Shown piece by piece: positions 1 through 44,486 of a stretch of DNA of 44,486 bases. Made by a program: the position numbers and the translations under genes. The stretch lies in NCBI RefSeq assembly GCF_001904745.1, contig NZ_MRCD01000074.1:1-44486 (forward strand), in the 5' to 3' direction. Numbering within the stretch: position 1 is the first letter of the stretch; each line of letters opens with the position of its first letter. The stretch comes from Calothrix sp. HK-06. GTDB lineage: Bacteria > Cyanobacteriota > Cyanobacteriia > Cyanobacteriales > Nostocaceae. The notes beneath the pieces were generated by a model. That model searched no databases and was not told where the DNA came from. It saw only the letters and a program-made list of their open reading frames with translations.

Positions 1-448
1 ATAATACTGAAATTTGATTAAAAATTATACAAGTGAATACTTGAGTATCAAAAAATCAAGGTATTTTTTATTTTTTGGTTGTCAGACAAAAAGAATTTCT
101 TTCGGCGTTGCATAATTGGGCAATATAACACCCATTAGATAATAGTACTATCAAATTAAACCTACGAAGTTAGTCAACAGGGCGCCACAATCTTATTTTG
201 GTGCCATTATTTAGCTTGCTCGTTGGCAAGGATAAAAGAGTCAGATGGGACTACTTCGTTTGGCAGTTAGCTAAAAAAATAATCTTGTAGCGTTACGCAT
301 CATCAATATTTGTAAGATATATGAGCAATAATAACGACAATCACGATTTTTTCGATAATTTAATAAGCCTTAAGATAAACTTTCTGTAAGGTGCGTGACG
401 CTACGAAAATATTTCAACGTAGCGATAAGACTCGTAGCGTCACGCACC
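1..448. other. Gene-free left edge with one inverted repeat
   Basis: No credible reading frame was seen. The stretch is AT-rich. It holds one GGCGCC site at 181 that can pair weakly with a GGTGCC about 20 bases further on, a single repeat arm near 289–299, and a complete family-1 inverted repeat at 391–447. The latter is described separately. Confidence 0.6.
391..447. repeat. Family-1 inverted repeat, copy A
   Basis: Perfect 15-bp arms: GTGCGTGACGCTACG at 391–405 and its reverse complement at 433–447, with a 27-nt loop. It sits directly behind the 3' end of the phosphate-binding-type gene. The TAG stop codon (449–451, minus strand) lies in the conserved CCTACG tail of the repeat. It may act as a transcription end or an RNA-stabilising hairpin; that role is inference. 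Confidence 0.85.
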
Positions 449-1504
449 CTACGGTCGAACTGCTGCGAAGCCAGCTTGCTCTATGGCGCCTTGCCCTTGG
501 TCGGTAAGTAATAGTTGGGTATAGACTTCACCTGCTTGCTGTTCTCTACCTTTGTTTTGTTTAATAATTACGAACAATTTATTAGTTATTGGATAGCTAC
601 CATTTTTGATGGCTTTGATATTGACCTGATTACGCTGATTTGGGCATTGATTAGGGGATATTAATGGTTCTTGGTAAGGAGGTATTAGTTCGGTGTTTGT
701 GCGACCTAATGGTAAAGGTTTTACAGTGCATTGAGGTACTACTGCACGAGCAGAAGCGTAATATATACTACCAGGAGTTTTGCTAACTTGGCGCAGTGCT
801 TCTGTAGTGGAGTTAACATACTGCACGTTGGAGTTAAGGGCGTCAGAGTTGAAAATTACTGCATCTGCGTCTTCTGGGCGCTGCGAGAAAGGTGTAATGG
901 GTAAGTTTGATCCACCTACTTGTTTCCAGTTAGTAATTTGCCCTCGATAAATCTGTTGCAACTGCTCAGTAGTTAACCCTGGTACGTTGAGTGAAGGGTT
1001 GACGACAACCGCTATTCCATCAGTCCCAATCTGATGTTGCGATAATGTAAAACCACGAGAATTAGCGATGGCATATTCGTCTGCTGTGAATGGACGGGCT
1101 GAGTGAGCGAAGTCTAATTGCCCATCAAGCAACATGCGAATACCTGAGTTAGAGCTAGCACTACCGTTATTTGGGTCTACATAGCGCAACTGTAGTTCGG
1201 GACGGGCATTTTGAATTTGAGAATCTACCAATTGACGAATAGGCGCCCAAGCTGTACTGCCACCATAGTTGAATGAGCCGGGTGGAACAGAGCCAATTGT
1301 CTTAAAAGTAGATGTCGCATCAATGGCAGTGTTTAAGGTTTGACCTCTTGAAGAATCAACATTGGTGCTAGTCAAGCGTGGTCTCAGCAGCCACCAGAAC
1401 AGTCCACCAATAACCAAAATTGTCAATACTTTGCCAATAATTAGACCTCTAAGAAAAAGTCCGATTTCTGCGTTAACTAAAGGTTTTTTTTGGTTTATAG
1501 TCAT
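449..1504 (-). CDS. Membrane-anchored PstS-like substrate-binding protein
   Basis: This is a periplasmic binding protein of the phosphate-binding (PstS/PBP-like) superfamily, anchored by one N-terminal membrane helix (about residues 18–40, GKVLTILVIGGLFWWLL). The binding domain follows: a VPPGSFNYGGSTAW segment near the start, DGIAVVVNPS in the middle, and YRGQITNWKQVGG, a typical PstS-superfamily hinge block. The frame is open to an upstream ATG at 1564, but the ATG at 1504 (MTINQKK) gives a normal short cytoplasmic tail before the helix and is preferred; neither has a strong ribosome site. It follows a Ser/Thr kinase gene on the same strand after about 120 bases. No pst permease or ATPase gene is nearby, so a sensory or phosphate-scavenging role beside the kinase is likelier than a full transporter. 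This is inference. Confidence 0.75.
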   Translation of the reverse strand: MTINQKKPLVNAEIGLFLRGLIIGKVLTILVIGGLFWWLLRPRLTSTNVDSSRGQTLNTAIDATSTFKTIGSVPPGSFNYGGSTAWAPIRQLVDSQIQNARPELQLRYVDPNNGSASSNSGIRMLLDGQLDFAHSARPFTADEYAIANSRGFTLSQHQIGTDGIAVVVNPSLNVPGLTTEQLQQIYRGQITNWKQVGGSNLPITPFSQRPEDADAVIFNSDALNSNVQYVNSTTEALRQVSKTPGSIYYASARAVVPQCTVKPLPLGRTNTELIPPYQEPLISPNQCPNQRNQVNIKAIKNGSYPITNKLFVIIKQNKGREQQAGEVYTQLLLTDQGQGAIEQAGFAAVRP

Positions 1505-1624
1505 ATTATTAGTGAATTTATTGCCCGAATTATGAAGTGGTACTAGGACAAAAAGATCTAACATTAGGATAGATAAAATAATAATATTATATATTATTAA
1601 TTAAAATACCACTAATGGTATATT

Positions 1625-2761
1625 TTATAACGTTAGGTGTTTTAGTAAAATTCTTGGAGTCGGCATGTTAGTTCGGGGTAAGGCATTTTGAGAGGGCGAT
1701 TGAGTTTGTTGGTCAATAAGGAATATTATGGAATTAAAAAATATATAGATTAAACCTGCTACTACTACACTAGTGATAGCACCAAGACTTAACCCGAACA
1801 ACACGATAGAGTTTTTTTTAGATGGCAAAGAAGAATCGAGTGTTTCAAGCTGCTGTAGTGTCGGTTCTAGAATTTGTTGCTGTGTAGCTTGCTGGTGGCT
1901 TGGGTAATCAGTAATATTTATAGGTATATTTTGTGATTTTGAAAAAGCCAACTGCTGCACCACTTGTAGTGCCTCAATAGCTGAGTGGTATCGCTCCCGA
2001 AAATCATATCGGGTCATTTTGTCTAAAACATCTGCCAACTCAGGACTTACTTGTACCAAATGGCGCCAGAGAATTTCAGCAGTATGTTCGTCTTTTTGCA
2101 GTTGCTGTGGCTTTAACCCTGTTAAGGCTTGAATTCCAATCATGCCCACAGCATAAATATCGCTACTCAGCTTTGGACTACCTGAAGCCTGTTCGCTAGG
2201 CATATAGCCAGGAGTACCTACAATTACAGTAACATGCGTTGTTTCCTGTGTACTCAAATAGCCAGTGCCTATTTGCTTAATTGCCCCAAAGTCAATTAAA
2301 ACAATCTTGCCATCGCTAAGGCGCCGGATTATATTGCTGGGTTTGAGGTCGCGATGAACGACATTATGTTGGTGGACGAACACTAATGGTTCTAAAATAC
2401 CTTGCAACAAGTCAATAACATAAGCTTCACTCAACCGCTGTTGAGGAGCTAGTTCCGAACTCAAAGGATGACCATCAATCAATTGCTGAACTAAATAAAA
2501 TTCCTGATTTTCTTGAAAGTGAGCTTGCAGGTGAGGAATTTGATCGTGAGTTCCCAAGCGATGTAATAGTTCTGCTTCCGAGTCAAATAGACGTTTGGCT
2601 ATCTTTAAAGTCTTAAGGTCACATGCCAGCGGTTTAAGTTGCTTAACAACACATTTTGCGTCAAAAAGTTTGAGGTCTACAGCAATGTAAGTGTGACCAA
2701 AGCTACCAGTGCCCAAATTTTGGACGATTTTGTAACGTCCGCCTAGTAATTGACCTAACAT
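1625..2761 (-). CDS. Serine/threonine protein kinase with C-terminal membrane helix
   Basis: A eukaryotic-type (Hanks) protein kinase that transfers phosphate from ATP to Ser/Thr. Visible motifs: glycine loop GTGSFG at 17–22, ATP-anchoring lysine K40, catalytic loop HRDLKPSN at 136–143 (D138), DFG at 157–159, and a GTPGYMPSEQ activation/P+1 block. The kinase domain ends near residue 270. A Gln-rich linker leads to one strongly hydrophobic segment (about 318–350) and a short polar tail, so the kinase should face the cytoplasm. There are no PASTA, WD40 or TPR repeats after the helix, making this a short member at 378 residues. The gene begins at the only sensible ATG (2761); no clear ribosome site was seen. 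It lies upstream of the PstS-like gene on the same strand, probably in one transcript. Confidence 0.9.
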   Translation of the reverse strand: MLGQLLGGRYKIVQNLGTGSFGHTYIAVDLKLFDAKCVVKQLKPLACDLKTLKIAKRLFDSEAELLHRLGTHDQIPHLQAHFQENQEFYLVQQLIDGHPLSSELAPQQRLSEAYVIDLLQGILEPLVFVHQHNVVHRDLKPSNIIRRLSDGKIVLIDFGAIKQIGTGYLSTQETTHVTVIVGTPGYMPSEQASGSPKLSSDIYAVGMIGIQALTGLKPQQLQKDEHTAEILWRHLVQVSPELADVLDKMTRYDFRERYHSAIEALQVVQQLAFSKSQNIPINITDYPSHQQATQQQILEPTLQQLETLDSSLPSKKNSIVLFGLSLGAITSVVVAGLIYIFFNSIIFLIDQQTQSPSQNALPRTNMPTPRILLKHLTL

Positions 2762-2989
2762 AATCGTAATCAGTTATGGATATTATAAATTTTCTATAAA
2801 GACAGAAAAATGCTGGTTGACACAATATATGTTAGTACAATAATGCTAAGTGTAATCCAAAAAAGTATGAAAAATATCTAGTACCAGCGAAAGGTGCAAG
2901 TTAATACAGGTGCCTACTTTTGACTTCAAACACTATACTTCAAAGCATACAGGGGCAGACATGACAAAATATTGATGAAGATGTAAAAA

Positions 2990-3182
2990 GTGGAAAATTT
3001 ACTCAAAGCTCGTTTCGGCGCGTTTGACACGCTCTTTTATTAAAATTATTCCATCACTATTAGCGCTACCCACTGAGGAATATACTCGCTTGTTGCTGGA
3101 ATTATCTGGTGTATCGAGCAAAGAGTTAATTAATCGTTTTAGCTTGTTTTTAATTTTATTAATCTTGTGGGATGGGCTTTAA
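2990..3182 (+). pseudogene. Remnant of an Rpn/DUF4351-type C-terminus
   Basis: Two abutting frames read like the C-terminal tail often seen on cyanobacterial Rpn-family (PD-(D/E)XK, transposase-like) or DUF4351 proteins. The first frame from 2990 gives VENLLKARFG and then hits a stop near 3043. The next frame continues as IIPSLLALPTEEYTRLLLEL and then ELINRF, ending at a stop at 3180–3182. The expected order in the family is LLKARFG, a short helix, LPxxEYTxLLLxLS, then ELxxRF. One frameshift separates the halves and no N-terminal nuclease part was found. Assigned from memory of the family pattern, without a search. Confidence 0.5.
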
Positions 3183-3658
3183 GAATGCCCCGTCCTAACA
3201 TAGTACTATACATATATTATCAAGCGATAGCAGAAAAGAAGTTAAACCAGTTGGGATACAGAAAAATTAAGTGTTGTGGCAACAACAGGCGCCTTACAGA
3301 AACATTCTCCTCAATCATCGACAGTGAAGCTTCCCCAGACAAAGATAAGCGCACAATACAACCACATCGGCGCCGTACCATATTCGTAAACAGGGGTACG
3401 GCAAAGGTTTAAAGTCATGGCGTTACGTATGGATTAAAGAAACTATAATCTTATAAAGGATAAATACTACATCTACGAAGTTAGCGAGCAAACCCAAGCA
3501 TAGTAAATTTTTAAATCATTATCAGACATGATTAAAAATGTAAATAAGTCTTTGGATAGATGCTGTCTTTCTTTGATTTCTTTGATATAGTAATAATAAT
3601 TTATTTTCTGGAATATACGTTTAAGTGGCATTAGAATAATTTTTCTAGGAATGTAAAG
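3183..3658. other. Intergenic DNA upstream of the large hybrid kinase
   Basis: About 480 bases with no supported gene. An 81-codon frame here (3167–3412) has no protein-like composition and no ribosome site. The stretch has two GGCGCC sites and is AT-rich towards the kinase, where its promoter should lie; no convincing -35/-10 pair was picked out. Confidence 0.5.
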
Positions 3659-3694
3659 ATGACTAATCTTGAAAAAACAACGATTTTAGTGTAA
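3659..3694 (+). pseudogene. Stub of a response-regulator start
   Basis: An ATG with an upstream AGGA-type ribosome site (near 3650) opens an 11-codon frame reading MTNLEKTTILV and stopping at 3692–3694. KTTILV is the usual first beta strand of a receiver domain, which would continue with VDD. Two bases after the stop the ATG of the large hybrid kinase begins. The simplest reading is a deletion that removed the body of a receiver gene and left its start. The ribosome site may now serve as a translational lead-in to the kinase. Confidence 0.45.
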
Positions 3695-3696
3695 TT

Positions 3697-6600
3697 ATGT
3701 CTGAAAAGCTTTTTGATGGTAACTCTGAGATGGCAGGGTTAATGCGCTCGCTTGACTGGTCGCAAACACCTTTGGGTATACCTGAGCAGTGGGCGCAAAG
3801 CTTAAAGACTTCTATTCGCATCATGCTAGGGTCGCGTTATCCTATGTTTGTTTGGTGGGGAGAAACACTCACCAACTTTTATAATGACGACTACATTCCA
3901 GTTTTAGGTCAACGCCATCCTTGGGCTTTGGGTCAACCAGCATCTCAGGTGTGGGCAGAAATTTGGGATACGTTGGGTCCGCAAGCCGAAGCGGTTTTAC
4001 GCTCTGGAGAAGCTTCTTGGAACGAAGCGGTACTTTTAATTATGGAGCGTAACGGCTACACTGAAGAAACTTATTTTACGTTTTCTTATAGTCCTGTTCC
4101 AAATGATGATGGTGGAATTGGGGGTGTATTTTGTGCCTGTACTGAGGAAACGAGGCGCGTTTTAAGCGACAGACGGTTGCAAACACTACGCTCATTAGCG
4201 GCTCAAATAATTACAGCGAAAACAGTTAAAGATGTTTGTGAGATTTCGGTACAAGCCTTAGCAAACAACCCTCATGATGTGTCCTTTGCATTATTATATT
4301 TATTAGATGAGACGCTAACCAAAGCGCGATTGGTTAGCACAACTGGATTGGTGCCTTCTTCAGCTAGCCCAATAGAAATTGATATACAGGCAGACGAAGT
4401 AAATGGACATTGGGAGCTTGCTTCTGTTTTGGCAACGGGTGAAAGTCGGTTGATTGAGCAGGTAGAATCAAAAGAAAGCGCCAATTGCGGGGGAGTTTGG
4501 TCTGAATCTTCTCGAATGGCTGCTGTGTTGCCACTCACGACAGGTGAACAATCTCAAATTACCGGATTTTTGATTGCGGGGATTAGCCCACGACGAGAAT
4601 TTGATGATGATTATAAAGGCTTTTTTGATTTGGTTGCAGGACAAATTGCCACCGCGCTCACAAATGCCCAAGCTTATGAAGCCGAGCGTCAACGTGCCGA
4701 AGCATTGGCAGAACTTGACCGCGCCAAAACCGCATTTTTTAGTAATGTATCGCATGAATTCCGCACACCGCTTACTCTCATGCTGGCGCCTTTAGAAGAC
4801 ACAATTACTAATTTAGATGGAACAATTCCAGATCAAGAGCTAGAACAACTTCAATTGGTGCAGCGCAATGGAATACGGTTACTCAAACTTGTAAATAGTT
4901 TACTTGATTTTTCACGCATTGAAGCAGGCCGAGTGGAGGCAGTTTATGAACCTATAGATTTAGCAACTTATACAGCGGAACTTGCTAGTACGTTTAGGTC
5001 ACTAATTGAGCGGGCAGGAATCTCACTAATAGTTGACTGTCCACCCTTGCCCTCTTCGGTTTATGTTGATAGCGAAATGTGGGAAAAAATTGTTCTTAAT
5101 TTATTATCAAATGCCTTTAAGTTTACATTAGCAGGAAGTATTACAGTTCGATTGCAATCGTTCGGTAATCAAGTTAAGTTATTAGTTATAGATACTGGAG
5201 TTGGGATTAGACATTCCGAATTACCACATTTATTTGAGCGATTTTATCGTGTTGAAAACTCACAAGGTCGCAGTTTTGAAGGTTCTGGCATTGGGCTATC
5301 GCTAGTCCAAGAACTTGTTAAACTACATGGAGGCGCCATCAATGTCACCAGCACTTTCGGACAGGGTAGTTGCTTTACCGTTACCATTCCTACTACAGGC
5401 GCCTCAAAACCCCCAGAATATGTTAACAATACCACTCCTACCTTAGCATCAACAAAGTTAGGGGCGATACCTTATGTCGAAGAAGCGCAGCGCTGGTTTC
5501 TAGGCGAAAGTACTGAGTTAAATATGCTGAGTGCAGAGATAGAAGACCGCACTCGACACGCTCCCACTGCCAAGATTTTACTTGCTGATGACAACGCAGA
5601 TATGCGTGATTACATTCAACGGCTTTTGAAGGGGTCTTATACCGTTGAGGCTGTTGCAGATGGCGTTGCTGCTTTGGCTGCTATTAAGAATGATTCTCCA
5701 GACTTAGTGTTAACTGATGTAATGATGCCGGGAATAAATGGGTTTGAATTGCTGCGCGCGCTACGGTCTAATCCTCAAACTCAGGCAATTCCAATCATTT
5801 TACTATCGGCACGGGCAGGCGAAGAAACCCGTATTGAAGGACTAACAGCAGGCGCCGATGACTATTTAATTAAACCCTTTTCGGGGCGCGAACTGCTGGC
5901 ACGAGTTGAGGCAACATTGAAACTATCACAGTTGCGGCAAGAAGCTCAACAAAAAACTGAAGCTGCATTTCGACGCATTAATCAGCTATTAGAAAGCATG
6001 AGCGAGGCGTTTATTGCTGTTGATTTTGATTGGCGAATTACTTATCAAAATGCTACTGCCGAACGAATTAACAATAAACTTCGCTGCTATGTGTTGGGCA
6101 AAACTCTTTGGGAGGGATGGCCTGCCGCAGTGAGTTCAATCTCCGAGCAACAATACCGCCATGCCCTAGCACAACAGGTTCCCGTTCATTTTGAGCAGCA
6201 CTACTATGAACCACCTGACCATGACGTATGGTTAGAAGTTCATGCCTACCCGTATGAAGATGGTTTAGGTATATTTTATCGTGACATTTCTGCTCGCAGA
6301 CAGATAGAACAAGCTTTGCGCTCTAGTGAGGAGCAGACTCGGAGTATTCTTTCAAGTATTGCAGAAGCCTTCTTTGCCCTGGATGAAAACTGGCGGTTTA
6401 CCTACGTCAATCGCTCTGCTGGGGAACTGCTCGATGTAACTCCAGAGGATTTAATAGGTAAAAATTTCTGGGAAGAATATCCAGGTCTAAGTAGCAATGA
6501 GTTGGCGCAGGTTTACTGGAGCGCCATGCGAGACAGGGTGCCTGCGTCACTGACAGCATTTTATCCAGATGATGGTCGTTGGTACGAGGTTCGCACTTAC

Positions 6601-8763
6601 CCAGCTTCAAATGGTATCACCGTTTATTTTAACAATGTTACCAATCAAAAACAGGCTGAAGAAATTTCGCGTAAAATTGCCGAATTGAATGTTTTCCGCA
6701 TTTCTCTCGCCGATGCACTCCGACCGCTTGCCGACCCAGTAGAGATTCAAGCTACAGCCAGCCGTGTGCTTGGCGAATATCTCGGTGCCAATCGTGTCGC
6801 GTACTTTGAGGTTCGTGGCGCCGATTACGTCGTTGAGCGTGATTATGTTAACGCTGCCTCAGCAATCGCTGGCAACTACCCAATTGATTCGTTTGGTTTA
6901 AAATTACTTGCAGCGTACCGCACTGGTCACGCTGTGTTTTCGTCAGATGTGCAAGCCGATGCTAACCTTTCCCCACAAGAGCGTGAAGCCTACAAAGCAA
7001 TCGAAATAGGCGCCTATATTGGGGTACCACTGGTAAAAGAAGGCGAGTTTGTAGCAGGGTTGGCAGTTCACACATCTAGATCGCGAGCTTGGACACCAGA
7101 CGAGGTGTTCCTAGCCGAAGAAGTTGCCGAGCGCACTTGGGCAGCAGTCGAGCGTGCCCGCGCCGAAGTAGCGTTACGTGACAGTGAAAACCGTTTCCGC
7201 ATGGCGATAGAAGCTGCCCAATTAGGTACCTGGGACTGGAATCTCATCACCAATGAATTGATTTTAGATGAGGGTTACAAAACTATTTTTGGCTTACCAC
7301 CATCCAGTTCAAACAGCATTGAGGTCTTTTTTGCAGGAATGCATCCAACAGAGCTTGAACGAATACAACAATTAGTGCAAATAGCTTTGAACCCAGCAAG
7401 CGAAGGCAAATATGACGTAGAATATCGCATAATTGGAATTCAAGATAAAGTCGAACGGTGGGTTGCGGCAAAAGGACAGGTTTATTTTGATTATGCTGGC
7501 AATCCGCAACGCTTTATTGGTACTGTACTTAATATTACCGAGCAAAAACGTATTGAGGTAGTACGAGAACAATTTCTTGCCCGTGAACAAGCTGCAAGAG
7601 AAGCAGCAGACCGCGCTAACCAGATAAAAGACGAATTTTTAGCCGTGCTGTCGCATGAATTGAGAACACCCCTTAATCCAATTCTTGGTTGGTCAAAATT
7701 GTTACAGCAAGGAAAACTAGATGCACCAAAAACGAAAACCGCACTAGCGACTATTGAGCGCAACGCCAAGCTACAAGTGCAACTAATAGATGATTTGCTT
7801 GACATCTCTCGGATTTTGCGTGGCAAACTAACTTTAACCGTGGTTCCCGTTGATTTAAGTACCGTTATAATAGCAGCACTAGAAACAGTTCGATTAGCCG
7901 CAGAAGCCAAAGCTATTCAAATTCAAACCAACGTATTACCTAATATTGGTATAGTAATGGGAGATGGTGGACGGTTACAGCAGGTAGTGTGGAATATTTT
8001 ATCCAATGCAGTTAAATTTACACCTCAAGGCGGACAAGTTACTATTAACCTAACTTCAGATAATAACCACGCTCAAATTCAAGTCACCGATACAGGAAAA
8101 GGAATTAGCGCTGATTTTCTACCTTATGTTTTTGAACATTTTAGGCAAGAAGATGGAGCCACAACTCGTAAATTTGGTGGGTTGGGCTTAGGATTAGCGA
8201 TAGTGCGGCAAATTGTCGAAATGCATGGGGGAATGGTGGCTGTCAATAGTTTGGGTGAAGAAAAAGGCGCCACCTTTATTGTTAAAATACCACTAGCATC
8301 TCAATTATCTGTATTGCCAGTTATTGAGGCGCCTTTTGACGATTCCGAAAATTTAAACGGCATTCGCATCTTTGTTACAGACGATGAACCAGATTCACGC
8401 GATTTTATCGCATTTGTATTAGAACAAGCGGGTGCAAGTATTACAACCTTTGCCTCTGGAATTGAAGCATTACAAGCTATCTCTAAAGCCCTTCCAGACC
8501 TAATAGTAAGCGATATTGGAATGCCCGAAATGGATGGTTATATGTTTATACAGCAAATTCGTAGCTTGCCGCTTGATATTGGTGGAAAAACTCCGGCAAT
8601 TGCCTTAACTGCCTACGCTGGAGAAGTTGATCAGAAACAAGCTCTTTTATCTGGCTTTCAATCCCACATTTCTAAACCAGTAGAACCTGCTGAGTTAGTT
8701 CAAGCAGTTTTAGGTGTGCTGAAAAATTGTAGCATAGGCACCAACCAGCCAAATTTAATATGA
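3697..8763 (+). CDS. Giant hybrid histidine kinase (PAS/GAF, two kinase cores, two receivers)
   Basis: A 1688-residue soluble sensor with a duplicated phosphorelay. In order: PAS-type domain (about 10–155), GAF (165–325), HisKA with SHEFRTPL and phospho-acceptor H353, HATPase with N-box LLSNAFKF and DTGVGI, receiver with D674 (LVLTDVMMPG), two PAS domains (about 750–870 and 875–990), GAF (1000–1150), PAS (1160–1285), second HisKA with SHELRTPL and H1320, HATPase with ILSNAVKF, DTGKGI and GLGLGLA, and final receiver with D1606 (SDIGMPEMDGY). All acceptor His and Asp residues are present. No membrane helix and no bilin-binding Cys-His pair is seen in the GAF domains, so phytochrome-like light sensing is unlikely; the ligand is unknown. 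It starts at ATG 3697, two bases after a receiver stub. Its last 9 bases overlap the 3' end of the convergent, paralogous kinase gene. Confidence 0.92.
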   Translation: MSEKLFDGNSEMAGLMRSLDWSQTPLGIPEQWAQSLKTSIRIMLGSRYPMFVWWGETLTNFYNDDYIPVLGQRHPWALGQPASQVWAEIWDTLGPQAEAVLRSGEASWNEAVLLIMERNGYTEETYFTFSYSPVPNDDGGIGGVFCACTEETRRVLSDRRLQTLRSLAAQIITAKTVKDVCEISVQALANNPHDVSFALLYLLDETLTKARLVSTTGLVPSSASPIEIDIQADEVNGHWELASVLATGESRLIEQVESKESANCGGVWSESSRMAAVLPLTTGEQSQITGFLIAGISPRREFDDDYKGFFDLVAGQIATALTNAQAYEAERQRAEALAELDRAKTAFFSNVSHEFRTPLTLMLAPLEDTITNLDGTIPDQELEQLQLVQRNGIRLLKLVNSLLDFSRIEAGRVEAVYEPIDLATYTAELASTFRSLIERAGISLIVDCPPLPSSVYVDSEMWEKIVLNLLSNAFKFTLAGSITVRLQSFGNQVKLLVIDTGVGIRHSELPHLFERFYRVENSQGRSFEGSGIGLSLVQELVKLHGGAINVTSTFGQGSCFTVTIPTTGASKPPEYVNNTTPTLASTKLGAIPYVEEAQRWFLGESTELNMLSAEIEDRTRHAPTAKILLADDNADMRDYIQRLLKGSYTVEAVADGVAALAAIKNDSPDLVLTDVMMPGINGFELLRALRSNPQTQAIPIILLSARAGEETRIEGLTAGADDYLIKPFSGRELLARVEATLKLSQLRQEAQQKTEAAFRRINQLLESMSEAFIAVDFDWRITYQNATAERINNKLRCYVLGKTLWEGWPAAVSSISEQQYRHALAQQVPVHFEQHYYEPPDHDVWLEVHAYPYEDGLGIFYRDISARRQIEQALRSSEEQTRSILSSIAEAFFALDENWRFTYVNRSAGELLDVTPEDLIGKNFWEEYPGLSSNELAQVYWSAMRDRVPASLTAFYPDDGRWYEVRTYPASNGITVYFNNVTNQKQAEEISRKIAELNVFRISLADALRPLADPVEIQATASRVLGEYLGANRVAYFEVRGADYVVERDYVNAASAIAGNYPIDSFGLKLLAAYRTGHAVFSSDVQADANLSPQEREAYKAIEIGAYIGVPLVKEGEFVAGLAVHTSRSRAWTPDEVFLAEEVAERTWAAVERARAEVALRDSENRFRMAIEAAQLGTWDWNLITNELILDEGYKTIFGLPPSSSNSIEVFFAGMHPTELERIQQLVQIALNPASEGKYDVEYRIIGIQDKVERWVAAKGQVYFDYAGNPQRFIGTVLNITEQKRIEVVREQFLAREQAAREAADRANQIKDEFLAVLSHELRTPLNPILGWSKLLQQGKLDAPKTKTALATIERNAKLQVQLIDDLLDISRILRGKLTLTVVPVDLSTVIIAALETVRLAAEAKAIQIQTNVLPNIGIVMGDGGRLQQVVWNILSNAVKFTPQGGQVTINLTSDNNHAQIQVTDTGKGISADFLPYVFEHFRQEDGATTRKFGGLGLGLAIVRQIVEMHGGMVAVNSLGEEKGATFIVKIPLASQLSVLPVIEAPFDDSENLNGIRIFVTDDEPDSRDFIAFVLEQAGASITTFASGIEALQAISKALPDLIVSDIGMPEMDGYMFIQQIRSLPLDIGGKTPAIALTAYAGEVDQKQALLSGFQSHISKPVEPAELVQAVLGVLKNCSIGTNQPNLI

Positions 8764-11700
8764 TTTGAATAATTCTTTGATGGTTGTAATTAAGAGTTCT
8801 GGTTCAATAGGTTTAGACAAATGTCGTTGAAATCCTGCTTGCAAAGCTTGTTTTTGATTTATTTCTCCAGCGAATGCGGTGAGGGCAATTGCTGGTATAG
8901 TTCTATATTGCGATGCCAAAGTTTTTAATTGCTGAATGAGTGTATATCCGTCCATGTCTGGCATTGCGATATCACTTACTAATATATCTGGTTTGTTGTG
9001 GGCTATAGTTGAGAGAGCTTCGGCGCCTGAACTAACGGCTGTCACCGATGCTCCATATATAGATAACATGGAGGCGATAAACTCTAGTGTATCGGTATTA
9101 TCATCAACTACTAAAACTTTGATACCGTCTAAATTAAGGGATGACTCGGAGGGTTTGTTCTCGACGTTTGTTTGAAAAGAATTTGGTATAAGTGGTAATG
9201 TTACGGTAAAGGTTGCCCCTTGTCCTTCACCTAAACTCTCTGCATAAACCGTTCCCCCATGTAGTTCTACTAAATGACGGACTATTGCTAATCCTAAACC
9301 TAATCCTCCAAATTTTCGGGTTATGCTACCGTCTTCTTGACGGAAGTAATCAAATATATAAGGAAGAAAGTCGGGGTTAATGCCTTTACCATTATCGCTG
9401 ACAATGATTTGGACTGTGTTATTAAAACGTTTAAGAGCGATATTTACTTTTCCACCTGCGTCGGTAAATTTTACTGCGTTGGAGAGAAGATTCCAAACTA
9501 TTTGCTGTAATCGATTTGCGTCACCTGAAACTTGTCCTATATTTGGTTCAAACTTCGCGTCTATTTGGATTGATTTTGCTTGTGCTGCTAATTGTACTGT
9601 TTCCATTGCTGCTTCAATTGTCGGCGCCAGATCAACAGGACGAACGGTTAGAGACAATTTGCCTTGTAAAATCCGAGAAACATCAAGTAAATCTTCGATT
9701 AGTTCCGATTGTAACTTGGCGTTCCGTTCGATAGCGTTGAGTCCTTGAGCGGTTTTCGTTTTGTCGAGGTTGCCTGTTTGAAGTAACTTTGACCAGCCTA
9801 AAATGGGGTTTAAAGGTGAACGCAATTCATGCGATAATACCGCTAGAAATTGATCTTTAATTCGGTTGGCTTCGTGCAGTTGCTGTGCTTGTTGTTGAAT
9901 TTGTTCATGAGCTTGCCGTTGCTCTGTTTTATCCTGCAAAATATTAACAAATCCCTGCACATTTCCCGCTTCTGAAAGCAATGGCATCATTAAACCACTT
10001 GCCCAAAACCGACTGCCATTTTTCCGTATATGCCAACGTTCGTTTTCTGCGCGTCCCTGTGTTAGCGCAAGTTCCATTTCTCGTTCGGCTCTATTAATTT
10101 CGTTGTCTTCTGGTGTAAAAATCAACCGACTGCTACAACCAATAGCTTCTGTTTCTGTATAACCCAAAACCCTTTCGGCGCCAGAATTCCAACTAGAAAT
10201 TATGCCGTTAAGGTCAAGGGTAAAAATTGCGTATTCTTTGGCACTTTCAACCATGAGGCGAAAACGAGATTCACTTTGGCGTAAAGCTTCTTCTGCCTGC
10301 TTACTAACAGTAATATCACGGAAGAATATTGTAATTCCGTTAATAGCGGGGTAGCTGCTAACTTCATACCAACAATTATGGTTTGGATAAAACCCTGTAA
10401 GTGACTCAGCCACGCGATTACGCATTACGCGATGGTAAAGTTGTTCAAATTCACTATCCGTAAGTTCTGGAAAGCATTCCCAGACATTTTGACCAAGCAA
10501 GGCGCCTGCATTATAATCAAGCAAATGTTCTGCTGCCTGATTTACATATGTAAATTCCCAGTTAGAATTGAGCGCGAAGAAGCCATCTTTTATACTTTCT
10601 AGGATATTTCGGTTTTGCTTCTCACTTTCGATTAAAGCTATTTCCGCAATTTTACGCTCAGTAATATTAGCTGCAACCGCGTAAACTACCTGTTCTCCGG
10701 GATACGACTGTGCGTTCCAGAGCAACCAATGCTGGGAGCCATCTTTGTGACGATAACGGTTTTCAAATGCAAATGATTTGTTACCTAACACAACCCTCTC
10801 TACTTCCGCTTCGGATCTAGCGATATCATCTGGATGTAAGAAATCAGTCCAAGGACGCGATGTCATTTCTTCCACCGTCCAGCCAAGCATTCGTTCAAAG
10901 GTTGGACTGGCCCATTTAAAGTAACCATCTATTCCAACTACTACTTGCAAATCTGAACCAACAGCGAGAAACCGCTCGCGTTCCTGTTCAATTTTTTTAC
11001 GTTCGGTAATATTTGTAAATAAGGCGCCGAACTTGTTGCTTTGCGACTCGCCAAGTTTAAAAGCATTGACATCAAACCAACGATTCATTGCAACCGATTG
11101 ATTTTCAAATCGAACGGGTTCGCCAGTTTTCACAACTCTACCATAAATTTCAAACCACTCGCCTTCAAAATCGGGGACTAGAGAGCGCATGGTTTTACCT
11201 GTCGCTTCCTTAAGTCCCGTAAGCATTTCAAATACTGGGTTAACTACAAGGAACCGATAATCAATTGGTTTATCCTTTTCGTCAAACAGCAATTCGCAGA
11301 TACAAAATCCTTGGTCAATAAACTCGAACAACGTGCGATATTTTTCTTCAGATTCACGTAAAGCTGCTTCTGTGCGCGTGCGTTCCAATTTTGTCCAAAT
11401 GCGGTTCGCCAATTCCTGCATCAATTTAATTTCGTCATCGCGCCAATTATAAGGCTGTGAATGAAACACAGTAAACGAAAATTTCCACTCTCCGTCTCGA
11501 ATTAACGGGATGTTCACTTCCGCACCAATGTTAAGCTTATGGAAGCTTTGCGAGTCAACAACACGTACATCAGTATTAACATTTCTCACAACAATTGGTT
11601 TTCCAGTTTGGGCACTAATTAAAAATTCGGCGTTAACAAACTCTGAAATGCGATAGGCACCAACCAAACTAGGTATATTATCTTGATGCCAATTATATTC

Positions 11701-12258
11701 AATTAACGCTTCATCTGTCGCCAAATTCATTCTGGTAAAAACACAGCTTGAAATGTTGATATAACGCCAAAGCTTTTCGCCGACTAGTTGCACAATTTCG
11801 TCTACATCATCTATACCAACCAATTCTTGACTAATATTATCAAGAAATTTGGCGTTGAGTTCTGCACGTTTAGGCTTGGTAATGTCTCGAATTTGCTGCA
11901 ATGCCCGTATTACAGATGGTACTAACCGTTTGATTCGTTGCTTGAGTACATAATCGGTGGCACCATTTTTAAGTGCTGCAATCTCTAACTCATCATCCAA
12001 ACTGCTAGAGACAAAAATAAATGGAACATCAGCACTAATATTACGAGCTAGTTCTAGAGCAGAAAGTCCATCAATATCAGGCGCCGTACAATCAGCTAAA
12101 ATTAGGTCAAATACATTACTATCGAGTGCCGCAACAAAATCAGAGCGAGTCTCCACCCTTACCAATTCACAATTAATGGCGCCATTAAGTAAGGTACCTT
12201 TAATTACATCGGCATCCTGAAGATTGTTGCCAAGCAAGAGAAACCGAAGTGACTTCAT
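8755..12258 (-). CDS. Hybrid histidine kinase (receiver–GAF–PAS array–kinase–receiver)
   Basis: An 1167-residue soluble hybrid kinase. In order: an N-terminal receiver (about 5–120, D56 in ILADCTAPDIDG), GAF (135–290), four PAS domains (about 305–790, the last with YAIFTLDLNGIISSWN), HisKA with SHELRSPL and H810, HATPase with LLSNAVKF, DNGKGI and GLGLGLA, and a C-terminal receiver with D1096 (SDIAMPDMDGY). The N-terminal receiver suggests input from another phosphodonor. The third PAS domain, kinase core and final receiver closely resemble those of the convergent neighbour (both read NPILGWSKLLQ after the HisKA box and RKFGGLGLGLAIVR in the ATPase). The genes are therefore paralogues, probably from a local inverted duplication with domain shuffling. 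Start ATG 12258; no clear ribosome site. Confidence 0.92.
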   Translation of the reverse strand: MKSLRFLLLGNNLQDADVIKGTLLNGAINCELVRVETRSDFVAALDSNVFDLILADCTAPDIDGLSALELARNISADVPFIFVSSSLDDELEIAALKNGATDYVLKQRIKRLVPSVIRALQQIRDITKPKRAELNAKFLDNISQELVGIDDVDEIVQLVGEKLWRYINISSCVFTRMNLATDEALIEYNWHQDNIPSLVGAYRISEFVNAEFLISAQTGKPIVVRNVNTDVRVVDSQSFHKLNIGAEVNIPLIRDGEWKFSFTVFHSQPYNWRDDEIKLMQELANRIWTKLERTRTEAALRESEEKYRTLFEFIDQGFCICELLFDEKDKPIDYRFLVVNPVFEMLTGLKEATGKTMRSLVPDFEGEWFEIYGRVVKTGEPVRFENQSVAMNRWFDVNAFKLGESQSNKFGALFTNITERKKIEQERERFLAVGSDLQVVVGIDGYFKWASPTFERMLGWTVEEMTSRPWTDFLHPDDIARSEAEVERVVLGNKSFAFENRYRHKDGSQHWLLWNAQSYPGEQVVYAVAANITERKIAEIALIESEKQNRNILESIKDGFFALNSNWEFTYVNQAAEHLLDYNAGALLGQNVWECFPELTDSEFEQLYHRVMRNRVAESLTGFYPNHNCWYEVSSYPAINGITIFFRDITVSKQAEEALRQSESRFRLMVESAKEYAIFTLDLNGIISSWNSGAERVLGYTETEAIGCSSRLIFTPEDNEINRAEREMELALTQGRAENERWHIRKNGSRFWASGLMMPLLSEAGNVQGFVNILQDKTEQRQAHEQIQQQAQQLHEANRIKDQFLAVLSHELRSPLNPILGWSKLLQTGNLDKTKTAQGLNAIERNAKLQSELIEDLLDVSRILQGKLSLTVRPVDLAPTIEAAMETVQLAAQAKSIQIDAKFEPNIGQVSGDANRLQQIVWNLLSNAVKFTDAGGKVNIALKRFNNTVQIIVSDNGKGINPDFLPYIFDYFRQEDGSITRKFGGLGLGLAIVRHLVELHGGTVYAESLGEGQGATFTVTLPLIPNSFQTNVENKPSESSLNLDGIKVLVVDDNTDTLEFIASMLSIYGASVTAVSSGAEALSTIAHNKPDILVSDIAMPDMDGYTLIQQLKTLASQYRTIPAIALTAFAGEINQKQALQAGFQRHLSKPIEPELLITTIKELFKSY

Positions 12259-12386
12259 ATCAAGAATATCAAGGGGGGTACAATCTCATATAGCTGCTAA
12301 TGCAATATAGCATTAGTACTAACTCAAATGAACCTACCCAAAGAAATACAAAAACCGTTATATATATCAAAACGGTGCGTATTCAT

Positions 12387-12447
12387 GGTGCGTGAAAGCA
12401 CTGTAATTTTGCGTTACATTGATTGATGGTAATAGCTTTCACGCACC
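12387..12447. repeat. Family-1 inverted repeat, copy B
   Basis: Perfect 13-bp arms GGTGCGTGAAAGC (12387–12399) and GCTTTCACGCACC (12435–12447), 35-nt loop. The AAAGC inner edge defines a sub-family shared with the copy at 40692. Confidence 0.85.
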
Positions 12448-12490
12448 CTACCCAAAAAATGCAAAAACCGTTACATATATCAAAACGTAG

Positions 12491-12549
12491 GGTGCGTGAC
12501 GCCATTAAAATCCTGAAACGAAGCGCAGTTACTCATAGCGTCACGCACC
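12491..12549. repeat. Family-1 inverted repeat, copy C
   Basis: Perfect 12-bp arms GGTGCGTGACGC (12491–12502) and GCGTCACGCACC (12538–12549). The GACGC inner edge matches copies A and F. It follows copy B after a duplicated 37-bp linker. Confidence 0.85.
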
Positions 12550-12763
12550 AACCTCTAGTTAATATAATCACAATTAATTTACAAAAATAAGTACTTAGCG
12601 CAAAATAAGCGCTATTTTACAGGATAAATATCTATAATAAGCATACTTTTTATACATAACTATACGGTGCCTGCGAGCTTTGTGTAGACAAAACAGCGCC
12701 TGAAAGCATTAATCATCAAAAAATATGTACTATAAGTTTAGACAATATTATAGGAAATTTAAA

Positions 12764-13282
12764 ATGAGGCGCCGAAACAGCTTGTACTCTATCGTAGTAA
12801 GTCTTGCACTTGTAGTAATAACTACATTAGTTATGTTAAGTATTTTGGGAAGCACTGCCCCTGTAAGCTATGCAAGCACAATTACTCAGCCAACGTTAAA
12901 AGCTCAAACACCGAATATTACCGTGTATCGTAGCCCTGACTGTACCTGTTGTGGTAGGTGGATTAAGCATTTAAAAACAGAGGGTTTCTCTGTCCAAGAT
13001 TTTCCTACATCTAATATTGAGGCAGTAAAACAAAAGTTTCAAGTTCCCAATGACTTAACATCTTGCCATACAGCAATGATAGATGGGTATGTTATTGAAG
13101 GACATGTTCCGGCAAATGACATCAAACGTTTGCTTAAGAAAAAATCAAATATCTCTGGATTATCTGTTCCTAATATGCCTGTAGGTACACCAGGAATGGA
13201 GATGGGCGATAAAAAAGACCCATTTAGCGTCCTTTCTTTCGATAACAAAAACAGAATTGCAGTATTTAACCAATATCTGTAG
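12764..13282 (+). CDS. DUF411-family exported metal-site protein
   Basis: A 172-residue protein with an N-terminal membrane or signal segment (about residues 8–35, ending APVSYAS) and a DUF411 domain. The family's hallmark is clear: ITVYRSPDCTCCGRW, a CxCC thioredoxin-like metal site, then SCHTAMIDGYVIEGHVPA and a C-terminal GLSVPNMPVGTPGME block. DUF411 proteins are usually found with copper or other heavy-metal resistance genes and are thought to bind metal in the periplasm; no such genes are next to it here. The frame extends to an ATG at 12725, but the ATG at 12764 is preceded by AGGA with 8-base spacing and is chosen. The gene ends 12 bases before the convergent small exported-protein gene. 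Confidence 0.85.
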   Translation: MRRRNSLYSIVVSLALVVITTLVMLSILGSTAPVSYASTITQPTLKAQTPNITVYRSPDCTCCGRWIKHLKTEGFSVQDFPTSNIEAVKQKFQVPNDLTSCHTAMIDGYVIEGHVPANDIKRLLKKKSNISGLSVPNMPVGTPGMEMGDKKDPFSVLSFDNKNRIAVFNQYL

Positions 13283-13294
13283 TGTAGATTACTT

Positions 13295-13744
13295 TCATCG
13301 CCGCAAAAATTGAGAGCTGCTGTTATAACAATTTACATATTGCTGGAGTTCTTGCCGCAAAGCAGTATAAGAAGGTGAAAGCAAAGATATCATTTTCAAA
13401 GCACTATCAATACGCCCTGCTTGAGTATACATTTTTACTATTGATATTAGTTTGCCAGTGTCAGGTTTCTCAAATAACCACGGTGTTAATTGGGTTTGTA
13501 TAGCTAAATTTAAAAAAGTTGGTGATGTTGCAATTGCTTCAAGTTCATCCAGTTGACGCGCAACTACATCCGTTGCAATAGTCTCTGGTAATGGCTTTAC
13601 TGGATACCACTTAACTTGACTTCGCTCTGAGTCCAATAAGGCTTGACAAACTTGACCAGGGACTTTTGCCTGTGCTAATGGGAACGATAACAAAGTGGCG
13701 CAAGGAAGGCTGAAAATTAAAACTACTTTAAATAAAGAGCGCAT
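13295..13744 (-). CDS. Small exported helical protein of unknown function
   Basis: 149 residues with a good Sec signal peptide (MRSLFKVVLIFSLPCATLLS, cleavage expected after PLAQA near residue 26). The mature part of about 120 residues is mostly helical and has two cysteines (in QVCQALL and YVNCYN) that could form a disulfide in the periplasm. No family was recognised. It is convergent with the DUF411 gene with only 12 bases between the stops, so the two may share a terminator region. The start is the only ATG that gives a signal peptide. Confidence 0.7.
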   Translation of the reverse strand: MRSLFKVVLIFSLPCATLLSFPLAQAKVPGQVCQALLDSERSQVKWYPVKPLPETIATDVVARQLDELEAIATSPTFLNLAIQTQLTPWLFEKPDTGKLISIVKMYTQAGRIDSALKMISLLSPSYTALRQELQQYVNCYNSSSQFLRR

Positions 13745-14359
13745 AATAAAGTAAAATTAGACACAAACACTTTCTACGCTCTAGGTTGATTTGCATCCGG
13801 GCAGCAAAAGTATAATTTTAAAAGACTTCCGAATAAAAAAATATCCACTCATCTCTTGTAGGGTGTGCATCCCCCGCCCGCTCTATTGATAGAAAGACGC
13901 AAGGATGGTCATTTTACAATATGGAGAATTAAATTGTTGCAAAGAAATTGATAGTATTATCAATGTCGCGTAATTGAAATACCTAACCAATTGCTTAATT
14001 GCTGACCAAGCCATTCAATTTCATGTTCCGATTCAACACCAGTACCTACATTGATTTTATCGTCAAATTTACCTTAATGCAATTCGCTTGCAAGGAACTT
14101 TTCCCTCTTTGAAAGTAAGGAGTGTTCCCAAACAAACACCACCTTATATTCCATTAAAAGATGTGATTAGTCAACAGTCAAATATACAAGTAAATAAATA
14201 TACATATTTTTATGTATATTTGCAAAAAATATATTAATTGTGTATTTTTATATACTATTACTAAAGAACGTATAACACTTCCGGCGCCTGTTTATCGCAG
14301 TTTAAAAATAATATACAGGCGTGATATAACTAAAAGATATATAGTTTATTTTAAAAATC
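13745..14359. other. Intergenic DNA with a decayed gene tail
   Basis: About 615 bases without an intact gene. It contains a dispersed repeat fragment near 13828–13885 (similar to 17856–18050) and the kinase-tail remnant at 13960–14074. The last 150 bases are very AT-rich and should hold the promoter of the oxidoreductase gene. Confidence 0.55.
13960..14074 (-). pseudogene. Remnant of a kinase-associated C-terminal tail
   Basis: The minus strand reads KFDDKINVGTGVE, then EIEWLGQQLSNWLGISITRH and a stop at 13960–13962. This resembles the very C-terminal block of a class of cyanobacterial Ser/Thr kinases (pattern VGT..SE.E..WL..ELS.WLG.PI.R). Upstream the frame is closed by a stop after about 38 codons and no kinase body is present. 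The resemblance is from memory and needs a protein search. Confidence 0.4.
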
Positions 14360-15397
14360 ATGACCGAAGATACCCAAAGAGTAAATCGACAATTCCGACT
14401 CTTCTCTCGTCCAATTGGAGATATTAAAGAAAGCGATTTTGAGTACTCCGAGGCGCCTGTTGTATCACCCCAGGATGGAGAAGTATTAGTAAAGAATTTA
14501 TATTTGTCGCTTGACCCAACTAATCGAATTTGGATGAGCGATATGGTGCAATACATGCCTCCTGTAGAATTAGGGGAGGTAATGCGAGGTGTAGTACTAG
14601 GAGTTGTGGAAGAATCCAAAAATCCTAACTTACAACCAGGAGATTTTGTAACAGGACTTTTTGGCTGGCAAGATTATGCATTGTTAAAGAAAGACCAAGC
14701 AAACTTCTTGACTAAAATCAATCCACCTTTGCCTAATCCTATATATGCAACAATTGGCCCACTTGGTGTTACTGGTGTTACTGCTTACTTTGGGTTACTA
14801 GATATAGCACAACCAAAACCAGGTGAAACCGTGGTAGTATCGGCAGCAGCAGGCGCCGTAGGTTCGGTTGCCGGACAAATTGCTGCTATAAAAGGTTGCC
14901 GCGTAGTTGGAATTACAAGTTCAGATGAAAAATGCCAATGGTTAACTTCTTCGCTTGGTTTCGATGCAGCAATTAACTATAAAACGACTGATTTAAATAG
15001 TGCATTGGCATCTGCGTGTCCAAAAGGTGTTGACATATACTTCGACAACGTTGGTGGTTCTATACTAGATGCAGTTTTGCCACATATTAATCTATTCGCG
15101 CGTATTCCCTTATGCGGTTTAATTTCAACTTATAACTCAACTGAACCCGTACCTGGCCCTTATAACTACAATTTGATTTTAATGAAGCGTGCCCGTGTAC
15201 AAGGATTTATTGTTAGTGATTACCGTGACCGTTGGCATGAAGCAGTTAATGATATTAAACAATGGATGCTTGAAGGTAAAATTAAACAAGAGTTTGAAAT
15301 TATTGAAGGTTTAGAAAAGGTGCCTCAAGCTATTCTTAAACTTTTCAACGCCGATAAAATAGGAAAACTTATTGTCAAAATTTCTTCTAGAAACTAA
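14360..15397 (+). CDS. NADP-dependent MDR oxidoreductase (CurA/leukotriene-reductase type)
   Basis: A zinc-free medium-chain dehydrogenase/reductase of 345 residues, the usual length for the CurA / prostaglandin-reductase / NADPH double-bond reductase group. These enzymes reduce activated C=C bonds of enones or enals with NADPH. Evidence: the N-terminal RQFRLFSRPIG and LSLDPTNRIWMSD block typical of the group, the nucleotide-binding stretch AAAGAVGSVAGQIA at 162–175, and DVYFDNVGG-like DIYFDNVGGSILDA. No catalytic-zinc Cys/His ligands are seen. ATG 14360 matches the family start; no ribosome site is obvious. It is followed in the same direction by an aldo/keto reductase gene after 200 bases, but that spacing argues for separate promoters. 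The substrate cannot be told from sequence. Confidence 0.88.
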   Translation: MTEDTQRVNRQFRLFSRPIGDIKESDFEYSEAPVVSPQDGEVLVKNLYLSLDPTNRIWMSDMVQYMPPVELGEVMRGVVLGVVEESKNPNLQPGDFVTGLFGWQDYALLKKDQANFLTKINPPLPNPIYATIGPLGVTGVTAYFGLLDIAQPKPGETVVVSAAAGAVGSVAGQIAAIKGCRVVGITSSDEKCQWLTSSLGFDAAINYKTTDLNSALASACPKGVDIYFDNVGGSILDAVLPHINLFARIPLCGLISTYNSTEPVPGPYNYNLILMKRARVQGFIVSDYRDRWHEAVNDIKQWMLEGKIKQEFEIIEGLEKVPQAILKLFNADKIGKLIVKISSRN

Positions 15398-15597
15398 TAA
15401 TTTATTTTTCTGGGCAGAAGCCAAAATACAAAAAATGTGTCAATGGCGCCGTTAAGACTACTGACAACTAATGAAATTACATATTTGATATGCCTTTAGT
15501 TTAGCGAAAATTGAGTAAAAGTAATCCTTTTGAAAGAATATAAGCAATTTGCTTTCAACTAAGATGAAAAGTTAGTTTGTTGTAAACAATTACCATC

Positions 15598-16437
15598 ATG
15601 GAACAGCGACAATTTGGTACTAGTCAGCGTAAGGTTGCCATAATCGGTCAAGGAACCTGGAAAATTGATAATGATAACCGTGACTCTGCAATTGCCGCTC
15701 TACGTCAGGGTTTAGACCTTGGTATGACTCATATAGATACCGCCGAGATGTATGGTAAAGCTGAGGAAATAGTTGCCGAAGCAATTAGTGGGCGCCGTGA
15801 TGAGGTATTCTTAGTTTCCAAAGTTCTTCCAAGCAATGCATCTCGACGTGGAACCATCGCAGCTTGTGAAAAATCACTTGCTCGTCTTAAAACTGACCGT
15901 TTAGACTGTTATTTATTACACTGGCGCGGACAGTATCGGTTAGAAGATACAATTGCAGCATTTGAACAACTTAAGCAAGAGGGAAAAATTCTTTCTTGGG
16001 GTGTTAGTAACTTTGATGTCCCTGACCTTGAAGCCGTTTATAAGATTGTGGGCGATAATCATATTGCTTGCAACCAAGTGCTTTATCATTTAAATGAGCG
16101 AGCAATCGAACATGCCGTTATTCCCTGGTGCGAAAAACATAATGTTGCCGTAGTCGCTTATAGTCCCTTTGGTCAAGGTAACTTTCCTAGTCCGCACAGT
16201 GAAGGAGGTAAGGTTCTGCAAAAAATTGCAACTGCTCACAATTCTACTTCTTACCAAGTTGCACTTCGGTTTTTGGTACGCTCCAAATCGGTTTTCGCAA
16301 TACCTAAAGCAGCCAATTCCAAACATGCCACCGATAATGCAGGAGCAGGAAAACTTAATTTAAGCGAAAACGAACTTGCTCAAATCAACGATACATTTCC
16401 AATCGGTTCTCGTCCCCGTGCGCTTCCAATGCTCTAA
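15598..16437 (+). CDS. Aldo/keto reductase
   Basis: A 279-residue NADPH-dependent carbonyl reductase of the aldo/keto reductase superfamily, a cytoplasmic TIM barrel. The catalytic tetrad is complete: D47 and Y52 in HIDTAEMYG, K75 in LVSKVLP and H108 in CYLLHWRG. Other family marks are WGVSNFDV, the NQVLYHL strand and the C-terminal cofactor block IPKAANSKHATDNAGA. Length and motifs match bacterial 2,5-diketo-gluconate reductase-like proteins; the true substrate is unknown. Start ATG 15598 leads directly into the usual first strand. The gene stands alone, 200 bases behind the MDR oxidoreductase. Confidence 0.9.
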   Translation: MEQRQFGTSQRKVAIIGQGTWKIDNDNRDSAIAALRQGLDLGMTHIDTAEMYGKAEEIVAEAISGRRDEVFLVSKVLPSNASRRGTIAACEKSLARLKTDRLDCYLLHWRGQYRLEDTIAAFEQLKQEGKILSWGVSNFDVPDLEAVYKIVGDNHIACNQVLYHLNERAIEHAVIPWCEKHNVAVVAYSPFGQGNFPSPHSEGGKVLQKIATAHNSTSYQVALRFLVRSKSVFAIPKAANSKHATDNAGAGKLNLSENELAQINDTFPIGSRPRALPML

Positions 16438-16443
16438 TTGTAA

Positions 16444-16623
16444 TTATTTTTCGCAACAAATACCATTCTTATCACGGTCAAACCCATGAGTATCTGGTGG
16501 TAACACTTTGAAGTTGCGCTCCTTTACGTCCGAACATTTCAAATTCGATAAATTTTGAGATAAACAAAGCTGTGGGTACGAAGGACCACAGTTTTGTTTG
16601 GACGGCACCTGTGCTTGAATTAT
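16444..16623 (-). pseudogene. Remnant of a nuclease-associated Cys-rich tail
   Basis: The minus strand reads SKQNCGPSYPQLCL, then LKCSDVKERNFKVLPPD, then HGFDRDKNGICCEK and a stop at 16444–16446. This matches the C-terminal excalibur-like domain fused to secreted thermonucleases (pattern CxxSYPxVC, LDCxDIxxRNFxVLPPDPHGFDRDxDGIGCE). The calcium-site motif DxDxxGxxC is intact, but no nuclease domain or start codon precedes it. A repeat arm begins about 35 bases upstream, so repeat insertion may have cut the gene. Confidence 0.5.
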
Positions 16624-16765
16624 TTAGCATCATCAACATTTCAACGAACCAAGGGATGTAGGGTGCGTAACGCAATAACAACATTTCAACGAAGCAGTTT
16701 TGCAGTAACATTTATAAATATAACGCTTAATAGTGCGTTTCGGGAAACTAAAACACAGACAATAA

Positions 16766-16797
16766 AAAACCTCGCTTTATATAAATTGCGAGGTTTT
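16766..16797. terminator. Hairpin with A/T flanks, terminator-like
   Basis: Perfect 10-bp arms AAAACCTCGC (16766–16775) and GCGAGGTTTT (16788–16797) with a 12-nt AT-rich loop. The T run on one strand and A run on the other would allow termination either way. The nearest gene end is 330 bases away, so it may belong to a lost gene. Confidence 0.5.
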
Positions 16798-16896
16798 ATG
16801 CTGAAACCAACGTAAAATAACTTATTGCCTTTCCACTACTTACTATTTACTCTCATATTTATTAAAAATAATTCCTGCTAAAGTCACGAGTTGCAT

Positions 16897-17070
16897 ATGA
16901 CTTTAGTCACGGATTCTCAATATATGATAACGGCGCCTGTCGCAGAAGATTATAAAGTAGACGCCACACCAAGACAGCTAGCAACAGTGCGGGTTGCGGA
17001 TGGTGTAGAAACTGGCGCCGTTTCAACAAGTGCCGAGATGCTTCGGCGCCAAGGGTTTTGTCTGACATAA
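16897..17070 (+). CDS. Doubtful 57-codon frame
   Basis: ATG at 16897 gives MTLVTDSQYMITAPV, then a hydrophilic stretch ending LRRQGFCLT. Three GGCGCC sites lie inside it. The start codon sits in a small inverted repeat (CTAAAGTCA at 16878–16886, TGACTTTAG at 16898–16906). There is only a weak GAG ribosome site and no recognised family. It may be a decayed fragment; listed because it is the longest protein-like frame in this gap and lies upstream of the Cys-rich peptide gene. Confidence 0.2.
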   Translation: MTLVTDSQYMITAPVAEDYKVDATPRQLATVRVADGVETGAVSTSAEMLRRQGFCLT

Positions 17071-17414
17071 TCTGGGCTACTGATACATATTAAAACAGCA
17101 GACGATAAAGATGAGTCACTGGCACCGGCTTACTTACCACTCACTACTTACTCATGAGAAATACAGTGTTAATGTTAAATATTTATCTACTTAATTTGAA
17201 ACTGCATAACTTTGAATTGGCATCACCTATAAGTAAGTAACAAGGTTAGAACTCAATACTAATCAGGTTTTAGGAGAAGGGGTAAAGTATAAAAAGCTGA
17301 TGAATACAAAGTTTTTTCTTTTTACCTTTTACTTAACACCTAAATAATATTGTATAAGTTCTTTACAATTAAAAATTCAGTACACAAACACAACAAGTAT
17401 TCGGAGAATTAATT

Positions 17415-17756
17415 ATGCCTAATGTAACTGTAGACAACTCAAATGACGAAACAACAATGGCTAATGCGACATTGCAACAATTACAAAAGGAAGTTGCTTT
17501 CGCAATGATGGAAACTTTGAATGACTCAAAATTCACCGACTTATTGGCAAAGTATAGTTTATTGGAAAATGGGGTAGTCAAGATTAAATGTGAAATCAAT
17601 AAAAATAAAATTCAATCTAATCAAGCTCAAAATATGGACTTAGAGCTTAAAGATGCTTTAGACCAAATTCCAGAAAGCCAAGTTCTGCTTTTAGATTGCT
17701 GTATGTGTCTAAAACTCTGTTGTGTTTCCGTAGGTACTTGTGCTTGCTGTAAATAA
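17415..17756 (+). CDS. Small protein with extreme Cys-rich C-terminus (RiPP-precursor-like)
   Basis: A 113-residue protein with a sharp two-part design. Residues 1–94 are hydrophilic and helical, with a leader-like segment (LQQLQKEVAFAMMETL, then FTDLLAKYSLLENGVV). The last 19 residues (95–113) hold eight cysteines: C95, C96, C98, C102, C103, C109, C111, C112. This looks like a ribosomal-peptide precursor (helical leader plus Cys-rich core) or a small metal-binding protein. There is no double-Gly cleavage site and no modification or export enzyme gene in the window, so the RiPP reading is inference; it is not a classical SmtA metallothionein. The start has a good GGAG ribosome site with 8-base spacing. 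The gene stands alone between gene-poor stretches, which fits an independently transcribed orphan precursor. Confidence 0.7.
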   Translation: MPNVTVDNSNDETTMANATLQQLQKEVAFAMMETLNDSKFTDLLAKYSLLENGVVKIKCEINKNKIQSNQAQNMDLELKDALDQIPESQVLLLDCCMCLKLCCVSVGTCACCK

Positions 17757-17890
17757 CCCTCCTGCGTGCAGTAGTCCATATCATTAATTCTAAGGTTTTG
17801 CCTGTAACGGATATAACTTATTTAACGGATGATTTATTTGTTACAAACAATACCAGGGGGCTTCCAAATAAAAAATCTCCACTCCTAACT

Positions 17891-18019
17891 TATGGGGTGG
17901 CGTTGCTGATTTGATGCATGAAGACTACTTTGCGCTACGTTCAAACCCTTGTAGAGACGCGATTAATCGCGTCTCTACATTTGAATTCATACCTTGGTTC
18001 AGCAACGCCTATGGGGTGG
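17891..18019. mobile_element. MITE-like insertion with terminal inverted and direct repeats
   Basis: Terminal inverted repeats GGCGTTGCTGA (17899–17909) and TCAGCAACGCC (17999–18009) enclose about 110 bases. The direct repeat TATGGGGTGG occurs at 17891–17900 and again at 18010–18019, as expected for a target-site duplication; its last two bases overlap the inverted repeat on the left. Removing the element restores a continuous repeat similar to one near 13828–13885. No transposase is encoded, so it would need one in trans. Confidence 0.6.
17951..17978. repeat. Family-2 palindrome (GTAGAGACG type), copy 1
   Basis: A perfect 28-bp palindrome: GTAGAGACGCGATT followed directly by its reverse complement, with no loop. 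The outer GTAGAGACG / CGTCTCTAC arms recur at 30468 and 33102. Confidence 0.85.
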
Positions 18020-18221
18020 GTATCTTTTGGAAGTTTCTAAGCGCACACTCATTGTCGCAGAGCATAGCCAGATTCTTGCTTTTCAGAGCGGGAGAGCGGA
18101 ATGATTCGGTTGTATTACCTCACCAGAGTGTATGTGCGGCATTAAATTTAGGACAGTCGCAAGATATAATTTACCTATAAATGATATTTTCTTTAGAGAG
18201 GTACAATCTTGAGAATAAATC

Positions 18222-20534
18222 ATGACTGTTTCGAGACATTGCATTCCAGAACTAGCAATTGCACTATTAATGTGTACTATATTTTGCCCTAAGTTAATTA
18301 ATGCCGAAATTGTTCCCGACACAACTCTACCTAATAATTCTAGTATCAGGCGCCAGGATAATGTAGAAATTATTGAAGGCGGAACCCAAGTGGGAAGTAA
18401 TTTATTCCACAGTTTTGAGCAATTTTCTATACCTTTTGCTCAAAAAGCATATTTTAATAATACTATAAATACTCAAAATATTATTACCCGCATTACAAGC
18501 AGGAACATTTCTAATATTAATGGTATAATTGGCGCCAACGGTACAGCAAATTTATTTTTAATAAATCCGAATGGAATTATTTTCGGTAAGAATGCTGCTT
18601 TAGACATTGGCGGCTCATTTTTAGCAACTACAGCAAGTAGTATTAACTTTGCTGATGGAACGAAGTTTAGTGCAATACAACCCCAAGCAACACCTCTACT
18701 AACTGTGACAGCTCCTATTGGATTGCAATTTAATGCAACTGCTGCACCGATTCGTAATCAATCCCAAGCATCTATCAATAATGCAGTTAATATTTTAAAT
18801 CAACCTACTGGTTTACAAGTACCTACAGGTAAAACCTTAGCACTGATTGGTGGTAATGTAATGCTAGACGGTGGCAATTTAACCGTTGAGTCAGGACAAG
18901 TCGAATTAGCTGCTGTTGAGGATAATAGTTACGTAAGTCTTAACTCAAATGATAAAGGTTTGGTTTTTGGATATGGAGGTGTAAAAAATTTCCAGAATAT
19001 TCAACTAATTGATGGTAGTGCTAATGGTTCTGAAATTTCATCGTCTGTAGATGTTAGTAGTAAGAGCGGCAGTGGTAGTATTCAAGTAAGAGGCAATGTA
19101 GTAGAATTAATAGGCAATTCTACTACATTAATAAGTTTTAACCAAAATAGTGTAAATGGTAGAGATTTAAATATTTATGCGAGGAAATTAATTGTTCGAG
19201 ATGGAGCGCAAATAAATAGTTCAAGTTTAGGTGAAGGTGCGACCGGAAATATAACAATAAATGCACTTGAATCAGTAGAAATTATTGGAGGCTTTGGTGA
19301 ATTCCCTAGTACCTTGAATAGTAGTGCTAGTGCTGTTGGAAAAGCAGGTAATCTAACCATAAATACTGGTAGATTACTAGTTAAGGATGGAGCCGTGATA
19401 TCTACTAGCTCATTAGGCTTTTCAAACGAAGGCTCTAAATTGGTAATTGCTACAGGAGAAGGAGGAAATTTAACAATAAATGCTTCCAATTCTGTAGAAT
19501 TAATTGGATACTCCCCAAGCTTCCCAAGCAGTTTGTTAGCCATTACACAAGGTTCTGCAAATGCAGGTAACTTAAACATTTTTACAAAACAATTAATCGT
19601 GAGAGATAAAGCTGAAATTAACGTCAGTAATATTTCCTCTAGAACAATTAATTTAGGTAATGCCGGAGACCTTAATATTACTGCCGATTCTATACTTCTA
19701 GATACTCAAGGCAAACTTCTTTCTGAAACTGACTCAGGAAATGGAGGCAATATTAACCTTCAGTTACAAAATTTATTAATAATGCGTCGCAATAGTCAGA
19801 TTTCCACTACTGCGGGTAAAGCGAGCGAGAGCGGAAATGGTGGTAATATAAAGATTAATATTCCTGATGGTTTTGTTGTAGCAGTTCCGAAGGAAAATAG
19901 TGATATTATGGCAAACGCATTCACTGGAGATGGCGGGAGAGTAGAAATTAATACTAATGGTATTTTGGGAATAAAACCACGTAGTCGGGATGAATTATTA
20001 AAACTTTTATCTACGAATGACCCGAATGAGCTAAATCCGCAAAATCTCCCTACGAACGATATTTCCGCAATATCTCAGGTCAACCCGAATTTAAATGGTA
20101 AGTTAATTATTAATACTCCAGATATAGAAGTTTATAAAGGAATAGTAGAGTTACCATATACACCACTGAGTACGCACGTTTCTCAAGTTTGTAAACTGAG
20201 TAGAGATGGTATTCAAAACGAGTTTACTTATACCAGACGTGGTGGCTTACCTCCCTCACCGTGGGGAGTGTTAAGAAGCAGTCTTCCGGTCAACCTGGAT
20301 TGGGTATCGCTTGAGGAAAATAGAGAAAGAGCAAGAAATGGAGAGAGGGGAGTCAAGATTCCAATAATTAAACAACCTATACAAGCGCAAAAAGATAAAA
20401 CAGCAAATCCAATTGTAGAAGCTAGTGGTTGGAAGGTTGATGGTAGCGGTCAAGTGTATTTAGTTGCTAGTACACAAGATAAAGATATTCAATTTCAATA
20501 TCTTCCACCACAATCTAATTTGTGCCCTAATTAA
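18222..20534 (+). CDS. Two-partner-secretion exoprotein (TpsA, filamentous hemagglutinin N-terminal domain)
   Basis: A 770-residue secreted beta-helix protein. It has a signal peptide (MTVSRHCIPELAIALLMCTI, cleavage likely after LINA near residue 28), then the TPS secretion domain (about 30–270) with EGGTQVGSNLFHSFEQF and the hallmark NPNGIIFG at 115–122. Asn/Gly-rich beta-helix repeats follow up to about 640. The C-terminal block (GWKVDGSGQVYLVAS) is shared by many cyanobacterial TpsA proteins. Such proteins cross the outer membrane through a TpsB (POTRA plus beta-barrel) partner and act in surface adhesion or contact functions. No tpsB gene is in the window, so the partner must be elsewhere. 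ATG 18222 gives the complete signal peptide. Only two GGCGCC sites occur, both in the first 310 bases, fewer than in the surrounding DNA. Confidence 0.9.
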   Translation: MTVSRHCIPELAIALLMCTIFCPKLINAEIVPDTTLPNNSSIRRQDNVEIIEGGTQVGSNLFHSFEQFSIPFAQKAYFNNTINTQNIITRITSRNISNINGIIGANGTANLFLINPNGIIFGKNAALDIGGSFLATTASSINFADGTKFSAIQPQATPLLTVTAPIGLQFNATAAPIRNQSQASINNAVNILNQPTGLQVPTGKTLALIGGNVMLDGGNLTVESGQVELAAVEDNSYVSLNSNDKGLVFGYGGVKNFQNIQLIDGSANGSEISSSVDVSSKSGSGSIQVRGNVVELIGNSTTLISFNQNSVNGRDLNIYARKLIVRDGAQINSSSLGEGATGNITINALESVEIIGGFGEFPSTLNSSASAVGKAGNLTINTGRLLVKDGAVISTSSLGFSNEGSKLVIATGEGGNLTINASNSVELIGYSPSFPSSLLAITQGSANAGNLNIFTKQLIVRDKAEINVSNISSRTINLGNAGDLNITADSILLDTQGKLLSETDSGNGGNINLQLQNLLIMRRNSQISTTAGKASESGNGGNIKINIPDGFVVAVPKENSDIMANAFTGDGGRVEINTNGILGIKPRSRDELLKLLSTNDPNELNPQNLPTNDISAISQVNPNLNGKLIINTPDIEVYKGIVELPYTPLSTHVSQVCKLSRDGIQNEFTYTRRGGLPPSPWGVLRSSLPVNLDWVSLEENRERARNGERGVKIPIIKQPIQAQKDKTANPIVEASGWKVDGSGQVYLVASTQDKDIQFQYLPPQSNLCPN

Positions 20535-20740
20535 TACGCTACCACAAGCAACACCGACTTCAAACAAATAAGTGCAAGTCGAAATAACAGACCAAAACTG
20601 TATGAAATTTACTGCTATTCTTAATCCAAAAAGCTGGAAGATAGCATGTGATAAATTATTATGCTTAAACAGCTTACCCTAATTAGTTTAGTCAAAGGCG
20701 CCTGACGGGTTTATGCAATCGGCAATATCTTTACAAAAGT

Positions 20741-23700
20741 TTATTTCGTTTGTTCTATAGCCCCTAAAGATATTAAAATATTTTTATGAGCATCTGTTAA
20801 TCCAGTAGTATTGTTAATATTCATACCTTCATACTGTCGCATACACCTCAAGGTTTGAATACATTCACCTTGCAAGTTCCATAATTTTATCGTTTGGTCT
20901 TCGCTACCGCTAGCTAATAAACAATTATCGGTGCTAATTGCAATTGTCCATACAGCTTTATCATGCCCTGTAATGGTTCTGATATTTTCACCTGTGTTTA
21001 CATCCCACAGTTTGATTGTACAGTCATCACTACAACTTACTAATATTTTACCATCTGGACTAAAGGCGAGTGAGCGAATTCTAGACGAATGTGCTGATAT
21101 TGTTTGTATACATTCTCCTGTGCTTACATCCCACAGTTTAATAATTTTATTACAGCTACCACTGGCTATAATATCAGCATTAGAACTGTAAACTACGCAG
21201 CAAACACTATCTTCATGTCCCGTAAGTGTTTGTAAACAAGTACCATTATTTACATCCCAAAATTTGATAGTTTTATCATCGCTAGCACTAACAAGCGTAG
21301 TCCCACTGTTGTTAAAAGTAACCGATTTAACACGGTTTTCATGTCCAACGAAAGTATGTAAACAGGCACCTGTATTAGAATCCCATATTTTTACTGTATT
21401 GTCACGACTACCACTAGCTAAAATTTCACCTTGAGGACTAAATGCGACTGCATACACCCAAGCTGTATGTCCCCGCAGTGTTTGCTGACATTCACCTTCG
21501 TAATTCCATAGTTTTATAGTACTATCATCGCTACCACTCGCTAACAAACGAATATGAGCGGGTGCAAAGGTAAGGGTAGAAATTAAGTTATCATGTCCTT
21601 CTACGGTTAAAGTGCATTTTTGAGTTTTCATATCCCAGAATCTAATTTTTTGGTCTTGAGAACTGCTAACTAACGTTTGACTGTCGGGACTAAAAGCAAG
21701 CGATAATATCCAGTTACTATAACCTTTTAATGTTTTTAAGCAGCGTTGTGAGGTTATATCCCAAAGTTTGATGGTTTGGTCTTCACTGATACTTAGTAAA
21801 GTCGAATTATTTGGGTGTAAATCAACTAACCAAATGCGCTGTTGATGTTCACATAATGTTTGTAGACATTCGAGCGTTTCTACATTCCAAATTTTAATAG
21901 TGTTATCTTCGCTGCCAGTAATTATAATTTTATCATCGTGACTGAATGTAACTGACCAAACCAAGCTATGATAATTTGGTAGTGTTTGAATACATTCACC
22001 GTTGGATATATCCCAGAATTTGACGGTATTATTATCACTTCCGGTTACTAAAATTTTACCACTATGACTTAACGCAATTGCTAGGCGCCAGTTAATGGCG
22101 ATATTAAAAATTTGTGTACAACCAGTTACAATATTCCACAGTCTTACAGTCTTATCGGTGCTGGCAGTAATTAATATTTGTTCTTCAGGATGAAAAGCGA
22201 CAAAGGTTAAATTATCGGTATGTCCAGAAATTATTTGCAAACAATCCCCAGTGGAGACATCCCATAATCTAATTGTTTTGTCGTTGCTCCCACTAGCTAA
22301 AAGATTACCCTTAGGGTTAAAAGCAAGAGTTTGTACTGAGGATGTATGACCTCGAAGGATTTGCAAGCATTGTCGGGTTTCGGTATTCCACAACCTAATT
22401 GTGTTATCGTTACTACCACTAGCCAGAATTTTACCATTTGGATGAAAAACTAGCGACTGTATCCACGCACTATGACCGTTAAGTTGAAATAATTGTTGGA
22501 TGTTATCAACTTCCCAAAGATAGATTTGATTTTCGATTGCAGTTGCGAATAATTTACCTGTAGGGTTAAATTTGGCTCCAAGTATACTACCTAATGTTTG
22601 GGTAAATACACTTTTTTCAAAATTGCAATTAGCAAAATTGGTTTGTTGTAAGTTGATTCCTTCTAGGTTTGCTTGACAAATATTTAAATGCGAAAAATCA
22701 TAATTATTGAGTTCTATATTTAGTTGTCGCAGCAAATTAATAATATTTCCCGCTGCATATCCTGGTTGAGGTAGTTTAAAAGATTTAAGATGAGCTAAAA
22801 TTTGATTTAAATAGATTTGGACATTTGCTTTAGTTAGCCAAAAATCTAATAATTTATCTGCGATTGGTTGGAGAATAAATAGAATTTGAGCATTTCTTGT
22901 GTAATCTTGGTTTTGAACTTGGAGAAAAGCATATTTATTTAGAATATCAATTTGACCTAAATAAATCTCTTGAGTAACTTTTTCTATAAAGTCTTCAGTT
23001 ACATACTCCATTAAAACTGGTTGCTGAGTAAATTTACCTCCTTGATTTTCAATTAAACAACGCGATTGTAAAGACTCTAAAGCTGTAATTAAATCTCGTG
23101 GTTTAACAATATCAATAATATCGCTTTGTAAATTTTTGATAGACACCCATTCTCGATTAATTGCTAACCAATACATAAGTTGTCTTTCCAACATTGATAG
23201 ACGTTCAAACTGTCGATCTAGCAAATCAAAAATATCGTTACAAAGAATTGTGCCCGCTTGCAAAAAATCACTGATATTACCAGCAAATAATTCTATAATA
23301 GTGTTTGCGGCAATCTTTAACGCTAACGGATTTCCCCCATAGGACTCAACCAAGTTATGTATTTCTGTTACTGATGATGATAAACCTTTTTGTTTGAGTA
23401 TCGATTCTCCCTCAGTATAACTTAACCCTTTTAAACTTAACACACGCACAGGTAAATTTTCACCTACTTTCGCATTTAATCCTTTGGGTTTTTCACGACT
23501 AGTAACTAAAACACAACTTCGATGAAGCGTATCTCCAACACATCGCAAAATTTGTCCATATCCTGCTTGTTTATCACCATCTAAAACCGATTCAAAATTA
23601 TCCAAAACAACCAAACACCGCAACTCACGTAAACAATTGATGAATTGTGAAATTCGCTTATCTAAAGAATTAGCAATAACTATTTTATCTTCTTTTGTTA

Positions 23701-25114
23701 AAAACCCAATTAAATCGGTCAACAACTCTTCTACAGATGGAGCATTTCGTAAACTACGCCAAATTAAACAATCAAACTCATTTTCAACTGATTCTACTAA
23801 CTTCACAGATAAAGCAGTCTTTCCAATTCCACCCATTCCAATAATAGTAACTAATCGGGAATTATCATTTACCACCCATTGCTTAAGAGTGTTAATTTCA
23901 TCATTCCGTCCGTAAAAAGCAGAAACATCAATTGCATCTCCCCAATCTTGACGTTTATTTTTAATTTGAATTGCTGAACATTTTTCCTTTAAACTTGCCC
24001 AAGTCGGTGGTTCTTCTGCAGGATTAATAAAAATTACTGGCAACCAACTCGCACCAGGAAAATTATCTTCTAATCCTTGTAATCTGCGTCGTGCTTGTTG
24101 GACTGATATATATAAAGACTCTTGTGCAAATGCAAATGCTTGTAAAAAATAATTAAAAAATTCCTCTGCAACGCGATTTGGCACAGGTTCACGCATCACA
24201 ATTGTTGTTGGTAAATTCAATTTTTCCAAACCTTGTGCTAAACCCAAACCATTGCATGAATTAAAAATGACTATTTTTAAACCCTTTTCAATCGCTGCTT
24301 TCAAAGCTTCTGTCAACTGCTCAATAGTTAAACTATTATTAGTCAGATTCTCGTTAATATAAATTATGCCCGTTTCTTGCTCAGTTTGACTATGCCCAGC
24401 AAAAAACAACATATCCCAACCTTGAGAATCCCAAAGTCTATCGTTAAATTCTTGCCGCGTCGGCTTGACAACGAACTCTACTTCTGCATCTGGTAAACTT
24501 TCTAAAAACTTTTGTTCTTGTTCTAAATCAATTCCTTGAGAATTACCTAAAATTGCCAGAATTCTGACTTGATTTTTGGAAACTTGCGGCGATTGTAAAT
24601 ATGAGGTACTTTTATACTCTATTCTAGCAAAGGAAAGTTCTGCGCGTGGATAATCTTCAAAAAAATTGCAACAATGCCAAGGTAATTTTTGAATGGTAAT
24701 ATCTTGAGTTTCGATAATTACTCTAATTTCATCAGCAGGATTAAGTGCAGCACGTAGTTGTCTACTAATGTTGATAACCCCAGGTGAATCTAACCAATTA
24801 TTAATACCGAGTTCTAACTGCTGGCACAAATCATAGAAATCCACCACAGAAACATTTACAATATCACCTTCCTCAATTTCTAGTTCATCATCCTCAATAC
24901 TTCTAGTGGGTGCAACAAATCCCAGACGACCTTGTAAAGTTTCATAAATCATTCGCCACTTTCGATACAATTCTACCAAATACGGTGCAGGTGCCAGACT
25001 ACCGATAAACTGTTGTGGACGAGGATTATTTGCCGAGCGTAACCCAACAGTAATAACAGGGAACCCCTCGAATAAATTACCATACCCCAGATTGATGACA
25101 ACTGAATAAACCAT
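20741..25114 (-). CDS. CHAT–NB-ARC–WD40 STAND protein
   Basis: A 1457-residue, probably cytoplasmic, signal-transduction ATPase. It has an uncharacterised N-terminal domain (about 1–170), a CHAT caspase-like protease domain (about 180–370) with the dyad H241 (FFAGHSQ) and C287 (FNSCNGLG), and an NB-ARC/STAND NTPase with GMGGIGKT (426–433) and Walker B LVVLDNFE (501–508). A winged-helix/helical region follows, then a short pentapeptide-like stretch (LNICQANLEGINLQQTNFAN) and 14 WD40 repeats (typical units ILASGSNDNTIRLW) to the end, enough for two seven-bladed propellers. In known STAND proteins the propeller senses, the NTPase oligomerises and the effector domain acts; here the effector would be a protease. 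All catalytic residues are present. An immune or cell-death role is inference. It contains only one GGCGCC in 4.4 kb. ATG 25114; no clear ribosome site. Confidence 0.9.
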   Translation of the reverse strand: MVYSVVINLGYGNLFEGFPVITVGLRSANNPRPQQFIGSLAPAPYLVELYRKWRMIYETLQGRLGFVAPTRSIEDDELEIEEGDIVNVSVVDFYDLCQQLELGINNWLDSPGVINISRQLRAALNPADEIRVIIETQDITIQKLPWHCCNFFEDYPRAELSFARIEYKSTSYLQSPQVSKNQVRILAILGNSQGIDLEQEQKFLESLPDAEVEFVVKPTRQEFNDRLWDSQGWDMLFFAGHSQTEQETGIIYINENLTNNSLTIEQLTEALKAAIEKGLKIVIFNSCNGLGLAQGLEKLNLPTTIVMREPVPNRVAEEFFNYFLQAFAFAQESLYISVQQARRRLQGLEDNFPGASWLPVIFINPAEEPPTWASLKEKCSAIQIKNKRQDWGDAIDVSAFYGRNDEINTLKQWVVNDNSRLVTIIGMGGIGKTALSVKLVESVENEFDCLIWRSLRNAPSVEELLTDLIGFLTKEDKIVIANSLDKRISQFINCLRELRCLVVLDNFESVLDGDKQAGYGQILRCVGDTLHRSCVLVTSREKPKGLNAKVGENLPVRVLSLKGLSYTEGESILKQKGLSSSVTEIHNLVESYGGNPLALKIAANTIIELFAGNISDFLQAGTILCNDIFDLLDRQFERLSMLERQLMYWLAINREWVSIKNLQSDIIDIVKPRDLITALESLQSRCLIENQGGKFTQQPVLMEYVTEDFIEKVTQEIYLGQIDILNKYAFLQVQNQDYTRNAQILFILQPIADKLLDFWLTKANVQIYLNQILAHLKSFKLPQPGYAAGNIINLLRQLNIELNNYDFSHLNICQANLEGINLQQTNFANCNFEKSVFTQTLGSILGAKFNPTGKLFATAIENQIYLWEVDNIQQLFQLNGHSAWIQSLVFHPNGKILASGSNDNTIRLWNTETRQCLQILRGHTSSVQTLAFNPKGNLLASGSNDKTIRLWDVSTGDCLQIISGHTDNLTFVAFHPEEQILITASTDKTVRLWNIVTGCTQIFNIAINWRLAIALSHSGKILVTGSDNNTVKFWDISNGECIQTLPNYHSLVWSVTFSHDDKIIITGSEDNTIKIWNVETLECLQTLCEHQQRIWLVDLHPNNSTLLSISEDQTIKLWDITSQRCLKTLKGYSNWILSLAFSPDSQTLVSSSQDQKIRFWDMKTQKCTLTVEGHDNLISTLTFAPAHIRLLASGSDDSTIKLWNYEGECQQTLRGHTAWVYAVAFSPQGEILASGSRDNTVKIWDSNTGACLHTFVGHENRVKSVTFNNSGTTLVSASDDKTIKFWDVNNGTCLQTLTGHEDSVCCVVYSSNADIIASGSCNKIIKLWDVSTGECIQTISAHSSRIRSLAFSPDGKILVSCSDDCTIKLWDVNTGENIRTITGHDKAVWTIAISTDNCLLASGSEDQTIKLWNLQGECIQTLRCMRQYEGMNINNTTGLTDAHKNILISLGAIEQTK

Positions 25115-25168
25115 TGTTTGTGCAATAAAGCCGAGGGTGAAAGTGTTCTCTTCTTAAATAATCGTAAT

Positions 25169-25183
25169 AGAAACCCGGTTTCT
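25169..25183. repeat. Family-3 palindrome (AGAAACC type)
   Basis: AGAAACCCGGTTTCT, a near-perfect 15-bp palindrome of a type common in cyanobacterial intergenic DNA. Related copies lie at 34183–34201 and in 39661–39728. It sits in the divergent gap upstream of the CHAT gene. Confidence 0.7.
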
Positions 25184-25265
25184 TTGTATACATGAGGGGT
25201 CAAACCTACCACCCGTTAAATGTTATTAACAATCAGAAATAACTCCTAGGGAGGATGTAAATATT

Positions 25266-25310
25266 ATGACAATTACTCAACATATAGGTTGTTTTATTAA
25301 ACGCAAGTAA
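25266..25310 (+). CDS. 14-residue leader-type frame
   Basis: ATG at 25266 follows a strong GGGAGGA ribosome site with 8–9 base spacing and gives MTITQHIGCFIKRK. The stop at 25308–25310 is only two bases before the ATG of the next small frame. The strong ribosome site belongs to this mini-frame, so the downstream gene may depend on translational coupling. No family is recognised. It could also be the truncated start of a lost gene. Confidence 0.35.
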   Translation: MTITQHIGCFIKRK

Positions 25311-25312
25311 TT

Positions 25313-25504
25313 ATGAACGAGCATACTCAAGAACCCAAGACAACTCAAGCAGAGGAAGAAGAAACGAATGATTCATCATCTCGCTCACCAGGAGTAACTG
25401 ACAGAGGAGCGAGCAATACAGAAAAAGCATCAAAAGATACGGAAATTAAACAACCTACTCAGCCAAATCAAACCAAATCATCGTCAACAGAAGATAAAAA
25501 TTAG
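25313..25504 (+). CDS. Small disordered hydrophilic protein
   Basis: A 63-residue frame made almost entirely of Glu, Lys, Thr, Ser, Gln and Asn (for example AEEEETNDSSSRS and TQPNQTKSSSTEDKN), so probably intrinsically disordered. It begins two bases after a 14-codon mini-frame with a strong ribosome site and has none of its own, which suggests coupled translation. No known family was recognised. It is divergent from the CHAT gene and convergent with glmM. Moderate doubt remains that it is translated. Confidence 0.45.
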   Translation: MNEHTQEPKTTQAEEEETNDSSSRSPGVTDRGASNTEKASKDTEIKQPTQPNQTKSSSTEDKN

Positions 25505-25584
25505 AATCATTACTTATTGGAGTATTTTACCCATTTTTGAGGCGCCGCACTATATAATAGAACTGGCGAGGACACCCATTCCAC

Positions 25585-25614
25585 ATAAAAAAGGCGCCCT
25601 TATAAAAAGGCGCC
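25585..25614 (-). terminator. glmM terminator built from two GGCGCC sites
   Basis: Read on the minus strand just after the glmM stop: GGCGCC, an 10-nt AT-rich loop, GGCGCC, then TTTTTT. The two GGCGCC sites (25609–25614 and 25593–25598) pair as a 6-bp all-GC stem followed by a U tract, a textbook Rho-independent terminator. Confidence 0.75.
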
Positions 25615-25636
25615 AATATGCAAGCAATAAAATTAA

Positions 25637-27082
25637 TTAACAAGCCAAATGTTCTTGAGCGGCAGCTACTAAAGTATCAGTCCAATATTGTGTCAGTTCA
25701 GCATCTTCAGCTTCGACCATGACACGAATTAAAGGTTCAGTACCCGATGGACGAACTAACACTCTACCGCTATCACCCATTGCGGTTTCTGCTTTCGCAA
25801 TAGTATCTATTAATGGTTGACATTCTTGCCAACTCATGCGTTTATTACGGTCTTCGACACGCACATTCTTTAATATTTGTGGATAAGTAGTAAAGCTTTT
25901 ATTTACGAGTTCGCTAAAAGTTTCTCCTGACTCACGAACTAAAGCGGCAATATGTAACGCAGTTAGTAAACCATCACCAGTAATACCATAATGACGGCAA
26001 AGGATATGTCCTGATTGTTCGCCACCTAGCATTCCACCAGTTTTTAACATTTCTGCTTGTACATATTGGTCACCTACAGCAGTGCGAGTTAAAACACCAC
26101 CTAGTTTATTCCATGCACGCTCAAATCCTAAATTTGCCATGACGGTAGAAACTATAAGCTTTTCGGGGAGTTGTTGTTTATAAACTAAACTATTACCCCA
26201 TAAATATAGTATATAGTCACCATCAACAATACGTCCGGTGTTGTCAACAGCTAAAACTCTGTCTGCATCACCATCGAACCCAAAACCCATATCGGCGCCG
26301 TTTTCGACGACAACTTGCTGTAATAATTCTAAATGGGTAGAACCACAGTTAACGTTAATTCTATCACCGTCGGCTTTGTTATGCATACAAATTACTTCGG
26401 CGCCCATTGGCTTGAAAACCGAGGCACCTAAACCAACTGCGGCGCCCCAAGCTAAGTCTAATACTATTCGCATTCCCGTAAAGGGAGTATTTCGTAAAGG
26501 TTTTATTAAAGATTCGGCATATTCTGATACCATCTCTGGACGCGTATAGTGACGACCACATTTTGCATGTCCAACAACAGCGACTGACTCACCTCGTAGT
26601 CCAACTTCAATTTCTGCTTGTAACTCTTTTGATAATTTTCCACCCAAGGCGCCAAATACTTTTATACCATTATCCTCTGGTGGATTATGGCTGGCAGAAA
26701 TCATCACACCACCAATTGCAGGACTAATACTTGTTAAATAAGCTACACAAGGAGTTGGACATAAACCTAAATACCAAACCTCAACACCAGCTGCGGTTAA
26801 ACCAGCACTTAAAGCCATTGCTAGCATATCGCTAGAGTTACGAGAGTCTTGACCCAATATAACTGGACCTGGGTTGATGGCGTGACTACGTAGTACAATA
26901 CCAGTCCAGAAACCAATTTGTAACGCTAAGGGCGCCGTTAATAAATCTCCAACTCTTCCGCGAATACCATCAGTTCCAAATAAGGGAGTTGTTGGTATAG
27001 CAGCATTTAGCCCTAAATTGCTCATGCTTGAGGAAGATATTGCACTTTTATCAGCTTGAGGCTTCGTTAAAAAAGAGACCAT
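25637..27082 (-). CDS. glmM: Phosphoglucosamine mutase
   Basis: Converts glucosamine-6-phosphate to glucosamine-1-phosphate on the route to UDP-N-acetylglucosamine for peptidoglycan and lipopolysaccharide. A 481-residue alpha-D-phosphohexomutase. It shows the [10 protein letters not shown] start block, active-site phosphoserine S131 in [12 protein letters not shown], magnesium loop FDGDADR at 269–275, the sugar-binding GGEQSGH and the phosphate-binding [13 protein letters not shown] near the end. The GEQSGHIL spacing favours GlmM over phosphomannomutase/phosphoglucomutase. It has about 30 residues before the conserved GTDG compared with a handful in E. coli; ATG 27082 has GGAG 10 bases upstream, supporting the longer start. 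It ends at a terminator made of GGCGCC pairs and stands alone. Confidence 0.93.
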
Positions 27083-27442
27083 AATTTAAACGCTCCACAC
27101 ACTCACATTGGAGGATAGCACTTTACACTTTATTCAACAATTCCCTATGAATACCTTTCTTTCAGGATATGTTTATTTTTTGTTTATCACCAATGTAAGC
27201 GAGTCTAACTCAGGTATCAGTAAATTTACTTATATTTTTAGTAAATTTACTGTAAAGAAAGCGAGAAAGAACAAAAAGCAAAAAATATATGAAGCAGAAT
27301 ATACAATGCCCCTCCCTACTTCCCGCGTTCGTGTCAAAAATTACAATTTGTTGCGATATGCTTCATTTTAAGAGAATTTCTCATCAAACTATTTTAATGT
27401 AGCTGAAGCGCGGTTTTTAATTTCAAAGTTGAGAAAATAAGC
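27083..27442. other. Divergent promoter region between glmM and heme oxygenase
   Basis: 360 bases of AT-rich DNA separating divergent genes. An 87-codon frame here is not convincing. The notable content is a pair of identical 12-bp palindromes at 27219–27251. No other site was recognised. Confidence 0.6.
27219..27251. promoter_or_regulatory. Twin AGTAAATTTACT operator-like palindromes
   Basis: The perfect 12-bp palindrome AGTAAATTTACT occurs at 27219–27230 and 27240–27251. Centres are 21 bp apart, two helical turns, placing both on the same face of the DNA. This is the layout of tandem dimer-binding sites for a repressor or activator. They lie 192 bases upstream of the heme oxygenase start and about 137 upstream of glmM. 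The sequence is not a standard NtcA (GTA-N8-TAC) or Fur site. The regulator is unknown. Confidence 0.6.
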
Positions 27443-28159
27443 ATGAGTAGTAACTTAGCATCCAAATTACGTGTAGGTACCAAAAAAGCCCATACGATGG
27501 CGGAAAACGTTGGTTTTGTCAAATGCTTTTTAAAAGGTGTGGTGGAAAAAAACTCTTACCGGAAGCTAGTAGGCAACTTCTACTTCATCTACTCAGCGAT
27601 GGAAGAGGAGATGGAAAAACATAAAAATCACCCCATCGTTTCTAAAATCAACTTTCCCCAACTTTATCGCAAGCACACACTAGAGCAAGATTTAGCATAC
27701 TACTACGGCGCCAACTGGCGTGACCAAGTGAAGTTGTCATCCGCAGGAAGTGCATATGTACAACGCATTCGTGAAATATCAAACTCAGAACCAGAATTAT
27801 TAATTTCTCACTCTTACACTCGTTACCTTGGTGACTTGTCGGGGGGACAAATTTTAAAGGGTATTGCACAAACTGCAATGAACCTCACAGATGGCAACGG
27901 AACAGCGTTTTATGAATTTGCCGATATTTCTGATGAGAAAGCTTTCAAAGTTAAGTACCGTGCAGCTTTAGACGAAATGCCACTTGATGAAGCGACTTGT
28001 GACAAAATCGTTCAAGAAGCAAACGATGCTTTTGGTGCCAACATGAAAATGTTCCAAGAGTTAGAAGGTAATTTAATTAAAGCTATTGGAATAATGGTTT
28101 TCAACTCCCTAACCCGGCGCCGTTCTCGCGGAAGCACAGAACTCGCGACTGCTGAATAA
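27443..28159 (+). CDS. ho1: Heme oxygenase (biliverdin-forming)
   Basis: Cleaves heme to biliverdin IX-alpha, CO and iron with electrons from ferredoxin. Biliverdin feeds phycobilin and phytochrome chromophore synthesis, so this is a key pigment gene in a cyanobacterium. The 238-residue length matches cyanobacterial HO1. Evidence: axial histidine H17 in KKAHTMAEN, SYRKLVGNFYFIYSAMEEEM, SHSYTRYLGDLSGGQILK with the distal-helix glycines, and the C-terminal NDAFGANMKMFQELEGNLI. The family start SSNLASKLRVGTKKAH fixes ATG 27443; the ribosome site is weak (GAG). A long palindromic terminator follows. Upstream twin palindromes suggest specific control. Other cyanobacteria have a second, microaerobic copy; the sequence alone does not separate them firmly. 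Confidence 0.95.
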   Translation: MSSNLASKLRVGTKKAHTMAENVGFVKCFLKGVVEKNSYRKLVGNFYFIYSAMEEEMEKHKNHPIVSKINFPQLYRKHTLEQDLAYYYGANWRDQVKLSSAGSAYVQRIREISNSEPELLISHSYTRYLGDLSGGQILKGIAQTAMNLTDGNGTAFYEFADISDEKAFKVKYRAALDEMPLDEATCDKIVQEANDAFGANMKMFQELEGNLIKAIGIMVFNSLTRRRSRGSTELATAE

Positions 28160-28188
28160 TTAAAATATATCTACTTAAATAACAACTA

Positions 28189-28257
28189 GGGGTATTTTCC
28201 TTGGGGTTAGCCGTTATAAAGGCGCCTAATCTCAAGGAAAGTACCCCCAAATTTTTT
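28189..28257 (+). terminator. Heme oxygenase terminator
   Basis: A long stem pairs GGGGTATTTTCCTTG (28189–28203) with CAAGGAAAGTACCCC (about 28233–28247, one mismatch), then TTTTTT. It begins 30 bases after the heme oxygenase stop. The loop contains a GGCGCC. It overlaps the 3' end of a possible small minus-strand frame. Confidence 0.7.
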
Positions 28258-28365
28258 ATTGCCCTCTGAGGAAGATGTTTTTTGTTCACCAACGCGACTT
28301 TGTAGAATATCTAGCGAATCATTATCGGCGAGTTCAATGATTGCTTCTATAATTTTGTGCGCCAT
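28207..28365 (-). CDS. Possible 52-residue small protein
   Basis: ATG at 28363–28365 opens a frame MAHKIIEAIIELADNDSLDI followed by LQSRVGEQKTSSSE and a basic tail to a stop at 28207. Composition is protein-like with an amphipathic helix at the N-terminus. Against it: the last 18 codons run through the heme oxygenase terminator, there is no ribosome site, and the start codon lies in the centre of a 33-bp palindrome that would hide it in RNA. It may be a decayed end of a longer gene. No family recognised. Confidence 0.35.
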   Translation of the reverse strand: MAHKIIEAIIELADNDSLDILQSRVGEQKTSSSEGNKKFGGTFLEIRRLYNG

Positions 28366-28381
28366 TGGCGCACAAAATTAT
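28349..28381. repeat. 33-bp near-perfect palindrome
   Basis: Perfect 16-bp arms, ATAATTTTGTGCGCCA (28349–28364) and its reverse complement (28366–28381), with one central base. It has no loop, so it would be cruciform-prone DNA or a very stable hairpin in RNA. It covers the ATG of the possible minus-strand small gene and is unlike the other repeat families in the window. Confidence 0.85.
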
Positions 28382-28482
28382 CACTTAGTAGGCGCCTGTC
28401 TTATTAAACACAACACCTGCACCACATCCACAGGCGCCAAAATGCAGATATAGACTTACTTCTTCTAATAACCAAGATAAAT

Positions 28483-28657
28483 TTATAGTGCTAATGTATT
28501 ATAAAAAGCTTGAGATTTCTTTTGTGCTTCAGTAGGTGTTTTACCCTGAAACTCAAACCGCATCAATGTTGTGTTATCAACAATTTTAATTTTAGGCGCC
28601 CCAAAGCACTGCATTACTAATTACAAGCATCAGGAACAAAGATTTCCAACGATTCAT
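28483..28657 (-). pseudogene. Frameshifted small exported protein
   Basis: From ATG 28655–28657 the minus strand reads a signal-peptide-like MNRWKSLFLMLVISNAVLWG and stops at 28592. The neighbouring frame then gives a coherent mature part, APKIKIVDNTTLMRFEFQGK, then TPTEAQKKSQAFYNTLAL, stopping at 28483–28485. The frames cross at a GGGG run immediately before a GGCGCC. Loss of one G joins them into a 58-residue exported protein. It is therefore a frameshifted gene, a sequencing error, or less likely a programmed shift. An internal ATG at 28614 could still make the last 43 residues. No family was named with confidence. Confidence 0.5.
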
Positions 28658-28668
28658 AATCATTAGTA

Positions 28669-28896
28669 TTAATTTACTACTGCGGAAATTTCATAATTAC
28701 CGTCTTTTTTATGCGTGCGATACCACTGACTTTTTTGACATTGTTCGCACCAAAATTCTTCTAACCAACTTTCATATGAATTAATTGTATTTAATGGGTA
28801 TTTTTGGCTAATGCTATCTAAGTAACATTTATGCGTTGGACAAAATATTGCCCTCCGTTTAGAGCGTTTTCGGTTTCTTTCACACCTTTTTTGCAA
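28669..28896 (-). CDS. Small zinc-ribbon-like cyanobacterial protein
   Basis: A 75-residue basic protein with two Cys pairs: CPTHKC near the N-terminus and CEQCQKSQWY near the C-terminus, plus WLEEF between them. The arrangement fits a small treble-clef or zinc-ribbon fold; the pattern (CPxHxCYLDSxSQKYPL then WLExFWCEQC) looks like a recurring uncharacterised cyanobacterial family. The start is TTG at 28896: an AGAGGAG ribosome site lies 9 bases upstream and no ATG is available before an in-frame stop. The N-terminus is Arg/Lys-rich, so nucleic-acid binding is possible. It is the first of several very small minus-strand genes here. Confidence 0.65.
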   Translation of the reverse strand: MQKRCERNRKRSKRRAIFCPTHKCYLDSISQKYPLNTINSYESWLEEFWCEQCQKSQWYRTHKKDGNYEISAVVN

Positions 28897-29223
28897 TTCT
28901 AAGTACTCCTCTAAATGAGAGATTGTTCACAAAAATTTAATATTTAATTTTACTTAGATAGCTGTAAAAAACTGATAGATACTATTCGGAATTACCTGAT
29001 ATGTACATTAATAACAAACATCAAGTAATCGTGTTGCCATTTTGGCAATTTTATGAACTTGGCTTCATATTAAAGCGCGAGAGACAATAAAATCATTATA
29101 TTGATATTGATTAATAATTATGAATGAGTCAATATCGAGGCACCGAATCCCAAAAATACATCATTATCCATCCGGATAAATTGCCTATAATTAGGTACGT
29201 TCCGTAATTGTGGAAAAGTAACC
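28897..29223. other. Intergenic DNA upstream of trpB
   Basis: 327 bases between the divergent small zinc-ribbon-like gene and trpB. No gene seen. The trpB promoter candidate at 29186 lies at the right end. Confidence 0.5.
29186..29191 (+). promoter_or_regulatory. Candidate -10 box for trpB
   Basis: A consensus TATAAT 32 bases before the trpB GTG. No good TTGACA-like -35 is at the right distance; a TG lies just upstream, a partial extended -10. Moderate to low certainty. Confidence 0.4.
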
Positions 29224-30453
29224 GTGACCATTACACCCATTAACCCCAATCAAGTTATGCAGCGTCCTGATGCACAAGGACGCTTTGGACGTTTCGGTGG
29301 TAAATATGTACCCGAAACGTTAATGCCAGCTTTATTTGAATTAGAAGCTGCGTATAAACAATATCGTAATGAACCAGGTTTTCAAGTTGAGTTACAGCAA
29401 CTATTGCGCGACTATGTAGGACGTGCAACTCCTTTATATTTTGCTGAACGTTTGAGTGAGCATTATGCACGCAAAGATGCGACACCACAAATTTACTTAA
29501 AACGTGAAGATTTAAATCATACAGGCGCCCATAAAATTAATAATGCGTTAGGTCAAGTCTTACTAGCTAAACGCATGGGTAAAAAGCGGATTATTGCTGA
29601 AACAGGCGCCGGACAACACGGAGTAGCAACTGCGACAGTATGCGCGCGTTTTGGATTGGAATGCATCATATATATGGGTGTTCACGATATGGAACGCCAA
29701 TCATTAAATGTATTTAGAATGAAATTAATGGGCGCCGAAGTACGTCCAGTGGAAGCAGGTACAGGTACACTTAAAGATGCCACTTCCGAAGCAATTCGTG
29801 ACTGGGTAACAAACGTCGAAACAACGCATTACATTCTCGGTTCAGTAGCAGGTCCTCATCCATATCCAATGATGGTTCGTGACTTTCATGCTGTAATTGG
29901 ACAAGAAACACGCACACAAGCAATGGAAAAATGGGGTGGTTTACCCGATATTTTAATTGCCTGTGTAGGTGGTGGTTCTAATGCAATGGGTTTATTTCAC
30001 GAATTTATCGATGAACAAAGCATTAGAATTATTGGTGTTGAAGCAGCAGGGTTTGGAGTTGATACCGACAAACATGCAGCAACACTAACCAAAGGTAGAA
30101 TTGGTGTATTGCATGGGTCGATGAGCTACTTGTTGCAAGACGAAGAAGGACAAGTAATTGAACCTCACTCAGTCAGTGCAGGTTTAGATTATCCTGGTGT
30201 TGGCCCCGAACATAGTTTTCTCAAAGATATGGGACGTGCGGAATATTATAGCGTTACCGATGCCGAAGCATTAGATGCATTCCAACGTTTATCACGTTTG
30301 GAAGGTATTATTCCAGCATTAGAAACATCTCATGCTATCGCTTACCTAGAAACACTTTGTGGCCAACTTACAGGTAGTCCTCGCATTGTCATTAACTGTT
30401 CTGGACGTGGTGACAAAGATGTACAATCTGCCATCAAATATCTAAACATGTAA
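29224..30453 (+). CDS. trpB: Tryptophan synthase beta subunit
   Basis: Joins indole and L-serine to give tryptophan, using pyridoxal phosphate, normally in an alpha2-beta2 complex with TrpA. The 409-residue length is standard. Evidence: [17 protein letters not shown] at the N-terminus, cofactor lysine K104 in [25 protein letters not shown] indole-channel loop, phosphate-binding VGGGSNAMG, and SGRGDKD near the C-terminus. It starts with GTG at 29224, preceded by GGA nine bases upstream. As often in cyanobacteria, no other trp gene is adjacent. A 28-bp palindrome (30468–30495) follows the stop and may end transcription. Confidence 0.95.
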
Positions 30454-30467
30454 TTTCACATGATGTT

Positions 30468-30495
30468 GTAGAGACGTTACATGTAACGTCTCTAC
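30468..30495. repeat. Family-2 palindrome, copy 2 (trpB 3' end)
   Basis: A perfect 28-bp palindrome starting GTAGAGACGTTACA and continuing as its own reverse complement. It lies 15 bases after the trpB stop. There is no T tract, so it may protect the transcript end more than terminate it. Confidence 0.85.
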
Positions 30496-30513
30496 ATGTG
30501 AAATCGAAAAATT

Positions 30514-30572
30514 GGTGCGTGACGCTACATCGCTTATTATTAATTTGAAGTTTTTGTATGGTGTTACACACC
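30514..30572. repeat. Family-1 inverted repeat, copy E (degenerate)
   Basis: Left arm GGTGCGTGACGC is intact at 30514; the right arm reads GTGTTACACACC, three transitions away from the perfect partner, then CCTACG. This looks like an older copy decaying by C-to-T type change. Confidence 0.7.
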
Positions 30573-30579
30573 CTACGTT

Positions 30580-31398
30580 TTAAATTAATTGACGTTGAAA
30601 GATAATCATTTCATTCCCAATTACTGGGTTGCGAGCAACGAGTTTATCTTGAGAGTCAAATATTTCTAAATGGGTAAAATCTAATTCTTGCGAACGCTGG
30701 AACATTTCTGCTGCTAGTTTATCTTGTTGCGATTTTTTGAGTGTGTACCAATCGTCACTGATTGTGACAATTAAACTACTACTACGAAAATTTGCTTTGA
30801 TTGATTTTACTATTCCTGAGAAGGTATTATTACTGACTTGTGAAACTTTATTTTCTATTGCAGCTATCAGTGTTTGTTCGGGTGTTAATGGTATAAATTG
30901 CGGTGTCTGTGTCGGCGCCGGTTCTGGAGTTTCTTCTGCAATAGGTGTTTGTTCTATTTCTGGTTGAGGTGTTTCTACTGCGATGGGTGTTTCTTCAACT
31001 TGTGGTTCTTTTGCCGTTTCAGCAACAGGTGTTTCTTCTATAGTAGGTAAAGATGTTGCTTCGACTAATGGAGTGGGTGTAGGTTCGGGTGTTACGGTGA
31101 CAGGTGCTGTTTCTGGTGGAACCGTTGCAATTTGCGGTGCTGGTTTACTATTAAAAGATGAAGTCGTCCATACAACAATTACAGCAACAAAAGCAATTAT
31201 CCCAGTTAAAGCAGCGACAATACCACCCCCCACTCTCGAAGACGGGTCTTCAAGTTGATTGACTGTCGTTTCTAAGACTCTGATAGTTCCTCGCAAAAAT
31301 TGGATAATTTTTACCTTCCAAAATGGTAGTCGTCTCTGGTAGCGTTGTTGACGACCTCTTGGGTTTGGTGGTTGGGGGGTTGGGTTATCTTGGGACAT
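30580..31398 (-). CDS. Single-pass membrane protein with Pro/Glu/Thr linker
   Basis: A 272-residue protein of unknown function. A basic, Pro/Gln/Arg-rich N-terminus (1–30) is followed by an amphipathic stretch and one strong membrane helix (about 58–80, GGGIVAALTGIIAFVAVIVVW). A low-complexity linker of about 100 residues follows, with repeated ETP-type units (EETPVAE, EETPIAVETPQPE, EQTPIAEETPEP). A compact C-terminal domain of about 95 residues ends it (from LTPEQTLIAAIENKV to FQRQLI). The linker probably spans the periplasm or cell wall so that the C-terminal domain reaches away from the membrane; topology is inference. It is convergent with trpB across two inverted repeats and divergent from the metallophosphoesterase. 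ATG 31398 is the natural start. Confidence 0.75.
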   Translation of the reverse strand: MSQDNPTPQPPNPRGRQQRYQRRLPFWKVKIIQFLRGTIRVLETTVNQLEDPSSRVGGGIVAALTGIIAFVAVIVVWTTSSFNSKPAPQIATVPPETAPVTVTPEPTPTPLVEATSLPTIEETPVAETAKEPQVEETPIAVETPQPEIEQTPIAEETPEPAPTQTPQFIPLTPEQTLIAAIENKVSQVSNNTFSGIVKSIKANFRSSSLIVTISDDWYTLKKSQQDKLAAEMFQRSQELDFTHLEIFDSQDKLVARNPVIGNEMIIFQRQLI

Positions 31399-31507
31399 GG
31401 AACTTTTGATTCAGGGTGCAAATCAACATTGCTGCAACACTTGACCTAATTTAGCATTGTTCTGCAATTCAATTTCGCTAAACTACGTACATTTATAATC
31501 AATAATT

Positions 31508-32413
31508 ATGAAGCTCAAACGACGTGAATTCTTATTTCTAAGTACTGTTGGTACTATATCAGCTGCTTTTGCAGGTTGTGCAACAGCAATAAAAGCACGC
31601 ATTCATAACTCAGTTCAAGTTATAAAACCTGTTGTACCTGATAGCAAAGTATTGTATCAATTTGTTTCTGTGGCAGATACAGGTACAGGTGCCGATGGGC
31701 AATATGCGGTAGCAAAAGCCATGACTAATTACCATGCTCAAAACCCTTATGATTTAGTAGTGTTAGCAGGAGATAATATTTACACAAATGGCGAAATCGA
31801 AAAAATTAACTCAGTATTCGAGCGTCCTTATGCAGAATTATTAAAAAAAGGCGTTAAATTCCAAGCCGCTTTAGGTAATCATGATATTAGAACTGCCAAC
31901 GGTGATTTACAGTTAAAATATGCTGCATTTAACTACGGAGGACGCTATTATACTTATAATCGTGGGGCAGTACAATTTTTTGTGCTTGATACCAACGGTA
32001 ATGCTGACTTTAAAACCCAACTATCTTGGTTAGATACAGAACTAAGTAAATCAAAGGCGCCTTGGAAGATAGTATATGGACATCATCCTATTTATGCATC
32101 GGGTGTATATGGTAGCAACCCAGAATTTATCAAAACCTTCACACCCATCTTTACCAAGCATAACGTCCAACTCTATATTAACGGACACGAACATCATTAC
32201 GAACGCACCATTGCCATTAATGGTACTACATACTTAATTTGTGGAGGAGGCGCCGGAACTCGTCCCGTAGGAAAAAACGAATGGACAGCTTATTCAGCAG
32301 AAAAACTAAGCTTTGCTGCATACAAAGTATACGCAGATAAAATAGAGGTGTCAGGTATTGGAACTGATAACCAAATTTTTGACAAAGGCATTATCCCTAT
32401 TAAAACTGCGTAA
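31508..32413 (+). CDS. Exported metallophosphoesterase (purple acid phosphatase-like)
   Basis: A 301-residue calcineurin-type phosphoesterase with two metals in its active site. Motifs in order: ADTGTG (first metal Asp), AGDNIY, GNHDIR, GHHPIY and NGHEHHYER, which is the full GD–GNHD–GH–GHxH set. The N-terminus MKLKRREFLFLSTVG carries a twin-arginine signal, and FAGC (C24) is a lipobox, so the protein is probably exported folded and anchored as a lipoprotein. Likely roles are phosphate scavenging or release from organic phosphates outside the cytoplasm; the substrate is unknown. No pho box was identified upstream. It is followed in the same direction by a PD-(D/E)XK-like gene, with no evidence that they act together. 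Confidence 0.88.
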   Translation: MKLKRREFLFLSTVGTISAAFAGCATAIKARIHNSVQVIKPVVPDSKVLYQFVSVADTGTGADGQYAVAKAMTNYHAQNPYDLVVLAGDNIYTNGEIEKINSVFERPYAELLKKGVKFQAALGNHDIRTANGDLQLKYAAFNYGGRYYTYNRGAVQFFVLDTNGNADFKTQLSWLDTELSKSKAPWKIVYGHHPIYASGVYGSNPEFIKTFTPIFTKHNVQLYINGHEHHYERTIAINGTTYLICGGGAGTRPVGKNEWTAYSAEKLSFAAYKVYADKIEVSGIGTDNQIFDKGIIPIKTA

Positions 32414-32477
32414 CAAATGTGTTTGAGGGTTTTGGTTAAAGTTTATGATAGCTATGTACCAAATATCCCTCATACAT

Positions 32478-33083
32478 ATGCCATACAGCGAATTTACAAC
32501 AATTACAAAAGCTGAAGAAGCTTTTGGTTTAACTACCGTTGAAGGAAGAAGGTTTATTCCAGAAATAGAACTAATCAAACCTTCTAAACAACTTGTAGAC
32601 TATTTAGAAGAAGTTTTACCAATTGCCATCGCGACTGGTAGTGAAAAAGCGCGCTCTGAGTTAATTATTTCTCCAATATTAATAGATGTATGGAGAATAT
32701 TGGAGAAACAAATCGGTGTTTTCTCTGGAGAAGAGTTTAATGTTGATAGCTCAGTAGGGTTAAACGGGAGATGTGATTTTTTGCTTAGTCGCTCACCTAA
32801 ACTCATAGAAATTGACGCTCCAGCAGTTGTAATTGTAGAAGCAAAAAAAGCAGACTTAAGGTCTGGAATTGGACAGTGTGTAGCAGAAATGGTTGTTGCC
32901 CAAAGATTTAATAAAATAAAAAATAAACCTGTAAACACCATATATGGGAGTGTTACTAGTGGTACCCAATGGCGGTTTATGAAGCTAGAAGAAAACACAG
33001 TAACCTTTGATTTGTCAGAATATTCAATTCCTCCAATAGACTTTATTATCTCTTCTTTAATTTGGATGATTCGCAATGCATGA
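32478..33083 (+). CDS. PD-(D/E)XK nuclease-like protein
   Basis: A 201-residue protein whose middle carries the core of the PD-(D/E)XK fold: an Asp in LNGRCDFLL, then after a short loop the VVIVEAKKADL strand (E-x-K), then a helix with GQCVAEMVVAQ. This matches type I/II restriction-endonuclease-like folds common as stand-alone proteins in cyanobacteria. No methyltransferase or specificity gene is adjacent, so a classical restriction system is not supported. The open frame reaches an ATG at 32445, but the ATG at 32478 (MPYSEFTTI) resembles the normal start of such proteins; neither has a strong ribosome site. A family-2 palindrome lies 18 bases after the stop. Confidence 0.65.
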   Translation: MPYSEFTTITKAEEAFGLTTVEGRRFIPEIELIKPSKQLVDYLEEVLPIAIATGSEKARSELIISPILIDVWRILEKQIGVFSGEEFNVDSSVGLNGRCDFLLSRSPKLIEIDAPAVVIVEAKKADLRSGIGQCVAEMVVAQRFNKIKNKPVNTIYGSVTSGTQWRFMKLEENTVTFDLSEYSIPPIDFIISSLIWMIRNA

Positions 33084-33101
33084 AGAAAAATTGGCATTTT
33101 A

Positions 33102-33126
33102 GGGACGTTACATGTAACGTCTCTAC
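33102..33126. repeat. Family-2 palindrome, copy 3
   Basis: The same core as the trpB copy (GACGTTACATGTAACGTC) with CTCTAC on the right arm and an altered left edge (GG instead of GTAGA). It lies just behind the PD-(D/E)XK-like gene. Confidence 0.8.
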
Positions 33127-33338
33127 AACAGGGATTTTCTTACGATTACTGCAATTTGCGTGTCAAATTTATTACAAGATGAGGCTGACTAATGCAAAGT
33201 TATATATCAAAATGCAAACAAAATTGAAACTATACTTAATTTTTTGTAATATACAGCGTTAGTCCAATCGGGAAACCGGATTTTATGGCATGATGCTTTA
33301 AGTAGACATTATGGCTTCAAAAGTACAGGGAATCTCTC

Positions 33339-33977
33339 ATGGCTCTCCGTTTAGGCGATACAGTACCAAACTTCACTCAAGCATCAACCCACGGTGAAAT
33401 TAACTTTTACGACTGGGCAGGTGATAGCTGGGTAATTTTATTCTCTCATCCAGCCGATTTTACACCAGTTTGCACCACAGAACTAGGAACCGTCGCAAAG
33501 CTCAAACCCGAATTCGATAAGCGTAACGTTAAAGCAATAGCACTTAGTGTTGACGACGTTGAATCACATAACGGTTGGGTTGGTGATATTGAAGAAACTC
33601 AAAGCACATCACTTAACTATCCTATTTTGGCAGACTCTGACCGTAAAGTCTCTGAACTTTACGATATGATTCACCCTAATGCCGCAGCAACAGTAACGGT
33701 GCGTTCCGTATTTGTAATAGACCCACAAAAGAAACTACGTCTATCGTTTACTTATCCTCCAAGTACAGGACGTAACTTTGACGAAATCTTGCGTGTGATA
33801 GACTCGTTACAACTTACCGACAACTACAGTGTTGCTACTCCTGCTGACTGGAAAGATGGTGAAGACGTTGTAATTGTCCCCTCTCTCAAAGACCCTGAAG
33901 TTCTCAAGGAAAAATTCCCCAAAGGTTATCAAGAAATTAAACCTTACCTTCGTATGACACCTCAACCTAACAAGTAA
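33339..33977 (+). CDS. 1-Cys peroxiredoxin
   Basis: Reduces hydrogen peroxide and organic hydroperoxides through a cysteine sulfenic acid. A 212-residue protein of the Prx6 (1-Cys) group: peroxidatic C45 in SHPADFTPVCTTELG, conserved YPILADSDRKVSELYDM, and the long C-terminal arm (LTDNYSVATPADWKDGEDVVIVPSL, then FPKGYQEIKPYLRMTPQP) that defines the subclass. No second resolving cysteine is present. The start is fixed by ALRLGDTVPNF and an AGGGA ribosome site 7 bases before ATG 33339. Cytoplasmic. It ends at a terminator made of a GGCGCC pair. The promoter region upstream is AT-rich with no assigned operator. Confidence 0.94.
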   Translation: MALRLGDTVPNFTQASTHGEINFYDWAGDSWVILFSHPADFTPVCTTELGTVAKLKPEFDKRNVKAIALSVDDVESHNGWVGDIEETQSTSLNYPILADSDRKVSELYDMIHPNAAATVTVRSVFVIDPQKKLRLSFTYPPSTGRNFDEILRVIDSLQLTDNYSVATPADWKDGEDVVIVPSLKDPEVLKEKFPKGYQEIKPYLRMTPQPNK

Positions 33978-34000
33978 TTATATTTTCCATAACATAATTA

Positions 34001-34030
34001 GGCGCCATTAATTCAATGAAGGCGCCTTTT
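34001..34030 (+). terminator. Peroxiredoxin terminator built from two GGCGCC sites
   Basis: GGCGCC (34001–34006), 14-nt AT-rich loop, GGCGCC (34021–34026), then TTTTCTTT. The structure is the same as the glmM terminator. A third GGCGCCTTT follows at about 34063. Confidence 0.7.
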
Positions 34031-34127
34031 CTTTACTAATAACATGATACCGCGCACTTTGAAGGCGCCTTTCACCGTGCGCTAGTTAAAATTAAAATAA
34101 TATAACTGTATTTCTATGTATAGTTGT

Positions 34128-34169
34128 TTGTTTCAAATATTATACTGACACGTACAATATTTGAAACAA
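34128..34169. promoter_or_regulatory. 14-bp inverted repeat upstream of natF
   Basis: Perfect arms TTGTTTCAAATATT (34128–34141) and AATATTTGAAACAA (34156–34169), 14-nt spacer. It lies 134 bases before the natF start. AT-rich arms and the lack of a T tract favour an operator or attenuator-type element over a terminator. Regulator unknown. Confidence 0.5.
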
Positions 34170-34182
34170 TACTGATTTATGG

Positions 34183-34201
34183 CTAGAAACCTGGTTTCTA
34201 G
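34183..34201. repeat. Family-3 palindrome
   Basis: CTAGAAACCTGGTTTCTAG, 9-bp perfect arms around a central T. Same family as 25169 and 39661. It lies about 100 bases upstream of natF. Confidence 0.75.
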
Positions 34202-34302
34202 GAGATTTTGCATAAAATTCCAACTTAATTAGAGTAAATCATAGTAATATTCTTGGTCTATAAGAAAGTTATTAACATACTCATAAAGGAGTTGTTGGAT
34301 AA

Positions 34303-35352
34303 ATGTTGAATCGAAAATGGTATTTATTATTTGCTATTTTAGCGGTAATGCTTTCAATGACTGGTTGCAGCAGGCGCCTGCGAGGTGGTAATACTACTAC
34401 TATAAGTAGGCTAGATACAATTAAAAGTCGGGGTAAACTTGTTTGCGGTGTGAGTGGACAGTTACCTGGGTTTAGTTTTGTAAAGGCAAACGGGGAATAT
34501 GCAGGATTGGATGTAGATGTGTGTCGTGCTATTGCTGCTGCCATATTCGATGACCCGAAAAAAGTTGAATACCGTAATTTAAACGCGAAGGAACGTTTTA
34601 CTGCTGTACAAACGGGTGAGGTTGATATATTAAGTCGTAACACCTCCTGGACTTTTAGTCGAGATACTTCTACTGGTTTAGAGTTTGCACCTGTGGTGTT
34701 TTACGACGGTCAAGGTATCATGGTTAGGAAAAATAGTAATATTAAAAGTTTAGAAGACCTTAAAGGTAAATCTGTTTGTACGCAGACTGGTACTACTAAC
34801 GAGCAAAATTTAGCAGACCAAATGCGACAAAGAGGTATTAGTTATAAACCTATTGTTTTTGAAGATGTTAATACTGTTTTTACTACTTATGAGCAAGGTC
34901 GGTGTGAAGCTATCACTTCTGACCGTTCGCAGTTAGTTTCTCGACGCACTACTTTATCTAAACCAGATGAACATACAGTTTTAGATTTATTGATATCTAA
35001 AGAACCTTTGGCGCCTGCCGTTAAAAATGGTGATACTAAATGGTTCGATGTAGTAAAATGGACTATTAATAGTTTGATTAATGCCGAAGAATTGGGTGTT
35101 AATTCTCAAAATGTGAATCAGCTAGCAAATAGTAATAATGCAGAAATTAAGCGCTTGTTAGGTACAGAAGGTGATTTAGGTAAAGGCGCCGGACTTTCTA
35201 ATGACTTTGTAAAACGTATTATTATACATGTGGGTAATTATAGCGAAGTTTATGACCGCAATTTAGGTAAAAACTCGGAGTTAAAGTTAGAACGAGGTAA
35301 AAATAAGCTTTGGAACCAAGGTGGAATTTTATATGCTCCTCCTTTTCGGTAA
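34303..35352 (+). CDS. natF: Amino-acid ABC transporter, periplasmic binding lipoprotein
   Basis: Captures amino acids in the periplasm and delivers them to the membrane complex encoded just downstream. A 349-residue family 3 solute-binding protein (AapJ/BztA group). It has a lipoprotein signal with lipobox MTGC (C22), then SRGKLVCGVSGQLPGFSF, GLDVDVCRAIAAAIF and EYRNLNAKERFTAVQTGEVD, where the family ligand pocket lies, then LKGKSVCTQTGTTNE and YEQGRCEAITSDRSQL. Gene order and content match the Anabaena NatF–NatG–NatH–BgtA system for acidic and neutral polar amino acids; the symbol is by that analogy. ATG 34303 has AAGGAG upstream. A family-1 repeat separates it from natG. Confidence 0.85.
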   Translation: MLNRKWYLLFAILAVMLSMTGCSRRLRGGNTTTISRLDTIKSRGKLVCGVSGQLPGFSFVKANGEYAGLDVDVCRAIAAAIFDDPKKVEYRNLNAKERFTAVQTGEVDILSRNTSWTFSRDTSTGLEFAPVVFYDGQGIMVRKNSNIKSLEDLKGKSVCTQTGTTNEQNLADQMRQRGISYKPIVFEDVNTVFTTYEQGRCEAITSDRSQLVSRRTTLSKPDEHTVLDLLISKEPLAPAVKNGDTKWFDVVKWTINSLINAEELGVNSQNVNQLANSNNAEIKRLLGTEGDLGKGAGLSNDFVKRIIIHVGNYSEVYDRNLGKNSELKLERGKNKLWNQGGILYAPPFR

Positions 35353-35411
35353 GGTGCGTGACACCACGGTATTTTTTGCTTCGTTTTAAGATTGTTATAG
35401 TGTCACGCACC
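35353..35411. repeat. Family-1 inverted repeat, copy F (inside the transporter operon)
   Basis: Perfect 12-bp arms GGTGCGTGACAC (35353–35364) and GTGTCACGCACC (35400–35411), then CCTACG. It begins right after the natF stop and ends 18 bases before the natG start, so it should be a hairpin in the operon transcript. Such hairpins often keep the binding-protein message more abundant than the permease message; that role is inference. Confidence 0.85.
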
Positions 35412-35429
35412 CTACGTTTAAAATTTATT

Positions 35430-36347
35430 ATGACTCCTTTTTGGCGCAACCAACGTTTTCTAAGCATTGCCGCTCAATTAATTTCTGTTTTTACCGTTGC
35501 CATTGTCGTATTTATATTATGGGATAACCTGACGTATAATTTAGAACTATTGGGAATTGGTTTTGGGTTTGATTTTCTACAATCGCAAGCTTCTTTTGAT
35601 ATTGGTGAAACTCTTATCCCTTACAAACCTACTGACTCTTATTATCATGCGCTATTAGTTGGGTTACTCAATTCATTACGAGTTTCTATTATTGGAATCA
35701 TTTTAGCAACAATTGTAGGCGCCGTTGTTGGTATTGCACGGTTATCTACTAATTGGTTGGTACGTAATTTAGCTTTGATTTATGTAGAATTATTACGGAA
35801 CACACCATTACTTTTACAATTGTTCTTCTGGTATTTTGCCGTTTTTATCAGTTTACCAAAAATTGAAAATCAAATTTCTTTCTTTGGCTTAATCAATCTT
35901 AATAATAAAGGTACACAATTACCTTTTGGTCTTGAAGTTTCTTCAGAGCTATCTGCATTAATTCTCGGATTAACATTATATGCGGGTGCGTTTATTGCAG
36001 AAATTATTCGAGGAGGTATTCAGTCGGTTGCTAGAGGACAATGGGAAGCTGCACGTGCGCTGGGTTTGAAACCAGGGTTAATTATGCGGTTAGTAATTAT
36101 TCCTCAAGCTTTACGGGTAATTATTCCACCTTTAACTAGTCAATACCTAAATATAGCCAAAAACTCTAGTTTAGCTATTGCAATTGGTTATCCTGATATT
36201 TACTTCGTTGCTTCTACCACTTTTAATCAAACTGGTAAAGCAGTAGAAGTCATGTTGTTAATTATGGTAACTTATTTAACTATAAGTTTGACTATTTCCT
36301 TAACAATGAACACATTAAACCGTTCCTTTCAACTTAAGGAAAGATAA
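35430..36347 (+). CDS. natG: Amino-acid ABC transporter permease 1
   Basis: Inner-membrane permease of the HisM/AapQ family, 305 residues. Several hydrophobic segments follow the start (for example LISVFTVAIVVFILW and a SLRVSIIGIILATIVGAVVG span). The ATPase-docking EAA loop reads EAARALGLKPGLIMRLVII followed by PQALR. The open frame extends upstream to 35310, but that part crosses the family-1 hairpin and is not membrane-protein-like; ATG 35430 (MTPFWRNQRF) is preferred as a normal start. The stop is 4 bases before the natH start, so the two permeases are translationally close and should form a heterodimer. Confidence 0.88.
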   Translation: MTPFWRNQRFLSIAAQLISVFTVAIVVFILWDNLTYNLELLGIGFGFDFLQSQASFDIGETLIPYKPTDSYYHALLVGLLNSLRVSIIGIILATIVGAVVGIARLSTNWLVRNLALIYVELLRNTPLLLQLFFWYFAVFISLPKIENQISFFGLINLNNKGTQLPFGLEVSSELSALILGLTLYAGAFIAEIIRGGIQSVARGQWEAARALGLKPGLIMRLVIIPQALRVIIPPLTSQYLNIAKNSSLAIAIGYPDIYFVASTTFNQTGKAVEVMLLIMVTYLTISLTISLTMNTLNRSFQLKER

Positions 36348-36351
36348 GCAA

Positions 36352-37353
36352 GTGAATCAAAATGAAATTATAAAATGGTTGCGGAAAAATTTATTTGACA
36401 CCTGGTACAATAGTATTTTAACTATTGTTTGTGTATTCTTCCTTGTTTGGGGTGCCAAATCTATTTTTACCTGGATATTGTTTATCGCACAATGGAAAGT
36501 TATTGCTGTCAACCTACAGCTATTTCTAGTCGGTCGTTATCCAGTGCAAATGTATTGGCGAATCTGGGTATCAATATTTATTATTCTGGGTTTAACGATT
36601 GTAACTATAGGGAGTTTGGTTAAGAAAATACCGAATAGGTGGCTACCATTAGGATGGGCAATATCTTTTCCTGTTATTCTATGGTTAATTGGTGGTGGTT
36701 TGGGACTACAAGCAGCAGACAGTAATTTATGGAACGGTTTACTGTTAACTTTGATAATGGCTGTAACTAGTATAGTTATTTCGTTTCCTTTGGGTGTACT
36801 TTTGGCTTTAGGGCGCCAGAGTAAGTTGTTTGTGGTGAGAAATTTTTGTATTCTATATATTGAGATAGTGCGGGGATTACCATTAATTGGGATTTTATTT
36901 ATCGCTCAGGTAATGTTACCTTTGGTTTTACCCGATGATATTACTTTGGACAGAGTGTTGCGGGGTATTGCGGGTTTGACTTTGTTTAGTGCTGCTTATT
37001 TGGCAGAGAATGTTCGGGGTGGTCTTCAGTCTATACCTCGTGGACAGTTTGAAGCTGGTAAAGCTATTGGGTTAAATAGTGCTTATATTATGATACTAAT
37101 TATTTTACCTCAAGCTTTGCGGGCGGTTATTCCTGCATTGGTGGGTCAGTTTATTGGTTTGTTTAAAGATACTTCGCTGTTATCTATTGTTGGGTTGTTG
37201 GAGTTGACAGGGATTTCTCGCTCTATTTTAGCTCAACCGGAGTTTTTAAATCGTTATGCTGAGGTTTATTTGTTTGTTGGATTGCTTTATTGGGTATTTT
37301 GTTATTCGATGTCTTTAATTTCTCAACGTTTGGAGAGTGTTGCTCAGAGATAG
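36352..37353 (+). CDS. natH: Amino-acid ABC transporter permease 2
   Basis: Second permease of the complex, 333 residues, HisM/AapM family. The N-terminal part holds extra membrane helices, then the transport domain with LWNGLLLTLIMAVTSIVISF and the EAA loop EAGKAIGLNSAYIMILIIL followed by PQALR. It starts with GTG 36352, preceded by AAGGA, 4 bases behind natG. The extended N-terminus compared with HisM is usual for AapM/BztC-type proteins. It is followed after 58 bases by the ATPase gene; that gap carries a short ACCACGGAGACGCAGAG-type repeat common between bacterial genes. Confidence 0.88.
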   Translation: MNQNEIIKWLRKNLFDTWYNSILTIVCVFFLVWGAKSIFTWILFIAQWKVIAVNLQLFLVGRYPVQMYWRIWVSIFIILGLTIVTIGSLVKKIPNRWLPLGWAISFPVILWLIGGGLGLQAADSNLWNGLLLTLIMAVTSIVISFPLGVLLALGRQSKLFVVRNFCILYIEIVRGLPLIGILFIAQVMLPLVLPDDITLDRVLRGIAGLTLFSAAYLAENVRGGLQSIPRGQFEAGKAIGLNSAYIMILIILPQALRAVIPALVGQFIGLFKDTSLLSIVGLLELTGISRSILAQPEFLNRYAEVYLFVGLLYWVFCYSMSLISQRLESVAQR

Positions 37354-37411
37354 TATTTAAGAGTTTTTACCACGGAGACGCAGAGTACACAGAGGAAAAG
37401 AGGAAGAGAGT

Positions 37412-38152
37412 ATGAGTACGCAGGAAGTTGTTATTGTTGCTAAGAATGTTCAAAAGTGGTATGGCCAGTTTCAGGTTTTACGGGGTGTGAGTTTGACGGT
37501 GAACCGGGGAGAGGTTGTTGTGATTATGGGACCATCTGGTTCTGGAAAGTCTACGTTTATTCGCACTTTTAATGCTTTGGAGGAGTATCAGCAGGGACAT
37601 ATTGAAATTGATGGTATTGCTTTAACTGATGATTTGCGGAATATTGACGCTGTTCGTAGAGAAGTGGGGATGGTATTTCAACAGTTTAATTTGTTTCCAC
37701 ATCTAACTGTACTTGATAATATTACACTGGCGCCGATATGGGTAAGAAAATGGTCGAAAGCGAAAGCGAATGAAGTTGCTATGCAGTTGCTTGAGAGAGT
37801 TGGAATATTAGAACAAGCACAAAAATATCCAGGACAACTATCGGGTGGACAACAGCAACGAGTTGCTATCGCAAGAGCTTTAGCAATGCAACCCAAAGTC
37901 ATGCTATTCGACGAACCAACTTCTGCTCTTGACCCCGAAATGGTGCGCGAAGTTTTAGAGACAATGAAAAAATTAGCTGCGGATGGTATGACAATGGTCG
38001 TCGTTACCCACGAAGTTGGGTTTGCGCGTGAAGTCGCCGACCGAGTAATATTTATGGATAGCGGTGTAATAGTCGAAGAAGCAACCCCTACTAATTTTTT
38101 CCAAAACCCCACCCAAGACCGCACCCGCAAATTCTTATCACAAATACTGTAA
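37412..38152 (+). CDS. bgtA: Amino-acid ABC transporter ATPase
   Basis: Energises the NatFGH permease by ATP hydrolysis on the cytoplasmic side. 246 residues, the GlnQ/HisP length. Walker [10 protein letters not shown] at 40–48, Q-loop [12 protein letters not shown], signature LSGGQQQR at 143–150, Walker [13 protein letters not shown] around 163–172, and switch histidine in [10 protein letters not shown]. In Anabaena the equivalent BgtA ATPase is shared with a basic-amino-acid permease; sharing here cannot be judged from the window. ATG 37412 has a purine-rich GAGGAAGAG ribosome region. It converges on the DEAD-box helicase gene with 17 bases between the stops. Confidence 0.9.
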
Positions 38153-38169
38153 ATTAAACTCTAAATAAT

Positions 38170-39459
38170 TTACTTAGGTCGCTCTCGTTTGATTTTACCT
38201 CGTGTTCCTGGTTTTTTTGTAGCTGATTTGGCGCCGACTCGGTTTGTACGTTGACTGAATTCTTTAGGTTGTATTTTGCGTTTATCTGGAGTTTTTTCAG
38301 GTTTAGTTTGTGGGTTAGAACTAAAACCAGTAATTGTTTCCCTTGGCAATTTAACTGCAATTAGTGTTTCAATATCTGCCAACAACTTAGATTCTTCGGG
38401 ACATACCAACGATACAGCTTCACCTGAAGCACCAGCACGACCAGTACGACCAATACGATGAACGTAATCGGATGGGACATTGGGTAAATCGAAGTTCACG
38501 ACATGGGGCAATTCATTTATATCAAGACCCCTTGCGGCAATATCTGTTGCTACTAGTACCTGTAAACTACCATTTTTGAACTTCGTTAAAGCAAAGGTAC
38601 GAGCTGACTGACTTTTATTGCCGTGAATTGCCAACGCTTGAATACGGTCTTGTCCTAACTGTTCAACCAAACGGTCGGCGCCATGCTTAGTGCGCGTAAA
38701 TACAAGTACTTGATACCATTTGTCTTGTTTAATCAAATGAGATAGTAATTGGCGCTTTTTATTACCATCAACTTGGTATACTTTTTGTGTCACCGTACCA
38801 GCGGTAACATTACGGCGTGCCACTTCAATCATTGTGGGATGATTAAGTAAACTTGCGGCAAGTCCTTTTATTTCGTCAGAGAATGTTGCAAAAAATAGTA
38901 AATTCTGTCGTTTTCTAGGTAAAAGCTTCAAAATACGACGTATATCGCGAATAAAGCCCATATCTAACATTCGGTCGGCTTCATCTAATATTAAAAACTC
39001 AATGTTTGATAGATTAATTGTACCCTGCTGCACATGGTCTAACAGGCGCCCAGGTGTAGCAACCACAATATCTACACCATTCCTTAAGCGTCGTTTTTGC
39101 TGATTAATGTTTACACCACCAAACATTGCCATCGACCTCAAATTTAGATATTTACCATACTGATAAACACTTTCTTGTACTTGTGCTGCAAGTTCGCGCG
39201 TTGGTGTCAAAATTAATGCTCGAATTGGTGGGTATCCTTCGCTTTGACTGTTTTTATTGCTACTTTCAGATAACCGCTGTAGTAAGGGTAGAGTAAAGCT
39301 CGCGGTTTTCCCCGTACCCGTTTGGGCACCTGCTAATAAATCATTCCCTAAAAGTACAGCAGGAATTGCCTGCATTTGAATCGGTGTAGGTTGCGTATAT
39401 CCTAGCTCAGTCACAGCACGGATAATTTCATTCGACAAACCAAGTGTTGAAAAAGACAT
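38170..39459 (-). CDS. crhC: DEAD-box RNA helicase, CrhC/RhlE-like
   Basis: An ATP-dependent RNA helicase of 429 residues. Motifs: Q motif (GYTQPTPIQ), [32 protein letters not shown], motif III, RGLDI and [10 protein letters not shown], then a basic C-terminal tail (about 380–429) rich in Lys/Arg/Pro. Motif III is unusual: FFATFSDE, so FAT replaces the usual SAT that links ATP hydrolysis to strand opening. From memory, the cold-induced CrhC helicase of Anabaena has the same FAT box and similar size, hence the tentative symbol. The open frame extends to 39564, but ATG 39459 (MSFSTLGLS) is the family start and leaves room for a 5' leader, as expected of cold-regulated messages. Confidence 0.8.
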
Positions 39460-39600
39460 AATACTCACGTTGTATAACATCGACCCATGCGCCTTCGGTT
39501 GGCGCCAGTATGCCAAGACGTTATCGCGAGTGCCACAGCCACTAATTATAGCACATAACAACACAAATAAACCAAATTTCTATATTTGGTGCCTGTGGAA

Positions 39601-39625
39601 ATGTGAACTACGGTTCACATTTTTC
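39601..39625 (+). terminator. Hairpin with a UACG loop and T tract
   Basis: ATGTGAAC, TACG, GTTCACAT, then TTTTTCT. The perfect 8-bp stem is closed by C(UACG)G, an extra-stable UNCG-type tetraloop, and followed by a T tract on the plus strand. No plus-strand gene ends nearby, so its role is unclear. Confidence 0.55.
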
Positions 39626-39628
39626 TAC

Positions 39629-39749
39629 CTCACATCTTGCAGCATTCTCAATAAGCTTAAAGAAACCGGGCTTCTGTACGAAAAATCAACGTTTTATAGC
39701 AAAGTTTTTGTCAAGAAGCCCGGTTTCTAGGCCTGGTGCAAGATGTGAG
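39629..39749. mobile_element. Nested inverted-repeat (MITE-like) element
   Basis: Outer perfect 13-bp arms CTCACATCTTGCA (39629–39641) and TGCAAGATGTGAG (39737–39749) enclose inner perfect 15-bp arms AGAAACCGGGCTTCT (39661–39675) and AGAAGCCCGGTTTCT (39714–39728). The inner pair belongs to family 3. The element ends 10 bases from the stop of a gene-tail remnant. No clear target duplication was found. Confidence 0.65.
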
Positions 39750-39759
39750 CTACCTTAAC

Positions 39760-39895
39760 TTATTTTTCGCGCGTATAAGCTTTCACATAAGTTCCATCTT
39801 TACGGTAATAACCCTGGACATGTATCTTATTATTTGATGTTGTCGATGAATTGCTAACCCAAAAATTATTTTTCGTCAATAAATTAACATCGCAG
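39760..39895 (-). pseudogene. Remnant tail with YYRKDGTYV motif
   Basis: The minus strand reads NCDVNLLTKNNFWVSNS, then NNKIHVQGYYRKDGTYVKAY and TREK to a stop at 39760–39762. The V(N/Q)GYYRKDGTYVxxYxR block is a recurring C-terminal motif of small secreted proteins. There is no ATG start or N-terminal part; the dioxygenase gene's stop codon lies just upstream in another frame. A TTG could start a short version, but a leftover gene end is likelier. Confidence 0.4.
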
Positions 39896-40585
39896 TTAAT
39901 AAATATTGCCACAAGCTTCATTTGCTGGGACTGCAACAGTCATTTTTTCAGGATAAGGCAAATTCAAATTATTCATCAATTCAATAAAACTATCACGGTT
40001 ATGTCCTTTAAATCGTGTGTTAAATAGTTTTTCTTCACCAATAGTAGATACTGTAAACCCTTGATAATCATGACCAGGATAGACTAAGGTATTATTATCT
40101 AAAGTAAATAATCTTTGAGTAACCGAATCATATAAAGTACCTGCATTTCCACTTTGAAAGTCTGTTCTACCACAACCACGAATTAATAACGAATCTCCTG
40201 TTAACACTAAAAGTTGATTTATTAAATAAGCTACATGACTATCTGTGTGTCCTGGGGTTGCTATCGCTTTGATTTCTATCTCACCTAATTGTAAAATTTC
40301 CCCATCTTTAATTTTACGGTCAGCGCAATTATTTTTAGTATATTTTGGTAAAATTTTTAAACACCCTGTTGTTTCTTGCAACTTTTCGGCGCCTGTAACA
40401 TGGTCAGCATGAATATGTGTTTCTATACTATAGCATAAAGTTAACCCCAATTCTCGCAGCATCCGTAAATCGCGTTCGACTTGCTCTAAAACAGAGTCAA
40501 CTAATACTGCATTTTTTGTCTTTTCATCAGCTATCAAATAAGTGTATGTACTGCTTTGTTTATCAAAAAGTTGGCGAAATAACAT
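39896..40585 (-). CDS. Persulfide (sulfur) dioxygenase, ETHE1-type MBL-fold
   Basis: An iron-dependent metallo-beta-lactamase-fold enzyme of 229 residues that probably oxidises glutathione persulfide to sulfite, a step in sulfide detoxification. Evidence: FRQLFDKQSSTYTYLIAD (family start), metal motif THIHADHVTG, ATPGHTDSHVAY, LTGDSLLIRGCGRTDFQ and YPGHDYQG. GRTDFQ separates ETHE1-type enzymes from glyoxalase II. The open frame reaches 40627, but ATG 40585 (MLFRQLF) fits the family start better. No rhodanese domain is fused or adjacent. It lies downstream of the beta-CASP gene on the same strand, but 170 bases and a repeat separate them, so a shared transcript is uncertain. Confidence 0.85.
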   Translation of the reverse strand: MLFRQLFDKQSSTYTYLIADEKTKNAVLVDSVLEQVERDLRMLRELGLTLCYSIETHIHADHVTGAEKLQETTGCLKILPKYTKNNCADRKIKDGEILQLGEIEIKAIATPGHTDSHVAYLINQLLVLTGDSLLIRGCGRTDFQSGNAGTLYDSVTQRLFTLDNNTLVYPGHDYQGFTVSTIGEEKLFNTRFKGHNRDSFIELMNNLNLPYPEKMTVAVPANEACGNIY

Positions 40586-40691
40586 GTTTTGCTGTTTCCC
40601 ATAAATAACTAATTTTAGGTGAAACAAGATTATCTAGTTGTTCAAATTGACCTTTTCCTAAATGCTTGTTGCAACCAGATTTTTTAGTATA

Positions 40692-40752
40692 GGTGCGTGA
40701 AAGCAGTTTGATTTTACATTTTATTGATGTATTGTAAAAGCTTTCACGCACC
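40692..40752. repeat. Family-1 inverted repeat, copy G
   Basis: Perfect 13-bp arms GGTGCGTGAAAGC (40692–40704) and GCTTTCACGCACC (40740–40752), then CCTACG. It begins 6 bases after the stop codon of the beta-CASP gene (minus strand). Same AAAGC sub-family as copy B. Confidence 0.85.
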
Positions 40753-40757
40753 CTACG

Positions 40758-43226
40758 TTACGCATTTAATGTGAATTCGGGACAACTTCCTTCAGGGGCA
40801 ATTTGACGGTTGTGAAATATGCTTTCTGGCATTAAACATAAACTGCCATCAAAGTATTTACATCTTGCACAGCAATTTCCAGCAGTTATCATTGGTAGTT
40901 TTTTTGGTATTTGTTTCTTTGTTATTGGTAGTAACATTAAACTATCTCGATGCCATTTGGCTCGAATAATACCTACTTGTGATAAAGTTTGCCAACGAGG
41001 GTCTGTATCTACTACTTCTTGAGGAATACGAATCCAGGCGCCGTCATGTTCTGCTACAATTTCTAATTCAACCTCTTTCGGATGTTCTATTTCTACTTGC
41101 CGTTTTTGACTCAAAAAGTCTGGAAACACTCCATACTCTATAGTCTCTCCACAAGATGGAATATGCACAACATGATTCTTTTGTAAATCGGTTCGCGCTA
41201 AATCGTAAAGACTATCGGGCATCCCGTGTATTAAAATTAAATGACGCGGCGCCACTTTCGCAATAACTTGTCCTATACCAATCCTGTCGGTATGAGCAGA
41301 TAAATTAAATTTACGAATCTCTGCTTTTACTGTATAGTCCACTCCATCCATCGTCACAACTTCACCCGACTTCATACTTTGTAATAATCGTCCCGGTGAT
41401 TCTTCGTCGGTATACCCACTCATAAAAATAGCTGCATCATCTCTTTCTAACAAAGATTTGGCATAATAAACTGAGGCACCACCAGTCAGCATTCCAGAAG
41501 AGGCAATAATTACACTAGGTTGAACCATCGCAAATGGACGTTCCTTAGTATCAGTGACAAAAATCACCTTTTTCCCATCGCAAAAGGGTGGAATCCGACA
41601 ATTTGCTGCAAAATTACTAACTGCTTCGGGTAACAAGTCTAAATTATCATTGAATACATCAGTAATTTTTCTCACCAACCCATCCACAAAAATCGGAATA
41701 TTACTATTCGCGAATAAAGCGCTGGTTTTGAGTAGTAATATAATTTCTTGGGCACGTCCGAGAGCAAAAGCGGGAATCAACACATTGCCACCTTTGGCAA
41801 CTACATTCCAAACTGCCTGCACTAACTCAGTTTCTTGCTGTTTGCGACTGGGATGAATTGCGGCACCATAAGTTGCTTCTGTGATTAAAATATCAGCAGT
41901 GGGTAAATCAGCTAATTTTAGTCCCACCGTAGTTCGACTATTGGCAATATTATAGTCTCCTGTATATACTAAACTACGATTGCCATACTTTAAATAAATA
42001 CAAGCGGCGCCTACAATATGTCCAGCATTGATAAACTTGACCGTTAAACCTGGCAATGGTTCAAACTCTACACCAATAGGTTGAGTTTCTAGGTGTAAAA
42101 GCGTTTGATATAAATCTTGCTCTTCAAATAACGGTTCAAAATCTTCATTCTTCAAATTTACCTTCAAACAATCTTCCAACATTACCCGTGCTATAGACCG
42201 AGTACCTGGGGTACAAATCATCGGTGTCGCTTTAAACATACGATGTAACACAGGTAAGGCGCCGATATGGTCGGAGTGCGCGTGTGTGATTAATATAAGA
42301 TTAGGGTTTTTCAGCAACTCAAACGCTGGTAACGGATTATCCCCTTTCGGCCGAGTCCCCGCATCCAGCACTATTTCATACTTTCCTATTTCTACTTTAA
42401 AACAAGAGGCACCTATCGAACGCGCGGCGCCTAAAGGTGTAACTCTTAATACATCCTCTTCGTTTTCCTCTTCGTCTTCATCATCAAAATCATCATCATC
42501 TACGTCACTATCATTGCTCAATGCTGGTTGGTGATAAGACCCTAACTCATAAATGAGTAAAGAAGTAGACCCAACAGTACCCTGAACTCGATACCTTTTC
42601 TCTTGTACCGTACCTTCCCACTCTAAAACCCCAGTGTACACATTAAATTCAGAAATTTTTATTCCAGGTATTTTCTCTAATATCAGCGGTTCTAATTTTT
42701 CACGCCACTTTTGTTCTAATACTTTTGGCGTAGCAACTGTAGTAGCTGTAGTAACTGTAGCAGGAATTGTCACAGCTTCCACAACTTCCTCTGGTAACGG
42801 TACCGATACTGGTTGATTTTGGTAATCGGAATCAAATTTAGTTGCTGTGGTTACATATAACTTTCCAGAAATGAACTCAAAGTCTAATCGATAAATACTA
42901 CTGACGTGTAAAACTTGTGCAGTAGTAAAAGTAATTTTACAGCTATTGGATACCTTGACTAAAATAGTGCCACGTTTAGCGACTTGTGTGACTCTGCCAA
43001 TACAATAAGACTGTTGTGCTGACTCTATTTGAGAAACAATTGAAACACTCACTACAGTACCATTCGAGTCGGTAGCAGGAATGCATATCCAAATACCCGT
43101 ACCAGAGAACTCACAATTGCCCTTTATTTTAAGGACTTCACCAGTTATGGTTGTCAAACATTGGTTTTCAATGTTTCCTTCTAAACAGCAAAATATTTCT
43201 GTTAAGTTTTGTTGAGTATCTGCCAT
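40758..43226 (-). CDS. Beta-CASP metallo-beta-lactamase with extra N- and C-terminal regions
   Basis: An 822-residue protein built around a CPSF-type MBL/beta-CASP nuclease core. The N-terminal 1–230 is a beta-rich extension unlike the core, followed by an acidic linker (about 239–258, almost all Asp/Glu). The core has THAHSDHIG (metal site 315–320), NAGHIVGAA, YTGDYN, EATYG, PAFALGRAQEI, SSGMLTGG and SAHTD. After it come about 130 residues ending in a four-Cys motif, C786xxC789, C797, C815, perhaps a zinc or Fe-S site. Proteins with this core process or degrade RNA, so an RNA nuclease role is likely; the extensions may choose substrate or partner. This is not RNase J: the size and flanking parts differ. 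ATG 43226 has no clear ribosome site. A family-1 repeat follows the stop. Confidence 0.85.
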   Translation of the reverse strand: MADTQQNLTEIFCCLEGNIENQCLTTITGEVLKIKGNCEFSGTGIWICIPATDSNGTVVSVSIVSQIESAQQSYCIGRVTQVAKRGTILVKVSNSCKITFTTAQVLHVSSIYRLDFEFISGKLYVTTATKFDSDYQNQPVSVPLPEEVVEAVTIPATVTTATTVATPKVLEQKWREKLEPLILEKIPGIKISEFNVYTGVLEWEGTVQEKRYRVQGTVGSTSLLIYELGSYHQPALSNDSDVDDDDFDDEDEEENEEDVLRVTPLGAARSIGASCFKVEIGKYEIVLDAGTRPKGDNPLPAFELLKNPNLILITHAHSDHIGALPVLHRMFKATPMICTPGTRSIARVMLEDCLKVNLKNEDFEPLFEEQDLYQTLLHLETQPIGVEFEPLPGLTVKFINAGHIVGAACIYLKYGNRSLVYTGDYNIANSRTTVGLKLADLPTADILITEATYGAAIHPSRKQQETELVQAVWNVVAKGGNVLIPAFALGRAQEIILLLKTSALFANSNIPIFVDGLVRKITDVFNDNLDLLPEAVSNFAANCRIPPFCDGKKVIFVTDTKERPFAMVQPSVIIASSGMLTGGASVYYAKSLLERDDAAIFMSGYTDEESPGRLLQSMKSGEVVTMDGVDYTVKAEIRKFNLSAHTDRIGIGQVIAKVAPRHLILIHGMPDSLYDLARTDLQKNHVVHIPSCGETIEYGVFPDFLSQKRQVEIEHPKEVELEIVAEHDGAWIRIPQEVVDTDPRWQTLSQVGIIRAKWHRDSLMLLPITKKQIPKKLPMITAGNCCARCKYFDGSLCLMPESIFHNRQIAPEGSCPEFTLNA

Positions 43227-43280
43227 AAAAATTAGAAAAAGTAATATAATCTAACCACTAAAAACTTCTAACTTAGAAAA

Positions 43281-43316
43281 AAGAAACCAGACTTCGCTAT
43301 TGATGTCAGGTTTCTT
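43281..43316. repeat. Imperfect hairpin of family-3 type
   Basis: AAGAAACC (43281–43288) pairs with GGTTTCTT (43309–43316), the stem extending to GAC/GTC after one A-A mismatch. It lies in the 113-bp divergent gap between the beta-CASP gene and the small hypothetical gene, where both promoters should be. Confidence 0.5.
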
Positions 43317-43339
43317 TCTTTTTATTCACCTAATATACT

Positions 43340-43624
43340 ATGGCTCGTCGATTTTATGTAATTCAACTTGGTTGTTACTGGAGCTTACCAAAACCAGAAT
43401 ATTTAAAACTATTACAACAAGGCGCCGTATCCAACCTTGTTGATATAGATTTAAACACATATCAAGCGCGCATAGTCAAAAAGCCACCATTACAAGCAAA
43501 ACCCATTGACTTATCAGATTTTGAAATTGAACATTTTCAAATGGAACTCGAACACTTCATGAAAACAGGTGAGCAAACCGGGTTTGACGCAAAAGAATAT
43601 ATCAACATATTCTTTGACGACTAA
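43340..43624 (+). CDS. Small hypothetical protein
   Basis: 94 residues beginning MARRFYVIQLGCYWSLPKPE, with a mixed alpha/beta look and an acidic C-terminus (YINIFFDD). No family was recognised. Codon use and composition are normal for the window and one GGCGCC lies inside (Gly-Ala). It is divergent from the beta-CASP gene across 113 bases and convergent with the JAMM peptidase gene, 21 bases apart. ATG 43340 has no strong ribosome site. Probably real because the frame fills the gap neatly and reads as a folded protein. Confidence 0.65.
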   Translation: MARRFYVIQLGCYWSLPKPEYLKLLQQGAVSNLVDIDLNTYQARIVKKPPLQAKPIDLSDFEIEHFQMELEHFMKTGEQTGFDAKEYINIFFDD

Positions 43625-43645
43625 ATATATATTTAAATAATATAT

Positions 43646-44095
43646 TTAATATCGAACGACTTCTTCAATAAAATGATGAGTTTCGTCTAAATACCAGCTT
43701 TTCACATCCCTAGCTTTTCCTTCATAGACAGAAACAATAATATAGGAATATGATTGCCAAGCATACTCACGGTCAAACTCAGAAGGAACCGCTAAATTAT
43801 CAGTGTGCGAATGAAATATCCCAATAATATTCAATGAATCTTGTCTTGCTTGTTTTTGCGCTTCCATCAAATCTCTAGGTGCAATTGTATACCTTCGATT
43901 ACGACTTGCTTCTTGATTTATAAACAAATCAGGTATGTCTTGCGTATTCCAAGCATTCTCTGTAGTAATAACTTTGACGCATTCCTTATTGCTCCCCGAA
44001 GCTACACCAAGTAAAATACCACAGCACTCTTCAGGATAGGCGCCTTCTGCATGGTTGTAAATAATTTGTAAATGTGAGGGAGTAAGTTGTATCAT
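43646..44095 (-). CDS. JAMM/Mov34 (M67-family) metallopeptidase
   Basis: A 149-residue stand-alone zinc isopeptidase-like protein. The JAMM set is complete: a Glu in PEECCGILLG (E22 or E23), then HSHTDNLAVPSEFD with H95, H97, S105 and D108. Bacterial single-domain JAMM proteins usually cut the C-terminus of ubiquitin-like sulfur-carrier proteins (ThiS/MoaD/CysO type) in cysteine or cofactor synthesis; no carrier or E1-like gene is in the window. Start ATG 44095 is the only one near the first strand (IQLTPSHLQII). It lies 27 bases behind the S23-type gene on the same strand and may share its transcript. Confidence 0.88.
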   Translation of the reverse strand: MIQLTPSHLQIIYNHAEGAYPEECCGILLGVASGSNKECVKVITTENAWNTQDIPDLFINQEASRNRRYTIAPRDLMEAQKQARQDSLNIIGIFHSHTDNLAVPSEFDREYAWQSYSYIIVSVYEGKARDVKSWYLDETHHFIEEVVRY

Positions 44096-44122
44096 GTGGA
44101 GTTTATTAAAAAATATTACAGC

Positions 44123-44482
44123 CTAAAATTTATTATTGAATTTTGTAATTAACTCATTTATCGCTTCTCTCACGTCCACAGCTTTACTTACCAAACGGTC
44201 ATAATCTTCAATTCGTAACATTTTTAACTCGTAACTGAGTAAAAGAAAGTATTGAACTTCTATAGCATTATCGCTTGCCAATTCCAAATAATTAATCTTT
44301 TCTTCATAATCTTCTCTATCATATCCCTGAGCAATTTTAATTGGAATAGCTGAACAAGCTAAACGTATTTGCTGTGTCAAACCCAAAATTTCCACCTCTG
44401 GAAACTCTTGTGTAGCTTGATAGACAGCAACTGTTAACTCATGGACTTTTTCCCATTCTTTAATTTCTCGAAAGTCGCTCAT
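44123..44482 (-). CDS. Four-helix-bundle protein (S23/IVS family)
   Basis: 119 residues matching the small four-helix-bundle family first seen encoded in 23S rRNA intervening sequences. The pattern is clear: DFREIKEWEKVHELTVAVY, FPEVEILGLTQQIRLACSAI, IAQGYDREDYEEKINYLELA and a final helix (REAINELITKF). In free-standing form the function is unknown; some relatives form pentamers and associate with retroelements. No rRNA sequence surrounds it. ATG 44482 is only four bases from the window edge, so upstream context is not visible. It precedes the JAMM gene on the same strand. Confidence 0.85.
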   Translation of the reverse strand: MSDFREIKEWEKVHELTVAVYQATQEFPEVEILGLTQQIRLACSAIPIKIAQGYDREDYEEKINYLELASDNAIEVQYFLLLSYELKMLRIEDYDRLVSKAVDVREAINELITKFNNKF

Positions 44483-44486
44483 TTGG

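Follow-up and report, generated by a model that had tools for sequence, protein, structure and literature searches.

Why a single palindrome occurs thousands of times in many cyanobacterial genomes has long been open; Xu, Lawrence and Durand have reportedly carried out a study on selection at HIP1. HIP1 itself (GCGATCGC), with its GATC and CGATCG methyltransferases, resembles the system described here in being palindromic, genome-wide, present at about one site per kb and linked to methyltransferases (Elhai 2015), but the word and the methyltransferase family differ, and HIP1 is nearly absent from the genus under study. The closest precedent is Elhai 2015 (PMC4390886), which identified GGCGCC in Calothrix PCC 7103 and D253 as an alternative HIP; the replacement of HIP1 by GGCGCC is therefore already known, and the word, the genus, the loss of HIP1 and the presence of GRCGYC-type methyltransferases are common to both accounts. 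What we add is a genus-wide view (seven species rather than one genome), measured turnover kinetics, a methyltransferase copy that belongs to a conserved locus and lacks a detected nuclease, and a possible second case. The restriction-modification systems BsaHI, HgiDI and HindVP (GRCGYC) likewise have a C5 methyltransferase with the family recognition-loop pattern, whereas in this genus no nuclease was detected and GGCGCC is enriched rather than depleted.

The window, which is the whole 44,486-bp stretch analysed (1..44486; all coordinates are given without strand), holds 76 GGCGCC sites, the first at 181 and the last at 44039, against 2.2 expected from base composition and 3.7 from a first-order Markov model, and both GCGATCGC and CGATCG were counted at zero. 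With our own choice of open reading frames, 56 sites are genic (1.57 per kb) and 20 intergenic (2.25 per kb). Their spacing is random (coefficient of variation 0.98, against 0.98 ± 0.10 for uniform placement), and regular spacing was rejected on that ground. A site-poor stretch at 17051..25540, picked post hoc, has 4 sites where the density elsewhere in the window predicts about 17; the longest single gap in the whole window is unremarkable (P 0.16). Genes for a TPS-domain protein and a WD40-repeat protein lie in this stretch.

In 444,486 bp of the genome, no other 6-mer exceeds its first-order expectation by as large a factor as GGCGCC (705 versus 39, or 18-fold, with the runner-up at 4.5-fold), and the reversed word, CCGCGG, does not occur. 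The flanks vary, with some preference only (CAGGCGCC at 30-fold and GGGCGCCA at 10-fold), so taking the hexamer as the repeat unit is fair. The whole genome (9,990,453 bp) contains 15,449 GGCGCC and 6 copies of the reversed control; GCGATCGC occurs 88 times and its own reversed control 66 times, HIP1 being depressed across the 9.99 Mb. GGCGCC is, in short, a GC-rich palindrome greatly over-represented genome-wide, as an alternative HIP should be. The initial annotation had counted about 75 sites where some two are expected by chance, spread through genes and gaps, with the hexamer as the unit and the usual HIP1 octamer absent; the counts bear out each of these statements, the first-order Markov comparison of 6-mers in 444,486 bp ranks GGCGCC first, and neither GGCGCC near expectation nor abundant GCGATCGC was seen genome-wide.

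The organism is a separate species within the filamentous genus of Calothrix PCC 7103, and the swap extends across that genus: it is found in all seven sampled genomes, each a different species, and in none of the 210 others in the family, so the note's view of a lineage-specific palindrome replacing HIP1 was correct. The seven genomes carry 7,475-20,380 GGCGCC each, and the 210 others no more than 1,053; the corresponding ranges for GCGATCGC are 31-163 and 30-8,803. Five of five named loci of the clade have 32-49 GGCGCC and no HIP1, and 75 named loci outside it have 0-5 GGCGCC and 2-26 HIP1. This distribution contradicts Elhai's "not in clades", by which HIP1 alone would persist in clades.

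All seven genomes also encode a putative C5 methyltransferase of BsaHI/HgiDI type, assigned to GRCGYC by homology, with the best copy at least 81% identical. The intact copy in the window's genome matches PF00145, the C5 methyltransferase family (E 7e-65), the best copies of the genus form a single clade (100/99) among 35 sampled homologues, and the gene neighbourhood is conserved in 7/7; at the conserved locus, the window's genome has only a contig-end fragment of the gene. The recognition-loop pattern of the GRCGYC family, which we wrote as xRx-(G/A)-x9-T(I/L/V) from the text of PMC2413257, is present in 35/35 relatives and 0/11 other C5 methyltransferases, and within GRCGYC the base methylated by M.BsaHI is the central C (PMC2413257). 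The RE_HindVP endonuclease gave no match in the seven genomes (E 1e-20), nor does one adjoin the methyltransferase gene in any of them; RE_HindVP-family neighbours occur at four of six outgroup methyltransferase loci, and genomes with both methyltransferase and nuclease are depleted in GGCGCC. The genus hence appears to share a GRCGYC-type methyltransferase without a detected nuclease, which supports the suggested tie to a different, orphan methyltransferase. Such an enzyme is not sufficient for GGCGCC to build up, because among 55 other genomes with homologues, which show either depletion or no HIP-sized excess, 17 carry the methyltransferase, lack a detected nuclease and contain no more than 277 GGCGCC.

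Sites in the window differ among the aligned genomes. At 25593..25598, GGCGCC is found here and in G060, and GGCACC in G061 and G065; at 26399..26404, GGCGCC is again found here and in G060, and GGCACC in G061, G065 and G062; at 27707..27712, GGCGCC is shared with G060 and G062, and GGTGCC stands in G061 and G065. The one-off site GGCACC at 26423..26428 is shared with G065, where G061 has GGCGCC, G060 CGCGCC and G062 AGCCCC. Most changes swap C and T at the central C: of 26 single losses that were polarised, 21 go to GGCACC or GGTGCC, and central transitions number 24 against 12.3 expected, with all other changes at 6 against 22.9. None of 80 occurrences of GGTGCC/GGCACC was common to all other aligned genomes, compared with a fraction of 0.38 for the median hexamer type.

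Turnover at the central C is accelerated in both directions. At GGYGCC, the gain rate is 44 (95% interval 34-97, from the NNYGNN fit; two intervals in the GYG fit disagreed with their point estimates) and the loss rate 2.95, whereas other NNYGNN contexts give 0.64 and 1.23 and other GYG contexts 0.82 and 1.18. Relative to other YG contexts, restoration of GGCGCC is thus accelerated some 55-70 times and loss some 2.5 times; two-state rates for site positions 1 and 2 are poorly determined. Fast restoration is confined to the full GGYGCC, the half-site contexts having a gain/loss ratio of 0.23. These data comprise 48,234 hexamer columns, mostly from one chromosomal block. Of the 55 positions where at least one genome has GGTGCC/GGCACC, seven have GGCGCC in no genome, and one of the seven has GGCACC in four of five genomes.

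We consider it probable, and the best reading of these results, that mutation and repair coupled to methylation hold the sites. The swap from HIP1 to GGCGCC would date back to the ancestor that members of the Calothrix PCC 7103/Dulcicalothrix genus share. A nuclease-less, solitary chromosomal methyltransferase of BsaHI/HgiDI/HindVP type, with a predicted target of GRCGYC including GGCGCC, would methylate the central C (GG-mC-GCC); deamination of this base would cause loss to GGTGCC/GGCACC, and a repair tied to the methyl mark would return near-sites to GGCGCC at a rate far above that of ordinary T-to-C change, with the result that sites accumulate and persist. The repair step may be the G-mC-directed mismatch repair of Elhai's model (PMC4390886), whose MutH-like G-mC reader is hypothetical, or another enzyme. 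Local protection by mismatch repair was rejected, since the substitution rate shows no fall toward GGCGCC sites in the alignments. A fuller version is more tentative: the mark placed by the nuclease-less methyltransferase, through its linked repair, would both expose the site to decay and rewrite near-sites some 50-150 times faster than T-to-C change, the word would be built and held genus-wide by mutation and not selection, and an independently acquired relative of the methyltransferase would have begun a similar process in the distant cyanobacterial genome G284.

That genome is a possible second case of GGCGCC build-up. G420 (2,493 GGCGCC) was rejected as one, because it retains HIP1 and its enrichment over 54 kb is only 1.7-fold. 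Other genomes with high GGCGCC counts, such as G232 and G255, have high reversed-control counts too.

Selection, whereby GGCGCC sites are functional (for example as a mismatch-repair or chromosome signal) and their loss lowers fitness, seems unlikely to us. It would account for the roughly fourfold deficit of non-central changes and for the 14 of 30 aligned sites kept by the sister furthest away, at about 18% divergence, but it would need to act on some 15,000 sites, and its strong form would be expected to lower the loss rate, unless methylation increases mutation by a much larger factor; instead, central loss exceeds background, gain is up about 70-fold, and constraining gain to a value near 5 worsens the fit by about 28 log-likelihood units. 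The loss-rate objection is weakened if single-genome variants are deleterious polymorphisms: in mixed C/T patterns among the five close genomes, T is confined to one genome in 22 of 31, and with one genome per species fixed changes are inseparable from polymorphism or read errors.

We are equally doubtful that a very-short-patch-type enzyme turns T:G mismatches within GGTGCC into C:G and overcorrects, as has been argued for Dcm/Vsr sites in E. coli. The exchange does fall at the expected methyl position, and the restriction of fast restoration to the full word also fits; however, unlike in Dcm/Vsr repair, no Vsr endonuclease was found in the seven genus genomes (Pfam Vsr, PF03852, 0/7, and 1/217 in the family, in a search of the Vsr family), and T:G repair alone leaves unexplained why, of the eight remaining single-letter neighbours of GGCGCC, six are likewise less frequent than in outgroups.

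It is extremely improbable that the excess simply follows from codon usage, base composition or restriction avoidance: although 33 of the 56 coding sites in the window lie in frame as GGC GCC (Gly-Ala), codon and composition bias are ruled out by the window counts, by the 18-fold excess alongside the near-absence of CCGCGG and by a density between genes not lower than in genes, and restriction avoidance would deplete GGCGCC.

Mutation and repair are favoured over selection as the cause because the acceleration runs both ways at the presumed methylated base. With a changed word, a matching lone methyltransferase and seven species at graded distances, this genus makes the process by which such palindromes arise measurable.

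The word GGCGCC occurs 76 times in the window (44,486 bp, 38% GC), where base composition predicts 2.2 copies and a first-order model 3.7, bearing out the excess far above chance reported in the initial annotation. The usual cyanobacterial octamer HIP1, GCGATCGC, is absent, as had been claimed: both it and CGATCG gave zero in a word count of the 44,486-bp window. Sites lie in genes and gaps alike (56 genic and 20 in gaps, by our own choice of ORFs), and their spacing is random. Beyond the window, GGCGCC has the top ratio among all 6-mers in a 444,486-bp sample of this genome (705 vs 39 expected), and the whole assembly (9,990,453 bp in 243 contigs) holds 15,449 copies, with 6 of the reversed control word CCGCGG; HIP1 is not abundant there either, with 88 copies of GCGATCGC. 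In the same 444 kb (L120-L139 plus the window), CGCGCG is over-represented 4.4-fold (2.6-fold vs a second-order model), GATC stands at 0.12 of expectation, and the several palindromes at zero include CCGCGG, TTCGAA, GTGCAC, GTCGAC, CGTACG, CCCGGG, and CCATGG.

Within the window, positions 17051-25540 hold 4 GGCGCC vs ~17 expected from the remainder (Poisson P 2e-4, for a stretch picked after seeing the data), and the longest single gap between sites is not unusual (P 0.16). This stretch carries a TPS-domain gene and a WD40 gene of 1,457 residues, which are perhaps recent arrivals with sites still to accumulate. A sequence search also found a dispersed repeat of ~125 bp at 39626-39753 (-), with at least 24 further places in the genome at 95-99% identity and copies in the sister genomes G060 and G065.

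In a search for named relatives of glmM from the window, the 80 best of 377 matches include Dulcicalothrix desertica PCC 7102, Calothrix PCC 7716, and PCC 7103 at 97%, NIES-4105 at 92%, and a Calothrix MAG at 86%; the next stand at 78% or below. When these 80 named loci (4-21 kb each) were compared, all five clade loci lacked HIP1 and had 32-49 GGCGCC, and the remaining 75 had 0-5 GGCGCC (none in 68) and 2-26 HIP1. Of 217 family genomes sampled, the seven of the Calothrix PCC 7103/Dulcicalothrix genus contain 7,475-20,380 GGCGCC (~1.15-1.71 per kb) and 31-163 GCGATCGC; the 210 others have at most 1,053 GGCGCC, and 206 have at least 1,117 GCGATCGC, the four HIP1-low genomes being G182 (30), G194 (535), G191 (574), and G184 (990). 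The window's genome differs from its sister G061 by ~4.6% in aligned DNA. Genome and locus counts together make the swap from HIP1 to GGCGCC genus-wide within the sampled genomes, which supports the lineage-specific palindrome proposed earlier.

The suggested tie to a different methyltransferase also gains support, from a C5 enzyme of the BsaHI/HgiDI type (predicted target GRCGYC; METHYLTRANSFERASE), hereafter the MTase, in 7/7 genus genomes. A Pfam search of the genus gave 89 PF00145 matches, which were fetched and clustered, leaving out three weak fragments; two clusters, of ~320 and ~370 residues, are represented by a full-length protein in each of the seven genomes. The ~320-residue family matches 62/217 family genomes at E 1e-60, its best copy reaching at least 81% identity in every genus genome and at most 73% in 55/210 others. 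In a tree of 35 homologues, which leaves out one fetched locus with no usable frame, the seven best genus copies form one clade (support 100/99), and five more genus copies sit elsewhere. The recognition-loop pattern for GRCGYC enzymes, as described by Neely and Roberts (2008, PMC2413257), fits 35/35 relatives and 0/11 other C5 methyltransferases.

The MTase neighbourhood is common to all seven genomes, with an adjoining RuBisCO-like gene and, in the six where the other flank is present, a GHL10/SLH gene (a short piece in G064); both names are Pfam matches from G060. The window's genome contains this copy as contig-end fragments alone (C29 and C207), plus an intact relative on C60. Its MTase-family copies, several partial, include L247 (C60) and L246 (C29), and a PCQ motif adjoins the start of one piece and the end of family likeness in another. 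A second C5 methyltransferase of 661 residues occurs in the neighbourhood in three genomes (L014 and L246 of C29 in the window's genome, G060, G061); the 436-residue frame beside it has no Pfam match in G061, and 222 of its residues in the window's genome have no Pfam, NCBIfam, or PADLOC match.

RE_HindVP, the usual partner nuclease, neighbours the MTase in 4/6 outgroup loci (three assigned via Pfam; the fourth, in two pieces, via BLAST clustering). A search of the 217 family genomes found relatives in 40 (by our reading, 17 uninterrupted and near full length, 23 with stops or partial) and in 0/7 of the genus, so the genus MTase looks, from gene content, to be solitary. Outside the genus, median GGCGCC is 5 with MTase and nuclease (n=38), 52 with MTase only (n=17), and 37 with neither (n=153), a grouping that omits two nuclease-only genomes; the first is lower than neither (P 1e-7) and than MTase only (P 9e-5), in tests that ignore kinship. 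By MTase presence alone, medians are 7 (with) vs 36 (without), and permutation stratified by genus gives P 0.019. This depletion fits restriction by the full system, present or past, and therefore supports the MTase specificity. Among the 17 MTase-only genomes, GGCGCC reaches 277 at most, alongside 6,611 HIP1; thus, a nuclease-free MTase alone is insufficient for HIP-level GGCGCC.

Turnover was followed by aligning stretches of six sister genomes to the window plus 140 kb from contig C1 (48,234 hexamer columns with at least four genomes, a small share of the genome). Of 26 polarised single-base GGCGCC losses, 21 lead to GGCACC or GGTGCC; against trinucleotide-matched rates, central transitions are in excess (24 vs 12.3 expected) and changes of every other kind in deficit (6 vs 22.9). 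None of 80 GGTGCC/GGCACC occurrences is common to all other aligned genomes, a persistence score of 0 vs 0.38 for the median hexamer type (12 other types of 1,903, with 30-46 occurrences each, also score 0). Among 55 such positions, GGCGCC is present in at least one genome at 48 and in none at 7, at one of which four of five genomes have GGCACC. Under a two-state model fitted on the tree, GGYGCC has a T-to-C rate of 44 (95% 34-97) and a C-to-T rate of 2.95, vs 0.64 and 1.23 for other NNYGNN; with a star tree the GGYGCC rates are 44 (34-74) and 2.94. Compared with other GYG contexts, the gain ratio is 56 and the loss ratio 2.6, and half-site contexts behave as background. Coding-site flips in mechanically called ORFs are synonymous in 34 cases and protein-changing in 11. 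The six one-off neighbours retaining central CG are rarer in the clade than in the 75 outgroup loci (for instance, CGCGCC 0.39 vs 1.37, GCCGCC 0.35 vs 1.45), those with central C changed to A or G are roughly level, and GGTGCC is commoner (1.45 vs 0.30), in a rough comparison where the sites themselves inflate what is expected in the clade and outgroup values may be affected by HIP1.

Gain and loss are thus both sped up at one base of GGCGCC, the position that PMC2413257 gives as methylated by M.BsaHI. Selection alone predicts modestly faster gain and slower loss, whereas both are faster. The turnover fits an account in which deamination of a presumed m5C at the central base would destroy sites and efficient restoration would return near-sites to GGCGCC. 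A Vsr-like enzyme is a possible agent of restoration, but Vsr was found in 0/7 genus genomes; coupling of restoration to mismatch repair, as Elhai proposed (PMC4390886), fits the wider scarcity of neighbour words.

The arrangement may have recurred. In a phylum sample of 386 genomes, the distant G284 has 9,489 GGCGCC (reversed control 2,450); three genus-mates have 304-343 (controls 172-367). An MTase search of 11 genomes at E 1e-30 found a relative in G284 alone (54%). Over 115 kb of this genome (54% GC), GGCGCC is 4.1-fold and AGCGCC/GGCGCT 5.9-fold over expectation, so its word is RGCGCC, not strict GGCGCC; HIP1 is at chance level (2 in 115 kb). Of five frames tested at its MTase locus, none is RE_HindVP and one matches a type I restriction N-terminal domain. 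We regard G284 as a lead, not proof. In a genus-mate of G284, the 20 kb of locus L271 (G230:C1:1-20000) contain no HIP1, and their top 8-mers are GGCC-based (GGCC 1.9-fold), possibly another alternative HIP.

The GGCGCC finding itself is a rediscovery, since Elhai (2015, PMC4390886) already identifies the alternative HIP of Calothrix PCC 7103, and of the D253 fragments, as GGCGCC, credits PCC 7103 with two GRCGYC-type MTases, and proposes G-mC-directed mismatch repair as the cause. To this published headline we add fixation of the word across the genus, an MTase apparently without its nuclease, the kinetics of site turnover, and a possible recurrence.
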